From the NCBI RefSeq assembly GCF_003797185.1, contig NZ_RKMH01000007.1:186001-250000 (forward strand): DNA of 64,000 nt. The letters run 5' to 3'. Shown here in pieces: positions 1 through 64,000 of this stretch. Origin of the DNA: Gordonia oryzae (GTDB lineage Bacteria; Actinomycetota; Actinomycetes; Mycobacteriales; Mycobacteriaceae). Under the pieces are notes generated by a model. It had not been told where the DNA came from. It did no database searches and was given only the letters and a program-made list of their open reading frames with translations. The translations under genes were made by a program, and so were the position numbers. The first letter of the stretch is position 1. The number at the start of each line of letters is the position of its first letter.

Positions 1-1047
1 GATGGTGACGTCGTTGCCGATCACCTCATACTCGACCTGCGAGACCACCTCGGGTATCACCGGGTTCACCTTGCCGGGCATGATCGACGATCCCGCCTGG
101 ACCGGCGGCGGGTTGATCTCGCCGAGTCCGGCCCGCGGCCCCGACGACAGCAATCGCAGATCGTTGCAGATCTTCGACAGCTTCACCGCGACACGTTTGA
201 GAACCCCCGACAGGTGCACGAACTGGCCAACATCCTGCGTGGCCTCGACGAGGTGGTGCTGCACTCACCAGATCCAGACCGGTCTTGTCGCAGAGATAGC
301 CGACAGCCTTGTCCGCGTAGCCGATCGGGGCATTGAGACCCGTGCCGATCGCGGTGGCACCGAGATTGATCTCGTGGACCAGGGTCGCCCGCTCCCGGAG
401 ACGTTGACGATCCTCGTCGATCATCACCGCGAACGCCCCGAACTCCTGACGGCAGGGTCATCGGCACCGCATCCTGCAACTGGGTGCGTCCCATCTTTGC
501 GACCGAGGCGAACTCCGCGGCCTTGCGCGCAAAAGCCTGCTGCAGCACCGACATCGCCTCGTCGAGTTCACCGACTGCCCGGATTTTCGCCACGTTGACC
601 GCGGTCGGGTAGACATCGTTGGTGGATTGCCCGGCGTTGACGTGCTCGTTGGGGTGCAGGTGCCGGTACTCACCGCGACCGTGTCCGAGGATCTCCAACG
701 CCCGGTTCGCGATGACCTCACTGGCGTTCATAGTGGTCGAGGTACCCGCGCCGCCGTGAATGACGTCGACGACGAACTGATCATGCAAGCCGCCGTCGAG
801 GATCTCGTCGCAGGCCACGCAGATCGCCCTCGCCCGCTCCTCGTCGAGGATACCGAGGTCGGCGTTTGCGCGGGCCGCCGACCACTTCACCGTGACCAGC
901 GCTCGGACGAGATGGGCGTTGGAGCCGATCGTCCGTCCGGTGACCGGGAAGTTCTCGACCGCTCGCAGTGTGTGGATATCCCAATACGCCTCCGCTGGTA
1001 CCTCACGCCGCCCGAGAAGATTCGGTCTCCACTCGCTCCTGAACCAT
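1..1047 (-). pseudogene. aspA: aspartate ammonia-lyase (aspartase), broken, 3' end outside window
   Basis: The class II fumarase/aspartase family is clear. Reading right to left, one frame gives AYWDIHTLRAVENFPVTGRT and NAHLVRALVTVKWSAARAN, then NAGQSTNDVYPTA. A second frame gives INLGATAIGTGLNAPIGYA, and a third gives the family signature [11 protein letters not shown] near 60-97. An intact enzyme would convert L-aspartate to fumarate and ammonia in the cytoplasm. The reading frame changes three times: near 1020 (just after the N-terminal ATG at 1045-1047, MVQERVETE), near 452 (an extra base after PMTL) and near 262 (an extra base before [10 protein letters not shown]). No single frame can make the protein. 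It lies divergent to a FadR-type regulator that is also damaged. Family identity is secure. Whether these are real mutations or assembly errors cannot be settled here, but the 52 kb NRPS region in the same sequence shows no frameshifts. Confidence 0.8.
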
Positions 1048-1069
1048 CGTCACGATGCTCAGCTATCTT

Positions 1070-1090
1070 GCTGTCGGGCTGTCCGACAGC
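1070..1090. promoter_or_regulatory. inverted repeat, candidate operator in the aspA/regulator divergent intergenic
   Basis: GCTGTCGG (1070-1077) and CCGACAGC (1083-1090) are perfect reverse complements separated by 5 bases. The repeat lies between the divergent starts of the aspartase remnant (1047) and the GntR/FadR-type regulator remnant (1170). The position suits autoregulation and control of aspA. Binding by that regulator is an inference. Confidence 0.4.
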
Positions 1091-1169
1091 ACTGATGTCG
1101 TACATGACTGAGCTATCGCCAACACGTAGGGCAGTGCGCACACCAGATCGAAGACGGAGGACCATCCCG

Positions 1170-1855
1170 ATGACCAGCAGTTGAGCCGCCAACCCGTCAC
1201 GACTCGGATCAGCGCGGCCGAAGCGGTGTTCACCGACCTGCGCCAAGCCATCGACAGTGGCGACCTACCCGTCGGCGAGCGCCTCCCGTCCGAGGCCGAG
1301 CTCGGCGAGCGCTACGCGGTGAGTCGATCGGTCGTCCGGGAGGCATTGCGCTCCTGCACCGCGCTCGGACTCACCGAAAACCGCACCGGCCGAGGAACAT
1401 TCGTGGTCAGTAGCACGGTATCCCACGACCTGAAGGTCGGCGAGTACACGGCGCGGGAGCTCATGGAGGCACGGCCACGCATCGAGATCCCGGCCGCCGG
1501 ATAGGCCGCCGAGCGGCGCTCCACCGAGGACCTGCGTCAACTCATTGAATTGACGCAGGCCATGGCGGTGGAGTCGAATCAGACCGACTGGGTCGCTCTC
1601 GACGGACAGTTCCACCTGACGATCGCACGAGCGAGCGGAAACCGCGTCTTCCAGGAAGCGCTCGTCGATATCGGCAATTCTTTGACTGCCCAGTCGGCCA
1701 CACTCAATCTGGCGACCGGACGCATGCGCCGGTCGAACGGGGAACACGCGCGCATCGTCGAGGCCATCAGCTCCGGCGACCGGCACGCCGCCGAGCAGGC
1801 CATGGCCGATCATCTCGACGCCGTGCGGGAGGCGGCGCGCTCGCTCACCCACTGA
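1170..1855 (+). pseudogene. FadR-subfamily GntR transcriptional regulator, broken
   Basis: The N-terminal winged helix is clear: AAEAVFTDLRQAIDSGDLPV, then LGERYAVSRSVVREALR and a GRGTFV wing. The C-terminal FCD ligand domain follows (FHLTIARASGNRVFQEAL, then EHARIVEAI and DRHAAEQAMADHL). The two halves share a frame but are separated by an in-frame TAG at 1502-1504, where the family normally continues through PAAG-x-AAERR. A single base change would restore a Leu codon. The best start, ATG at 1170 behind a GGAGG at 1156-1160, meets a stop after four codons. The open frame resumes only from TTG at 1181, so one base also appears to be missing there. It would have regulated the neighbouring aspartase or an amino/organic acid pathway. 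Family confidence is high; the call of a pseudogene assumes the sequence is correct. Confidence 0.75.
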
Positions 1856-1886
1856 TCTTCCCGGAAAGCTTCTGCTGCAGCAGTTC

Positions 1887-2306
1887 TCAGAACTTGTTGC
1901 AAGTGCGCAAGGCCTTGGCCATGGCGTCCCGGGTCATCGTGCGCTGTTGCGCGCCGATACCGTGATCACGCAGGAACGCCATCACCGTCGAGCGGACCGG
2001 GTGCGCGTGACGATTCTTCTCCCGCAGCGCTTTCCGCTGCGCAGGCGACAGCACGATCGTCTCCTCGAAGTGCCGCTTGGCCCGCGGACGCGAGTTGATC
2101 TGCTGCCACAGCGCCGGATCCTCGACGGCGAGCGCCCGTTCGACCTGCATCACCGAACACATCGTTCCGAAGGCCTTCGGCGGCGACGGGGGTGTCGGTG
2201 CGGCTCCGGCGATACCGGCTCCGCCTGCCCCGACCACTCCCGCAATACCGATCCCCGTGACCGCCACAGCCACTCGACGTCGCGTCGTTGCCAACCCCAT
2301 CGACAT
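1887..2306 (-). CDS. secreted hemophore-like small protein
   Basis: The 139-residue protein has a classical signal peptide: Arg-rich start, a Val/Ile/Gly/Ala core at about 12-32, and an AGAA cleavage site near residue 36. The mature part is a small helical domain with two cysteines (Cys50 and Cys136) that could form one disulfide, followed by ERALAVEDPALWQQI and several basic helices. Size, export and the paired cysteines resemble the mycobacterial hemophore-related family (Rv0203/Rv1174c type), whose members bind or pass on heme outside the cell. The start at 2306 is supported by GGAAGGGGCTGGAGA just upstream. I see no heme-ligand residue that would prove binding, so the role is inferred from overall resemblance only. 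Confidence 0.55.
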   Translation of the reverse strand: MSMGLATTRRRVAVAVTGIGIAGVVGAGGAGIAGAAPTPPSPPKAFGTMCSVMQVERALAVEDPALWQQINSRPRAKRHFEETIVLSPAQRKALREKNRHAHPVRSTVMAFLRDHGIGAQQRTMTRDAMAKALRTCNKF

Positions 2307-2470
2307 TCTCCAGCCCCTTCCTCAGCACCGTGCCGACCAATAACAGCCGAAGCACACCCAATCGCGAAGACCTTTGCCGAAGCTGAGGACAAGCCGTGAG
2401 AACACCCCAGTAAGTCTGGGTGCAAGTGACGGTCAAGAGCAGGTCAACGATGTTTGCGATGTTCGTCCGA

Positions 2471-3283
2471 TCAGGTGAAGATCGCGACGGTCTGGGTACC
2501 GGTCATCACCAGTTGCCCGTCGGCGTCCCAAGCTTCCATCGTCTGGTAGGAGTAACCGCCGCGCGATACCGCACTCGTCGACCGCAGCAAGAACCAGCCG
2601 GTGGGGTCGACGGCCTCGTCGGCGCAGATGTCGATCGACCACATCACGGTACTGATGGGCGCCCAGTCGGAGAATGCCGTCATCGCGGCAGGCGGCAGGC
2701 TGTCACCGAGCGCGACGAGAGCCACGGCCGGATCAACACCCTGCGCATCACGGTGACGCATCCACCAAAGCACTTCAGGCTCCACGGCTTTCGTCACCGG
2801 TATTGCACCGCCGGCAATGCGTCGCTCGAAGTGGTCGGTGAAGGTCGGCTGCGCCCCGGGCCGTGCGCCGACGCTCGGGCAGTCCAGCGGGCCGGCGACG
2901 TCGGGGCGAGCGATCAGCGTGTGCTCGACAGAGCTGTCACGCGCTCCGGCGAAGACCAGAGTCGATTGTGCCGCAACGGAATCGCCGCTGCGCGTTTCCA
3001 CGGCAACGCTTGTCACCGATCGGCCTTCGCGGAGTCGTCGTGCCTGCACGGTCATCGTCTCAGTGGCCGGCGCGGTGAACGCGAACTGCGCGGCCCGCAG
3101 GGCGGGCAACGGCGCGCCGTCGGTCTGTTGGGCGGCCACGACGGCGAGTGCTGCGGTCAAGCCGCCGTACGCGGTGCGGCCCTGGGTCCAGCCGGCCGGG
3201 ATCGCGAACTCCTGTGCCGGGTCGAACGCGCGAAGCACCTCGGACAGAGACGTGCTGCGGGACTCGTTGTCGGTGACCGTCAT
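2471..3283 (-). CDS. acyl-CoA thioesterase family protein (double hotdog fold)
   Basis: The 270-residue protein has the layout of TesB-like/4HBT_3 double-hotdog thioesterases. An N-terminal hotdog starts with WTQGRTAYGGLTAALAVVA and continues through AQFAFTAPATETMTVQARRL, where the family has its substrate-tunnel strands. The C-terminal hotdog contains the WAPISTVMWSIDIC and WFLLRSTSAVSRGGYSYQ segments. The family hydrolyses acyl-CoA esters in the cytoplasm, typically in fatty acid turnover. Length is normal for the family and the ATG at 3281-3283 fits the alignment. It stands alone: the neighbours are an unrelated small secreted protein downstream and a repeat-containing intergenic region upstream. 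Its chain-length preference cannot be read from sequence. Confidence 0.75.
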   Translation of the reverse strand: MTVTDNESRSTSLSEVLRAFDPAQEFAIPAGWTQGRTAYGGLTAALAVVAAQQTDGAPLPALRAAQFAFTAPATETMTVQARRLREGRSVTSVAVETRSGDSVAAQSTLVFAGARDSSVEHTLIARPDVAGPLDCPSVGARPGAQPTFTDHFERRIAGGAIPVTKAVEPEVLWWMRHRDAQGVDPAVALVALGDSLPPAAMTAFSDWAPISTVMWSIDICADEAVDPTGWFLLRSTSAVSRGGYSYQTMEAWDADGQLVMTGTQTVAIFT

Positions 3284-3445
3284 GCGGCCATTCTATGCAG
3301 GAGTGCATAGTGACGTTGAGTGGGGTTCGATGTGGCCGAGGAGGGGCGCCCCGTGTCTGGTGCGCGTCGGAACGAAACCAGCATCGGCGCAAGAGGTCTC
3401 GAGGTTCGGCGCTGGCGCCTCGCACCTCGACCACCGATCAAAGGG

Positions 3446-3565
3446 GCGCCGTCAGCGACCGAGAGAGCGCCGTCAGCGAGGGAGAGGGCGCCGTCAGCGA
3501 CCGAGAGAGCGCCGTCAGCGACCGAGAGAGCGCCGTCAGCGACGGAGAGAGCGCCGTCGGCGAGA
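3446..3565. repeat. 21-bp tandem repeat, five full units plus a partial
   Basis: Units begin GCGCCGTCAGCG at 3446, 3467, 3488, 3509 and 3530, with a partial unit from 3551. They differ by only a few bases (GACCGAGAGA, GAGGGAGAGG, GACGGAGAGA endings). The array sits between the thioesterase start and the terminator of the ribosomal operon. The 21-bp period keeps any frame open, so overlapping ORFs here are products of the repeat rather than evidence of a gene. Confidence 0.9.
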
Positions 3566-3572
3566 GCACGAC

Positions 3573-3604
3573 GACCCCGCCTCCCGAGTGAGGGAGACGG
3601 GGTC
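3573..3604 (-). terminator. intrinsic terminator hairpin of the L14-S14 operon
   Basis: A 13-bp arm starting GACCCCG (3573-3585) pairs with its complement ending CGGGGTC (3592-3604) with one mismatch and a 6-base loop. It lies 43 bases past the rpsZ stop codon. There is no U-run, as is usual in high-GC actinobacteria. Confidence 0.8.
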
Positions 3605-3646
3605 GCTGTGAGGTGTTATGCAGCCGGTGACATCACCGGCGGGAGG

Positions 3647-3832
3647 TCACCAGCTCGACTTCTGCACACCGGGCAGCTCGCCGGCGTGAGCCATCTCGCG
3701 CAGGCACACCCGGCACAGGCCGAACTTGCGGTACACCGAGTGCGGTCGACCGCACTTGTTGCAGCGGGTGTAGGCGCGCACGGCGAACTTGGGCTTCTTG
3801 TTGGCCTTGTTGATCAGAGCCTTCTTGGCCAT
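3647..3832 (-). CDS. rpsZ: 30S ribosomal protein S14 type Z
   Basis: The 61-residue protein is full length for the short zinc-binding S14 class. Four cysteines are in place (Cys24, Cys27, Cys40, Cys43, two CxxC knuckles), as are the conserved [15 protein letters not shown] core and the C-terminal GVQKSSW. It belongs in the head of the small subunit. It is the last gene of the L14-L24-L5-S14 cluster, with a single base between it and the L5 stop, and is followed directly by a terminator. The zinc-type protein (also called rpsN1) is the form used under zinc sufficiency. Confidence 0.97.
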
Positions 3833-3833
3833 C

Positions 3834-4412
3834 TCAGTTGTCCTTCGCGTTGTTGTCCTTGAACGGGAAGCCCAGCGCGCGAAGCAGTGCGCGGCCTTCG
3901 TCGTCCGTGGTGGCCGAGGTGACGACGGTGATGTCCATACCGCGCGGCCGGTCGATGTTGTCGATGTTGATCTCGTGGAACATCGACTGCTCGTTGAGAC
4001 CGAAGGTGTAGTTGCCGTTGCCGTCGAACTGACGGTCGCTCAGACCACGGAAGTCGCGGATACGGGGCAGTGCGATCGACACGAGACGGTCGAGGAACTC
4101 CCACATCCGGTCGCCGCGCAGGGTGACGCGGGCACCGATCGGCATGCCCTCGCGCAGCTTGAACTGTGCGATGGACTTGCGGGCGCGGCGGATCTCCGGC
4201 TTCTGGCCGGTGATCAGCGCGAGGTCGGCGACCGCGCCGTTGATGAGCTTGGCGTCGCGGGCGGCGTCGCCGACACCCATGTTCACCACGACCTTGACCA
4301 CGCCTGGGATCTGCATGACATTGGCGTAGTCGAATTCCTGGTTCAGCGCGTCCTTGATCTCGGTACGGTAGCGCTGCTTCAGCCGAGGCTGGACCTTTTC
4401 AGTGGTGGTCAT
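3834..4412 (-). CDS. rplE: 50S ribosomal protein L5
   Basis: The 192-residue protein is slightly longer than usual owing to a short N-terminal extension ([15 protein letters not shown]). Typical L5 segments follow: [20 protein letters not shown], the [20 protein letters not shown] motif and [13 protein letters not shown]. The C-terminal part contains [15 protein letters not shown] and [17 protein letters not shown]. It binds 5S rRNA in the central protuberance of the large subunit. One base separates it from L24 upstream and one from S14 downstream, which indicates tight translational coupling. Confidence 0.97.
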
Positions 4413-4413
4413 C

Positions 4414-4731
4414 TCAGATGTCCTTCCCGGTCTTACGCGAGATCCGGACCTTCTTGCCGGTCTCCTCGTCGACGCGATAGCCGACGCGGGTCGGGTTGCC
4501 GTCGGAGTCCACGACCATCACGTTCGACACGTGGATCGGGGCTTCCTGCGTGACGATGCCGCCCGAGGCAGCACCACGCTCGTTCGCCGAGGCAGCGGTG
4601 TGCTTCTTGATGCGGTTCACGCCCTCGACGAGGACGCGCTCACGCTGCGGGTAGGCCTCGATGACCTTGCCCTTGGCGCCCTTGTCCTTGCCCGAGATGA
4701 CGATCACCGTGTCACCCTTGTGCACCTTCAT
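4414..4731 (-). CDS. rplX: 50S ribosomal protein L24
   Basis: The 105-residue protein opens with [20 protein letters not shown], the KOW motif that defines L24, followed by [20 protein letters not shown]. The C-terminal half contains [18 protein letters not shown]. It is an assembly initiator that contacts the 5' domain of 23S rRNA. Length is normal. It is the second gene of the operon, one base after the L14 stop and one base before the L5 start. Confidence 0.97.
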
Positions 4732-4732
4732 G

Positions 4733-5101
4733 TCAGATCACCTCCGGTGCCAGCGACACGATCTTCATGAACTTCTTCTCACGCAGCTCGCGGCCGACCG
4801 GGCCGAAGATGCGGGTACCGCGGGGATCGCTCTCACCCTTGAGGATGACGGCGGCGTTCTCGTCGAAACGGATGTAGCTTCCGTCCGGACGGCGGCGCTC
4901 CTTGGTGGTGCGCACGATGACCGCCTTGACGACCTCGCCCTTCTTGATATTGCCACCGGGGATGGCGTCCTTGACAGTGGCGACGATGGTGTCGCCAATG
5001 CCGGCGTAGCGCCGCGACGAGCCGCCCAGCACGCGGATGCACAAGATTTCCTTGGCTCCCGTGTTATCGGCGACCCGCAGGCGAGACTCCTGCTGAATCA
5101 C
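4733..5101 (-). CDS. rplN: 50S ribosomal protein L14
   Basis: I set the start at the GTG at 5099-5101 ([20 protein letters not shown]). This gives the standard 122 residues, with AAGGAG about 9 bases upstream. The longer open frame to 5197 would add 32 residues that no L14 has. Landmarks are [40 protein letters not shown] and [20 protein letters not shown]. It binds 23S rRNA at the subunit interface. It is the first gene of this ribosomal cluster; a candidate promoter lies about 210 bases upstream. Confidence 0.97.
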
Positions 5102-5928
5102 TTCGATTCTCTCCTTGACCTGGATGTCGTCGACACGCCGAGTCCACTGGTGCGGATCTGGCGTATCTGTGCGCCGAATTTCCGACCCGACGCACACGGC
5201 CTGTTGCCATCGGACACGCGCCTGCCTGGGCTTTTCCGCCGTCAGCGGGCCTTCCCAGTGGGTTCACGAGCCGATTCGCGGCGCTCACACACCACAGGCA
5301 ACCCGTCAAGTCTAGGCGAAACCGCAGGTCGGAACAAAATCCGCGCAACAACACGACTGCGGACCGAGAGCCGAGGGGTTCGTCGGCCGCACACGGGGGA
5401 CTGCCTGGCGCGGGCTCGTCGGGATACGGACCCTCGGAAGTGACACAGAACCCACGTTCACTCATCGGCCGAGGGCAACCTCCTCGACGTGCCGCCGACA
5501 CACCACGCGGTGTTTCGGTCGTCTCCACTGGCCGACGACCATCAGGCGATGTCGGTGGTCTCGTCGCGGACCCAGCGCAGGGCCGTGGGCGGTCCCGGGA
5601 GATCAGCGCACACGCTGCGCCCGAATCGCACCTATCGGCAGTGGCTGGTCGGTGGCGCCAGCGCGCAGCCGGCATCGCCGGATCTCGTTGCGGGCTCCGA
5701 GACGACCGATCTCCGACTGTTCGAGCGCATCGACAAGTCTCGGGGTCTGACTGTGACGGTCGAGGTGTAGTGATCCCCGCCCCCGGCGACCGGACATTCT
5801 CGCGCGCACCTCACGTGTGATTCCCGGCCGCCACGACGTTCCACGCAATTGACCATGACGACCCCGGACGCCAGGGGCGCGGGGGTCGACAGCGGTCGGC
5901 GGTAGCCGCATTCAGGGTGTGCCGGGGT
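5102..5928. other. gene-poor intergenic region between L14 and the LuxR-type gene
   Basis: No open frame here has a recognisable domain or a convincing start. It should hold the promoter and leader of the L14 operon at its left end. Near 5860-5887, GACCCC and GGGGTC flank a GC-rich loop about 40 bases beyond the LuxR-type gene's stop and may act as its terminator, although the inner stem pairs poorly. I see no tRNA fold or repeat. Confidence 0.5.
5309..5337 (-). promoter_or_regulatory. candidate housekeeping promoter for the L14 operon
   Basis: On the minus strand TTGTTC (complement of 5332-5337) and TAGACT (complement of 5309-5314) are 17 bases apart, a good fit to a housekeeping sigma -35/-10 pair. 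This would leave a leader of about 200 bases before the L14 GTG. No transcript start is known, so this is a pattern match only. Confidence 0.35.
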
Positions 5929-6375
5929 TCACCACTCCTCGAGGCGGGTAATGCCATCCTGCAGCGCGCGTGCGAGTAGATGCGTCTTCGTCGGTGCGGG
6001 ACGGCCGACAGCCGCATATTTCGCCCGGATTCGCGCCAGGTGAGTGCTCACGGTCGATGCCGCGATGAACAGCTGCTCGGCGGCCTCGCCCTTCGACTCG
6101 CTCTCCAACCAGGCGAGAAGGACCTCAACCTCGCGCGGCGAGAGCACCGGACGCCGGATCGGTGCGGGTGCGGGCGCGGCGCTCGGCATGGCCGGGCGCA
6201 TCGGCGGCCGGACCGGTGCGAGCGGACGCATCCGCTGATGCGATCCCGGGGCGGTCGAGGGCCGATAGTCGGCGAAACGGGCCACCGGGGCTCCGCGATC
6301 GCGGGGGTGAGCAACCGAACGCCCGTGGGCCGGGAGGGGCGTGCTGTCAAAAAAATCGGAATGCGCGGTCGTCAC
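5929..6375 (-). CDS. orphan LuxR-type HTH transcriptional regulator
   Basis: With the GTG at 6373-6375 (VTTAHSDFFDS) this is 148 residues; an in-frame start at 6435 would add 20. The first half is Pro/Arg-rich and low complexity (PVRPPMRPAMPSAAPAPAP) and looks disordered. Residues 78-140 form a LuxR/GerE helix-turn-helix: LSPREVEVLLAWL, then AAEQLFIAASTVSTHLARIR and KTHLLARALQDGI. There is no receiver or autoinducer domain, so any input signal must reach it another way. Family members bind DNA as dimers through this fold. It has no adjacent histidine kinase and no operon partner, and its targets cannot be inferred. Confidence 0.75.
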   Translation of the reverse strand: MTTAHSDFFDSTPLPAHGRSVAHPRDRGAPVARFADYRPSTAPGSHQRMRPLAPVRPPMRPAMPSAAPAPAPIRRPVLSPREVEVLLAWLESESKGEAAEQLFIAASTVSTHLARIRAKYAAVGRPAPTKTHLLARALQDGITRLEEW

Positions 6376-6857
6376 CGATCGTCCTCGTCTACTGTCGGGT
6401 ACTGACGGTTCACGCTCAATAATCACGCTCGCCATTCGTACTGAGCATCAACTTCTTCACAGGGAACATTAAGGCCGCGTTCACCAACCGAACAGTCCCA
6501 AGATGGGGGACGTTGTTTGCAGATGCGAAGATTGAGCGATTCGTCAATCCGTGATCTCGGTCCCTGCTCACGGTGTCGAGCGGGCAGCGTGCCCATCCAC
6601 TGGGCGACCACGAGATCACCGACGAAAGGCGCTCTCTCGGCCCTGTCGCGGCACGCGCTCATGACGGACGTCGATGATCAGCCTTGCCATGACCTTCGAC
6701 GACGCCGAGGTCATCTGAGTGACTACGGTGAGCGTGGCGGGCACGCGATCCGGCGAGCCGGCGATCCGGCGGAAACGAATCCGTAGGCTGAACGGGTCGT
6801 CCCACCCCCGGTCGCCGAATGCCGCGACCGTCCCCAGCCAGTCAGGCGGTGTCGCAC
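6376..6857. other. intergenic region between the divergent LuxR-type and pirin genes
   Basis: This stretch should carry both divergent promoters. It has a more AT-rich part at 6420-6550, unusual for this window, and short CCGGCGA-type repeats near 6750-6770. I find no open frame with family resemblance and no clear operator. Confidence 0.4.
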
Positions 6858-7880
6858 GTGAGCAATCTCGAAGCCCAGCCGACGGAAGTCGAATGCCGAA
6901 CCGTCGCCCAGAACTCGCCAGAGGAGAAAAGCCGTCGATTGCGGGCCGAGGTCCTCACCGCCCGTGACGTCCCCCTCGGCGGTCCACGCGCGATGACGGT
7001 CCACCGAACCGTGCCCCAGCGCAGCCGATCGTTGATCGGTGCATGGTGTTTCGCCGACCACTACGGCCCCGACGACGTCTCGGTCACCGGCGGAATGGAC
7101 GTGCCACCCCATCCGCACACCGGATTGCAAACGGCGAGTTGGTTGTTCACCGGCGAGATCGAACACCGGGACACCATGGGCAACCATGCGATGGTCCGGC
7201 CGGGTGAACTCAACCTGATGACCGCGGGGCACGGCATCGCCCACACCGAGGTGTCCACCCCCGACACCACGGTGCTCCACGGCGTGCAACTGTGGATCGC
7301 CCTGCCCGCCGACGCCGTCGACACGCCACGGGATTTCGCGCACTACGCGCCACCGCTGATCGCTGTCGGTGAGGCCACCGCACGTGTCTTCCTCGGGGAG
7401 CTGCTCGGCAGCACCTCCCCCGTGCACACCTTCACACCGCTTCTCGGTGCCGAACTCCACCTACCGGCAGGGGCCGAGATCAGCCTCGACGTCCGAGACG
7501 ACTTCGAACACGGATTCCTCGTCGACACCGGCCGTGTCGAGATCGTGGGCTCCACCGCCCCCATCCTCGAACGCACCGAACTCGGGTACGTCGGACTCGG
7601 CGCGAACACCCTCACTCTGCGAAACCACGCCGAACACACCGCACGCATCGTGGTGCTCGGCGGCACACCCCTGAACGAGGACATCGTGATGTGGTGGAAC
7701 TTCATCGGGCGCAGCCACGACGACATCGTCGTCTTCCGCGAGGAGTGGATGGCACACGGTGAGCGCTTCGGTCAGGTGCAGGGGTACACCGGTGAGATCG
7801 CGCACCTGCCCGCCCCCACGCTCCCCGGTACGCGCCTGCGGGCGCGGGAGAACGTGCCGGGGCGGGCGCAGGAGAAGTGA
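6858..7880 (+). CDS. pirin family protein (bicupin)
   Basis: I take the GTG at 6858 as start (VSNLEAQPTEVECRTVAQNS), giving 340 residues. An upstream ATG at 6819 in frame would add 13. The N-terminal cupin has the pirin metal site: HPHTGLQTASWL supplies two His (about 85 and 87) and GHGIAHTE supplies His and Glu (about 129 and 131). The C-terminal cupin runs from about 190 and ends with a WWNFIGRSHDDIVVFREEW segment typical of pirins. Bacterial pirins include quercetin 2,3-dioxygenases and redox or stress-linked regulators; the substrate here is unknown. It converges on the flavin reductase gene with only 34 bases between stop codons. Its last codons form part of a short 15-bp repeat. Confidence 0.85.
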   Translation: MSNLEAQPTEVECRTVAQNSPEEKSRRLRAEVLTARDVPLGGPRAMTVHRTVPQRSRSLIGAWCFADHYGPDDVSVTGGMDVPPHPHTGLQTASWLFTGEIEHRDTMGNHAMVRPGELNLMTAGHGIAHTEVSTPDTTVLHGVQLWIALPADAVDTPRDFAHYAPPLIAVGEATARVFLGELLGSTSPVHTFTPLLGAELHLPAGAEISLDVRDDFEHGFLVDTGRVEIVGSTAPILERTELGYVGLGANTLTLRNHAEHTARIVVLGGTPLNEDIVMWWNFIGRSHDDIVVFREEWMAHGERFGQVQGYTGEIAHLPAPTLPGTRLRARENVPGRAQEK

Positions 7881-7910
7881 GCGCAGGAGAGGTGAACGCG
7901 GGAGGGGTGA
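7866..7910. repeat. 15-bp direct repeat, three units, across the pirin stop codon
   Basis: GCGCAGGAGAAGTGA (7866-7880), GCGCAGGAGAGGTGA (7881-7895) and ACGCGGGAGGGGTGA (7896-7910) follow each other. The first unit contains the pirin stop codon, and each later unit repeats that stop. Confidence 0.8.
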
Positions 7911-7914
7911 GCGC

Positions 7915-8562
7915 TCAGGTGCCGAGCAGCCGCGCGAAGTTCGCGATGCCTGCGGACTCGGCGGCGGTGTCGCTGTGGTTGTCGTTGTCGGACAACGCAT
8001 CCGCGACTGCCCGGGTCTGCTGTTTGCTGCCTTCGAGCAGCGCCGCGAGTTCCCGTGCGGCGCGGTCGATCCGATCACCGAGGGTGGTGGTGTCACCGGA
8101 GCCGCCCGCCCAATCCTCGGCGGCGGCATAGACACCCGTGGGTACCACGATCATGCGCAGGTAGCCGAACAATGGGCGCAGCGCGTGGTCGAGCACCATC
8201 GAATGCCGTGGGCTTCCACCGGTCGCGGCGATCAGGACCGGCGTGGCCGCCATCTCGTCGACGTCCACGAGATCGAAGAATGTCTTGAACAGGCCCGAGT
8301 AGGACGCGTTGAAGACCGGGGTGGCGACGATCAAGGCGTCGGCACCCTGCACGGCGTCGATGGCTGCGCGGGCGGCACCGGTGGCAAAGCCCGCGGCCAT
8401 CGACCGGCCGAGGTCGACGGCGAGATCGCGGAGATCGATGGTCGTTGTCTCCACGCGGTTCTCACCCAGCACACCGGTCACCGCCGAGGTGAGCCGGTCG
8501 ATGAGCATCCTCGTCGACGACGGCTCGCCGAGGCCGGCATTGACCGCGACCAGTCGGATCAT
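7915..8562 (-). CDS. FMN reductase, CE1759 family
   Basis: The 215-residue protein has a flavodoxin-like NAD(P)H-dependent FMN reductase fold. An N-terminal strand and phosphate loop (VAVNAGLGEPSSTRMLIDRL) precede the DALIVATPVFNASYSGLFKT segment and ATGGSPRHSMVLDHALRPL. It should supply reduced FMN to the monooxygenase encoded just upstream; the two genes overlap by 4 bases. This paired layout matches the CE1759/CE1758 family duo of Corynebacteriales. The C-terminus is Asp/Asn/Ala-rich and probably flexible. The oxidised substrate of the pair is not known from sequence. Confidence 0.85.
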   Translation of the reverse strand: MIRLVAVNAGLGEPSSTRMLIDRLTSAVTGVLGENRVETTTIDLRDLAVDLGRSMAAGFATGAARAAIDAVQGADALIVATPVFNASYSGLFKTFFDLVDVDEMAATPVLIAATGGSPRHSMVLDHALRPLFGYLRMIVVPTGVYAAAEDWAGGSGDTTTLGDRIDRAARELAALLEGSKQQTRAVADALSDNDNHSDTAAESAGIANFARLLGT

Positions 8563-9665
8563 GCCTGCACCTCGTGTTCCACGGGCTCCTGTGCGGTATC
8601 ACGCGCCGCCACCAGCGAGGCATGTGTCGGTGCATCCGGAACCTCGGCGGGACGTCCCTCGGCGAATCCCTTGCGCAACTCCGGCAGGACCGCGCCGAGT
8701 TCGTCGAGTTGTTCGAGGACGGTCTTCAGCGGCAGACCCGCGTGGTCGATGAGGAACAGCTGGCGCTGGTAGTCACCGAAGGTGTTACGGAAAGACAATG
8801 TGCGGTCGACGAATTCGGCCGGGCTACCCACCGTCAATGGGGTTTCCCGACTGAAATCCTCCAACGACGGACCGTGCCCGTAGACCGGTGCGTTGTCGAA
8901 GTACGGCCGGAATTCGCGGACCGCGTCCTGGGAGTTCTTGCGGATGAAGAACTGTCCGCCCAGCCCGACGATCGCCTGGTTGGCGTTGCCGTGCCCGTAG
9001 TGCTCGTAGCGTTCGCGATAGAAGTCGATCAGACGCTGGAAATGCTCTGCGGGCCAGAAGATGTGGTTCGCGAAGAAGCCGTCACCGTAGTAGGCGGCCT
9101 GCTCGGCGATCTCCGGGCTGCGAATCGACCCGTGCCACACGAACGGCGCGACGCCGTCGAGGGGTCGGGGCGTCGAGGTGAACGAGGTCAGCGGGGTGCG
9201 GAACTTGCCCTCCCAATCGAGCACCTCCTCGGTCCAGAGCCGGTGCAGCAGATGATAATTCTCGATCGCGAGCGGAATGCCCTGCCGGATGTCCTTGCCG
9301 AACCACGGATAGACCGGGCCGGTGTTGCCGCGGCCGAGCATCAGGTCCACCCGCCCGTCGGCGAGATGCTGCAGCATCGCGAAATCCTCGGCGATCTTCA
9401 CCGGATCGTTGGTGGTGATCAAGGTGGTGGCCGTCGACAGATTCAGCGTCGAGGTCTGTGCGGCGATGTAGGCCAGCGTCGTCGTCGGCGACGACGAGAA
9501 GAACGGCGGGTTGTGGTGCTCACCGAGTGCGAAGACATCGAGTCCGATGTCCTCGGCCTTCTTGGCGATCTCGACGATGGCCTTGATGCGCTCGTGCTCG
9601 GTGGGAGCAACTCCCGTGGTCGGGTCCACCGTGATGTCGCTGACGCTGAAGAGTCCGAATTGCAT
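8559..9665 (-). CDS. FMN-dependent luciferase-like monooxygenase, CE1758 family
   Basis: The 368-residue protein has the bacterial luciferase-like TIM-barrel pattern. It shows MQFGLFSVSDITVDPTTG, an IGLDVFALGEHHNPPFFSSS segment, the HLADGRVDLMLGRGNTGPVY flavin region and FVWHGSIRSPEIAEQAAYYG. Family members use reduced FMN and oxygen to oxidise a small organic substrate. It is the first gene of a two-gene operon with the FMN reductase, overlapping it by 4 bases. A perfect 24-bp palindrome lies 36 bases ahead of its start and is the likely site of repressor control. No regulator gene is next to it. The substrate is unknown. Confidence 0.87.
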   Translation of the reverse strand: MQFGLFSVSDITVDPTTGVAPTEHERIKAIVEIAKKAEDIGLDVFALGEHHNPPFFSSSPTTTLAYIAAQTSTLNLSTATTLITTNDPVKIAEDFAMLQHLADGRVDLMLGRGNTGPVYPWFGKDIRQGIPLAIENYHLLHRLWTEEVLDWEGKFRTPLTSFTSTPRPLDGVAPFVWHGSIRSPEIAEQAAYYGDGFFANHIFWPAEHFQRLIDFYRERYEHYGHGNANQAIVGLGGQFFIRKNSQDAVREFRPYFDNAPVYGHGPSLEDFSRETPLTVGSPAEFVDRTLSFRNTFGDYQRQLFLIDHAGLPLKTVLEQLDELGAVLPELRKGFAEGRPAEVPDAPTHASLVAARDTAQEPVEHEVQA

Positions 9666-9701
9666 GTCGCGCCTCCTGGGATTTCGGGACTGTCATCCAG
9701 C

Positions 9702-9725
9702 TTAACCGGACCATGGTCCGGTTAA
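9702..9725. promoter_or_regulatory. perfect 24-bp palindromic operator candidate
   Basis: The site is TTAACCGGACCA followed by its exact reverse complement, with no spacer. It lies just ahead of the luciferase-like monooxygenase gene and 88 bases before the divergent lipoprotein gene. An outer imperfect pair (GTCATCC near 9682, GGATGAC near 9736) frames it. The form is typical of a TetR-family operator. The regulator itself is not encoded in this window. Confidence 0.75.
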
Positions 9726-9813
9726 TTCCGGACACCGGATGACCCGTCTTCCGGGCACGCCGACCTGGGTGAGTTAGTGTGGGCTTACCCGATCCTCGAT
9801 GGGAGTCAGAATC

Positions 9814-10320
9814 ATGAAGCTTCGGAAGTCCGTTGCCGCGGCCGCCCTGGCCGGTGCGGCCATCTTCACCGTTGCCGCCTGCTCGAGCAGCGACGACAAC
9901 GCCTCCACCACGACCGCGAGCACCTCGGCGGCCACGAGCGCCGAGTCCAGCGCCGCAGCATCCTCCGGCACCGACGCACCCGCGCCCGCAGATCTCGACA
10001 ACGCAGCGGCTCAGGCCATCCTGGACAAGGCACTGAACCCCGACACCTCCAGTGCCGATCTCGACGCCGTCGTCGACACCAGCAGCCCGCTGACCAAGCC
10101 CGCGATCCAGGCCTTCGCCAAGGGCTCCAAGCAGATGGGCTACACCTACAAGGTGACCAAGGTCAGCGGCGACGGCAACGATGCCGCACTGGTGACCTTC
10201 AATGTCGGCGGCGCACACTCGGCCAGCGGACTGCAGATGAAGTTCGTCAAGGTCGACCGAAGCTGGAAGCTCTCCGGTGACGCGGTGACGTTCCTGCAGT
10301 CGATGGCCGGCGGTCACTGA
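9814..10320 (+). CDS. MTB12-like secreted lipoprotein
   Basis: I chose the ATG at 9814 (MKLRKSVAAAALAGA), with GGGAG at about 9801-9805. It gives 168 residues with a lipoprotein signal and a VAAC lipobox at Cys23. A Ser/Thr/Ala-rich linker of about 35 residues follows the lipidated cysteine. The folded C-terminal part has DLDNAAAQAILDKALNP, VVDTSSPLTKPAIQAFAKG and a terminal FVKVDRSWKLSGDAVTFLQ. It resembles the C-terminal domain of the mycobacterial low-molecular-weight antigen MTB12 (CFP-2). It would sit on the outer face of the membrane. Function in the family is unclear. A strong hairpin follows the stop by 20 bases. Confidence 0.75.
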   Translation: MKLRKSVAAAALAGAAIFTVAACSSSDDNASTTTASTSAATSAESSAAASSGTDAPAPADLDNAAAQAILDKALNPDTSSADLDAVVDTSSPLTKPAIQAFAKGSKQMGYTYKVTKVSGDGNDAALVTFNVGGAHSASGLQMKFVKVDRSWKLSGDAVTFLQSMAGGH

Positions 10321-10340
10321 CCACCGACGACGTACTCGGC

Positions 10341-10374
10341 GAGCGCCGCACCGGAAGCCTCCGGTGCGGCGCTC
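10341..10374 (+). terminator. intrinsic terminator after the lipoprotein gene
   Basis: A perfect 15-bp stem (GAGCGCCGCACCGGA, 10341-10355, against 10360-10374) closes a 4-base AGCC loop. No U-run follows. Confidence 0.85.
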
Positions 10375-10410
10375 GTGCATCTGCGACCGGTGTGGCTGTA
10401 ACCGATGCGG

Positions 10411-10450
10411 CTGGGACCGATCACGCTGGGACCGATCACGCTGGGACCGG
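10411..10450. repeat. 15-bp direct repeat, two full units and a partial
   Basis: CTGGGACCGATCACG occurs at 10411-10425 and 10426-10440, with CTGGGACCG again from 10441. It lies between the lipoprotein terminator and the DUF4190-type gene, upstream of that gene's GTG start. Confidence 0.75.
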
Positions 10451-10523
10451 ATTGCCCGACGCGAGCGCCGGTAGCATGGCAGGACCCGGTTACGGCCGGG
10501 ACATCGATGCCGAGGGAGGCGCT

Positions 10524-11030
10524 GTGCGAACCGATCAGGTCACCCGTCCGATTGCGCCCGCGGTGACCGATCGTCATGCGCGCTGGCCTCAGGTGAACGA
10601 TCTGGTCGATGAACCCGTGGAACCCGAGACCCCGCTCTCCGAGATCCCCAGCGCCCGGAGCGATGTCGTGGACGGGCCGCTGCCTCCGATCGGCGACCTG
10701 TGGGGTAGGGCCGAACTCGGTCCGATCCCCGAGCTCCGAACATCGGGCGTCGAACCTGTCGCCTATCCGCGCGGACGCACCGCTCCGGCGGCAACCGCAG
10801 CGGTGGTATGCGGCGTCGCCTCGGTGCCGCTGACCCTGGCACTCGGCATCGGCGGGCTACTGGGCATACTGGCGATCATCATGGGAGTGACTGCGGTGCG
10901 CACCATTCGGAGAACACCGGGCATGCGTGGCACCCCTCGCGCGCTGGCGTCGATCGTGATCGGCACGGGCAGCGCCCTGGTCGGGCTACCGATTCTCGCG
11001 CTCGCCCTGATGGTCGGCTCGCTGCTGTAG
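10524..11030 (+). CDS. DUF4190-type membrane protein
   Basis: I take the GTG at 10524 (VRTDQVTRPIAP), with GAGGGAGG just upstream, giving 168 residues. The longer frame from 10392 reads through the 15-bp repeat and is unlikely. Residues 1-85 are acidic and Pro-rich and presumably cytoplasmic. Two membrane segments follow: TAAVVCGVASVPLTLALGIG and on to about residue 124, then IVIGTGSALVGLPILALAL to the end. A basic RTIRRTPGMRGTPRA loop joins them. This hairpin of two helices with a short basic loop is the DUF4190 pattern found in many actinobacterial proteins. The function is unknown. It converges on the small gene at 11095. Confidence 0.65.
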   Translation: MRTDQVTRPIAPAVTDRHARWPQVNDLVDEPVEPETPLSEIPSARSDVVDGPLPPIGDLWGRAELGPIPELRTSGVEPVAYPRGRTAPAATAAVVCGVASVPLTLALGIGGLLGILAIIMGVTAVRTIRRTPGMRGTPRALASIVIGTGSALVGLPILALALMVGSLL

Positions 11031-11094
11031 AGTCTGCCGCCGAGAGCCGGCCGAGCGGGGCGCGATCCCGCGCACATCTCTCGAACCGGAGCGA

Positions 11095-11433
11095 TCAGCC
11101 GGCGACGCGCAGGTGTCCGACAGTGTGCTCGAGATGTCGGGCCAGCCATGCGACCACCTGGTCGAGGTTGCGGCCCTGTTCGTCAGGATCGGGGATCTCG
11201 GCCAACTGCGGAACCGAGTGGAGCACCGCCGCGTAGAACGCCGCCTCGCGCGACATACCGTGTTGCGCCATAACCGCCTCGAAGGAGTCGAGCGCCTGGC
11301 CGAGTTCGCCGTAGGTCACCATCTGCCCACCGAAGCGCACCGCCGGCAACGATGGCGTGATGTCCGCCCTGTCGCGGATGTCCTGCAGAAGTTCCTTCAT
11401 GTGACGCTCCCCCACCCGGCTGACTTGATTCAT
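11095..11433 (-). CDS. small protein with an adenylation-domain-like N-terminal segment
   Basis: I prefer the ATG at 11431-11433 (MNQVSRVGERHMKELL), with GAAGG about 9 bases upstream, giving 112 residues. An in-frame TTG at 11484 would add 17. Residues around 30-60 read AVRFGGQMVTYGELGQALDS, closely echoing the entry segment of the NRPS adenylation domains nearby (for example VCGDRRVTYAEFAARVNDL). No later A-domain motif follows. Instead there is an all-helical segment (EAAFYAAVLHSVPQLAEI) and a C-terminal HLEHTVGHLRVAG. It lies next to the mbtH terminator and is read in the same direction as the NRPS operon, but from its own promoter region (11434-11640). I do not recognise its function. It could be a relic or an accessory protein. 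Confidence 0.5.
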   Translation of the reverse strand: MNQVSRVGERHMKELLQDIRDRADITPSLPAVRFGGQMVTYGELGQALDSFEAVMAQHGMSREAAFYAAVLHSVPQLAEIPDPDEQGRNLDQVVAWLARHLEHTVGHLRVAG

Positions 11434-11652
11434 GGTCATCACCCTTCGATCAACCTCCCCGTTGACCGAGGGCGCTTCTTGCAATCAAGAATCGATTGCC
11501 GCGTAACGATATGGGTACCTTACCGCGTGACAGGTAGCGGAATACACACCGAAACTGGTAATGCCCACAACAACTACGGTATAACCGTCAACAGAAACGA
11601 TAGAACGTGTGACACTTTTGGTCTACGTGAATTCCGTGTTTGATGTTGAACG

Positions 11653-11691
11653 GACACGTCGCCGTGACCACTCGGGTCCCGGCGACGTGTC
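11653..11691 (-). terminator. strong terminator of the NRPS-mbtH operon
   Basis: GACACGTCGCCG (11653-11664) pairs perfectly with CGGCGACGTGTC (11680-11691). Inside it, GACC and GGTC extend the helix around a 5-base loop with one mismatch. It lies 27 bases beyond the mbtH stop codon. Confidence 0.85.
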
Positions 11692-11717
11692 GTGATACCT
11701 CGTCTGCGTTCGACGGC

Positions 11718-11951
11718 TCAGCCGTTCTCCCGGGCTGCCTTATCTGCCTCCATCGCGTCGATGAGGCTCTTGGGCCGCAGATCGGTCCAGTTCTTCTCCA
11801 CGTACTCCAGGCACGCGGCACGTGAGTCCTCCCCGAACACCTTGGTCCAGCCGGCCGGGATGTCGGCGAACGTCGGCCACAGCGAGTGCTGGTTCTCATC
11901 GTTCACCAGCACGTAAAAGCGGCCGTTCTCGTCGTCGAATGGGTTCGTCAT
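11718..11951 (-). CDS. MbtH-like NRPS accessory protein
   Basis: The 77-residue protein has all the MbtH hallmarks: [24 protein letters not shown], the [10 protein letters not shown] turn, and WTDLRPKSL near the C-terminus, including the conserved tryptophans. MbtH proteins bind adenylation domains and are often needed for their folding or activity. With 14 A domains encoded directly upstream on the same strand, these are its obvious partners. The start has GGAG about 10 bases upstream. It follows the NRPS2 stop by 55 bases with no terminator between, so it is probably the last gene of that transcript. Confidence 0.96.
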
Positions 11952-12006
11952 CTCTACTCGACTCCTTCAGTCAATCGTCGTTGCCCTCGATGCGGTTAGG
12001 TAATCC

Positions 12007-15000
12007 TCAGTCGTGTTTCACCGTACCGTCCTCGACCTCGTTATCGGCACTCCGCCCCGGTCTCCTGCCCTCCTCCACTACGGAATCGAGCGCCCTCAGT
12101 TCGGCGTCGAGCACAGGGCCGATGAGGGCGAGCGATGCCGCGTCGGCCATCCCGAGATGGTGCGTGGCGACGTCGACGTTGCGGATCTTCCCGGACACGT
12201 AGGCGCGCCACCCCTCGGCGATGGTGCTCGGGTCGTCCTTGTCCTCGGTCGCGGTGAACACCTGCAGATCGCCGAGGAAGACCGCGGGCACGAAATCCAG
12301 GACCACCTGCGGCGCCACCTCGAAGCTCGTCATGATCCGGTCGACTTGATCGGCACCGAGCAATCCCATGCCCTCGATCTGGGCCCGGATGATCGCGGTG
12401 ACCTCCTCCGGTGTCGACGCCTGCACGTCGTCGCCGAGATCGAACAGGTCGCGCCAGCCACCGAGGACATCGACGACGACCGAACCGTCCTGCTCGGCGC
12501 CGGGTCGTGCGGTCGCCTCGGGCGCCGGCTCGACGGTCTGCTTCCTCGCTCCCTGGTCCTCCGGCACGGAGTCCATGACGCCGAGGAAGTCGACGGTCTC
12601 GCCCTCGTTCTGCAGACGTGTGGCCATCGCATGCGCGATCACACCACCGACCGACCAGCCCAGGATGCGATACGGGCCACGCGGTGCGACCTCGCGCATC
12701 CTCGCGACATACCGCTGCGCGAGCGCGTGGGCATCGGTGATCGAGGGTTCGCCGCCGACCACATGCGGGTCCTGTAGGCCGTAGATCGGCCGGTCCGCCA
12801 GATACGGCGCCAGACCGCCGTAGAACCAGGCCAGCCCACCGGCGGGGTGAACGCAGAACAGCGGTGGCTGCGAACCCTCCGCGCGCAGGGTGATCAGCAC
12901 GTCGGCAGTCGCGGCGTCGGCCCCGGTGATGCGTTGCGCCAGTCCGCGCACCGTCGCATCCGAGAACAGCCAGGCCAGTTCGATCTCGAGCTGATGCTCG
13001 CCGCGCAGATACGCCGCGACCCGCGCCGCCGACAGCGAATTGCCACCCAGATCGAAGAAGCCGTCGCCGGCGCCGACCTCATCGACCCCGAGCACCTCGA
13101 CGTACGCGGCGGCGACGGCACGCTCGACGTCGTTGCGCAGCGGCTCGAGCGCACGCTCGCTGATCTGCGGCGCGGGCAATGCCCGCTTGTCGAGCTTGCC
13201 GACCGGGGTAAGCGGCAGGTGCGCGAGCACTGTCATCGACGCAGGCACCATGTGTGCCGGGAGCCGCCGGATCAGATGCGCCCGAAGATCGGCGATCAAA
13301 GTCGTCTGATCGGCGGCGTGGTCGGTCGGCACCACGTAGGCGGCGAGGGCCGAGACCACCGATTCCCCAACTCCGTCAGCACCGACCCCGTCAGCACCGA
13401 CCCCGATGACGACGGCCGCATCGACGAGGTGGTGCCGGCCGAGTTCGGCCTCGATCTCGCCGAGTTCGATCCGCAGTCCGCGCAACTTGACCTGATCGTC
13501 ACTACGCCCCACGTATTCGATGACGTGGCGTCCGTCGGGACCGCGACGCCGGCGTGCGAGATCGCCGGTGCGATACATCCGTGTACCGGGCGCACCGAAC
13601 GTCGCGGCGACGAAGCGTTCGGCGGTCAGACCCGCGCGGTCGAGGTAGCCGCGCGACAGCGCGCACCCGGCGATGTAGAAGTCGCCGACGACACCCTCGG
13701 GCACGGGATGCAGCCGGGCATCGAGGACGACCTGCTGCACTCCGTGCAGCGGCGCACCGATCCGCACCGGCGCCCCCGGAGTCGCGATCTCGCCGATGTT
13801 GGTGAGGATCGTCGTCTCGGTGGGACCGTAGGCGTTCTGTATCCGCACGTGTGCCGACCAGTGATCCTGCAGCGCCTGCGGCACGGCCTCACCGCCGACG
13901 GCGATGCACTCCACCGCCGGCAAGCGGGCCGGGTCGAGGGTCGACAGGGTCGTCGGGGTGAGGAACGTATGTGTCACCTCGCGGTCGATCATGAACTCCT
14001 GCAACACCTCCCCACCCACGGCGTCGACCGGTCGATAGGCCAGGGTGCCGTTGTTGGCCACGGCGAGGAGGTATTCGAGGACCGAGGCATCGAAGCTCGG
14101 TGAGGCATAGCCCAGCACGATCGGCCCGTCGCCGACGCCGAGTCGCGCGGATTCGGCGCGTGCGAAGTTCCACAGTCCGGTGTGCGACACCGCGACGCCC
14201 TTGGGCCTGCCGGTCGAGCCCGAGGTGTAGATGACGTAGGCCACGTTGTCCGGCCGCACCTCCCGCAGCCGCTCCTCGGCGCCGATCGATGCGTCGCCCA
14301 TCGCCGCGATCTCGGCTGCGGTCGACTCGTGATCGGTTGCCACCCAGTCGAAGTCCTCACCCGGAAGCTCACCCACGGAGACGATCGACAAGCCGAGGAC
14401 GGCCCCGGAATCCTCGATCATGGCCGAAACGCGCTCGGCCGGATAGCCGGGGTCGATCGGTACGTAGCCGCCACCGGTCTTGGCAACCGCCCAGATCGCC
14501 ACGAAAAGATCGGACGACCGCGGGATCGCCAGCGCCACCAGTGATTCGGCGCCGACTCCGCGGGCGATGAGCCATCGCGCGAGCCGATTCGAGCGGGCAT
14601 CGACGTCGCGGTAGGACAGCGTCGCGCCGGAGGGGTCGACGACCGCGGTACGTCTGCGCTGGCCGGCGACCGCCGCGGCGAAGATGTCGGCGAGCACCAT
14701 GGGCGCCGCCTCGGGTCCGCCGGACACCGGGACCAGCTCATCGATCTGTTGGGCCGGCAGCAGCGGTGCGTCACCGACCGCGGTGCCCGGCTCGGCGGTC
14801 AGCCGATCCAACAGTCCAACCAGGCTCGCGGCCATCGCCTCCACGCGGTGCGCATCGAAGAGATCGGTGGCGTACTGCACGGCGCCGGCCCAGGAGTGGC
14901 CTGCCGCCGCCGGTGTCACCGAGAACAGCAAGTCGACCTTGGCCGGGATCTCCCCGATCGACAGCGGACGAACCTGCAGACCGGCCACCTCACCGCCGGC

Positions 15001-18000
15001 GACCGACTCGCCGGCGAGTTCGGCGATCACGGACTGTTCGAGGGTGAGCAGGACCTGGGTCAGTGGCGCAAACGCTTCCGAGCGCACCGGATTGAGGTGG
15101 TCCACCAGCGTCTCGAACGGAATGTCGGCGTGGGCGTACGCGTCGAGATCGATGCCCCGGATGCGTTCGAGCAGGCCATGGAAGGACTCCTGAGCCCGAT
15201 AGTCCGACCGCAGGACCAGGGTGTTGACGAACATGCCGATCAGCGGGTCGAGTTCGGGTCGGCCACGGCCGGCGACAGGAGTGCCGACCGCGATGTCGTC
15301 GCTCGCCGAGAGCCGGGCGAGCAGTACCGACAGCGCGGCGTGGATCACCATGAACGGAGTGGCCCGATACTCCTGAGCGAGTGCGGTGATCCGCTCGGCG
15401 ATCAGGCCGTCGATCTCGAAAGGTGTTGTCGCCCCGCGGGTGGACGCGACTGCCGGACGCACACGATCCGTCGGCAGGTCGAGCACACTGGGCAACCCCG
15501 CGAGCTGGTGTGACCAGTAGCCCCACTGCGCGTGCAGGATCGAGCCCGGCTCGTCGACCGACCCGAGGTGCCGGTGCTGCCACACCGCGACGTCGGCGAA
15601 TTGCAGTGCGAGCGGCTCGAACCGCGGTGGCGTTCCGGCCACCCGTGCGTGGTACGCGGTCACCAGATCGGCGACGAGCGGCGCCAGCGACTCGCCGTCG
15701 GCGGCGATGTGGTGCAGCACCAACACGAAGACGTGCTCCTCGGGGTTCGCCGACCACAACCGGGCGCGCAGCGGGAAATCGACGGTGACGTCGAATCCCG
15801 TTGTCGCCGCCGCCCCGAGGTCGTCGCGGCTCCCGGCGATCTGCCAGTCGACCGGCGCGGATACCGGGTGGACGAGTTGCTCGGGCACACCGGCGTTCTC
15901 GGGGAAGGTGGTGCGCAGGATCTCGTGGCGGGCGACGACGTCGAGGACCGCGGCGTGCAAGGCCTCGACGTCCAACGCGCCGTGCAGGGCCAGCGCCGCA
16001 GGCACGTTGTAGGCCGGTGAGGTGGGGTCGAACCGGTTGATGAACCACATGCGTTGCTGCGCAAGGGACAGCGGCACGCGGTCGGGTCGTGGCGCAGGTG
16101 GCACCATCGCCGGACCCGATACGCCCCGGCCGCCGGCGAGGGCGGCGAGTTCCCGGATGCTCGGCGCCTCGAAGACATCACGGACCGAGATCTCGCGTCC
16201 CAGCGCCTCACCGGCGCGCGCCGCCACCCGCATCGCCGACAGCGAGTTGCCGCCCGCATCGAAGAACGATTCGGTCACACTGACCTGCTCGACGCCGAGC
16301 ACACCGGCAAAGACTTCGGCGAGCACCTGTTCGGCCTGGGTGGACGGTGCCACGACTTCCCGCGACTCCTGTTGCGGTGCAGGTAGTTCTCGGCGCGAGA
16401 TCTTGCCAGCGGCATTGAGCGGCATCTGGTCAATCAGCACCCAGATGGTCGGCCGCATGAACTCCGGCAGCGTTCGGGTCACGGTGGCCTTGACGGCATC
16501 GAGGTCGAGGGTGTCGGGTGCGAGATAACCCACCAGCGATTCGCCGGCAGGTGTGGCGACGACCGTCGCGGCGGCATGCACGACCCCTGGGGCGGAGGTG
16601 AGCACGGCCTCGATCTCACCGAGTTCGATGCGTTGTCCGCGCAGCTTGGTCTGGAAATCGGTGCGGCCCAGGTACTCCAGCTCGCCCTCGGTGTTCCATC
16701 GCACCTGGTCGCCGGTGCGATAGAGCCGAGCGCCGGCCGGTCCATAGGGGTCGGCGACGAACCGTTCGGCGGTCAAGGTGGGTTGGCCGGCGTAGCCGCG
16801 TGCCACGAGATCCCCGCCGACGTACAACTCACCGGGCAGTCCCGGCGGCACCGGACGCAGACGCGCGTCGAGGACGAGCGCGGTGGTGTTCCATAGCGGC
16901 GTGCCGATCGGCACGGTGTGGCCGTCGCGCCGGATGTGCTGTACCGCGGCATAGATCGTCGCCTCGGTGGGGCCGTACTGGTTGTGCAGTTCCGTGGCGG
17001 GCAGCAGTCTCCCGATCGCGTCGGCCACCGGGCGGGTGAGCGCCTCACCACCGGTGTGCAGCAGCCGCAACGCCGTGAGTTCGGCCAGGTCGGAGTCGTC
17101 GACGATCTCGGCCATCGCCCCGAGCACCGAGGGCACCAGCGTCGCCGAGGTGACGCCGTGATCGATCATGCGGCGCGTCACCAGCACCGGGTCGCGGTGC
17201 TCTCCCGGGTGGAGCAGGACGAGCCGACCGCCGCACCCCACCGGGCGGACGATTTCGATGATCGCGGGGTCGAAGGTGTACTCGAGTTGTTGCAGCACAA
17301 CATCGTCCGGGCCGAACCCGTAGTAGTCGCGGTCGAAGGCCAGGTGCGTGCTCAGCGCCCGGCGTGAGACAGTGACACCCTTGGGTCGACCGGTGGACCC
17401 GGAGGTGAAGATGGTGTAGGCCGCGTGCTCGGGACGAACCGTCGCGAGGCGTTCGCCTGCGGTGACCGCGATGCCGCCGGAGTCGACGGCACCGGGATAC
17501 ACGGCGGTGACGGCGTCGACCGTCAGGGTCTGCACATCGGGCAGTGCGGCGATCCCGTCGGGGATCGGGCCGGGTCCGACGAGGACGAGTGCCGCGCCGG
17601 CAACGTCGGTCATGTAGCGCACCCGATCTGCCGGTGCACCGGTGTCGATCGGCACGAATTGCCCGCCGGCAACCCACACGGCGTGGATCGCCACGATCAT
17701 CTCCACCGAACGCGGGATGCACACGGCCACAGCCGTATCCGGCCCCACTCCCGACGCGATCAGTTCACGGGCGAGGATGTTCACGCGGGTCGATAGTTCG
17801 GCGTAGTCGACTACCCGCTCATCGGCGATCACCGCGATGGCCCCGGGGGTGTCAGCGGCCCGGCAGGCCAGCAGATCGGTGACCGCATCGCCGTCGACCG
17901 GTACCACCGCACCGTGCGACCAGTCGTCGAGTAGCGTCGCGGTGGCCGAATCCACCAGCGGCACTTCGGCGATCGGGGTGTCCGGTGCGTCGACGAAGGT

Positions 18001-21000
18001 CTGCAGGATTCGGGTGAGTGCGATGGCGAAGATCATCATCTGCGCCTCGTCGAATGCCGCGGGCAGATACGCGAATCGCAGGTGGAGCCGATCCCCGCGC
18101 ACCGAGGTCGCCAGATTCAGCGGGTAGTGGGTGGAGTCGCTGACGTCCACGCCACGCACCTGTAGTCCCCCGACCGCAGTCGGCGACGCCGACGACAGGG
18201 AGGCGGTGTCCACCGGGTACGACTCGTGCACGGTCAGGGTGTCGAAGGCGATGGGAACGCCGCTATGCGCGATGATCTCGGGCAGACCGAGATGCTGGTG
18301 GTCGAGGACCGCGGTCTTGTCGTCGTGCAGGGCGCTCGCCAGGGCCGCCAGAGTGGCGTCGGGATCGACGTCGACGACCACCGGCAGCGTATTGATGAAC
18401 AAGCCGACCATGTTCTCCACGCCGGGTAGATCAGCGGGACGGCCCGACACAGTCTCCCCGAAGGTGACCACACGCGACTCCGAGAGCCGCGAGATCAGCA
18501 GCGCCCAGGCGACCTGCAGCACGGTGGCCAGGGTGGTGCCGTGTCGCCGCACCGAATCCTCCAGTGCGGCAGTGAGTTCAGCCGGAACGGTAACGATGTG
18601 TTCGGCGGGTCGGTGTGCGACGGTGGCCTCAACACCTGGCGCGACGAGGGTCGGCCCCTGCGCACGAGCCAGTCGTCGTGCCCACGCCTGCAGCCCCGCG
18701 CGATCGTCGATGCGGCCGATGTGATGTAGGAAGTCGCGGAAGTCTCCCCCGGAGCCGTCGCCGGTGTAGGCCGATCCGGTGGCATACAGCGCCATCAGGT
18801 CGGCCAGGACCAGTGGCCCCGACCAGCCGTCGAACAAGATGTGGTGGTTGGTGATCACCACATCGGTCTGATCGCCGTGACCGATCACCACCACCCGGAG
18901 CAGCGGCGGCGACGCGAGGTCGAACGGCTCGTTGCGTTCCTGCCGCGCGATCTCGGCCACCCGATTCGGTGCCGCGGCGTCGTCGGCGAGGCGCACGACC
19001 CGCCACCCGGCCCGTGCGTCGGGCGGGATCACCGCGAGGACCGCACCACTGCGGGCCCGCACGAACCCGGAGGCGAGCACCCGGTGTCGGAGCAGCAACT
19101 CGTCGGCGGCCGTGCGCAGCCGGTCGAGGTCGACGTTCCCGCCGAGCCGGAGCACCGCCTGGGTGACGTACGCATCGACGACGTCGGCTGCGGTGTCCGC
19201 AGTGCCACCCGAGGCAACCGTGGCCGGGCCGGTACCAGCGAGCACCGACTGAAAGTAGAGGCCGCGTTGCAACGGCGACAGCGGCCAGATCGCCGCTCCC
19301 GGATACCGCGCCGCCACCTCGTCGAGGTCGTCCTGGGTGGCGTGGCTGCCGGGGACGTCCGACGGTGAGAGACCCACCGGCACACCGGCGTCGACGGCTT
19401 CGGTGAGTTCGGCCAGTTCTCGCCGCCACCGCTCGGCGATGTCGGTGGCGTCGGCCTCGGAGAGCACGGCCTCGGCGAATCGCAGATCGGCGGCCAGTAC
19501 CGGACCGTTGGCACCGGTGGTGACGGCGGCATTGATGGTCAGCGGCGCCATCACCGGCATCGCCCCCGACACCGAGGACGGCAGGAACGGGGCCTCGGGT
19601 GCGGGCAGGAAGTCGGAGCCGACGCTGACCTCTCCCCCGCCGTCGGCGGCGGCCCGGTTGCCGAGGTAGTTCAGGGCGATCGTCGGCAGCGGTCGCTGCG
19701 CCAGAGGCGAATTCGCCACCGAACGCAGGTCGGCGAATCCGATGCCGTGATCGGGGATCGTCAGTCGTTGTTCCTTGGCCGACTTGACCGCGTGCACGGC
19801 GTCGGCACCCGGATCGACAAGCATCGGGATCAGGGTGGTGAACCATCCGACGGTGCGCGAGAGGTCGGCGCGACGCGGGTCCGGGCCGGACTCGAGGATG
19901 TCCTCGTGTCGGCCGTGGCCCTCGACGAGGATCGTCACCGCCTGATCGTCGGCGATACCGCGCTGCTGCTGCCAGGACCGGATCGCGCGCGACAGGGTAC
20001 CGGCGAGAACGTCGTTGACGCTGCCGCCGAATGCTTGCGGCACGGCCGTGAGCAGTGGCCCGGTGGTCGGCGCGTCGACCCGGGCGATCACCGAGCCGAC
20101 CGTGCGCAGGCGGTCCCGCTGCGGATCGGGGTCGACGCCCAGCCGGGTGGGTGTCTCCGGGATACGCGAGAGCCACAGCGCCAGTTCGGATTCCCGCGAC
20201 TCGCGCCGATCGGCCAGCGCCAGTTGCCAGGCACGCATCGACGTCGGCTCGCAGCGCACGGTCGGCGGGGTGCCGGCCGACACCGCAGCCGCAGCGGTGA
20301 GCAGGTCCTCGATGATGATCGGCCACGACACGGCGTCGACGGCCAGATGGTGGATCACCAGGACCAACCGGGCGGTGTCGGCGCCGACCACCAGCGCGGC
20401 CCGCATCACGTGCCCCGCGGCTGGATCCAGTAGCGCTGCCGCGCGGGCATGAGCGGCGCGCAGAGCACCGTCGAAATCTTCTGTGCCGGGGGCACTGTCG
20501 GTGATCACACGGTCGATGGCAGCATGCGCGTCGAACGGCTCGCCGGTCGTCAGCGCCCACCCGGATGCGCCGCGGACCAATCGCGCCGTGAGCATCGGAT
20601 GTGCCGCGCAGACCGCCGCCAACATGATCGCGAGATCGTCGACCGACAGTTCTCTCGGTGCCGCCAGCACCATCGACTGGTTGAAGTCGGCGAAGTCCTC
20701 AGGTGCGGGCGAGGTGTCGACCATCCACGAGATGATCGCGCCGAGTTCGGTCGGCCCGGTGGGTCCGCCGGGTGGGTCGGCGAGTACCGGCAGGGCGGTG
20801 GCACCGTCGGTGGCCGCGCGGGCCATCGCGCGAACGGTCTTGTGTTCGAAGATGTCTCGCGGGGTGAGCGTCAGTCCGGCGGCCTTGGCTGCCGAGGCGA
20901 GCTGGATGGACATGATGGAGTCGCCGCCGAGGGCGAAGAACGATTCGGTCACGCCGACCTCGTCACGACCGAGGAGGCCGGCCACGATCGCGGCGAGAGC

Positions 21001-24000
21001 GGTCTCGGCGGCGGTGGCCGGCGACACGCGATCGGCGGCCTCGAACACCGGCTCCGGCGCGGGCAGCGCGGCCCGGTCGAGTTTGCCACCCGGGGTGAGC
21101 GGCAACTCGGCGAGGACGACCACCTGATGCGGGATCATGTGACCGGCGAGCCGTGCACCGGCGGCGCTCACGATGCGCGCGGGGTCGATGGTGGCGCCAT
21201 CGTCGGGAACCAGGTAGGCCACCAGTCGCGATCGCCCGGAATCGTCGGCGACACCGAGGACCACCGCCGAGGCCACGTCCGACAGGTCGGTGAGAACGGA
21301 CTCGATCTCGCCGAGTTCGATGCGTTGTCCGTTGATCTTGACCTGATGGTCGGCGCGCCCGGCGAATTCGATCTGCCCGTCGCGGCGCATGCGTACCAGG
21401 TCGCCGGTGGCGTACATCCGCTGCCCGGGGACTCCGGTGAACGGATCGGCGACGAAGGACGTCGCCGTCAGGCCCGGCCGTCCCAGATAGCCGCGAGCCA
21501 ACGACTCGCCGGTCCCCAGATACAACTCGCCCACCACCCCGCGCGGCACCGGGTGCAGTCGCGCGTCGAGGACGTAGGCGGTGAATCCGCGGACCGGGTG
21601 ACCGATCGTCACCGGTCGGCCCACTTCGGAGCGGCCGGTGCTCGACCAGACCGTCGCCTCCGACGGGCCGTAGAAGTTGTACATGCGGCGGCCGGGGGCT
21701 CCGCGTCGGTCGGCACCGCATCCGTCAGCCCACCGCGCCACCAGTTCCGGTGGGCAGGCCTCGCCACCGGTGACCAGGTTGCGGATCGTGCGACCACGCT
21801 CGGCCGGGACCGTCGAGAGCACCGTCGGGGTGATCAAGGCGTCGGTCACCCGATCACGGCTCAGGATGGCACCGAGTGCATCCCCGGCGTAGGCGGCCGG
21901 GGGCGCCACCACGAGGGTGTGTCCGAGCGCAACGGACCACATCATCTCCAGTACGGAGGCGTCGAAACTCGGTGAGGCAACGTGCAGGACGCGGGTGTCG
22001 GGCGCCTGTTCGGGGGTGCCGGTGATCTCCCGGAGGGCGTCGACGAGACTCGCGATACCCCGGTTGCCGACGCCGACGGCCTTGGGGCGGCCGGTGGAGC
22101 CGGAGGTGTAGACGAGGTAGGCCAGGGTGTCCGGGCCGATCTCACCGGCACGGTCGGCCGCGGCCACCGGCGCTGCCGGAAGGGCAGGATCGGTGGCGAT
22201 CGCGACATCGATCCAGTCGCAGCCACCGGTACCCAGGCGGTGTCGGGTAGCCGCATTGGTGACGCCCAGGCGCACACCGGAATCAGCGATCATGTAGTCG
22301 ATGCGGTCCTCGGGGTAGGCCGGATCGATGGGCACGTAGGCGGCCCCGGAACGAATCACGCCGAACACCGCCACGACGGAATCGACGGAGCGCTCGAGGC
22401 CGACGGCGACCACGTCGTCGGGACGCACGCCGCGGGCGATGAGCTCACGCGCCAACCGGTGGGTGCGCTCGTCGAACTCGGTGTGCGAGAGCACCTCGCC
22501 GTCGCAGATCACCGCATCACCGGCCGAATCGAGCACCCGCGCGTCGAGGATGTCGACGAGTGGTCGGGGTGTACTGATGCCGCCGTCGGCGGCGGGCTCA
22601 AGGACGCCGGTGGAATTGCGGCTGGGACGCATCGCCGAGAGCGCGGCGTCGTCGACGACGTCGATGTCGCCGACCGCGCGCCGGGGGTCGGCGACCATGG
22701 TGGTGACCACCTGCAGCCAGGTCTGCGCACACCGGACGACGGTGTCCTCATCGAACAGCGATGTGGCATAGAGGAAGTCCGCACGCATCGGATGATCGGC
22801 GGAACGGTCGGCGACGGCGACCGTCAGATCGAACTTGGCCACCGCGTTCAGCGGTCCGAGCGGGCGTGCGGCCAATCCCGCCACCTGAACCTCAGCCTCG
22901 GCGTTTGCGTGGGCGCCGGCGGATTCATGGGTGAACGCGATCTGCACCAGCGGCGGGTAGGCGGTCGAGCGCTCGGGGGCGAGTTCGTCGATGAGGTCGT
23001 CGAATTGCACGTCGGCGTGGGCGAAGGCATCGAGGTCGGTCGAACGCACCGCCGCCACGAAGTCACCGATTGGCACTGCCGGATCGACGTCGGTGCGTAG
23101 CACGAGGGTGTTGACGAACATACCCACCAGATCGGCGAGCGCGGCGTCGGTGCGCCCGGCGATCGGCGCGCCGATCACCACGTCGGAGGTGGCGGCCAGG
23201 CGTGCCACGGTGATGGCGAGCGCCGCATGCGAGAGCATGAATGCCGTCACATCATGTTCGCGGGCAAAGGATTCGAACTTCGCCGCCACTGCGTCGTCGA
23301 CTTCGACGGAGACGACGCCCGCCGTCGTGTCGAGCACCGCGGGGCGCGGGCGGTCCATCGGCAGGTCGGTGACCGCGGGCAGCCCCGCGAGGTGGGCACG
23401 CCAGTAGGCCATCGCTGCGGCGGCCGGCGACCCGGGATCGGCGACGTCGCCGACGACCTCACGCTGCCACAGCGCGAAGTCGGCGTACTGCACCGGCAGC
23501 GGCACCGGCGCGTCGATCCCCGCACCGGTGCGGCGCAGATAGGCATTGAGCAGATCCCCGACGAACACCGGCGAGGACTCACCGTCGAAAGCGATGTGGT
23601 GCACCGTGATCACCACATCGGAATGCGCGGCGCAATCCTTTGCAGGGCGGTCCTCGCTCCGGTCGGTGCGCACCCGCACCCGGATCGGCAGTCGGCTCGA
23701 CACGTCGAACCCACCGACGGCGCTCGCGGCGAGTGCGGCCTCGTCGTCGGTGACCGCGAAGTCGAGTTCTCCTGCCGCCGCATCGATCTCGAGTATCCGC
23801 TGGTATGGACCGGCATCGTCGGACGGGTAGACGGTGCGCAGCACCTCGTGTCGTTCGAGGACGTCGAGGACGGCCAGCCGCAGGGCGTTGGTGTCGACCG
23901 CACCCTCCACCCGCAGGCCCATCGGGATGTTGTAGGCCGACGAGTCGGTGTCGAACTGGTTGATGAACCACATCCGAGACTGCGCGGTCGACAGCGGAAG

Positions 24001-25782
24001 TCGTTGCGGCCGTGGTCGTGCCGTGAGCTGTGCCCGGGTCCGCCGGCGTCCGGTCAGAGCGGCGGCGAGTCCGCGGACCGTCGGCGTGTCGAACAGATCG
24101 CGAACGGTGACGTCCGCGTCGAGCGCCTGCGCCACCCGGGCGGCGACGCGGGTCGCGGCCAGGGAGTTGCCCCCGAGGTCGAAGAACGACTCGGTCACGC
24201 TCACCCGATCGAGTCCCAGCACGTCGGCGTAGATCGCGGCGATCTCGGTCTCGGGTCCGGTCTCGGGCGCGACGATCTCACGGACCTCGATCTCCGGCCG
24301 GGGCAGCGCGCGACGGGCAACCTTGCCCGCACTGTTGCGGGGCATGACCGCCATCGGCACCCACAGGGTGGGGCGCATGTATTCCGGCAGGGCCCGCGTC
24401 AGGGTCGCCCGGACGGCGTCGAGGTCGACGTCGTCGGGACTCACATAACCGACGAGCTGCGCTCCCGCGGGAAGGTCGACGACGGCGGCGGCGGCGTGCA
24501 CGACACCGGGGGCCGATGCGAGTACCGCCTCCACCTCGCCGAGTTCCATCCGCTGACCACGCAGTTTGACCTGAAAGTCGGTGCGGCCCAAGTACTCGAT
24601 CTCGCCGGCAGAATTCCAGCGCACCAGGTCGCCGGTGCGATAGAGGCGTGTGCCGGGCGGCCCGAACGGATCGGCGACGAAGCGCTCGGCGGTGAGGGCC
24701 GAGGCACCGGCGTAGCCGCGCGCGATCTGGATTCCGCCGAGGTAGAGCTCACCGGGCACGCCGACCGGTACGAGTTGCAGCCGCGCGTCGAGCACGAACG
24801 TGGTGGTGCTCGGCACCGGGACGCCGATGGGCACGGTGGCCTCGCCGGGCAGGACGTGGTGGGCAGTGACGTCGACGGCCACCTCGGTGGGGCCGTACAG
24901 GTTGTGCAGCTCCAGCGCGGGAAGCTCGGCGAGGACGGCTTGCGCGGTGGCCGCCGCGAGCGCTTCCCCGGAGGTGAACATCGCTCGCAGCGAACACAAT
25001 TCGGACATGCGCGAGCCGAGGACGTCGACGAAGGTGGCCAGCATCGACGGCACGAAGTGGATGACCGTGACGTTCTCGGCGGTGATCAGCTCGACGAGGT
25101 GTTCGGGGTCGCCGTGCCGATCCGGCTCGGCCAGCACGAGGGTCGCGCCGACGGCGGCGGGCAGGAACAACTCCCACACCGATACGTCGAAGGTGATCGG
25201 CGTCTTCTGCAGCACGACGTCGGAGTCCTTGAAGCCGTACCACTCCCGCATCCACTCGAGCCGGTTGACGATCGCCGAGTGGGAGACCGTCACCCCCTTG
25301 GGCCGCCCGGTGGAACCGGAGGTGAACAGCGTGTAGGCGGCATCGTCGGGCCGGATCGGTGCAAGCCGTTCGGCGTCGGCGATCGGCGGGGTCGCCGGGT
25401 CGATCGGTACCGACGTGTCGACGCCGATCACCCGGATCGCTTCGGGTAGGTCGGCGATCGCCGCGGGGGACGCGCCGTCGACGACGAGGACGATCCGGGC
25501 GTCGGCGGTGTCGAGCATGTATCGCACCCGGTCAAGCGGTGCGTCGACGTCGAGGGGGACGTAGTGGCCGCCGGCCTCGACGATCGCGTGGATCGCGACG
25601 AGCATCTCCACCGAGCGTGGCATCGCCACGCCCACCGCCACATCGGGGCCGACGCCCGCGGCGATCAGCCATCGGGCGAGATCGTTGACGCGCGCCGCGA
25701 ACTCCGCGTAGGTAACCCGTCGGTCACCGCACACCACGGCCACGCCGGGCGACGCGGCACTCATCCGGACGACCTCGGTCAC
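12007..25782 (-). CDS. nonribosomal peptide synthetase, A-T-(C-A-T-E)-(C-A-T)-(C-A-T)-TE, termination protein
   Basis: This is a 4,591-residue NRPS. It starts without a C domain. The GTG at 25780-25782 (VTEVVRMSAASPGVAVV) overlaps the NRPS1 stop by 4 bases and has AGGGAG about 8 bases upstream. The open frame continues to 25932, but those extra residues match no NRPS. Approximate residues: A 1-500, T Ser near 535, C 586-1030, A 1085-1575, T 1620, E 1655-2150, C 2155-2630, A 2635-3135, T 3180, C 3225-3670, A 3695-4205, T 4248, TE 4295-4591. Catalytic motifs are intact: HHxxxDG in every C, LGGNS/AGGNS/LGGDS in the T domains, HHLAVDAVSW in E and GWSVGG in TE. The C domain after E has the HHILFDGWS form expected for a D-aminoacyl donor. 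Pocket codes in order: DVWHFSLVDK (Ser), DALLVGFVW, DPITHGQIY, DALFAGAIL. It completes and releases the peptide begun on NRPS1. Confidence 0.95.
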   Translation of the reverse strand: MTEVVRMSAASPGVAVVCGDRRVTYAEFAARVNDLARWLIAAGVGPDVAVGVAMPRSVEMLVAIHAIVEAGGHYVPLDVDAPLDRVRYMLDTADARIVLVVDGASPAAIADLPEAIRVIGVDTSVPIDPATPPIADAERLAPIRPDDAAYTLFTSGSTGRPKGVTVSHSAIVNRLEWMREWYGFKDSDVVLQKTPITFDVSVWELFLPAAVGATLVLAEPDRHGDPEHLVELITAENVTVIHFVPSMLATFVDVLGSRMSELCSLRAMFTSGEALAAATAQAVLAELPALELHNLYGPTEVAVDVTAHHVLPGEATVPIGVPVPSTTTFVLDARLQLVPVGVPGELYLGGIQIARGYAGASALTAERFVADPFGPPGTRLYRTGDLVRWNSAGEIEYLGRTDFQVKLRGQRMELGEVEAVLASAPGVVHAAAAVVDLPAGAQLVGYVSPDDVDLDAVRATLTRALPEYMRPTLWVPMAVMPRNSAGKVARRALPRPEIEVREIVAPETGPETEIAAIYADVLGLDRVSVTESFFDLGGNSLAATRVAARVAQALDADVTVRDLFDTPTVRGLAAALTGRRRTRAQLTARPRPQRLPLSTAQSRMWFINQFDTDSSAYNIPMGLRVEGAVDTNALRLAVLDVLERHEVLRTVYPSDDAGPYQRILEIDAAAGELDFAVTDDEAALAASAVGGFDVSSRLPIRVRVRTDRSEDRPAKDCAAHSDVVITVHHIAFDGESSPVFVGDLLNAYLRRTGAGIDAPVPLPVQYADFALWQREVVGDVADPGSPAAAAMAYWRAHLAGLPAVTDLPMDRPRPAVLDTTAGVVSVEVDDAVAAKFESFAREHDVTAFMLSHAALAITVARLAATSDVVIGAPIAGRTDAALADLVGMFVNTLVLRTDVDPAVPIGDFVAAVRSTDLDAFAHADVQFDDLIDELAPERSTAYPPLVQIAFTHESAGAHANAEAEVQVAGLAARPLGPLNAVAKFDLTVAVADRSADHPMRADFLYATSLFDEDTVVRCAQTWLQVVTTMVADPRRAVGDIDVVDDAALSAMRPSRNSTGVLEPAADGGISTPRPLVDILDARVLDSAGDAVICDGEVLSHTEFDERTHRLARELIARGVRPDDVVAVGLERSVDSVVAVFGVIRSGAAYVPIDPAYPEDRIDYMIADSGVRLGVTNAATRHRLGTGGCDWIDVAIATDPALPAAPVAAADRAGEIGPDTLAYLVYTSGSTGRPKAVGVGNRGIASLVDALREITGTPEQAPDTRVLHVASPSFDASVLEMMWSVALGHTLVVAPPAAYAGDALGAILSRDRVTDALITPTVLSTVPAERGRTIRNLVTGGEACPPELVARWADGCGADRRGAPGRRMYNFYGPSEATVWSSTGRSEVGRPVTIGHPVRGFTAYVLDARLHPVPRGVVGELYLGTGESLARGYLGRPGLTATSFVADPFTGVPGQRMYATGDLVRMRRDGQIEFAGRADHQVKINGQRIELGEIESVLTDLSDVASAVVLGVADDSGRSRLVAYLVPDDGATIDPARIVSAAGARLAGHMIPHQVVVLAELPLTPGGKLDRAALPAPEPVFEAADRVSPATAAETALAAIVAGLLGRDEVGVTESFFALGGDSIMSIQLASAAKAAGLTLTPRDIFEHKTVRAMARAATDGATALPVLADPPGGPTGPTELGAIISWMVDTSPAPEDFADFNQSMVLAAPRELSVDDLAIMLAAVCAAHPMLTARLVRGASGWALTTGEPFDAHAAIDRVITDSAPGTEDFDGALRAAHARAAALLDPAAGHVMRAALVVGADTARLVLVIHHLAVDAVSWPIIIEDLLTAAAAVSAGTPPTVRCEPTSMRAWQLALADRRESRESELALWLSRIPETPTRLGVDPDPQRDRLRTVGSVIARVDAPTTGPLLTAVPQAFGGSVNDVLAGTLSRAIRSWQQQRGIADDQAVTILVEGHGRHEDILESGPDPRRADLSRTVGWFTTLIPMLVDPGADAVHAVKSAKEQRLTIPDHGIGFADLRSVANSPLAQRPLPTIALNYLGNRAAADGGGEVSVGSDFLPAPEAPFLPSSVSGAMPVMAPLTINAAVTTGANGPVLAADLRFAEAVLSEADATDIAERWRRELAELTEAVDAGVPVGLSPSDVPGSHATQDDLDEVAARYPGAAIWPLSPLQRGLYFQSVLAGTGPATVASGGTADTAADVVDAYVTQAVLRLGGNVDLDRLRTAADELLLRHRVLASGFVRARSGAVLAVIPPDARAGWRVVRLADDAAAPNRVAEIARQERNEPFDLASPPLLRVVVIGHGDQTDVVITNHHILFDGWSGPLVLADLMALYATGSAYTGDGSGGDFRDFLHHIGRIDDRAGLQAWARRLARAQGPTLVAPGVEATVAHRPAEHIVTVPAELTAALEDSVRRHGTTLATVLQVAWALLISRLSESRVVTFGETVSGRPADLPGVENMVGLFINTLPVVVDVDPDATLAALASALHDDKTAVLDHQHLGLPEIIAHSGVPIAFDTLTVHESYPVDTASLSSASPTAVGGLQVRGVDVSDSTHYPLNLATSVRGDRLHLRFAYLPAAFDEAQMMIFAIALTRILQTFVDAPDTPIAEVPLVDSATATLLDDWSHGAVVPVDGDAVTDLLACRAADTPGAIAVIADERVVDYAELSTRVNILARELIASGVGPDTAVAVCIPRSVEMIVAIHAVWVAGGQFVPIDTGAPADRVRYMTDVAGAALVLVGPGPIPDGIAALPDVQTLTVDAVTAVYPGAVDSGGIAVTAGERLATVRPEHAAYTIFTSGSTGRPKGVTVSRRALSTHLAFDRDYYGFGPDDVVLQQLEYTFDPAIIEIVRPVGCGGRLVLLHPGEHRDPVLVTRRMIDHGVTSATLVPSVLGAMAEIVDDSDLAELTALRLLHTGGEALTRPVADAIGRLLPATELHNQYGPTEATIYAAVQHIRRDGHTVPIGTPLWNTTALVLDARLRPVPPGLPGELYVGGDLVARGYAGQPTLTAERFVADPYGPAGARLYRTGDQVRWNTEGELEYLGRTDFQTKLRGQRIELGEIEAVLTSAPGVVHAAATVVATPAGESLVGYLAPDTLDLDAVKATVTRTLPEFMRPTIWVLIDQMPLNAAGKISRRELPAPQQESREVVAPSTQAEQVLAEVFAGVLGVEQVSVTESFFDAGGNSLSAMRVAARAGEALGREISVRDVFEAPSIRELAALAGGRGVSGPAMVPPAPRPDRVPLSLAQQRMWFINRFDPTSPAYNVPAALALHGALDVEALHAAVLDVVARHEILRTTFPENAGVPEQLVHPVSAPVDWQIAGSRDDLGAAATTGFDVTVDFPLRARLWSANPEEHVFVLVLHHIAADGESLAPLVADLVTAYHARVAGTPPRFEPLALQFADVAVWQHRHLGSVDEPGSILHAQWGYWSHQLAGLPSVLDLPTDRVRPAVASTRGATTPFEIDGLIAERITALAQEYRATPFMVIHAALSVLLARLSASDDIAVGTPVAGRGRPELDPLIGMFVNTLVLRSDYRAQESFHGLLERIRGIDLDAYAHADIPFETLVDHLNPVRSEAFAPLTQVLLTLEQSVIAELAGESVAGGEVAGLQVRPLSIGEIPAKVDLLFSVTPAAAGHSWAGAVQYATDLFDAHRVEAMAASLVGLLDRLTAEPGTAVGDAPLLPAQQIDELVPVSGGPEAAPMVLADIFAAAVAGQRRRTAVVDPSGATLSYRDVDARSNRLARWLIARGVGAESLVALAIPRSSDLFVAIWAVAKTGGGYVPIDPGYPAERVSAMIEDSGAVLGLSIVSVGELPGEDFDWVATDHESTAAEIAAMGDASIGAEERLREVRPDNVAYVIYTSGSTGRPKGVAVSHTGLWNFARAESARLGVGDGPIVLGYASPSFDASVLEYLLAVANNGTLAYRPVDAVGGEVLQEFMIDREVTHTFLTPTTLSTLDPARLPAVECIAVGGEAVPQALQDHWSAHVRIQNAYGPTETTILTNIGEIATPGAPVRIGAPLHGVQQVVLDARLHPVPEGVVGDFYIAGCALSRGYLDRAGLTAERFVAATFGAPGTRMYRTGDLARRRRGPDGRHVIEYVGRSDDQVKLRGLRIELGEIEAELGRHHLVDAAVVIGVGADGVGADGVGESVVSALAAYVVPTDHAADQTTLIADLRAHLIRRLPAHMVPASMTVLAHLPLTPVGKLDKRALPAPQISERALEPLRNDVERAVAAAYVEVLGVDEVGAGDGFFDLGGNSLSAARVAAYLRGEHQLEIELAWLFSDATVRGLAQRITGADAATADVLITLRAEGSQPPLFCVHPAGGLAWFYGGLAPYLADRPIYGLQDPHVVGGEPSITDAHALAQRYVARMREVAPRGPYRILGWSVGGVIAHAMATRLQNEGETVDFLGVMDSVPEDQGARKQTVEPAPEATARPGAEQDGSVVVDVLGGWRDLFDLGDDVQASTPEEVTAIIRAQIEGMGLLGADQVDRIMTSFEVAPQVVLDFVPAVFLGDLQVFTATEDKDDPSTIAEGWRAYVSGKIRNVDVATHHLGMADAASLALIGPVLDAELRALDSVVEEGRRPGRSADNEVEDGTVKHD
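12010..12900 (-). other. type I thioesterase domain of NRPS2
   Basis: An alpha/beta-hydrolase domain starts at LFCVHPAGGLAWFYGGL. The nucleophile elbow GWSVGG is near 12645-12662, an Asp follows in GVMDSVPED, and the His is in VATHHLGMAD near the C-terminus. It releases the peptide by hydrolysis or macrocyclization; sequence alone does not say which. Confidence 0.9.
12950..16090 (-). other. NRPS2 last module C-A-T, code DALFAGAIL
   Basis: The C domain has HHIAADGES. The A domain has FDASVL near 14080-14098, THTFLTPTTL, AVGGEAV and AYGPTETTIL. The T domain has LGGNS near 13035-13050. A 15-bp in-frame duplication (13373-13402) lies in the A-domain C-terminal lobe. It hands the full-length peptide to the TE. 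Confidence 0.8.
13373..13402. repeat. 15-bp in-frame duplication inside NRPS2
   Basis: CCGTCAGCACCGACC is repeated directly at 13373-13387 and 13388-13402, encoding a duplicated GVGAD in GVGADGVGADGVGE. Confidence 0.85.
16140..19330 (-). other. NRPS2 module C-A-T, code DPITHGQIY
   Basis: The C domain is of the type that follows an E domain (WPLSPLQRGLYFQS, HHILFDGWS). The A domain has FDPAII in place of the usual FDxSVW (17257-17280), TLVPSVL, HTGGEAL and QYGPTEATIY. The T domain has AGGNS. This pocket matches no code I recall. Confidence 0.8.
19345..24025 (-). other. NRPS2 module C-A-T-E, code DALLVGFVW, D-residue
   Basis: The C domain (HHIAFDGES) accepts an L-donor. The A domain has FDASVL near 21955-21973 and YGPSEATVW. 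The T domain has LGGDSI near 20910-20930, the form seen here before every E domain. E shows HHLAVDAVSW and SRTVGWFTTL. The pocket is hydrophobic; I cannot assign the substrate. Confidence 0.8.
24070..25782 (-). other. NRPS2 first A-T unit, predicted Ser; completes the module begun by the terminal C domain of NRPS1
   Basis: The A domain runs from LFTSGSTGRPKGVTVSH through FDVSVW (near 25180-25198), VIHFVPSML, FTSGEAL and LYGPTEVAVDV. The eight-angstrom residues read DVWHFSLVD plus the A10 lysine, the EntF-type serine code. The T domain carries LGGNS at about 24161-24180. Confidence 0.85.
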
Positions 25783-28700
25783 GCGTTGTCTCCCTCTCTG
25801 TGCCGGTTGTCCCCGTGCGGGCCGCCCCCGTGCCACCGTGTACTCGCGTCGTCGGTGCGGGGTTGCGCCCCCTCCGACATCAGTGTCGACAGCGTGCTCG
25901 CGGGACGGCGCCCCGGGGTGCCCGACGACCACTGCACCAGCGTGTCACGTTCGGCCGGGCCGACGATCGGGGCGGCACCGACCGCAGCGTCGGGCGTCTC
26001 GGTCACCGCGTCGAGCACAGCGAGGAAACGCGCCACCAACGTGGCGATACCGGCCTCGTCGAAGAGGTCGGTGGCGTACACCACCGACGACCGCCACGGT
26101 CGGTGAGCGCTCGCGCCGATGCTGATCGACAGGTCGAGCTGCGCACCGACCACCGGCGGGGTCATCGGCGTGATGACGATGCCGGAGTCGTCGACGACGG
26201 CGTCGGCGTCGGTCGGTGTCGGCTGCGCCATCGTCAGCAGCACCTGCGCCAGCGGTGAGAATGCTTGTGACCGTACCGGATCGACGGCGTCGACGACGGT
26301 CTCGAACGGGATGTCGGCGTGCGCGAACGCTTCGAGGTCCACACCCCGGACCTCGTCGAGCAACTCCGCGAATCCTGCCGCGGGATCGACGACGGTCCGC
26401 AGGACAAGCGTGTTGACGAACATGCCGATCAGTCCGTCGAGTTCGGCCTGGCCACGACCGGCGATCGGGGTGGCGATCGCGATGTCATCGGTCGCCGAGA
26501 GCCGTGCGAGAAGCACCGCGAGTGCCGCGTGGATCACCATGAACGGGGTGACGCCACTCTCGCGCGCCAGACCCGACACCCGGTCGGCGATCGGGCCGGG
26601 GATCTCGAACTCGACGAGCGCACCGGCCTGCGAAGCGACCGCGGGCCGCGGATTCTTCGCGGGCAGGTCGAGAACATCGGGGAGCCCGCGCAACTGCTCT
26701 CGCCAGTAGGTGAGCTGACGTCCGACGACGGTCTGCGGATCGTCGGTGGAGCCGAGTTCGCGGTGTTGCCACAGTGCGTAGTCGGCGAATTGCACCGGCA
26801 GTGGCGCGAATTCGGGGTTCTCGCGGGCCACCCGTGCCCGGTAGGCGGTGATCATGTCCGCGATCAAGGGCCGCATCGATTCGCCATCGCCGACGATGTG
26901 GTGGATGACCGCGAGCAGGACCCACTCGTCGTCGCCGGCGTGCCACAGCCGCACCCGGAACGGGGGTCGCGCGGTGACGTCGAAGCCGGTGGCCGCGGCC
27001 TCGTACATCTGCGTCTCGTCGTCGACCACCACCCAGTCGAGGCGGGCAAGCACGTCGTCGGGGCCGTGTACCCACTGCACGGGTTCGCCGTCGATCGTCG
27101 GGAATGTGGTTCGCAGGATCTCGTGGCGCGCAACGACATCGCGCACCGCGAGCGCCAGTGCATCGGGATCCAGGGGCCCGCTCAGGCGCAACCCGACCGG
27201 GATGTTGTAGGCGACCGACTCCGGCTGCAGGCGGTTCAAGAACCACACGCGGCTCTGTGCGAAGGACAGCGGTACGGGCTCGGGTCGCGGGACGACGGCC
27301 CGGACCGGCGCGAGTGCACCGGCGCGGCCGGCGGCCACCCGGGCCAGTGCGCGCGGCGTCGACGCCTCGAACACGTCGCGCACACCGAGATCGGCGTCGA
27401 GCGCATCACCGACGCGTGCCGCGAGTCGGGTGGCGCTGAGCGAATTGCCGCCCAGGGCAAAGAAATCCGCGGTGACCGACACGGTGGTCACGCCGAGGAT
27501 CTCGGCGAAGCACGCCACCACCGCGGCCTCGGCGGCCGATGCGGGGCCGACGTGCTCACCGGCGTCGAGCACGGGTTCGGGGAGTGCACGTTTGTCAACC
27601 TTGCCCGCAGGCGTGAGCGGCAGGTGGTCGAGGACGGTGACAGCCGCGGGCACCATGTGCGCCGGCAGTCGCCCGCCGAGGAACTCCATGAGGTCGGCCG
27701 GTGTCACCGATTCGGCTTCGGCGCCGCCGTCACCCGAGGTCACGACGTAGGCGGCGAGTGCGGTCGCGACCGATCCGCCGACCCCGATCACGACGGCGGC
27801 GTCGATCGCGGGATGCGCCGTCAGTGCCGTCTCGATCTCGCCGAGTTCGATACGCAGGCCACGCAACTTGATCTGGTCGTCACTGCGTCCGACGTACTCG
27901 ATCACCGGCCGTCCGGTATCGGACGAGCCGGTGTCGAACGGGCCGGTGCCGGGGGGTCCGGACCTGGCAACTACCCACCGGACGACGTCGCCGGTGCGAT
28001 ACATCCTCTCGCCCGGCGCGTACGGGTTGGCGATGAACCGTTCGGCGGTCAGCCCGGGGCGACGCAGATAGCCACGGGCGAGCGGGGTTCCGGTCACGTA
28101 CAGCTCGCCTGGCACACCGATCGGGACCGGGTGCAGACGGTCGTCGAGTACCAGGAGTCCGGCGCCGGCGATGGGTCCGCCGATGTGGACCGGCGCAGCG
28201 GGATCGAGTGCATCGCTGATCGCCACCGCCACCGATGCCTCGGTCGGCCCGTACGCGTTGTGGAAGGCCACCCGGCCCGACCAGCCCGTCACGAGCGCCT
28301 GCGAGACCGCCTCGCCACCGGCGATCAGGACGCGCAGATCCGGCAGGTCGGCGTCGGGATCGACGGTCGCGAGGACCGCTGGGGTCAGGAACACGTGCGA
28401 AAGCTGTTGCACGCGAAGGAACTCAGCCAGCTGCGCGCCGCCGAGCACGTCGTCGGGTCGATAGACCAGAGTCGCACCCGCGACCGACGCGAGCAGCCAT
28501 TCCAGCACGGAGGCGTCGAAACTGGCCGACGCGAAGCCCAGCACCCGGTCGCCGGTGGTGACGCCCAAACGCTCGACCTCGGCGACGGCGAAGTTGTGCG
28601 CGCCGCGGTAGGTGACCGACACGCCCTTGGGCACGCCGGTCGAGCCGGAGGTGTAGATGACGTAGGCGACGGCGTCGAGGTTGTCCGCGCCACCGGGAAC

Positions 28701-31700
28701 GTCGAGGCCCATGTCCGGTTCGCCGGTCCCTGGTTCGACGGTCCCGAGTTCACGCGAGCCTGCGACGAGGTCGTCGACGGTCAGCCAGTCGAGTCCGCCC
28801 GGTGCGGGGAGTTCCTCGCCAGGAGAGCAGATACCCACGAGCACAGCCGAATCGGTGATCATGTGCGCGATGCGGTCGGCCGGGTATCCGGGGTCGATGG
28901 ACAGGTAGGCGGCACCGAGTCGGGTAATCGCCCACAGTACCGCCAAACGGTCGACGCGGCGCCCGAGCGCCACAGCGACGATCGTGTCGGTCCCGATGCC
29001 GCGAGCCCGCAGTCCGCGGGCTATCGCGGCCGAGCGGGTGTCGAGATCACGGTAGGTCAGCGATCGACCGTCGGCGTCGGTCACCGCGGGGGTATCCGGG
29101 TGCGCGGCGGCGACCTCGGCGAAGACCTCACGCAGATGACGTGGCGTGGCGGCCTCTCCGCCGCTGACCGGGGTCAGCGACCGGCGGGTCTCGACGGGTA
29201 CCAATTGCAGGTCTCCGCAGGCGATGTCGGGCGCACTGGCGATCGTTGCGAGGATCGTGCGTACCGCGGCGGCGAATCGTTCGATCTGCGCGGCGTCGAA
29301 GACGGCGGGCAGGTACTTGAGCGTGATAGCCACACCCTGGGCCGAGGGTGTCGCCGACAGGTTGAGCGGATAGTGCGTCGAGTCGCCGGCGTCGATGCCG
29401 AGGATCTGCAGACCGCCGGTCAGGGCGGCGTCGGCGGTCGACAGCGACTCGCTCGCGACCGGGAACGACTCGTACACGGTCAGCGTGTCGAACAGCACGG
29501 GGAGCCCGGTGGTCGCGGTGATCTCCGGTAGGCCGAGGTGCTGGTGATCGAGCACGGTGATCTTGTCCTGTTGCAGGCGCCGCAGCACCTCGGCCGCCGA
29601 CGAGCCGGGATCGACATCGACGACGACGGGCAGCGTGTTGATGAACAGCCCCACCATCGATTCGACGCCGTCGAGATCGGCCGGCCGACCGGACACGGTT
29701 TCACCGAATCCGACGACCCGGTTGCCGGTCAGGCGCGAGAGCAGCACCGACCACGCGAACTGCAGCACCGTGCTCACGGTGACCCCGAGATCGCGGGCGA
29801 GTGCGTCGAGCGCGGTGGACAATTCGGCGCCGAGATGTTCGGTGTGATCGCGCGGCGGGGTGGAGATGTCGTCGTCGTTCTGCGGCGCCACCAGTGTCGG
29901 CTCGGTGAGCGGGGCGAGCACTCGGCGCCAGGTGTCCAGACCTGTCGAGTCGTCGCGCGCGGCGAGCCGGCGGACGTGCGTACCGAAGTCGGCCGCCACT
30001 GCACCGCCGCTCGGTTCGGCATCCGGATCCCGGTGCGCGAGCGCGGAGGTGAATGTGGTGCGCCCGGCGTAGAGCGCGAGGAGGTCGGCCAGGACGAGCG
30101 GCCCCGACCAGCCGTCGAGCAGGATGTGGTGGTTGGTGACGATCAACGATGCCGTCTCGCCGTGGCGGATCAGCACGAACCGGATCAACGGTGGGGCGTC
30201 GAGGGCAAACGGCGCGAGCTTCTCGGCCGCGGCGATCTCGGAGACGGACTCGGCGGCCTCGTGCGACCCTCCGCACAGATCGAGTTCACGCCACGGGATA
30301 TCGACAGCCTCGGGCACGACGGCGACGACCGCACCGGCATCGGTGCGGACATATCCGCTGCGCAGCACCCGATGGTGCGCGAGCAGCGCGGCGGCCGCGG
30401 CATGTAGCCGTTCCACGTCGATCTCGCCGCCGAGCTCGAGAATCGCCTGTGTCACATAGACATCGACGCCGTCGCCCCCGGTGGCCATCTCCGACTGGAA
30501 GTACAGGCCCTGTTGCAGTGGCGTGAGCGGCCACACGTCGGCGCCGGGGAAACGCACGGCGAGCGTGTCGAGTTCGTCCTGGCTGATGGTGGTGCCGGGA
30601 ATGTCGGACGGGCTCGCTCCGATCGGTGCACCGCCGGCCACGACCCCGGCGAGCGTCCGGAGTTCGGCGCTGAAACGCGCTCCGAGATCTGCGACGGCGG
30701 CGGCGGTGAAGAGCGCCGACGGGTAGGTCAGCGAGGTGACCAGTTCCCGTCCGCGCGTACCGGTCCGGGTGGCCACGGTGACACTGAGTGCGTTGAGCGC
30801 CACCATCGCACCGGTCGCCGACGCGGCGAAACCGGGTGCGTCCCCGGCGGGGGTAAACGGTATCTCCTGTGGCGCAACGGCGTCGGTGCCACCGGTGCCA
30901 CCGGCTGCGCGGCCGGCGCCAAAGAAGTTGAATCCGATACTCGGCAGCGGGCGGGTGGTGAGCTCACTGCGGGGATCGGGGTTCGCGTACCGCAGCAGCC
31001 CGAAGCCGATGCCTGCGTCGGGGATCGACAGGCGTTCTTCCTTGGCCGCCTTGACCGCGTGGATCGCGTCGACCGACGGGTCGAGGCGCACGGGCGCGAT
31101 CGTCGTGAACCATCCGACGGTGCGTGACAGGTCGCTGCCGTACGGGTGCGGTCCCGATGCGACGATGTCCTCGTTGCGTCCGTGACCCTCCACGAGCACC
31201 GACACCGGACCTCGGTCGTCGATGCCGCGTGCGTGCTGCCATCCGCGCACGGCGCGGGCGAGCGCTCCGAGCAGGACATCGCCCGCGCCCCCACCGAAGG
31301 CGTGCGGTACGGAGGTCAGGACGGCCTCCGAGGTCGACGGGTCGAGGATCTCGGTGACCGACACCTCGGTGGCGAACCGGTCGCGGCCGGGGTCGACCTC
31401 GGCGCCGAGATCGGTGGCGCGGGCAGGCAGCCGATCGAGCCAGTAGCCCTCCTCCGACATTCGGCGTTCAGCTTGGGCGGCAACCGCATCCGCCCACGTA
31501 CGTGCCGAGGTGACCTCCGGTCGCAGCGCGAGCCCGGTGGCGCCGGACTGGGCCTGTCCCCAGGCGGTGACGAGATCTTCCAGCAGGATCGGCCACGACA
31601 CCGCATCGACGCCGAGATGATGGATCACCAGGACGAGGCGGGCCGCTCCGGCCGGGTCGACGACGAGTTCGGCGGCGACGAGTGCACCGGTGGTGGGGTC

Positions 31701-34700
31701 GAGGCGCGCTGATGCGTCGGCGAACGCGGTGTGCAGATCGGTGGTGAATCCGTCGGTGCCGACCGCAGAGCCGGATCGCCGGGCGCCGACCGCGGCTGCG
31801 ATGTCGACGTCCGCACCGGCGGTGAGCGTCCAGCCGTCGTCGGTGGGCACCAGTGCGGCCGTGAGCATCGGGTGGGTGTCCACCACCCGCGCGAGCAGAG
31901 CCGCGACCGACGACGCAGTGGCGTCGGCGGGCACGTACAGCACCCGCGACTGCGAGAAGTCACGGAAATCCGAAGGCTGCGTGGAATGTTCGATCATCCA
32001 CGACACCACCGCCGGTGGTGCGACGGGGCCGCGGGCACCGGTCTCGGGCAGCATCGGCAGCGTGGTCGCGCTGTCGAGCGCGGCCCGCGCCATCGCGCGC
32101 ACGGTGCGGTGTTCGAAGATGTCACGTGGCGAGAGCGACAGGCCCGTCGCGCGGACCGCCGACGCGAGCCGGATCGACATGATCGAGTCGCCGCCCAGGG
32201 TGAAGAACGAGTCGGTGACCGACACCCGCGGAAGTCCGAGGAGACCGGCGACGATCGCGGCGAGGGTTTCCTCGACCGCATTCGCCGGCGCCACGTACTG
32301 TGCTGTCGCGAACTCGAAATCGGGCGCGGGCAGGGCCTTGCGGTCGAGCTTACCTGCGCTGCCCAGCACGACGTCGTCGAGTGGCATCCACACCGTGGGT
32401 CGCATGTACTCGGGCAGTGCGGCGGCCACGGCGGCCCGAGCGGCATCGAGATCCACCGTCGACGGCGAGACGTATGCCACCAGATGTGCGCCGCCGGTGT
32501 CGGATTCGGCGACGGTGGCCGCGGTGTGGACAACCCCGGGCACCGTCGCGATGACCGATTCGATCTCGCCGAGTTCGATGCGCTGGCCCCGCAACTTCAC
32601 CTGGAAGTCGGTGCGGCCCAGGTATTCGATCTCCCCGGAGGTGTTCCAGCGCACCAGGTCTCCGGTTCGGTACACGCGGGCGCCGGGCGCCCCGAAGGGG
32701 TCGGCAACGAAGCGTTCGGCGGTCAGCACGGGAGCGCCGGCATAGCCGCGGGCGACCTGGGTGCCGCCGAGATACAGCTCGCCGGGCACGCCGACGGGTA
32801 CCGGGCGCAGCCGGGCGTCGAGCACGAGTGTGGTGGTGTTCCACACCGGCACCCCGATGGGCACGATCCGATCGGCATGGGTGACATCGGCGTAGGCCAC
32901 CTCGACCGCCGCCTCCGTCGGGCCGAACAGGTTGACGATCGCGACGTCGGGCAGCAACTGATGGGCTCGTACGGTCACCGCGGGCGGCAGTGCCTCACCG
33001 GAGGCGAACAGCCAGCGCAGCGAGGTCAGCTCCGAGAACTGTTCGGGCGGGACCACATCGAGGAACACCGCGAGCATCGACGGCACGAAGTGCACCGAGG
33101 TGGCGCGCGTCGCAGCGATCAGATCGGCGATATAGAGAGGATCGGCGTGACCGCCGGCGTCGGCGATCACCATCTGCGCGCCGGCGATGACCGGTCCGAA
33201 CAACTCCGGCACCGAGACGTCGAAGGTGTACGGGGTTTTCTGGATGATGCGGTCGCCGACGGTCCACGGATATTCCGACAAGCCCCAACGCAGCCGGTTG
33301 AGCACCGACGCGTGGGAGACGGTGACACCCTTGGGACGTCCGGTGGAGCCGGAGGTGAACAGTGTGTAGAGCGCATCGTCACCGCGGATCGGGCGGAGGC
33401 GCTCGGCATCGGTGAACGGTGCGGTCGACTCGTCGACCGCGACGGTGGTGTCCACCACCATCGACGTGACGACACCGGCGAGGGCGTCGAGATCGGCGGT
33501 CACCGGACGCGGGCCGGTGAGCAGCACACGGACACCGGCGGTATCGACCATGTGGCGCAGGCGTTCGGCCGGCGCGGCGGTGTCGATCGGGACGTACTGG
33601 CCGCCGGCGGCGACGACGGCATGGATCGCGACGACCATCTCGATCGAGCGATCGATGCACACACCGACCGCCACCTCGGGGCCCACGTCCGCTGCGCGCA
33701 ATGTCCGTGCCAGCGACGCCACCCGCGCGCCGAACTCGCCGAAGGTCACCGTTCGGTCGCGCAGCGACAGCGCCACATCGTCGGGTGCGGCACTGACGCC
33801 CGCGGCGACCGCATCGGCAACCGAGCCGGCCGGGATGCGCACCGACGCACCGGTCGCGCGCGCCAGCAGCGCGTCGGTCTCGGCGGCGGCCAGGATCGGT
33901 GCGTCGGCGACGGCGATGGCAGGGTCGGCGGTCAGCGAGTCCAGTAGCGCGACAAAGGCGTCGAGCATTGCGTCGATGCGCGCATCGTCGAAGAGGTCAC
34001 GGGCGAAGACGGCCTCGATCGGCCAGTCGGCGCCGTGATCGGCCACCGAGACACTCACGGTCAGATCGAGTTTGGCCGGTGGATCGGCCGGGCTGACCGG
34101 GGTGATGGTCAGGTCGGCGATGCCGGTAGCGGTCGGCGCGGCCGCGAACTCGGGCAGCGTCGACTGATCGAGTGTCAGCATGACCTGCGCGAGCGGCGCG
34201 AAGGCTTCCGAACGGACGGGGCTGACCGCGTCGACGATCATCTCGAAGGGCACGTCGGCATGGGCGAACGCCTCGAGGTCGGATTCGCGGACCTGATCGA
34301 GCAGCTCGGCGAAAGCCATGTCGGGTGTCACCCGCGCCCGGAGCACCAGCGTGTTGACGAACATACCGACGAGCGGGTCGAGTGCACGCTGGCCGCGGCC
34401 GGCGATCGGTGTGGCGACGGTGATGTCGTCACCGGCCGACAACCGCGACAACAACACCGAGAGTGCGGCGTGGACCACCATGAACGGGGTGAGTCCACGC
34501 TCGGCGGCGAGCGTGCGGATTCGGTCCCCGACCGCCGCGGGCACCGCACCGGTGACGCGTCCGCCACGTTGCGTGGCCGCCATCGGGCGGGGTCGATCGG
34601 CGGGCAGGTCGATGACGTCGGGTACCTCGGCCAAGGCGTCGGTCCAGTACGCGAGCTGGCGGCCGACCACCGACGTCAAATCGTTGCGGTCGCCGAGTTC

Positions 34701-37700
34701 GCGATGCTGCCACAGGGCGAAATCGGCGAATTGCACCTCCAGCGGCTCGAAATCCGGTGCGCCACCGCGACCGCGGGCCAGATATGCCGTCATGAGGTCG
34801 CCGACCAACGGCTGCATGGACTCCCCGTCGGCGGCGATGTGATGCACGACGAGCGCCACGATGTGCTCGTCATCGCCGGTGCGCAGTACCCGGCCACGGA
34901 TCGGGAGTTCGGCCGCGACGTCGAAGCCGGTGGTGACCGCGGCCTCGATCTCGTCGACGGAATCGACCACCGCCCAGTCCACTTCGTCGTCGATCGCGCC
35001 AGCGGGGTGGATGAGCGCCGAGGCACTCTCGCCGTCGGCGACGAAGGTGGTGCGCAGCACCTCGTGGCGGGTAACCACATCGGCCAGCGCCGCACGCAAT
35101 GCCGCGACGTCGAGCTGGCCGGTCACACGGAACACAGCCGGAATGTTGTAGGTGGGCAGTGCCGGATCGAACTGGTTGATAAACCACATCCGCTGCTGCG
35201 CGAAAGAGAGCGGGATGCGTTCGGGGCGTGGGACGGTCGCGGTCACCGGCGGCAGTCCCGACGCCCGGCCGGCCACCGCGGCGGCGAGGGTGCGCACCGT
35301 CGGCGTGTCGAACAGATCGCGGATCGACGTCTCTACCCCCAGTGCTTCACCGACCCGGGCGACCAGCCGTGCCGCCGACAACGAATTCCCGCCGAGGTCG
35401 AAGAAGGACTCGACGACGCTGATCTCGTCGATCCCGAGGATCTCGGAGAACACGTCGGCGACAGCACGCTCCGCCGCGGATGCCGGTGCGACGATCTCGA
35501 CCGTCTCGAGCACCGGCTCCGGTAGCGCGGCCTTGTCCAGTTTGCCGACCGGCGTCAGCGGGAGAGCATCGAGGAAGGTCATTGTGGCAGGCACCATGTG
35601 CGCCGGGAGTGACCGCGCGACATGCGTTTTCAGATCGGCGGCGCTCACGGACCCGGGGTCGGCGACGACGTAGCCGGCCAGTGCGGTGGCCACCGAACCG
35701 CCGACGCCGACGACGACCGCCGAATGCACCGCGGGGTGCGTGGAGAGCGCCGACTCGATCTCGCCGAGCTCGATGCGCAGCCCGCGCAGTTTGACCTGAT
35801 CGTCGCTGCGCCCGGAGTATTCGAGCACCGGTGCGCCGGTGGCATCGGCCCGCCAGCGGACGACATCGCCGGTGCGGTACATCCGATCACCCGGCCGCCC
35901 ATGCGGATTGGCGACGAAGCGGTCGGCGGTCAGGCCGGGACGGTCGAGGTAGCCGCGGGAGAGCGGCAGTCCGCAGACGTACGCCTCGCCCGGCACACCG
36001 ATCGGAACCGGGCGCAGGTGGGCGTCGAGCACCATCAGTCCGGCCCCGGCGAGCGGGCCGCCGAGGGTGACCGGTTCACCGACCGACATCGGCGCGCTGA
36101 TCGTCACGCCGATGGTGGTTTCGGTGGGCCCGTACAGATTCTGGATACGACGCAGCGGCGCCCACGCGTCCTTCAACGCCGTCGGGACCGCCTCGCCGCC
36201 GGCGTAGACCACGCGCAACGCGGGCACCGAGTGCGGGTCGACGGTGGCGAGCACCGTCGGGGTGAGGAAGGTGTGCGTGATCGCCTGACGCATCAGGAGA
36301 TCCTGCAGCGCCGGACCGCCGACGGCCTCGGCCGGACGGTAGATGAGCACCCCACCGGATACCGCGGCCAACAGATATTCGAGCACCGAGGCATCGAAGC
36401 TCGGCGACGCGAATCCCAGCACCCGCGAGTACTCGTCGGCGTTCGATCGGCGGATCTCCTCGGCGGCGAAATTCGCGAGACCCGAATGGGTCACCGCGAC
36501 ACCCTTGGGCCTGCCGGTGGATCCGGAGGTGTAGATGACGTAGGCGACGTTGTCGACCCGGACCTCACCGAGCAACTCCGCGGCAGTGACCGCGGCACCC
36601 TCAGCGGCCGCGATCACCTCGGCGACCGCCGGGTCGTCGAGGCGGACCCAGTCGAATGCCGCACCGGGCAGTACCTCGGTGGCGACCGCGGAGAGGCCGA
36701 GGATCGCACCGGAGTCCTCCACCATGTTCGCGACGCGCTCGGCGGGATAGTCCGGGTCGATCGGCACGTAGCCGCCGCCGGTCTTGGCGACCGCCCAGAT
36801 GGAGACAAGCAGATCCACCGAGCGCCCGATCGCCAGTGCCACGAGTTTCTCGGGTCCGATGCCACGGGCGATCAGCCAGCGCGCCAACCGATTCGAACGT
36901 TCGTCGAGTTCGCGGTAGGTCAACGAGACGTTGTCGGCGTCGACCACGGCCTGGCGTGGCCCCCAGGTCGCGGCAGCATCAATGACGATGTCGCGCAGAA
37001 GTTTCGGTGCGGTACCCGCTCCCCCGGTCACCACGGCGTCGGAGTCTGCGATCGCCACCGGTTCGGGTGCGGACACACGCGCCGCCTCGGCAGTCCGGGC
37101 CAGCTCGGCCACCGACGGTTCGCGGCCGACCGCGATGCGACCGACAGGTGCGGCGGGATCACTCAGCGCCTCGTCGAGGACGTCGACGAGACGCCCGGTG
37201 AACGCGGAGACCGTCGACTCGTCGAACAGATCGGTGGCGTAGAGCACCGAGCCCGGCCAGTCGGCCCCGGCCGTATCCCCTGCTGTCGGGGAGACGCTCA
37301 CCAGGAGATCCACCCGGGCGGGAACGACGTCGGTGGCAATCGGTTCGACACGCAGACCGGCGATCTCACCGACAGACAGGTCGGCGCCCGCCAATTCCGG
37401 CAGGGCGGTCTGATCGAAGGTGAACCACACCTGGGTGAACGGCGCGAACGCCTCGGACCGCACCGCGTCGGAGGCGTCGACGACCGCCTCGAACGGGGCG
37501 TCGGCGTGCGCGAAGGCCTCCAGATCGGTGTCCTTGATCGCGGCCAGCAGGTCGGCGAATCCGTGGTCGGCGTCGACCCGGGTGCGCAGCACCAAGGTGT
37601 TGACGAACATGCCGACGAGCGGATCGAGCACGGCCTGTCCGCGTCCGGCGATCGGGGTGCCGATGGCGATGTCGTCGCTGCCCGAGAGGCGGGACAACAA

Positions 37701-40700
37701 CAACGACAGCCCGGCGTGAACCACCATGAACGGCGTGGTGCCGTACTCGACGGCGGCCGCGCGGACCTTGTCCCCGGTCGCGGCCGGCAGTGTGAACGGC
37801 ACCCGCGCACCGCGGCCGCTCGCACGGGGCGGGCGGGGCCGATCGGTGGGGATGTCGAGGACGTCGGACAGTCCGGCGAGCTTGGCCCTCCAGTAGGCTA
37901 TCTGTTGCCCGACAACAGATTCGGGATCATCCGGCGATCCCAGCACGTCGTGCTGCCAGAGCGCGACATCGGCGAACTGCACCTCGAGGTCGGCGAACTG
38001 TGGATCGGTGTCCGCGGTCTCGGCGAGGTATGCGGTCACCAGATCGGAGACCAGCGGTGCCACCGACTCGCCGTCGGAGGCGATGTGGTGGGTGACGACG
38101 GCGAGGACGTGCTCGTCGATACCGATCCGTGCGACGCGTACCCGGATCGGCCACTGCGTGGCGACGTCGAAGCCCTCGGCCACCGCGGCCTGGACGTCGG
38201 CGACCGAATCCACCTGTGCCCAGTCGAGTTTCGCCGCCACGGCGGACGGACGGCCGATCTTCTGGTACGGCACACCGGATTCGGCCGGGAAGGTGGTTCG
38301 CAGCACCTCGTGACGGGTGACCACGTCGACGACGGCGGCATGCAGCGCGTCGACGTCGAGCAGACCGGTCAAGCGCAACACGATCGGGATGTTGTACGCC
38401 GCAGAGGTGGTGTCGAGTTGATTGACATACCACATGCGCTGCTGCGCGAATGCCAGCGGAACGCGTTCCGGGCGAGGCGATACCGCGGTGATCGGCGGGC
38501 GAGTGTCACCGTTGCCCGCGGTGGCCGCGACGAGCGCGCGCACCGAGGGCGCATCGAAGAGATCGCGGACGCCGACGTCGGTGCCCAGTGCGTCGGCGGC
38601 CCGGGCTGCCAGGCGCATCGCCGACAGCGAGTTGCCGCCGAGGTCGAAAAAGCTGTCGGTGACACTGATCTGCTCGACTCCGAGAATGTCGGCGAACACC
38701 TCGGCGACGCGAGTCTCCGCCACACCGACGGGTGCCACGTAGTCACCGGCCTCGAATACCGGTTCCGGCAGGGCTCGCCGGTCGATCTTGCCAGCGGTGT
38801 TGAGGGCGATGTCGGCGACCGGCATCCACACGGTCGGCCGCATGTACTCCGGGAGCGACTCGGCGACCACGGCGCGCACCGCATCGAGGTCGACGGTCTC
38901 GCCGGGGGTTGCGGAGACATAGCCGACGAGATGCTCACCACCGCCGGGAGCGGAAGCGACTGTTGCAGCCGCGTGCACCACACCCGGGGCCGCGGCGATG
39001 ACCGACTCGATCTCGCCGAGCTCGATGCGCTGCCCGCGGAGCTTCACCTGGAAGTCGGTGCGGCCCAGGTACTCCAACACTCCATCCGGACGGCGTCGCA
39101 CCAGGTCACCGGTGCGATAGAGACGGGCTCCCGGCGCGCCGTACGGATCGGCGACAAAGCGCTCGGCAGACAGATCCGGCCGGGCCGCATACCCGCGCGC
39201 AAGTTGCACGCCGCCGAGATACAGCTCGCCGGGCACACCGTCGGGAACGCGATGCAACCGCGAATCGAGGACCACCGCCGACGAATTCCACACCGGCACA
39301 CCGATCGGGACGGTCGGGTCGTCGGCGGCGACGTCGCCGATCTGCTCGTAGGTGATCTCGACGGCGGCCTCGGTGGGACCGTACAGGTTGAAGAACAACG
39401 CCTCGGGCCACAACGCACGAGCCTGCGCCGCGACGGCCGGCGGCAAGGCCTCACCGGTCGCCGAGACGATCCGCACCGAATCGAGGCCGGCGAGCCGCTC
39501 CTCGCGGTGTGGGCCGGAGCCGAGGATCTCGAGGAACACCGAGAGCATCGACGGCACGAAGTGCACCATGGTGGCGCGGGTGCGGCGGATCTCGTCGGCC
39601 ACGTACCCGGGGTCGAGATGCCCGCCGTCGGCCAGCACGACCAGGGTGGCACCGATCATCAACGGCGCGAACAGTTCCGGGACCGAGCAGTCGAAGGTGT
39701 AGGGCGTCTTCTGTAGCACCACGTCACCGGCGTCGATCGGGAGGGTGTCCAGGCCCCACCACAACCGGTTGAGCACCGCGGTGTGCGAGAGCGTGACCCC
39801 CTTGGGGCGACCGGTGGAGCCGGAGGTGAACAGGGTGTAGGCGGCGGCGTCACCGAGGAGTACCGTCGGGCGGTCGGCGTCGGTGACCGGTTGCGCCGCT
39901 GCCGAGTTCACGTCGACGTCGGTGCTCGAGTCTACCCGGAGGATGCGAACACCGGCGTCGACCGCGGCTCCGACCGCGGCTGCTGCGGCTTTGGTGTCGG
40001 CGACGAGCAGGGCCGCGGCACCGGCGGTGTCGAGCATGTACCGCACCCGATCGGCGGGCGCATTGACGTCGATCGGCACATACTGTGCACCGGCGGTCAC
40101 CACCGCGTGGATGGCCACCATCATCTCCACCGAACGCGGGATGCACAGCCCCACCGCCACATCCGGAGCGACTCCGGTCGCGATCAGCTCACGGGCGAGC
40201 GTGTTGACGCGCGCACCGAACTCGGCGTAGGTGACCTCGCGCGCACCGAAGACCAGGGCGCGGGCGGCCGGGGTTCGGCTCACCTGTGCGGCGAGGGCGT
40301 CGGGCACGGTTGCCGGCGCCGGCAGGTCGACTCGCGCCCCCCATTCGCCATCGGCGATGCGGGCGGTCTGCGCGGGGTCGAGCAGCGCGGCGTCTCCGAC
40401 GGCCACGGACGGCGTGGTGCAGAGTTGCTGCAGCAGTGCGATGAACCGCGCCGCGAGCGCGTCGATCCTCGACTCGTCGAACAGGTCGGTCGCATACGTG
40501 ACCGACAGACCCCACTCCTGCCCGTCCGGACGGGAGGCGACGGTGACGTAGAGGTCGGTCTGGGCCGCCACGCTCACATCGTCGACGGCAGTGACCGTCA
40601 GACCACCCGCATCACCGAGCGCGTCGGTGGCCGAGGCTGCTGGATCGAACGAGAAGATGACCTGGGTGAGAGGCGAGAAAGCCTCGGAACGCACCGGATT

Positions 40701-43700
40701 CAGCTCGTCGACCAAGGTCTCGAACGGGATGTCGGCGTGCGCGAAGGCATCGAGGTCGGTGGTGCGCACCGTCGCGAGCAGGTCATCGAAGCCCTGCGCG
40801 GGATCGATGCGGGTACGCAGCACCAGCGTGTTGACGAACATGCCGACCAGTGGGTCGAGCACCGCTTGGCCACGCCCGGCGATCGGCGTGCCGACCGCGA
40901 TGTCATCGGTTCCCGACAGTCGTGAGAGCAACACCGCCAGCGCGGCGTGCACCACCATGAACGGCGTGACCCCGTGACGCTGTGCGACCGCGGAGATCGC
41001 GGAGCCCAGTTCGGCGGGCATCGGGTGTGCCACGTGGCCGCCGCGCCCGGAGGCGACCGCAGGGCGTGGCCGGTCGGCGGGAAGCTCGAGAACGTCCGGG
41101 AGTCCGGCGAGTTGTTCAGCCCAGTACGCCAATTGCCGCCCGACCACCGACTCGGGGTCATCGGTGGAACCGAGCACGGTGTGCTGCCAGAGCGCAAAAT
41201 CGGCGAACTGGACTTGCAGCGGCGCGAATTCGGGTTCGGTGTGCGCCGAGCGTGCGACGTATGCGGTCACCAGGTCGGAGACGAAGGGTGCCAGCGATTC
41301 TCCGTCGGCACCGATGTGGTGGAAGACGATTGCGAGGATGTGCTCGGTTGCCGAGACGGGCCACAGCCGGACCCGGATCGGCCAGTCGACGGTGACGTCG
41401 AAGCCCGCGGTGACCGCGGCCGCAACACTGCCCTGCGAGTCCACCACCTGCCAGTCCAGACGATCGACCACCGAGTCGGCCGGATCGATCTGTTGTGCGG
41501 GCACTCCGTCGACATCGGGGAATCGCGTGTGCAGCACCTCATGTCGGGTGACCACATCCACCACTGCCTCATGCAGCGCCGCCGCATCGAGATCGCCGGA
41601 GAGCCGCAAGACCGCCGGGATGTTGTGCATCGCGGACCCCGGGTCGAATCGGTTGATGAACCAGATCCGTTGCTGAGCAAAGGACAGCGGGACCATTTCC
41701 GGCCGTTCAGTAACCGCGGTGACCGGCGGAAGACCTGCGGAGCGACCCGAGATCAGCTGCACGAGTTCGCGAACCGACGGGGCATCGAAGATGTCGCGGA
41801 CCGAGATCTCCACGTCCATGGCGAGCCCGACCCGCGCGGCCAGACGGGTGGCCGAGAGCGAGTTGCCACCGAGATCGAAGAATCCGGTGGTGACCCCGAT
41901 CTGGTCGGCGCCGAGGACCTCCGCGAACACCGCGGCGACTCGGGCCTCGGCGGCCGTCGCAGGCGCCACCATCGTCTGCTCCTGCGCGTGCTCGTCGGGC
42001 CGGGGTAGTGCGCGGCGGTCGAGTTTGCCGGCCGAGTTGAGGACAACGCGCTCCAGCGGAATCCATATCGACGGACGCATGTACGCCGGCAGGGCATTCC
42101 GGACCGCCGCGTCGACCGCGTCGAGATCCACCGACTCGGGCGCGAGATAGGCGACCAACTGCTGCTCACCGGCGATCTCGACCACTGTGGCCGCAGCGTG
42201 TACCACACCGGGAACCGCGGCGACGACCGCTTCGATCTCGCCGAGTTCGAGGCGCTGGCCACGGAGTTTGACCTGGAAGTCGGTGCGCCCCAGATAGTCG
42301 ATCTCACCTCGGGTATTCCATCGGACGAGATCGCCGGTCCGGTAGAGCCTGCTTCCCGGCACACCGAGAGGATCGGCAACGAAACGTTCGGCGGTGAGGT
42401 CGGGACGCGCAGCGTATCCGCGGGCGACCTGGATCCCGCCGAGATAGAGTTCACCGGGAAGCCCCGGGGGCAGTGGCCGCAGCCGTGCGTCGAGCACGTG
42501 AGCGGTGGTGTTCCACACCGGTGTGCCGATGGCTACGGTCTGTTCGTTCGGCATCACCTCGTGCGCGGTCACGTCCACCGCAGCCTCGGTCGGACCGTAG
42601 AGGTTGTGCACCGCGACACCTGGGAGCAGCCGGAGCAGGGAGTGTGCGGTCGCGCCCGCAAGCGCCTCTCCGGAGGTGAAAACGGCACGAAGCGACGTCA
42701 ACTCCGCAATGTCTGCGCCCAGGACATCGATGAACGCCGACAACATCGACGGCACGAAGTGCATGACCGTGGCTCGATGGCGGCGCACCACCTCGGCCAC
42801 ATACCGCGGATCCCCATGTCGTCCGGCCTCGGCCAGCACCATGGTCGCGCCGGTCAGCGCCGGCAGGAACAACTCCCACACTGACACGTCAAAGGTGTTG
42901 GGAGTCTTGTGGATCACCACATCGCGAGGGCCGACATCGTAGGCGGCTGCCATCCAGTCCAGGCGGTTGAGGATGGCCCGATGACCGACGGTGACCCCCT
43001 TGGGTCGACCGGTGGAGCCCGATGTGAACAGTGTGTAGGCAGCGTTGTCAGCTCGCAACGGACCGAGTCGCTCCGAGTCGCTGACCGGGGGTGTCGCGGT
43101 GTCGATCGGATCGAGTGCGTCGACGGTGATGACCGAGGCCAGGCCGCCGAGGCGATGCGCCGCGTGCTCTTCTGCTGCGCCCGATCTATCCGGCGCCACC
43201 AGCGCCACCTCTAACCCGGCGGTCTCGACCATGTAGCGCACGCGTTCGTCCGGGGCATCGGGATCGATCGGTACGTAGTGTCCGCCGGCGGCGACGACGG
43301 CGTGAATCGCGATCACCATCTCGGCACTCCGGGGCAGGCACACGGCAACAGGTGTGTCGGGTCCGACACCCTGGGCGATCAGGCGCCGGGCCAGCGCCCA
43401 GACCCGAGTGCCGAACTCGGCGTTGGAGATCTTTCGGTCGCCCTCGACGATCGCGACCCTATCCGGATATGCCGACAGCGCATCGGCCACCCGACCCGCG
43501 AGGTCGGTGCTGCTGGAAACCCTGGTTGCGGTGACCACCGGCCCGCAGGCCCGGCCAAGGACCTCGCGTCGGCGATCCGCACTCATGATCGGGATGTCGG
43601 CGAGCAACGCATCCGGCCGATCGACCACGGATTCCAGGATCTCGCCTAGCATCTCGGCGAACACCTCGACGTGTGCGGCGTCGAACGCCGCCGGAAGGTA

Positions 43701-46700
43701 GGACAGGCGTATCCGCATCTGCTCGCCGTCGGGCATGGTCGCCAGAGTGAGCGGGTAATGCGTCGAGTCGCGGCTGTCGATGGCCCGCAGATCCAGTTCA
43801 CCGATGGCTTCGCCACGCGATGTCGATTCCAACGACGCGGTGTCGATCGGGTAGGACTCGTGCACGGTAAGGGTGTCGAACAAAGCACCCGACAGTCCGG
43901 TGAGGGCCACCAGATCGGGTAGCCCCACGTGCTGATGATCGAGCACGGAGACCTTGGCGGCCTGCAGCCGCGACAAGACATCACCGATGGTCGCATCGGG
44001 ATCGACGTCGACAACGGCGGGCAGCGTGTTGATGAACAACCCGACCATCGTTTCCACACCGTCGAGGTCGGCCGGACGACCCGAGACCGTCTCACCGAAA
44101 GTGACCACGCGTTGCCCGGTCAGCCGCGAGAGCAGTACCGCCCAGGCGAACTGCATGACCGTGGAGATCGTCACACCGCGCGAGCGGACGAGATCTTCGA
44201 GTGCGGTGGTGGAATCGTCGTCCAGCCTGACCGAATGTGTGTGCGGCGCAGCCGCTGCGGTCGCCTCGATACCCGGGGCCACCAGGGTGGCGCCCTCCAC
44301 CGGTGCCAGCACAGCACGCCAGGCCTCGAGGCCCTCCCCGACGTCGGCGCGCGCCACACGCATCAGGTGTGCCGCGAAATCGGTATCGCCGCTGCGTGTT
44401 CGACCGGTGTACGAGGTGCCGGTGGCGTACAGCGCGAGTAGGTCGGCCAGGACCAGTGGGCCCGACCAGCCATCGAGAAGTAGATGATGGTTGGTGATGA
44501 TCACCTCGGCGCCGTCGCGGTGACGGACGACCGTGAAGCGCACCAGAGGCGGCGACGAGAGGTCGAACCGGGCGATGCGTTCGGCGTCCGCGAGCGCGCG
44601 CACCTCGGTGGCCACGCCGTCGGCGGAACCGTCGAGATCGACCACGTGCCAAGGAACCTCGACCGTCGCCGGGACGACCGCCACGACCGCACCGCTCGCC
44701 GTGCGGACATAACCGCTGCGCAATACGCGATGTTCGTCGAACAGGCGTTGCGCCGCCCGGCGGAGCCCCACGAGGTCGACCACGCCGAGCGACACCACGG
44801 CCTGGGTGAGGTAGACATCGATGGTGTCGGCTCCGCTGCCGGCCCGCTCGGACTCGAAGTACAGCCCTCGTTGCAGCGGCGTCAGCGGCCACACGTCCGC
44901 ACCGGGGTACCGATGTGCCAGGGCGTCGAGATCGTGCTGGGTGACCCCGGATCCGGGGACGTCCGACGGGCTGTGACCCAGATCGTCACCGCGGGTGACC
45001 GTCTCGACCAGCGCGGCGAGCTCGGAGCGCCACCGACCGGCGAGATCGTCGATGTCGGCGGCGTCGAACATACCCGCCGGGAAGGCGATGTCGGCGACCA
45101 GGTTCCGTCCCTGCGGCGTCGACTGGGTCCCCACGTTGACGGCAAGTGCGTTGAGCACCACCATCGCTCCCGACGCCGACGATCCCAGCCCGCGCACGTC
45201 GGCGGTGGGCGCGAATGGTGCGGCCGTGCCGCCAGAGTCGTCGGCGCGGCCGCCGGCGCCGAAGTAGTTGAAGCCGATCGCCGGCAGCGGCCGACGAGCG
45301 AGCTCGGTATCGGTTCGGGTGCCGTAGGGGCCATAACGCAACCACCCGAATCCGGCTCCCGAATCCGGTTGTCCGAGACGCTCTTCCTTCGCCGCCTTTA
45401 CCGCGTGCACGACGTCGTCGGCGGGGTCGAGTGCCAGCGGGGAGATCGTGGTGAACCAGCCGACGGTCCGTGACAGGTCCGCTCGGCGTGGGTCGGCACC
45501 GGAGGCCGCCAGTTCTTCCTGACGTCCGTGGCCCTCGACGAGAACGGTGACCGGCTGCTTGTCGAGGATCCCACGTGCTACCTGCCATGAGCGCACCGCA
45601 CGTGCGAGCGCACCGAGCAGGACGTCGTTGACGTTGCCCCGCAACGCCGCCGGGACCTCGGTCACGAGCGGCTCGGTGAGCGAGGCGTCGAGGGCCAGGG
45701 TGACCGATACGGTGGTACCAGCCCGATCACGCGAACGGTCGATGCTCGCGCCGAGCGACGTGGTCGCCCGTCCGAGCCGCTGCAGCCAATGGTCGAGTTC
45801 GTCGGCGCGGTCGGCCGATGACTGCGCCAGACGGTGGTACCACCCGCGTTCGGAGGTGGCCTCGGCGCGCAGTTCGACGGGCCGCCGGCCGGTGCGTTGA
45901 GACCATGCGGTGACCAGATCCTCGATCAGGATCGGCCACGAGACGGCGTCGACCGAAAGGTGGTGCAGCACCAGCACGATGCGGGCATTGCCGTCACGAT
46001 CGTGGACCAGTCGGGCGGCCAGCGTGACACCGGCACCTGGGTCCAGGGACGCCGAGGCACTCGCGTGCGCCTCGCGGAGCGCGGTCGCGTACTCGTCGCT
46101 GCCGACGGCCCAGGGTACCGAGGTCTCGGTGACTGTCGTGCGCAGGTCCACCTCGACCCCGACCGTCATCCGCGCACCGCCGTCGGCGACGTCGAGGCGC
46201 GTCGCCAGCGCCGGGTGGACGGCCACGAGTTCGGCGAGGAGTTCAGCCAGGTCGTCGACGGTCAGACCGGCAGGCGCGGCGAGCACCATCGCCTGCGAGA
46301 AGTCGGCGAAATCGTCAGGAGTGTCGGACAGTTCGAGCATCCATGACACGACCGGCGGGATCGGCACCTCACCGCGATTGCCACCGGCGGGGTCGGTGAG
46401 GTCGGGCAGGGCGGTGCGCTGCGCCGTCAGGGCCCGGGCCATCTCGCGCACGGTTCGATGCTCGAAGATATCGCGTGGGCTCAACCTGAGCCCACCGGCG
46501 CGTGCCGCCGAGGCCAGCTGGATCGACATGATCGAGTCACCGCCGAGGGCGAAGAACGACTCGGTCACGCTGATTCGCTCAACACCGAGCAGTGCCCCGA
46601 TGACAGCGGCGAGTTGCTCCTCGACCGGCCCTTCGGGCGCGACGTACTCGTTCTCGGTGCCACCGAAGTCCGGCGTCGGCAGGGCCCGACGGTCGAGCTT

Positions 46701-49700
46701 GCCCGCGCTGTTGAGAGCGAGCTCGTCGACGGTCATCCAGACCGTGGGCCGCATGTATTCCGGTAGCGCCGCAGCGATGCCCGCACGCACGTCGCCGATG
46801 TCGACCGATGCCGGCGACAGATAGGCCACCAGGTGCTGCGCACCGGTCGGCGCGACGGCGACCGTGGCCGCGGCATGCACGACACCGGGAGCCGACACGA
46901 GCACCGACTCGATCTCGCCGAGCTCGATGCGTTGGCCGCGCAACTTGACCTGAAAGTCGGTGCGGCCGAGATACTCGATCGCACCGGAGGCGTTGCGGCG
47001 CACGAGATCACCCGTACGATACAGCCGTGCGCCCGCGGCGCCGTAGGGGTCGGCGACAAAGCGTTCGGCGGTGAGCACCGCGGCACGTGCGTAGCCGTCG
47101 GCGATCTGCACGCCACCGAGATACAGTTCGCCCGGGACGCCCGCCGGTACCGGGCGCAGACGTCCGTCGAGCACGAGGGCGGTGGTGTTCGGCACAGGTG
47201 TGCCAATGGTGATGACATCGGGCGCGGCGGTGACGTCGGCCCCGGTCACCTCGACCGCGGCTTCGGTCGGGCCGAACAGATTGTGGATCTCCACCCACGG
47301 CATGGCCCGGTGCAGCCGGGCCACGGTCGCGGCGGGCAGCGCCTCACCAGAGGCGAACACCCACCGCAGGCTGGTCAGCCGGGCCAGTTGCGATTCGTCG
47401 ACGACGTCGAGGAATACCGACAGCATCGACGGCACGAAGTGCACGGAAGTCACCGCGGCCGACTCGATCAGATCCGCGATGTATATGGGGTCGGCGTGTC
47501 CGCCCGGCTCGGCGAGGACCACCGTCGCCCCGGACATCAACGGCGCGAACAGTTCGGGCACCGAGACGTCGAAGGTGTAGGGCGTCTTCTGGAGGATTCG
47601 ATCGCCGGCCGACCATGCGAAGTGGTCGAGTCCCCAGCGCAGCCGGTTGTACACCGCACGGTGCGAGACGGTCACACCCTTGGGACGCCCGGTCGATCCG
47701 GAGGTGAACAGGGTGTAGAGAGCGTCGTCGGTGCGCAGGGGTCGCAGTCGCTCGGCGTCGGTGATCGCAGTGAAGGTCGCGTCCGGATCGAGCATGGTGG
47801 CGGTATCGACGACAATCGTCGATACCTCGTCGCCGAGCGCAACCACCGCGGGCGGAACCTGCGCTCCGACGAGAATCAGTGCCACACGAGCCGTATCGAC
47901 CATGCGGGCGACGCGCTCGGCAGGGGCCGCGGTGTCGATCGGCACGTACTGTGCGCCTGCGGCGACGACCGCGTGGATGGCCACGAGCATCTCGACCGAC
48001 CGGTCGGTCGCGATGCCCACGGCCACACCCTGTCCGACGCCCCTGGCGATAAGCCGGCGAGCCAACTCGCTGACCCGAATACCGAACTCGCCGTAGGTAA
48101 TCGACCGATCCCCCATCTGTACCGCGACGATGGTGGGGGTGGCGATGATCTGGGCGACGATCGCATCGGCGACGGTCCGGGCCTCGTACGCCACAACCGG
48201 GCCCGCCGAGAGTGCCAGCGCGTGGGCGACCTCATCGCCGCCAATCCAGTCCGCATCCGCGATGGGCAGCGACGGATCAGCGGTCAGGGCGTCGAGGAGG
48301 CGGACGAACCGCTCGGCGAAGCGGACCATCGTGGCCTCGTCGAACAGATCGGTGGCATAGATCAGCGTACCCGCCCAGGCACGGCCGGGCTGATCGGTGG
48401 ACAACCCGACGGTGAGGTCCAGCTTGGCCGGAACCACTTCGGGAACAACAGATTCCACCAGGAGGTCGCCGGTCCCGGCGACCGATGCCGCGGCGAGTTC
48501 GGGGACCGCTCCCCCATCGAGGGTCACCATCACCTGGGCCAGCGGCGCGAACGCTTCCGACCGGGTCGGCGCGAGCTCTTCGACGACGGCCTCGAAGGGC
48601 ACGTCAGCGTGGGCGAAGGCGTCGAGGTCGGTACTGCGCACCTGCTCGAGGAGATCGGCCAAAGCGGTGTGCACGTCGACCCGCGTGCGCAGGATCAGGG
48701 TGTTGACGAACATCCCGACGAGATCGTCGAGCAGACGGTCACCGCGACCGGCGATGGGGGTGGCCACCGCGATGTCGTCGGTCGCGGTCAGTCGCGCCAT
48801 GAGTGCGGCGAGCGTGGCGTGCACCACCATGAATGCGGTGGCGTTGTGACGCTGCGCGACTGCGGCGATCCGTTCGGCCACCGGCGCCGGGACCTCGAAG
48901 CCCAGGCGTGCGCCACGCCGGCTCGCGATCGCCGGACGCGCACGATCGGCGGGCAGGTCGAGTACCTCGGGTAGGCCTGCGAGGTGCTCGGACCAGTAGG
49001 CCAGTTGGCGTCCGAGTACCGAACTGGGGTCGTCGACCGCGCCCAGTGCGTCGCGTTGCCAGAGGGCGACATCGGCAAACTGCACCGGCAGCGTGGGACG
49101 TCGTGCCCCGACGGCGGAGCCGTCACGATCATGCTCAGCGGCGGAGCCGTCACGATCATGCTCAGCGGCCGAGCCGTCCCTGTTGATCGCGTAGGCCGTG
49201 ATCAGGTCACCAAGCAAGGGCGACAACGATTCTCCGTCGGCCGCGATGTGGTGGAGAACCAGTGCCATGACGTGTTCGTCGGGGCCGGTGGCGGCGATCC
49301 GTACCCGGATCGGCCACTGCCGGGTCACGTCGAACCCGGACCGCACCGCGTCCTCGAGGTGCGCGGCCGCGCCGACCACGGCGAAGTCGAGAGTGTGTGC
49401 CACCGACTCCGCCGGATGGATGATCTGCTCCGGCGCACCCCCGGAAACGGAGTCGAAGGTGGTGCGCAGAATCTCGTGGCGGATCACGACATCGACGACG
49501 GCTGCGCGCAGCGCCGTGACGTCGAGCGGACCGGACAGGCGCAGGACGACCGGGATGTTGTAGGCGGGTGAGGTGACGTCGTACTGGTTGATGAACCAGA
49601 TGCGTTGCTGCGCGAACGACAGCGGAATCGTTGCCGGGCGGGGTGTCACCGGGCGGAGCGTCGACAGTCCGGCCGGCCGATCACTGAGAGCCGCAACGAG

Positions 49701-52700
49701 ATCACCGAGGACCGGGGTGTCGAAGACGTCGCGGACCGACACCTCGACCCCCAGTGCCTCACCGAGGCGCGCCGCCACCCGCATTGCTGCCAGCGAGTTG
49801 CCGCCGACGTCGAAGAAGGAGTCGGCCAGGCCGACGCGCTCGACGCCGAGGACATCGGCGAATACCTGCGCCGCGACCATCTCGCGGTCAGAGGTGGGTG
49901 CGACGTACTCGGCGGTCTGCGCCTGTGGCTGCGGCAGCGCGCGACGATCGACCTTGCCCGCACTCCCGAGCGGCATCTGTTCGAGCACCATCCAGGTGGT
50001 GGGCCGCATGTACTCGGGCAGGGCGGCACCTACCGCGGACTGCGCTGCGGCGAGATCGGCGTTCCCGGGTGCAAGATAGGCGACGAGTTGTTCACCGGCG
50101 GCGGTGTGCGCCACCGTGACTGCGGCATGGACAATGCCCGGTACGCCGGCGAGGACAGCCTCGATCTCGCCGAGTTCGAGGCGCTGGCCGCGCAGTTTGA
50201 CCTGGAAGTCGGTGCGGCCCAGGTATTCGAGTTCGCCATCGGCGTTCCATCTCACCCGGTCACCGGTGCGATAAAGCCGCGAGCCTGCCGCTCCGAACGG
50301 GTCGGCGATGAATCGTTCCGCGCTCAGGTCCGCCCGTCCTGCGTAACCCCTGGCGACTTGTACGCCACCGAGATAGAGCTCTCCGACAACGTTGTATGGG
50401 ACCGGACACATGCGGTCGTCGAGCACATGTGTGGTGGTGTTGGCGACCGCACGGCCGATGGGGATCACAGTGTCGGACAAACGAACCCGATGCTCGGTGA
50501 CGTCGACGGCGGCCTCGGTCGGCCCGTAGAGATTGTGGAGTTCGACGTGGCCGAGAAGCCTGAGCAGATCGTGTGCGGGCGCCACGGGAAGCGCTTCGCC
50601 CGAGGTAAACACCAGCCGCAGCGACGTCAAGTACCCGATGCTGCTCCCCAGGGAATCGAGGAAGGCGGCCAGCATCGACGGCACGAAGTGCATCACCGAC
50701 ACCGAGTGCTCGGTGATCAGCGAATGCAGGTGTTCGGCGTCGCCGTGCCGCCCGGGCTCGGCGAGCACCAACGATGCCCCGTGAATCAACGGCCACACGA
50801 GCTCCCACACCGACACGTCGAAGGTGTACGGGGTCTTCTGCAACACAACATCGTCCGACGTCAGTCGATAGTGTTCCTGCATCCATGCGATTCGGTTCTC
50901 GATCGCATCATGCGACACCGTGACCCCCTTGGGAGTGCCGGTGGAGCCGGAGGTGAACAGGGTGTAAGCCGCGTTGGCACCCCGCAGTGCTCCCCGCCGT
51001 TCGCTATCGGTGACAGCAGAATAATCAGCGCCGAAGGCGGTGTCGGCGTCCACGACGACCATGGTGAGTCCGAGACCGGTGCCCGCCTGCGCCACGGTGG
51101 TCGCCCCCGAATCGGAGATGATCGCAACCGTGATGTGAGCCGTCTCCACCATCGCCGCCACACGCGCGAGAGGCGTCTCCACGTCGACGGGTACGTAGTG
51201 CGCACCGGCCGCGAGTACGGCATGGATCGCGATCATCATCTCCATCGAGCGCGGAACACTCACCGCCACAGCGGTATCCGGTCCGACGCCGAGGTCGATG
51301 AGACCCAGCGCGAGTTCGCGAACCCGGGCCCCGAACTCGCCGTAGGTCATCCGACGACGTCCGAAGACCAGCGCCACGGCATCAGGAGTTCGGGCCACCG
51401 CGTGGCCCACCTGCGCCACGATCGACGTGGCCGACGGTTCGATCTGCTCACCGTCCGACCAATCCGCGACCCGAGCTGCGCGCGCCGGCCCCATTAGTGA
51501 TACACGACCGACCGGATTGTCCGGTGCCGCGGTCAGCTCTGTGAGCACTCGAACGAACATGTCGGCGACCGCGTCAATGGTGGATTCGTTGAACAGGTCG
51601 GTGGCGTAGAGCAGGGAGCCCGTCCATGCACGTCCCGCACCGACGGCCTGCACGGAGACGGTGAGGTCGACCTGCGCGGGCACTGAAGGCGAGGCCATCG
51701 GCGCGACCATCAGACCGGCCACCTGGGCTCGGGTCAATGCATCACCGGCAGTGCCCGCGACAGTGGTCTGGTCAAAGGTGAGCATCACCTGTGCGAGCGG
51801 GGCGAACGCCGCGGAGCGGATCGGGTCGAGTACCTCGACGAGCGTTTCGAACGGCAGGTCGCTGTGTGCGAATGCGTCCAGGTCGGTTGTCCGAACATCA
51901 TCGAGAAGGCGCCGAAAGTCCCCAAAGCCGTCGATATGGGTCCGCAACACCAGCGTATTGACGAACATGCCGACCAGGCGATCGAGGTCGCGGCTACCCC
52001 GTCCGGCGACCGGAGTGGCGATAACGATGTCGGTGGTGGCCGCAAGGCGCGACAAGAGCACCGCGAGCGCTGCGTGCACGATCATGAACGGAGTGGCACT
52101 CGACGAGGTGGCGAGTGTGGCGATCTCGGCCGTAACCGTCGCCGGGATCTCGAAATCGACACGGGAGCCCAGGTGGGAGGCGACAGCCGGTCGCGGCCGG
52201 TCGAGGGGAAGTTCGAGAACCGGCGCGAGGCCGCTCAGTTGCGTGGTCCAGTAGTCGAGCTGGCTACCCATGATCGAGTCCGCGTCGGTCGTGGCGCCGA
52301 GAACACGATGCTGCCAGAGTGCCACGTCGGCGAATTGAACCGGTAGCGGCTCGAAGCCCGGAACCGTCCCGTTCATCCGCGCCGTATACGCGGCAAGCAG
52401 ATCAGCCACCAAGGGCGCCAGCGACTCTCCGTCAGCGGCCACGTGATGCAGAACCAACGCCACAATCGCGCTGGCGCCGTCCGCGTCGCGGCCGAGCACA
52501 TCACCCGGCGGTTCGTGGAAGACCCTGCCTCGGATCGGCCATACCCGGGTGAGGTCGAATCCTGCTGTCGCAGCGGCTTCGAGACCGTCGTAGGTTTGCA
52601 CGACGGCCCAATCGAGCGTGTCGTCGATGGCCTCCACCGGATGGATGAGTTGATACGGAGTTCCCCCCTCATCCGGGAAAGTCGTGCGCAGTATCTCGTG

Positions 52701-55700
52701 CCGTGCAACCACATCTCCGACTGCAGCGCGCAATACGTCATGATCGAGTGGCCCGGTCACCCGTAGAAACAGCGGGATGTTGTACGTGGCCGCATCGGGT
52801 TCAAATCGGTTGATGAACCAGATCCGTCGCTGGGCAAAAGACAACGGGATCCGTTGCGGCCTGGGCGACACCGCGGTCACCGGCGGCAACGCCGCCGCAT
52901 GCCCCCGCGTACGCGCGAGAAGCTCACGCACCGAAGGGGCATCGAAGACGTCACGCACCGACACCGACACACCCAACGCACCTGACACCCGCGCCGCCAA
53001 CCGCGTCGCCGACAACGAATTACCACCCACATCAAAGAAGCTCGCCGTCACCCCCACCTCATCGACGCCAAGGACCTCAGCGAACACCGCAGCCACCCGA
53101 GCCTCATCCACCGTCGCCGGCGCCACCACCTCACCGACCGACACCCCGGCATCCGGCAACGGCAACGCCCCACGATCCAACTTGCCGTTCGCCGTCAACG
53201 GCAACCCCGCTACCTCAACCACCAAGTCCGGCACCATATAACCCGGCACCACCCGCGCCACCCCGGCACGCACCTGCGACGCCTCGACCACCGAACCCGG
53301 CTCACCCACCACATACCCGACGAGCTGCTCACCACGACCCGGCAACTCCACCACCCGAGCCGCCGCAGCACCCACACCCGGCACCGACAACAACGCCGAC
53401 TCGATCTCGCCGAACTCGATCCGATAGCCACGCAACTGCACCTGTGCGTCACCACGGCCCACGTACTCGATATCCCCGGCGGTCCGTCGCGCCAGATCAC
53501 CCGTGCGGTACATCCGCGCACCCGCCGGACCGAACGGCGAGGCCACGAATCGCGTCGAGGTCAATCCCGAGCGCCGCAGATAGCCCTGCGCCAGCTGACC
53601 ACCCACCACATACATCTCGCCCACCACGCCCTCGGGCACCGGACGCAACCGCTCATCGAGAACATGAATACCCAACGACGCCAACGGGCGACCGATGAAC
53701 GACGCATCGCCCGCCGACACCACCGCACGATCCAACGGCCGGAAACTCACATGCACCGTCGTCTCGGTGATGCCGTACATGTTCACCAGCCGCGCACCAT
53801 CGCCAGGATTATCATCAAACCACCGACGCACCTGCTCGAAACTCAACGCCTCACCGCCGAACACGATGTAGCGCAACGCCGACGAGAACTCCGGCACCCG
53901 TCGGCGGGCCTGCGCCACTTGATAAAACGCCGACGGCGTCAAACTCAACACCGTGACCCGCTCCGCGGCAAGCAACCGTAGGAACTCCTCAGGAACCCGC
54001 GCCACCTCACGATCCACCACCACCAGACGGCCACCAGTCAGCAGCGGCCCCCACAACTCCCACACCGAAAAATCAAACGCATACGAATGGAACATCGTCC
54101 ACACATCATCAGCCCGGAACTCGAAATCACCCGCAGCCGAATCCATCAACGTCACCACATCACGATGAGTGACCTCCACCCCCTTCGGCCGACCCGTCGA
54201 CCCCGACGTATAAATCACATACGCACGCGAATCCGGATGCACCACAACATCATCAACACCACCCGCACCCGACGCGGCCAGCGACTCCACCGTCACCACA
54301 TCCACGCCGGCACCCAGCTCGGCCCACAACCGAAGTCCCGACGACACCTCATCGGTCACCACCACCCGCGGCGCGGCATCTGCGACGATGAACCGCAACC
54401 GATCCACCGGATTACTCACGTCCAATGGCAGATACCCTGCACCCACGCGCAACACACCCACGATCGCGGCCACCAGGTCCACCGACCGCGACGGTGCCAC
54501 CGCAACCAGATCACCCTCGCGCACACCACGGGCCCGCAACCCCGCGGCCACCGCCCCCGAGCGTTCGCCAAGCTCTGCGTACGACAACGACACCGACCCA
54601 GCCGTCACCGACCCACGCTCACCGAAACGCCGCACCGAACCCGCGAACAACTCCACCAACGAACGCCCCGAGTTCGCGGTCACCGTCGCCGGTGCCACCA
54701 GCGACCGACGGTAGCTGTCCTCGTCCACCAACGGCACCGATGACACCGGAGCACCCGGATCCGCCACCAACGCGCGCAACACCCGAACAAGAATGTCGGC
54801 GAACACATTTACCTGGCCCGCGTCGAATGCGGCAGGAAGATACTTGAGTTTGAGCTCTATCTGATCGCCGATGACACCACTGACGAGGTTGAGCGGGTAC
54901 TGGGTGGCATCGGAGGCGCTCAGATCCTTGATCCCAATTCCACCGACAGCACTTGCGCCGGTGAGTGATTCGGCATTCACCGGATAGGACTCGTGCACGG
55001 TGAGGGTATCGAAGAGCGGCCCCTTGCCGACCAGCGCGGCCAGGTCTGGCAGACCGATGTGCTGGTGGTCGAGGACCGCGATCTTGCTCGACGCGATCGT
55101 GTCGAGAATATCCGCCATGGCGGCGCCGGGATCAACGTCGACCACAGCGGGCAGGGTGTTGATGAACAAGCCGACCATGGTCTCGACGCCGTCGAGATCG
55201 GCGGGGCGGCCCGACACGGTCTCACCGAACGTCACCACCTGATCTCCGGTGATGCGCGAGAGCAACGACGCCCACGCGAACTGCATCACCGTCGAGACGG
55301 TGACACCCCGCGTCCGGGTGAGTTCTTCTATGCCCGTGGTCAATTCCGCGTCGAGAAGAACACTGTGGTCACGCGGGCGCAGGTCGGTGGTGGCCTCGAG
55401 CCGTGGCGCGAGCAGGGTCGGTTCGACGACGGCATCGAGGACCGATCGCCAGGCGCGCAAACCTGCATCGGTATCGACGTTCGCGATGTGGCGCAGATAA
55501 TCCGCATAATCCCCGGCGCCGGTCGACCTGGACGCCGTGTAGGCGTGGCCGGTGGCGTAGAACGCGAAGAGATCAGCGAGGATGAGCGGCGATGACCAAC
55601 CGTCGATGAGGATGTGGTGGCTGGTCACGATGAGGACGGACTCCGTGCCGTTGCGCACGAAGACGAATCGCATCAACGGTGCCGATTCAAGATCGAATGG

Positions 55701-58700
55701 GCGGGAACGTTCGGACTCGGCGAGCGTCTCGATGGCCTCGGCATCGGCCGATTCGACGAGTTGCCACGGTACCTTGACCGTCTCGCGGACGACGGCAACG
55801 ACCTCACCGCTGCCCACACGTATGTAGGACGAGCGCAGCACCCGGTGCTCGTCGAACAGGGCTTGCACCGAGCTGCGCAGGCGTTCGGCGTCGATTTCGC
55901 CGTCGAGTGCGACCACGGCCTGGGCAACGTAGACATCGACGGCGCCGTGCGCGTGCCCCGCAGCAGCAAGTTCGGACTGGAAGTGCAGACCGCGTTGCAG
56001 CGGCGACAACGGCCAGATCTCGGCGCGGGGGAATCGTCGTGCGAGGTCGTCGAGATCATCCTGGGTGACCTGCGCGCCAACGACATCCGAGGGCGATCGC
56101 CCCGGATCGCCGACCGCTGCGACGTACTCGACGATCGCAGCGAGCTCGACTTCCCAGCGGCGGGCGAGATCGGCGACGTCGCCACCATTCATCGCCCCCG
56201 CCGGGAATCCGAATCCGGCCTGTAATGCTCGGCCCTCGGTCGTGACGATGGTTCCGGCGGTGATGGTGATCAGAGCAGTGACCGTCATCGCACCGCGGAC
56301 CGTGCCAGGTAGACGAAGAGCATTCGGATCGGGTAGCAAAGGCCCAGCGACGCCTTCGGTCACCACGCCACCACTGACATTGCCGAGATAATTGAAGGCG
56401 ATGGTCGGCAATGGCGCCGACGACAGTGCGCCGCCACGATCGAACCGCAGCAGCCCGAAGCCCACTCCGTGATCTGGCTGTCCGAGCCGCTCTTCCTTGG
56501 CCGCCTTGACGGTGCGCGCGGCCCCGCCGACGGGATCGACCGCGATAGGGGCGACGGTGGTGAACCATCCCACCGTGCGCGACAGGTCGACCGCACGGGG
56601 ACTCTCGTCGGCCAGTAGCACTTCCTCGTAGCGGCCGTGCCCCTCGACGAGCATCGTGATCGGCGCCTCGTCGGCGATCCCCCGATCACGCTGCCACGAG
56701 CGGACCGCTCGCGCCAGCGCGGCGACGAGCGCGTCATTGACGTTGCCGCGGAAAGCTTCCGGTATCGAGGTGAGCAGCGGCTCGGCGAGATGCGGCTCGA
56801 TGGTGTGCACGATCTCGGAGACGGTGGACATGCGATCACGAGTGCGATCGATCGCGACGCCGAGATCGGTGGCCCGGCTACGCGCGGCCCAATAGCCGAG
56901 TTCCTGCCGGCGCGAATCGCGTTGGGAAGCGACGGCACCGATGAAGGCGCGCGCCGAGGTGGACTCGGGTCGCAGCGCGTATGCAAGTCCCCCGAGATGT
57001 TGCCCCCACGCGGTCACCAGGTCCTCGATGATCGCGCGCCAGGACACCGCGTCGACACCGAGGTGGTGGATGACGACGACGACACGCCGCTGCTCACCGG
57101 TTCCGACGAGGACAGCCGATACCAGTTGTCCGAGTGCTGGATCGAGTCTCGCCGACGCCGCACCGAACGCGGCGACGATTGCTGCCGAAGCACCGCCGTC
57201 GGGGATGTCGGAGTGTTCGGTGACCGCGGTGTTCGCGTCGAACCGACCTGCCCCCGACTGCAGATGCCACCGCCCGTCGAGTTCGGTCAACGTGGCCGTG
57301 AGCATCGGATGGTTGTCGACGACCACCTCGAGCAGCGCACGAAGTACCGGAAGCGTGAGCTCGTCGGGGGCGTGCAGCACCATCGACTGGGAGAAGTCGG
57401 CGAAGTCGGCGGCGGAGTCGGCGTGCTCGAGCAGCCACGAGACGACCGGTGGCATCGACATCGGCCCCGTGGCGCCGCCACTGGGCTCCTCGAGTACCGC
57501 AACGGCCGCGCCTCTCCGCTCGACGGCGCGGGCAATGGCGCGAATGGTCTTGTGCTCGAATATATCTCGAGGAGAAATTTCAATCCCGACCGCGCGCGCC
57601 GCCGACGCCAGCTGGATCGACATGATCGAGTCACCGCCGATGGCGAAGAACGACTCGGTGACGCCGACACGCTCGACTCCGAGGAGACCGGCGACGATGC
57701 CTGCGAGGTGGTGTTCGACGAGGTTCTCCGGTGCAATGTGCTCGACATCGACGACGAGGACCGGCTCAGGTAGCGCGCGGCGGTCGAGCTTGCCCACCGG
57801 GGTGAGCGGAAGGGCGTCCAGAACGACAATGGTCGCCGGCACCATGTACAACGGAAGCTGCTGTGCCACATGATCACTCAAGACCTGTAGCTCGACGGGT
57901 TCGCTGGCCACGACGTATCCGGCCAGCGATGCGACCACCGATTCGCCACTGCCTGCAATTGCGCCGTCGGGTCGGACTCCGACCACAATGGCAGTGTCGA
58001 CGGCCGGATGGGCCGACAGCACCGACTCGATCTCGCCCAGCTCGATCCGCAGACCGCGCAACTTGACCTGATCGTCGCTGCGACCTCCGTAGGCAAGAGA
58101 CAGACCATTGTCGGTGGCCACCCACCGGACGACGTCGCCGGTGCGGTACATCCTCTCTCCTCGATCGGAGAATGGTTGCGCAACAAATCTTTGCGCGGTC
58201 AGTCCGGGCCGATCGAGATATCCTCGGGACAGACCGGACCCGACGATGTACAACTCGCCGAGCACACCGATCGGCACCGGGCGCAGACGACCGTCGAGCA
58301 CCAGTAGACCGACGCCGTCGATCGGGGGGCCGGTCAGCACGGGGCTCTCTGCCGACATCGGCGGTCCGATCGTGACGCCGATGGTGGTCTCGGTCGGACC
58401 GTAGAGGTTCTGGAAACGAACCCACGTACTCCAGTGATCGCGCAGCGACTCCGGGACCGCCTCGCCACCGGCGAAGACGGTGTGTAGGGACGGGAGTTCG
58501 GCGGGATCCAGTGAGGCGAGCACGGTGGGGGTCAAGAAGGTGTGGGTCAGCCGCTCGGACCGGATGAACTCCTGCAGCGGCGCACCGGCCACCGCGTCCG
58601 CCGGGCGATAGACGAGTGTGGCCCCTGCGGTGAAGGCCAGGAGATACTCCAGCACCGACGCGTCGAAGCTCGGCGACGCAAAACCCAGGACCCGGGCGTC

Positions 58701-61700
58701 CTCGGAGATGTCACCACGTCGAGCCTCCTGCACGCCGAAGTTGTGTAACCCGCGGTGGGTCACACTGACCCCCTTGGGGCGGCCCGTGGAACCGGAGGTG
58801 TAAATGACGTAAGCGGTGCTGTCGATGCGCGCCCGGCCGTGCAGCTCATCTGGACGGACAGGTTCGGCGGAGTGCTCGGCCGTGGCGTTGGCGAACTCCG
58901 CGGTATCGACCGACAACCACCTGATCGGCTTCTGGCCCGAAACGACCGGCAGGTCGTCTGCCTGTCCACACAACCCGAGCTCGGCACCGGAGTCCTCGAT
59001 CATCGTGCGGACGCGTTGCGGAGGGTAGTCAGGATCTATCGGAACATAGGCTCCGCCGGTCTTCGCGACCGCCCAGATGGCGACCATCAACTCAACCGAC
59101 CGCGGCAATGCCAGGGCTACAAGAACTTCCGGCCCGACACCGCACTCGAGGAGATACCTCGCCAGTCGATTCGACGCGACGTCGAGTTCGGCATAGGTCA
59201 GCGATCGGATCGGATCGCTGACCGCCACATGCCCGGGACGGCGGGCGGCAGCCTCGGCAAAGATCTCCGAGAGCAGGACCGCAGGGGCACCGGGCGCGGT
59301 TCCCACCGGTGTCAACGCGATCGCCTCGCCACGCGACAGCAGCGGCGCGTCGCCGACCGCCGTCTCGGGTCGGGCCACGAGGTGCCCGAGCAGGTCCACG
59401 AACCGGGACATCATGGTCTCGACAGTGGGCGCGTCGAAGAGGTCGGTGGCGTAGTTCGCCCGTCCGGTCCACGCCCCCGTGCGTCCGGCGCGCACACCGA
59501 CCGTCAGATCGACCTTCGCGGAGGTCTCCTCGATCTCCACGACGCCGACGGCGAGGTCGTCGAGGTCGGCAACCATAGCCGCCGGGTCAACGGGATTCTG
59601 CTCCACCGTCAGCAAGACCTGCGTCAGTGGCGCGAAAGCTTCCGAGCGCGTCGGCGACACGGCGTCGACGACGGTCTCGAATGGCACGTCGGCATGGGCG
59701 AACGCGTCGAGGTCGGTCGTGCGGACCGCGTCGAGGAAGTCGGCGAAGGTGGCGGCACCGTCGACCGCGGTCCGCAGGACGAGGGTGTTGACGAACATGC
59801 CGACGAGCGAGTCGAGAGCCTGATCTCCCCGGCCCGAGATCGGGGTACCGATCGCGATGTCATCGGTGGCGGCCAGCCGTGACAACAGCACCGCCAGCGC
59901 GGCATGGATGACCATGAACTCGCTGATACCGCGGGTCGCGGCGAGCACGCGCACCGACTCCGCAGTGCCGGCAGGGATCTCGAAGCCGACCTCGGCGCCA
60001 CGCATCGAGGCGACGGCCGGTCGTGGGTGCGTGGTCGGCAGGTTCAGCACATCCGGTAGACCCGCCAGCCGGTCGGTCCAATACGCCAATTGCGCCGACA
60101 CCACCGACCCTGGGTCGGTGGCCGAGCCGAGCACCTCCCGCTGCCACAGTGCCACGTCGGCGAATTGCACTGCCAGTTCCGCGAATTGCGGTGTGCGACC
60201 ACGTGAGCGGGCATGGTAGGCGGTCACCACATCGGTGACCAACGGGCGCATCGACTCGCCGTCGCCGGCAATGTGGTGCACCACGATGAGCACGATGTGT
60301 TCGAGATCCTCGACGCGGCGAATCCGGACCCGGATGGGATGGTGGGCGGTGACGTCGAATCCTGCTGCCGCAGCGGCGAACAGCTCGGACTCGTCGTCAA
60401 CGACCGCCCAGTCCAGCAGCGAGCCCGTCAACGATCGGTCGGTCACGACCTGGCACGGCGCGCCCTCGACGGACCCGAAGGTGGTGCGCAACACCTCGTG
60501 GCGGTCGATCACGTCGACCATGGCCGCGCGCAGCGCCGACAGGTCGAGTTTGCCGGAAAGGCGCAGAGCGATCGGGATGTTGTAGGCACCCGAGTAAGTG
60601 TCGAACTGGTTGATGAACCAGATCCGCTGCTGCGCGTAGGACAGGGGGATGCGCTCCGGGCGTGGGTGATGCGCGCGCACCGGGGCAAGCCCGGCACCGC
60701 GGCCGACCACCCGGCGTGCGAGATCGGCGACCGTCGGTGCGTCGAAGAGATCGCGGACGGCGATCTCGACGCCCAGTGCCGCACCCGCACGGGCGGCGAC
60801 GCGCATGGCGGCCAACGAATTTCCGCCGATGTCGAAGAACGAGTCGGTCACCGACACCTGGTCCACGCCGAGCACCTCGGCGACGACGGCGGCGATGGCC
60901 GACTCCGCGGGCGTGGACGGCGCGACGACCTCGGTATGCGTCGCTGGCGCCGGATCGGGCAGCGCTCGGCGGTCGATCTTGCCCGCACTGTTGCGGGGCA
61001 TGGCCTCGAGTACCACCCAGACCGACGGGCGCAGGTGCGCGAGCAGCCGGTCGGCCACCGCCTCGGCGATGACCTCGGTGCGAAGCGTGTGGCCAGGGTG
61101 ACCGACCACGTAGGCAACCAGTACGTCCCCGGCCACCGACGATCTGACGTCGGCTGCTGCGGCGATGACGCCGGGAACCGACGACACCACCGACTCGATC
61201 TCGCCGAGTTCGATCCGTTGCCCGTGTAGTTTGACCTGGAAATCGGCGCGCCCCAGGTACTCGATCTCACCATCGGTGGTCCATCGGGCCAGGTCCCCGG
61301 TGCGATAGAGGCGCTGTCCCGGCGCACCGGACAGGTCCGGACCGCAGGGATCGGCGATGAATCGTTCCGCGGTCAGCGCTGAGCTGCGGGCGTAACCACG
61401 GGCCATCTGGGGGCCGGCGAGATAGAGTTCGCCGGGCACGCCCGGCGGGACCGGACGCAGACGTCGGTCAAGGATTCGGGCCAGCACACCCAAGGCAGGC
61501 CGGCCGATAGTGACGGTCTCGCCCGGCTCGGTGAACGTCGCGATCGTCGTGTCGACCGTCATCTCGGTGGGCCCGTATTGGTTGATCATCGTCGCGTGCG
61601 GCGCCACGGCGAGCGTGTGCTGCGTCAACGCGGGAGTCAATGACTCACCACCGGTATAGATCCGGCGCACCGTCGACAGCGCCGCGGACGCATCCGAGAC

Positions 61701-64000: not shown

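Follow-up and report, generated by a model that had tools for sequence, protein, structure and literature searches.

Related but rearranged NRPS lines occupy the same slot, next to a cluster of ribosomal genes with rplE as landmark, in most of the Gordonia genomes examined; therefore, the seemingly strain-specific product of the 17-module line described here is probably one version of a product shared across Gordonia. The line was found in a window of 64,000 nucleotides from Gordonia oryzae (bases 186001–250000 of its contig in a 4.52 Mb assembly), and positions given later refer to this window. We consider it likely that the locus holds all core enzymes of a lipopeptide pathway of Gordonia, with 17 residues, release by a thioesterase (TE) domain, and MbtH and DrrABC-like export as predicted accessory functions.

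Extent and domain organization

The window contains two stop-free NRPS frames on the minus strand, at 12007–25932 and 25779–63998, the second of which is open at the window edge. This second frame runs past the edge to window-equivalent 66164 and is preceded by a third gene, N1, at 66074–74359, so that the line extends to contig position 260359 (window-equivalent 74359), with 3 further A and 3 further C domains outside the window. The complete line comprises 17 modules in three same-strand genes that encode proteins of 2,762 (N1), ~13,460 (N2), and ~4,640 aa (N3). N3 (12010–25944, minus strand; 4,645 codons from stop to stop, 4,641 aa from the first start codon) is the last NRPS protein and by the line's own domain profiles has the order A14-T-C-A15-T-E-C-A16-T-C-A17-T-TE. 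The giant protein N2 (25782–64000, minus strand; a 13,461-codon frame) runs from A3 to A13 with three E domains, and its part beyond the window holds A3 and part of the adjoining T domain.

Domain counts were obtained with profiles built on the line's own domains. These profiles and Pfam gave 14 A, 14 C, 4 E, 14 whole T, and one TE domain in the window; the A, C, E, and TE counts are those of an earlier sequence-only reading, which had correctly spoken of at least 14 modules. The full line has 17 domains each of the A, T, and C types, four E domains, and a single TE domain, in frames without internal stops. The 17 C domains are one starter, 12 ordinary domains, and four that follow an E domain, and the E domains stand after modules 5 (56154–57482), 8 (45030–46391), 12 (30681–32045), and 15 (19426–20775, with HHLAVDA), all on the minus strand. 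Across the full line the HHxxxD motif is kept in 21 of 21 C and E domains, all 17 A domains have the core motifs A3 and A7, the T-domain serine is present in 17 of 17, and the TE domain (12010–12935, minus strand; Pfam Thioesterase, 2e-27; PDB 7crn, 4.4e-38) has GWSVG. A strict A8 pattern is present in 13 of the 17 A domains, with deviations in the domains A1, A3, A4, and A6. Repeated C-A-T modules with core motifs and a terminal TE domain make this line a type I modular NRPS. Chance is not an issue because 22 of the 34 Condensation matches in the whole genome fall in the NRPS locus, none with internal stops (two are pieces of one domain).

Both protein boundaries (N1/N2 and N2/N3) split a module between C and A, and the parts are complementary; from these splits and from collinearity we infer that N1, N2, and N3 act in series. 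An alternative, to which we give little credence, is that there is no single 17-residue line made up of the three proteins. In that case N1 or N3 would work apart, or modules would be skipped or repeated, and the product would have fewer or more than 17 residues. Such departures occur in other NRPSs. A two-product option was considered by Komaki et al. for a Nocardia cluster with two TE domains (PMC4035055). Against this alternative stand the boundaries themselves, whose halves complete each other, and the presence of a single TE match in this genome (E value at most 1e-30) and a single starter-type C domain.

Predicted peptide and proposed pathway

Nine-letter pocket codes were read from an alignment of the A domains of nine genomes, independently of the sequence-only reading. 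Modules 1–4 carry DFWSVGMVH (Thr), DVWHFSLVD (Ser), DFWNVGMVH (Thr), and the Gln-like DAWQYGQVD (A4, 61008–62561). They are followed in modules 5–9 by DALFFGLIG (A5, 57819–59327), DFWSVGMVH (Thr; A6, 53217–54686), a Ser code (A7, 49983–51485), DVPHFSLVE (A8, 46731–48236), and another Ser code (A9, in an A9-T block at 41763–43577), and in modules 10–13 by DCPHSTLVE (A10, 38817–40364), DALFYGLIG (A11, 35574–37052), DVPHFSLVE (A12, 32379–33887), and DALFIGAVA (A13, 27633–29198). Modules 14–17 have the Ser code DVWHFSLVD (A14, 24352–25821), DALLVGFVW (A15, 21115–22566), DPITHGQIY (A16, 16435–17946), and DALFAGAIL (A17, 13228–14757), all these domains being on the minus strand. With Thr, Ser, and Gln named by their usual pocket codes, assignments can be proposed for 8 of the 17 positions (Thr at three, Ser at four, and Gln at one). 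The codes DVPHFSLVE, DCPHSTLVE, those of the DALxxGxxx group, and DPITHGQIY, which account for nine of the 17 pockets, yield no secure residue, and none was forced on them. The predicted order is starter-C-Thr-Ser-Thr-Gln-D-X5-Thr-Ser-D-X8-Ser-X10-X11-D-X12-X13-Ser-D-X15-X16-X17-TE, in which X marks a position without a secure residue.

All nine codes spelled out in the sequence-only reading (DVPHFSLVE appearing twice) agree with ours, and so do the pockets that it read as Thr, Ser, and Gln/Glu-like. It had also called the peptide apparently uncharacterized, and this is consistent with a text search of the accessible papers for six of the codes, in which no occurrence was found. The module order itself is not unique to the strain, since two near relatives are identical at 15 of the 17 pockets.

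An N-terminal C domain precedes the first A domain and forms its own branch in a C-domain tree that consists of the domains of two lines only (this line, G000, and that of G030). For each line the tree separates one N-terminal starter, 12 ordinary C domains, four C domains after an E, and four E domains, in agreement with their positions. An N-terminal C domain distinct from the LCL, DCL, and E types characterizes C-starter lipopeptide NRPSs, among which the line can be placed by this tree, and the starter domain of N1 is accordingly a candidate for fatty acylation. The sequence-only reading had proposed to look to the right of the window for the start of the line and for a fatty-acyl ligase or starter C domain; the start and the N-terminal C domain are there, and the 19 neighboring proteins scanned with Pfam, all from outside ~1–9,700 of the window, contained no AMP-ligase or acyl ligase.

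Directly 3′ of N3 lies a gene for an MbtH-like protein (11718–11951, minus strand; Pfam MbtH, 1.8e-30), and beyond it is a gene for a small protein without a Pfam family (11095–11484, minus strand), similar ones of which are found 3′ of several related lines. On the same strand 5′ of N1 there are an ABC ATPase that scores above the cut-off of the NCBIfam model for DrrA and two permeases of the DrrB family that score below theirs. We surveyed these flanks in nine lines with at least 3 kb of 5′ sequence and in 20 with ~1 kb only. Same-strand drrABC-like genes are located 5′ of N1 in eight of the nine (G000, G034, G028, G030, G011, G013, G032, and G015), and in the ninth, G020, the drr genes are on the opposite strand; among the 20, a same-strand drrC-like gene is present in 10, only opposite-strand drr genes in three (G004, G009, and G031), and none in seven. 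Of 29 genomes, 21 have an MbtH relative, in most cases immediately 3′ of the line; none was found in the other eight, three of which (G020, G032, and G015) lack the 3′ end of the line. The exporter and MbtH are common companions of the line, not necessarily universal ones.

In the pathway that we propose, the N-terminal C domain of N1 would most likely join a fatty acyl group to threonine, after which N1, N2, and N3 would add 17 residues in module order with four epimerizations. The TE domain would then release the peptide, perhaps as a macrolactone closed on the side chain of a Ser or Thr residue; MbtH would support the A domains, and the DrrABC-like transporter may export the product to the envelope or the medium, where it could serve as a surface lipopeptide or a biosurfactant. 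We consider it less likely than not that the product, like gordofactin of G. alkanivorans strain 1B, acts chiefly as a biosurfactant released from the cell and not as an envelope component. A relative of the line with 18 modules is present in G013, a probable G. alkanivorans genome, which speaks for this possibility, yet no sugar genes are evident at the locus beyond one GT2 gene on the opposite strand, and gordofactin is known, from what is accessible of its description, from bulk composition and infrared spectra only (PMC11720751). The term "NRPS" does not occur in the text of the gordofactin paper (PMC11720751).

A shared slot with a rearranged interior

The landmark of the slot is rplE (50S ribosomal protein L5; 3834–4412, minus strand; NCBIfam PRK00010, 7.6e-89), which was found in all 59 Gordonia genomes. 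Relatives of the N1 starter region (E value at most 1e-60) and of the TE region (E value at most 1e-30) are each present in 57 of the 59, and in 54 a TE relative is located 2.4–30.5 kb 5′ of rplE on the same strand, six of these 54 being only 38–42% identical to the TE domain described here. The other five genomes are G011 and G080, in which contigs break; G017, which has N1 there and no TE match there; and G012 and G023, which gave no match. The input to this count was 62 N1 rows and 63 TE rows (counted by hand), and weaker or second rows were left out, including the second TE of G009 and the second N1 of G074 and G075; the G014 N1 row, on the other side of rplE, was dropped and the G014 TE was counted. 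Six genomes (G025, G031, G036, G075, G076, and G078) show signs of two tandem lines, and for two-line genomes only the line adjoining rplE was kept in the slot and length counts. Where both ends are on the rplE contig (n = 38), the distance from start to TE ranges from 31.6 to 108.9 kb with a median of 45 kb. Close to the landmark, a 21-bp tandem repeat of 5.6 copies (3446–3563) lies slightly 3′ of a small ribosomal-protein-like ORF (3647–3832, minus strand).

The wider family was examined for the same slot. TE relatives with an E value of at most 1e-60 were identified in 20 of 151 genomes, nine of them Gordonia, and seven of the 11 non-Gordonia relatives (from six of the eight sampled genomes of genus g39 and from G093) are ~3–32 kb 5′ of rplE on the same strand; those of G130 and G160 are far from rplE on the same contig, and those of G156 and G159 are on other contigs. 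When genomes of named species were searched with the TE region, a search that may leave out the window's own records, 26 loci were returned: Gordonia polyisoprenivorans (94% identity), 15 further Gordonia (48–67%), one Jongsikchunia (67%), seven Nocardia (47–50%), and two Williamsia (49–51%). By this search the source is a Gordonia near G. polyisoprenivorans. The accessible literature, mainly listings and passages of papers and few subscription journals, gave no description of an NRPS locus shared beside rplE.

These positions bear on the view that the line is an ordinary accessory, strain-level antibiotic whose likeness to other Gordonia loci reflects the general likeness of NRPS modules. Module order does differ widely across the genus, and a Gordonia pan-genome survey reports 531 clusters in 326 families (171 of them NRPS), 79.75% of families being singletons, with no specialized-metabolism genes in the core or soft core (PMC9680422). 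Nevertheless, N1 and TE relatives occur in nearly every genome, and we consider this view improbable because free insertion would not place the TE on the same strand and at most 31 kb 5′ of rplE in as many as 54 of the 59.

We read the locus domain by domain with our own profiles in 29 genomes, three of them incompletely (the lines of G032 and G015 stop at contig edges, and G020 was read without its 3′ end); a few codes were unreadable, and A-domain counts may be too low where frames are broken or gapped, as in G061 and, to a lesser degree, in G004, G062, G018, G021, and G071. Complete lines range from nine A domains (G027 and G007) to ~31 (G035, one with an odd code). The G035 line (contig 1, 3462000–3568500) has its ~31 A domains spread over 104.5 kb, more modules than are known for any nonribosomal peptide system with an identified product. 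Seventeen modules with four E domains are found in G000, G034, G028, G030, G011, G063, and G069, and G013 has 18 modules with three E domains. All eight of these lines share Thr3, Gln4, Thr6, DCPHSTLVE followed by DALFYGLIG, and Ser followed by DALLVGFVW, while their other positions vary.

The nearest relatives, G034 and G028, resemble this line in having 17 modules, E domains at 5, 8, 12, and 15, drrABC-like genes, and mbtH. Their pockets 5 and 9 read DALFLGMVA and DPLRIGQIN, whereas those of this line read DALFFGLIG and Ser; the other 15 of 17 are identical. N2 is 89% identical to its G034 counterpart overall, mostly 88–100% per 100 residues, and identity drops in the module-5 region (53–81%), in C-A7 (58–81%), and, with sharp edges, in the A9-T block (31–77%; 29–78% against G028). 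Module blocks differ even between lines that are ~96% identical elsewhere. The N2 proteins of G030 and G011 are 96–100% identical over ~5,100 residues (aa ~4500–9600, ~15 kb) with flanks at 62–96%, which suggests a recent exchange of a large tract between these lineages; in other NRPSs, recombination is known to alter A domains (PMC9205934). As a donor of the A9-T block, the best outside DNA match was rejected at 69% (59 genomes, E value at most 1e-150), in a search that scored only five of some 150–390 first-look candidates per genome and could have missed a donor. In the C domain of module 8 there is a 27-bp in-frame tandem repeat (49112–49178; 9 aa, ~2.5 copies), and the corresponding site in G034 carries another short repeat unlike this one.

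Within the N2 frame, the A6-T segment alone lies in a block of intense nucleotide skew (52665–54965, on the minus strand) with a coding-strand GC skew of 0.33 and a TA skew of 0.40 over 2.3 kb. Third codon positions in the block are 56–61% G and 14–17% C, compared with 28–41% and 32–52% in other sampled stretches. The block is common to G034 and G028 and is absent at that place in G030, G011, and G013. It resembles the GRINS of polyketide synthases, kilobase-scale blocks inside modular synthase genes with GC and TA skew above 25%, and reaches their skew values (~1 kb, both skews >25%), but GRINS are repeated within the synthase (PMC10394414 and PMC9899208). The best match to the block is 69% within the line and 68% among long genome matches, GRINS needing at least 80%, and the block was rejected as a GRINS for its lack of a repeat in the line. 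Elements with both properties do occur in a Gordonia NRPS line: G020 (contig 1, 3906399–3966335) has an open NRPS frame of 19,979 aa in which six blocks are skewed, and four of the six are fully within regions repeated at 80% or more, up to 91–97%. Nucleotide skew common to duplicated NRPS genes was noted earlier (PMC9205934).

A more speculative reading, which we think unlikely as a whole, holds that this is a core lipopeptide locus of Gordonia, fixed in position, in which modules of the interior have come, gone, and been swapped many times between constant ends, and that its product is a species-specific envelope lipopeptide, a barcode kept variable by phages or rivals. Literature listings on the Gordonia envelope and on phage receptors gave no direct support. 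The combination of a shared slot and a shuffled interior may be the part that a specialist does not expect. It suggests that, where modules are shuffled, a locus common to many genomes can escape methods based on orthologs or on cluster similarity. If the shared-product reading is true, the product class would be a general Gordonia trait that is testable in many strains, and the aligned lines would offer a set of naturally occurring swaps of A domains and modules among closely related synthases, of use in learning where modules can be cut and joined.

Relation to known systems

Ramoplanin- and enduracidin-type 17-residue lipopeptides are made with many hydroxyphenylglycine-selecting modules; judged by the nine-letter codes only, no resemblance to the code for hydroxyphenylglycine was seen among the 17. 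The mycobacterial glycopeptidolipid system has four modules, reductive release, and a constant tripeptide-amino alcohol core, and the line, with 17 modules and a TE domain, does not belong to it. The two would share features nonetheless, the glycopeptidolipid being an acylated nonribosomal peptide whose production needs an MbtH-like protein (PMC3537567).

NRPS clusters are numerous in Gordonia, with eight in the genome announcement of G. lacunae (PMC5629046) and six in a paper on G. alkanivorans (PMC6362181). The closest descriptions that we compared come from neighboring genera. Long, Ser/Thr-rich NRPS clusters of unknown role are common to Nocardia strains (PMC4035055), and in this study clusters #4, #35, and #36 have long, Ser- or Ser/Thr-rich predicted peptides, like this line (Komaki et al. 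2014). Each of the seven strains has clusters #4 and #35, although the copies are partial in one and two of them; #4, #35, and #36 have 11, 12, and 13 predicted residues compared with 17 here, and the likeness is one of description (PMC4035055). In Rhodococcus, C-starter lipopeptide clusters are abundant and their products mostly unknown, and the NRPSs have, as here, an N-terminal C-starter domain and many Ser/Thr-rich predictions (Ceniceros et al. 2017; PMC5550956). The Rhodococcus clusters are described there as mostly clade-specific, whereas relatives of both ends of the line are present in nearly all Gordonia sampled.
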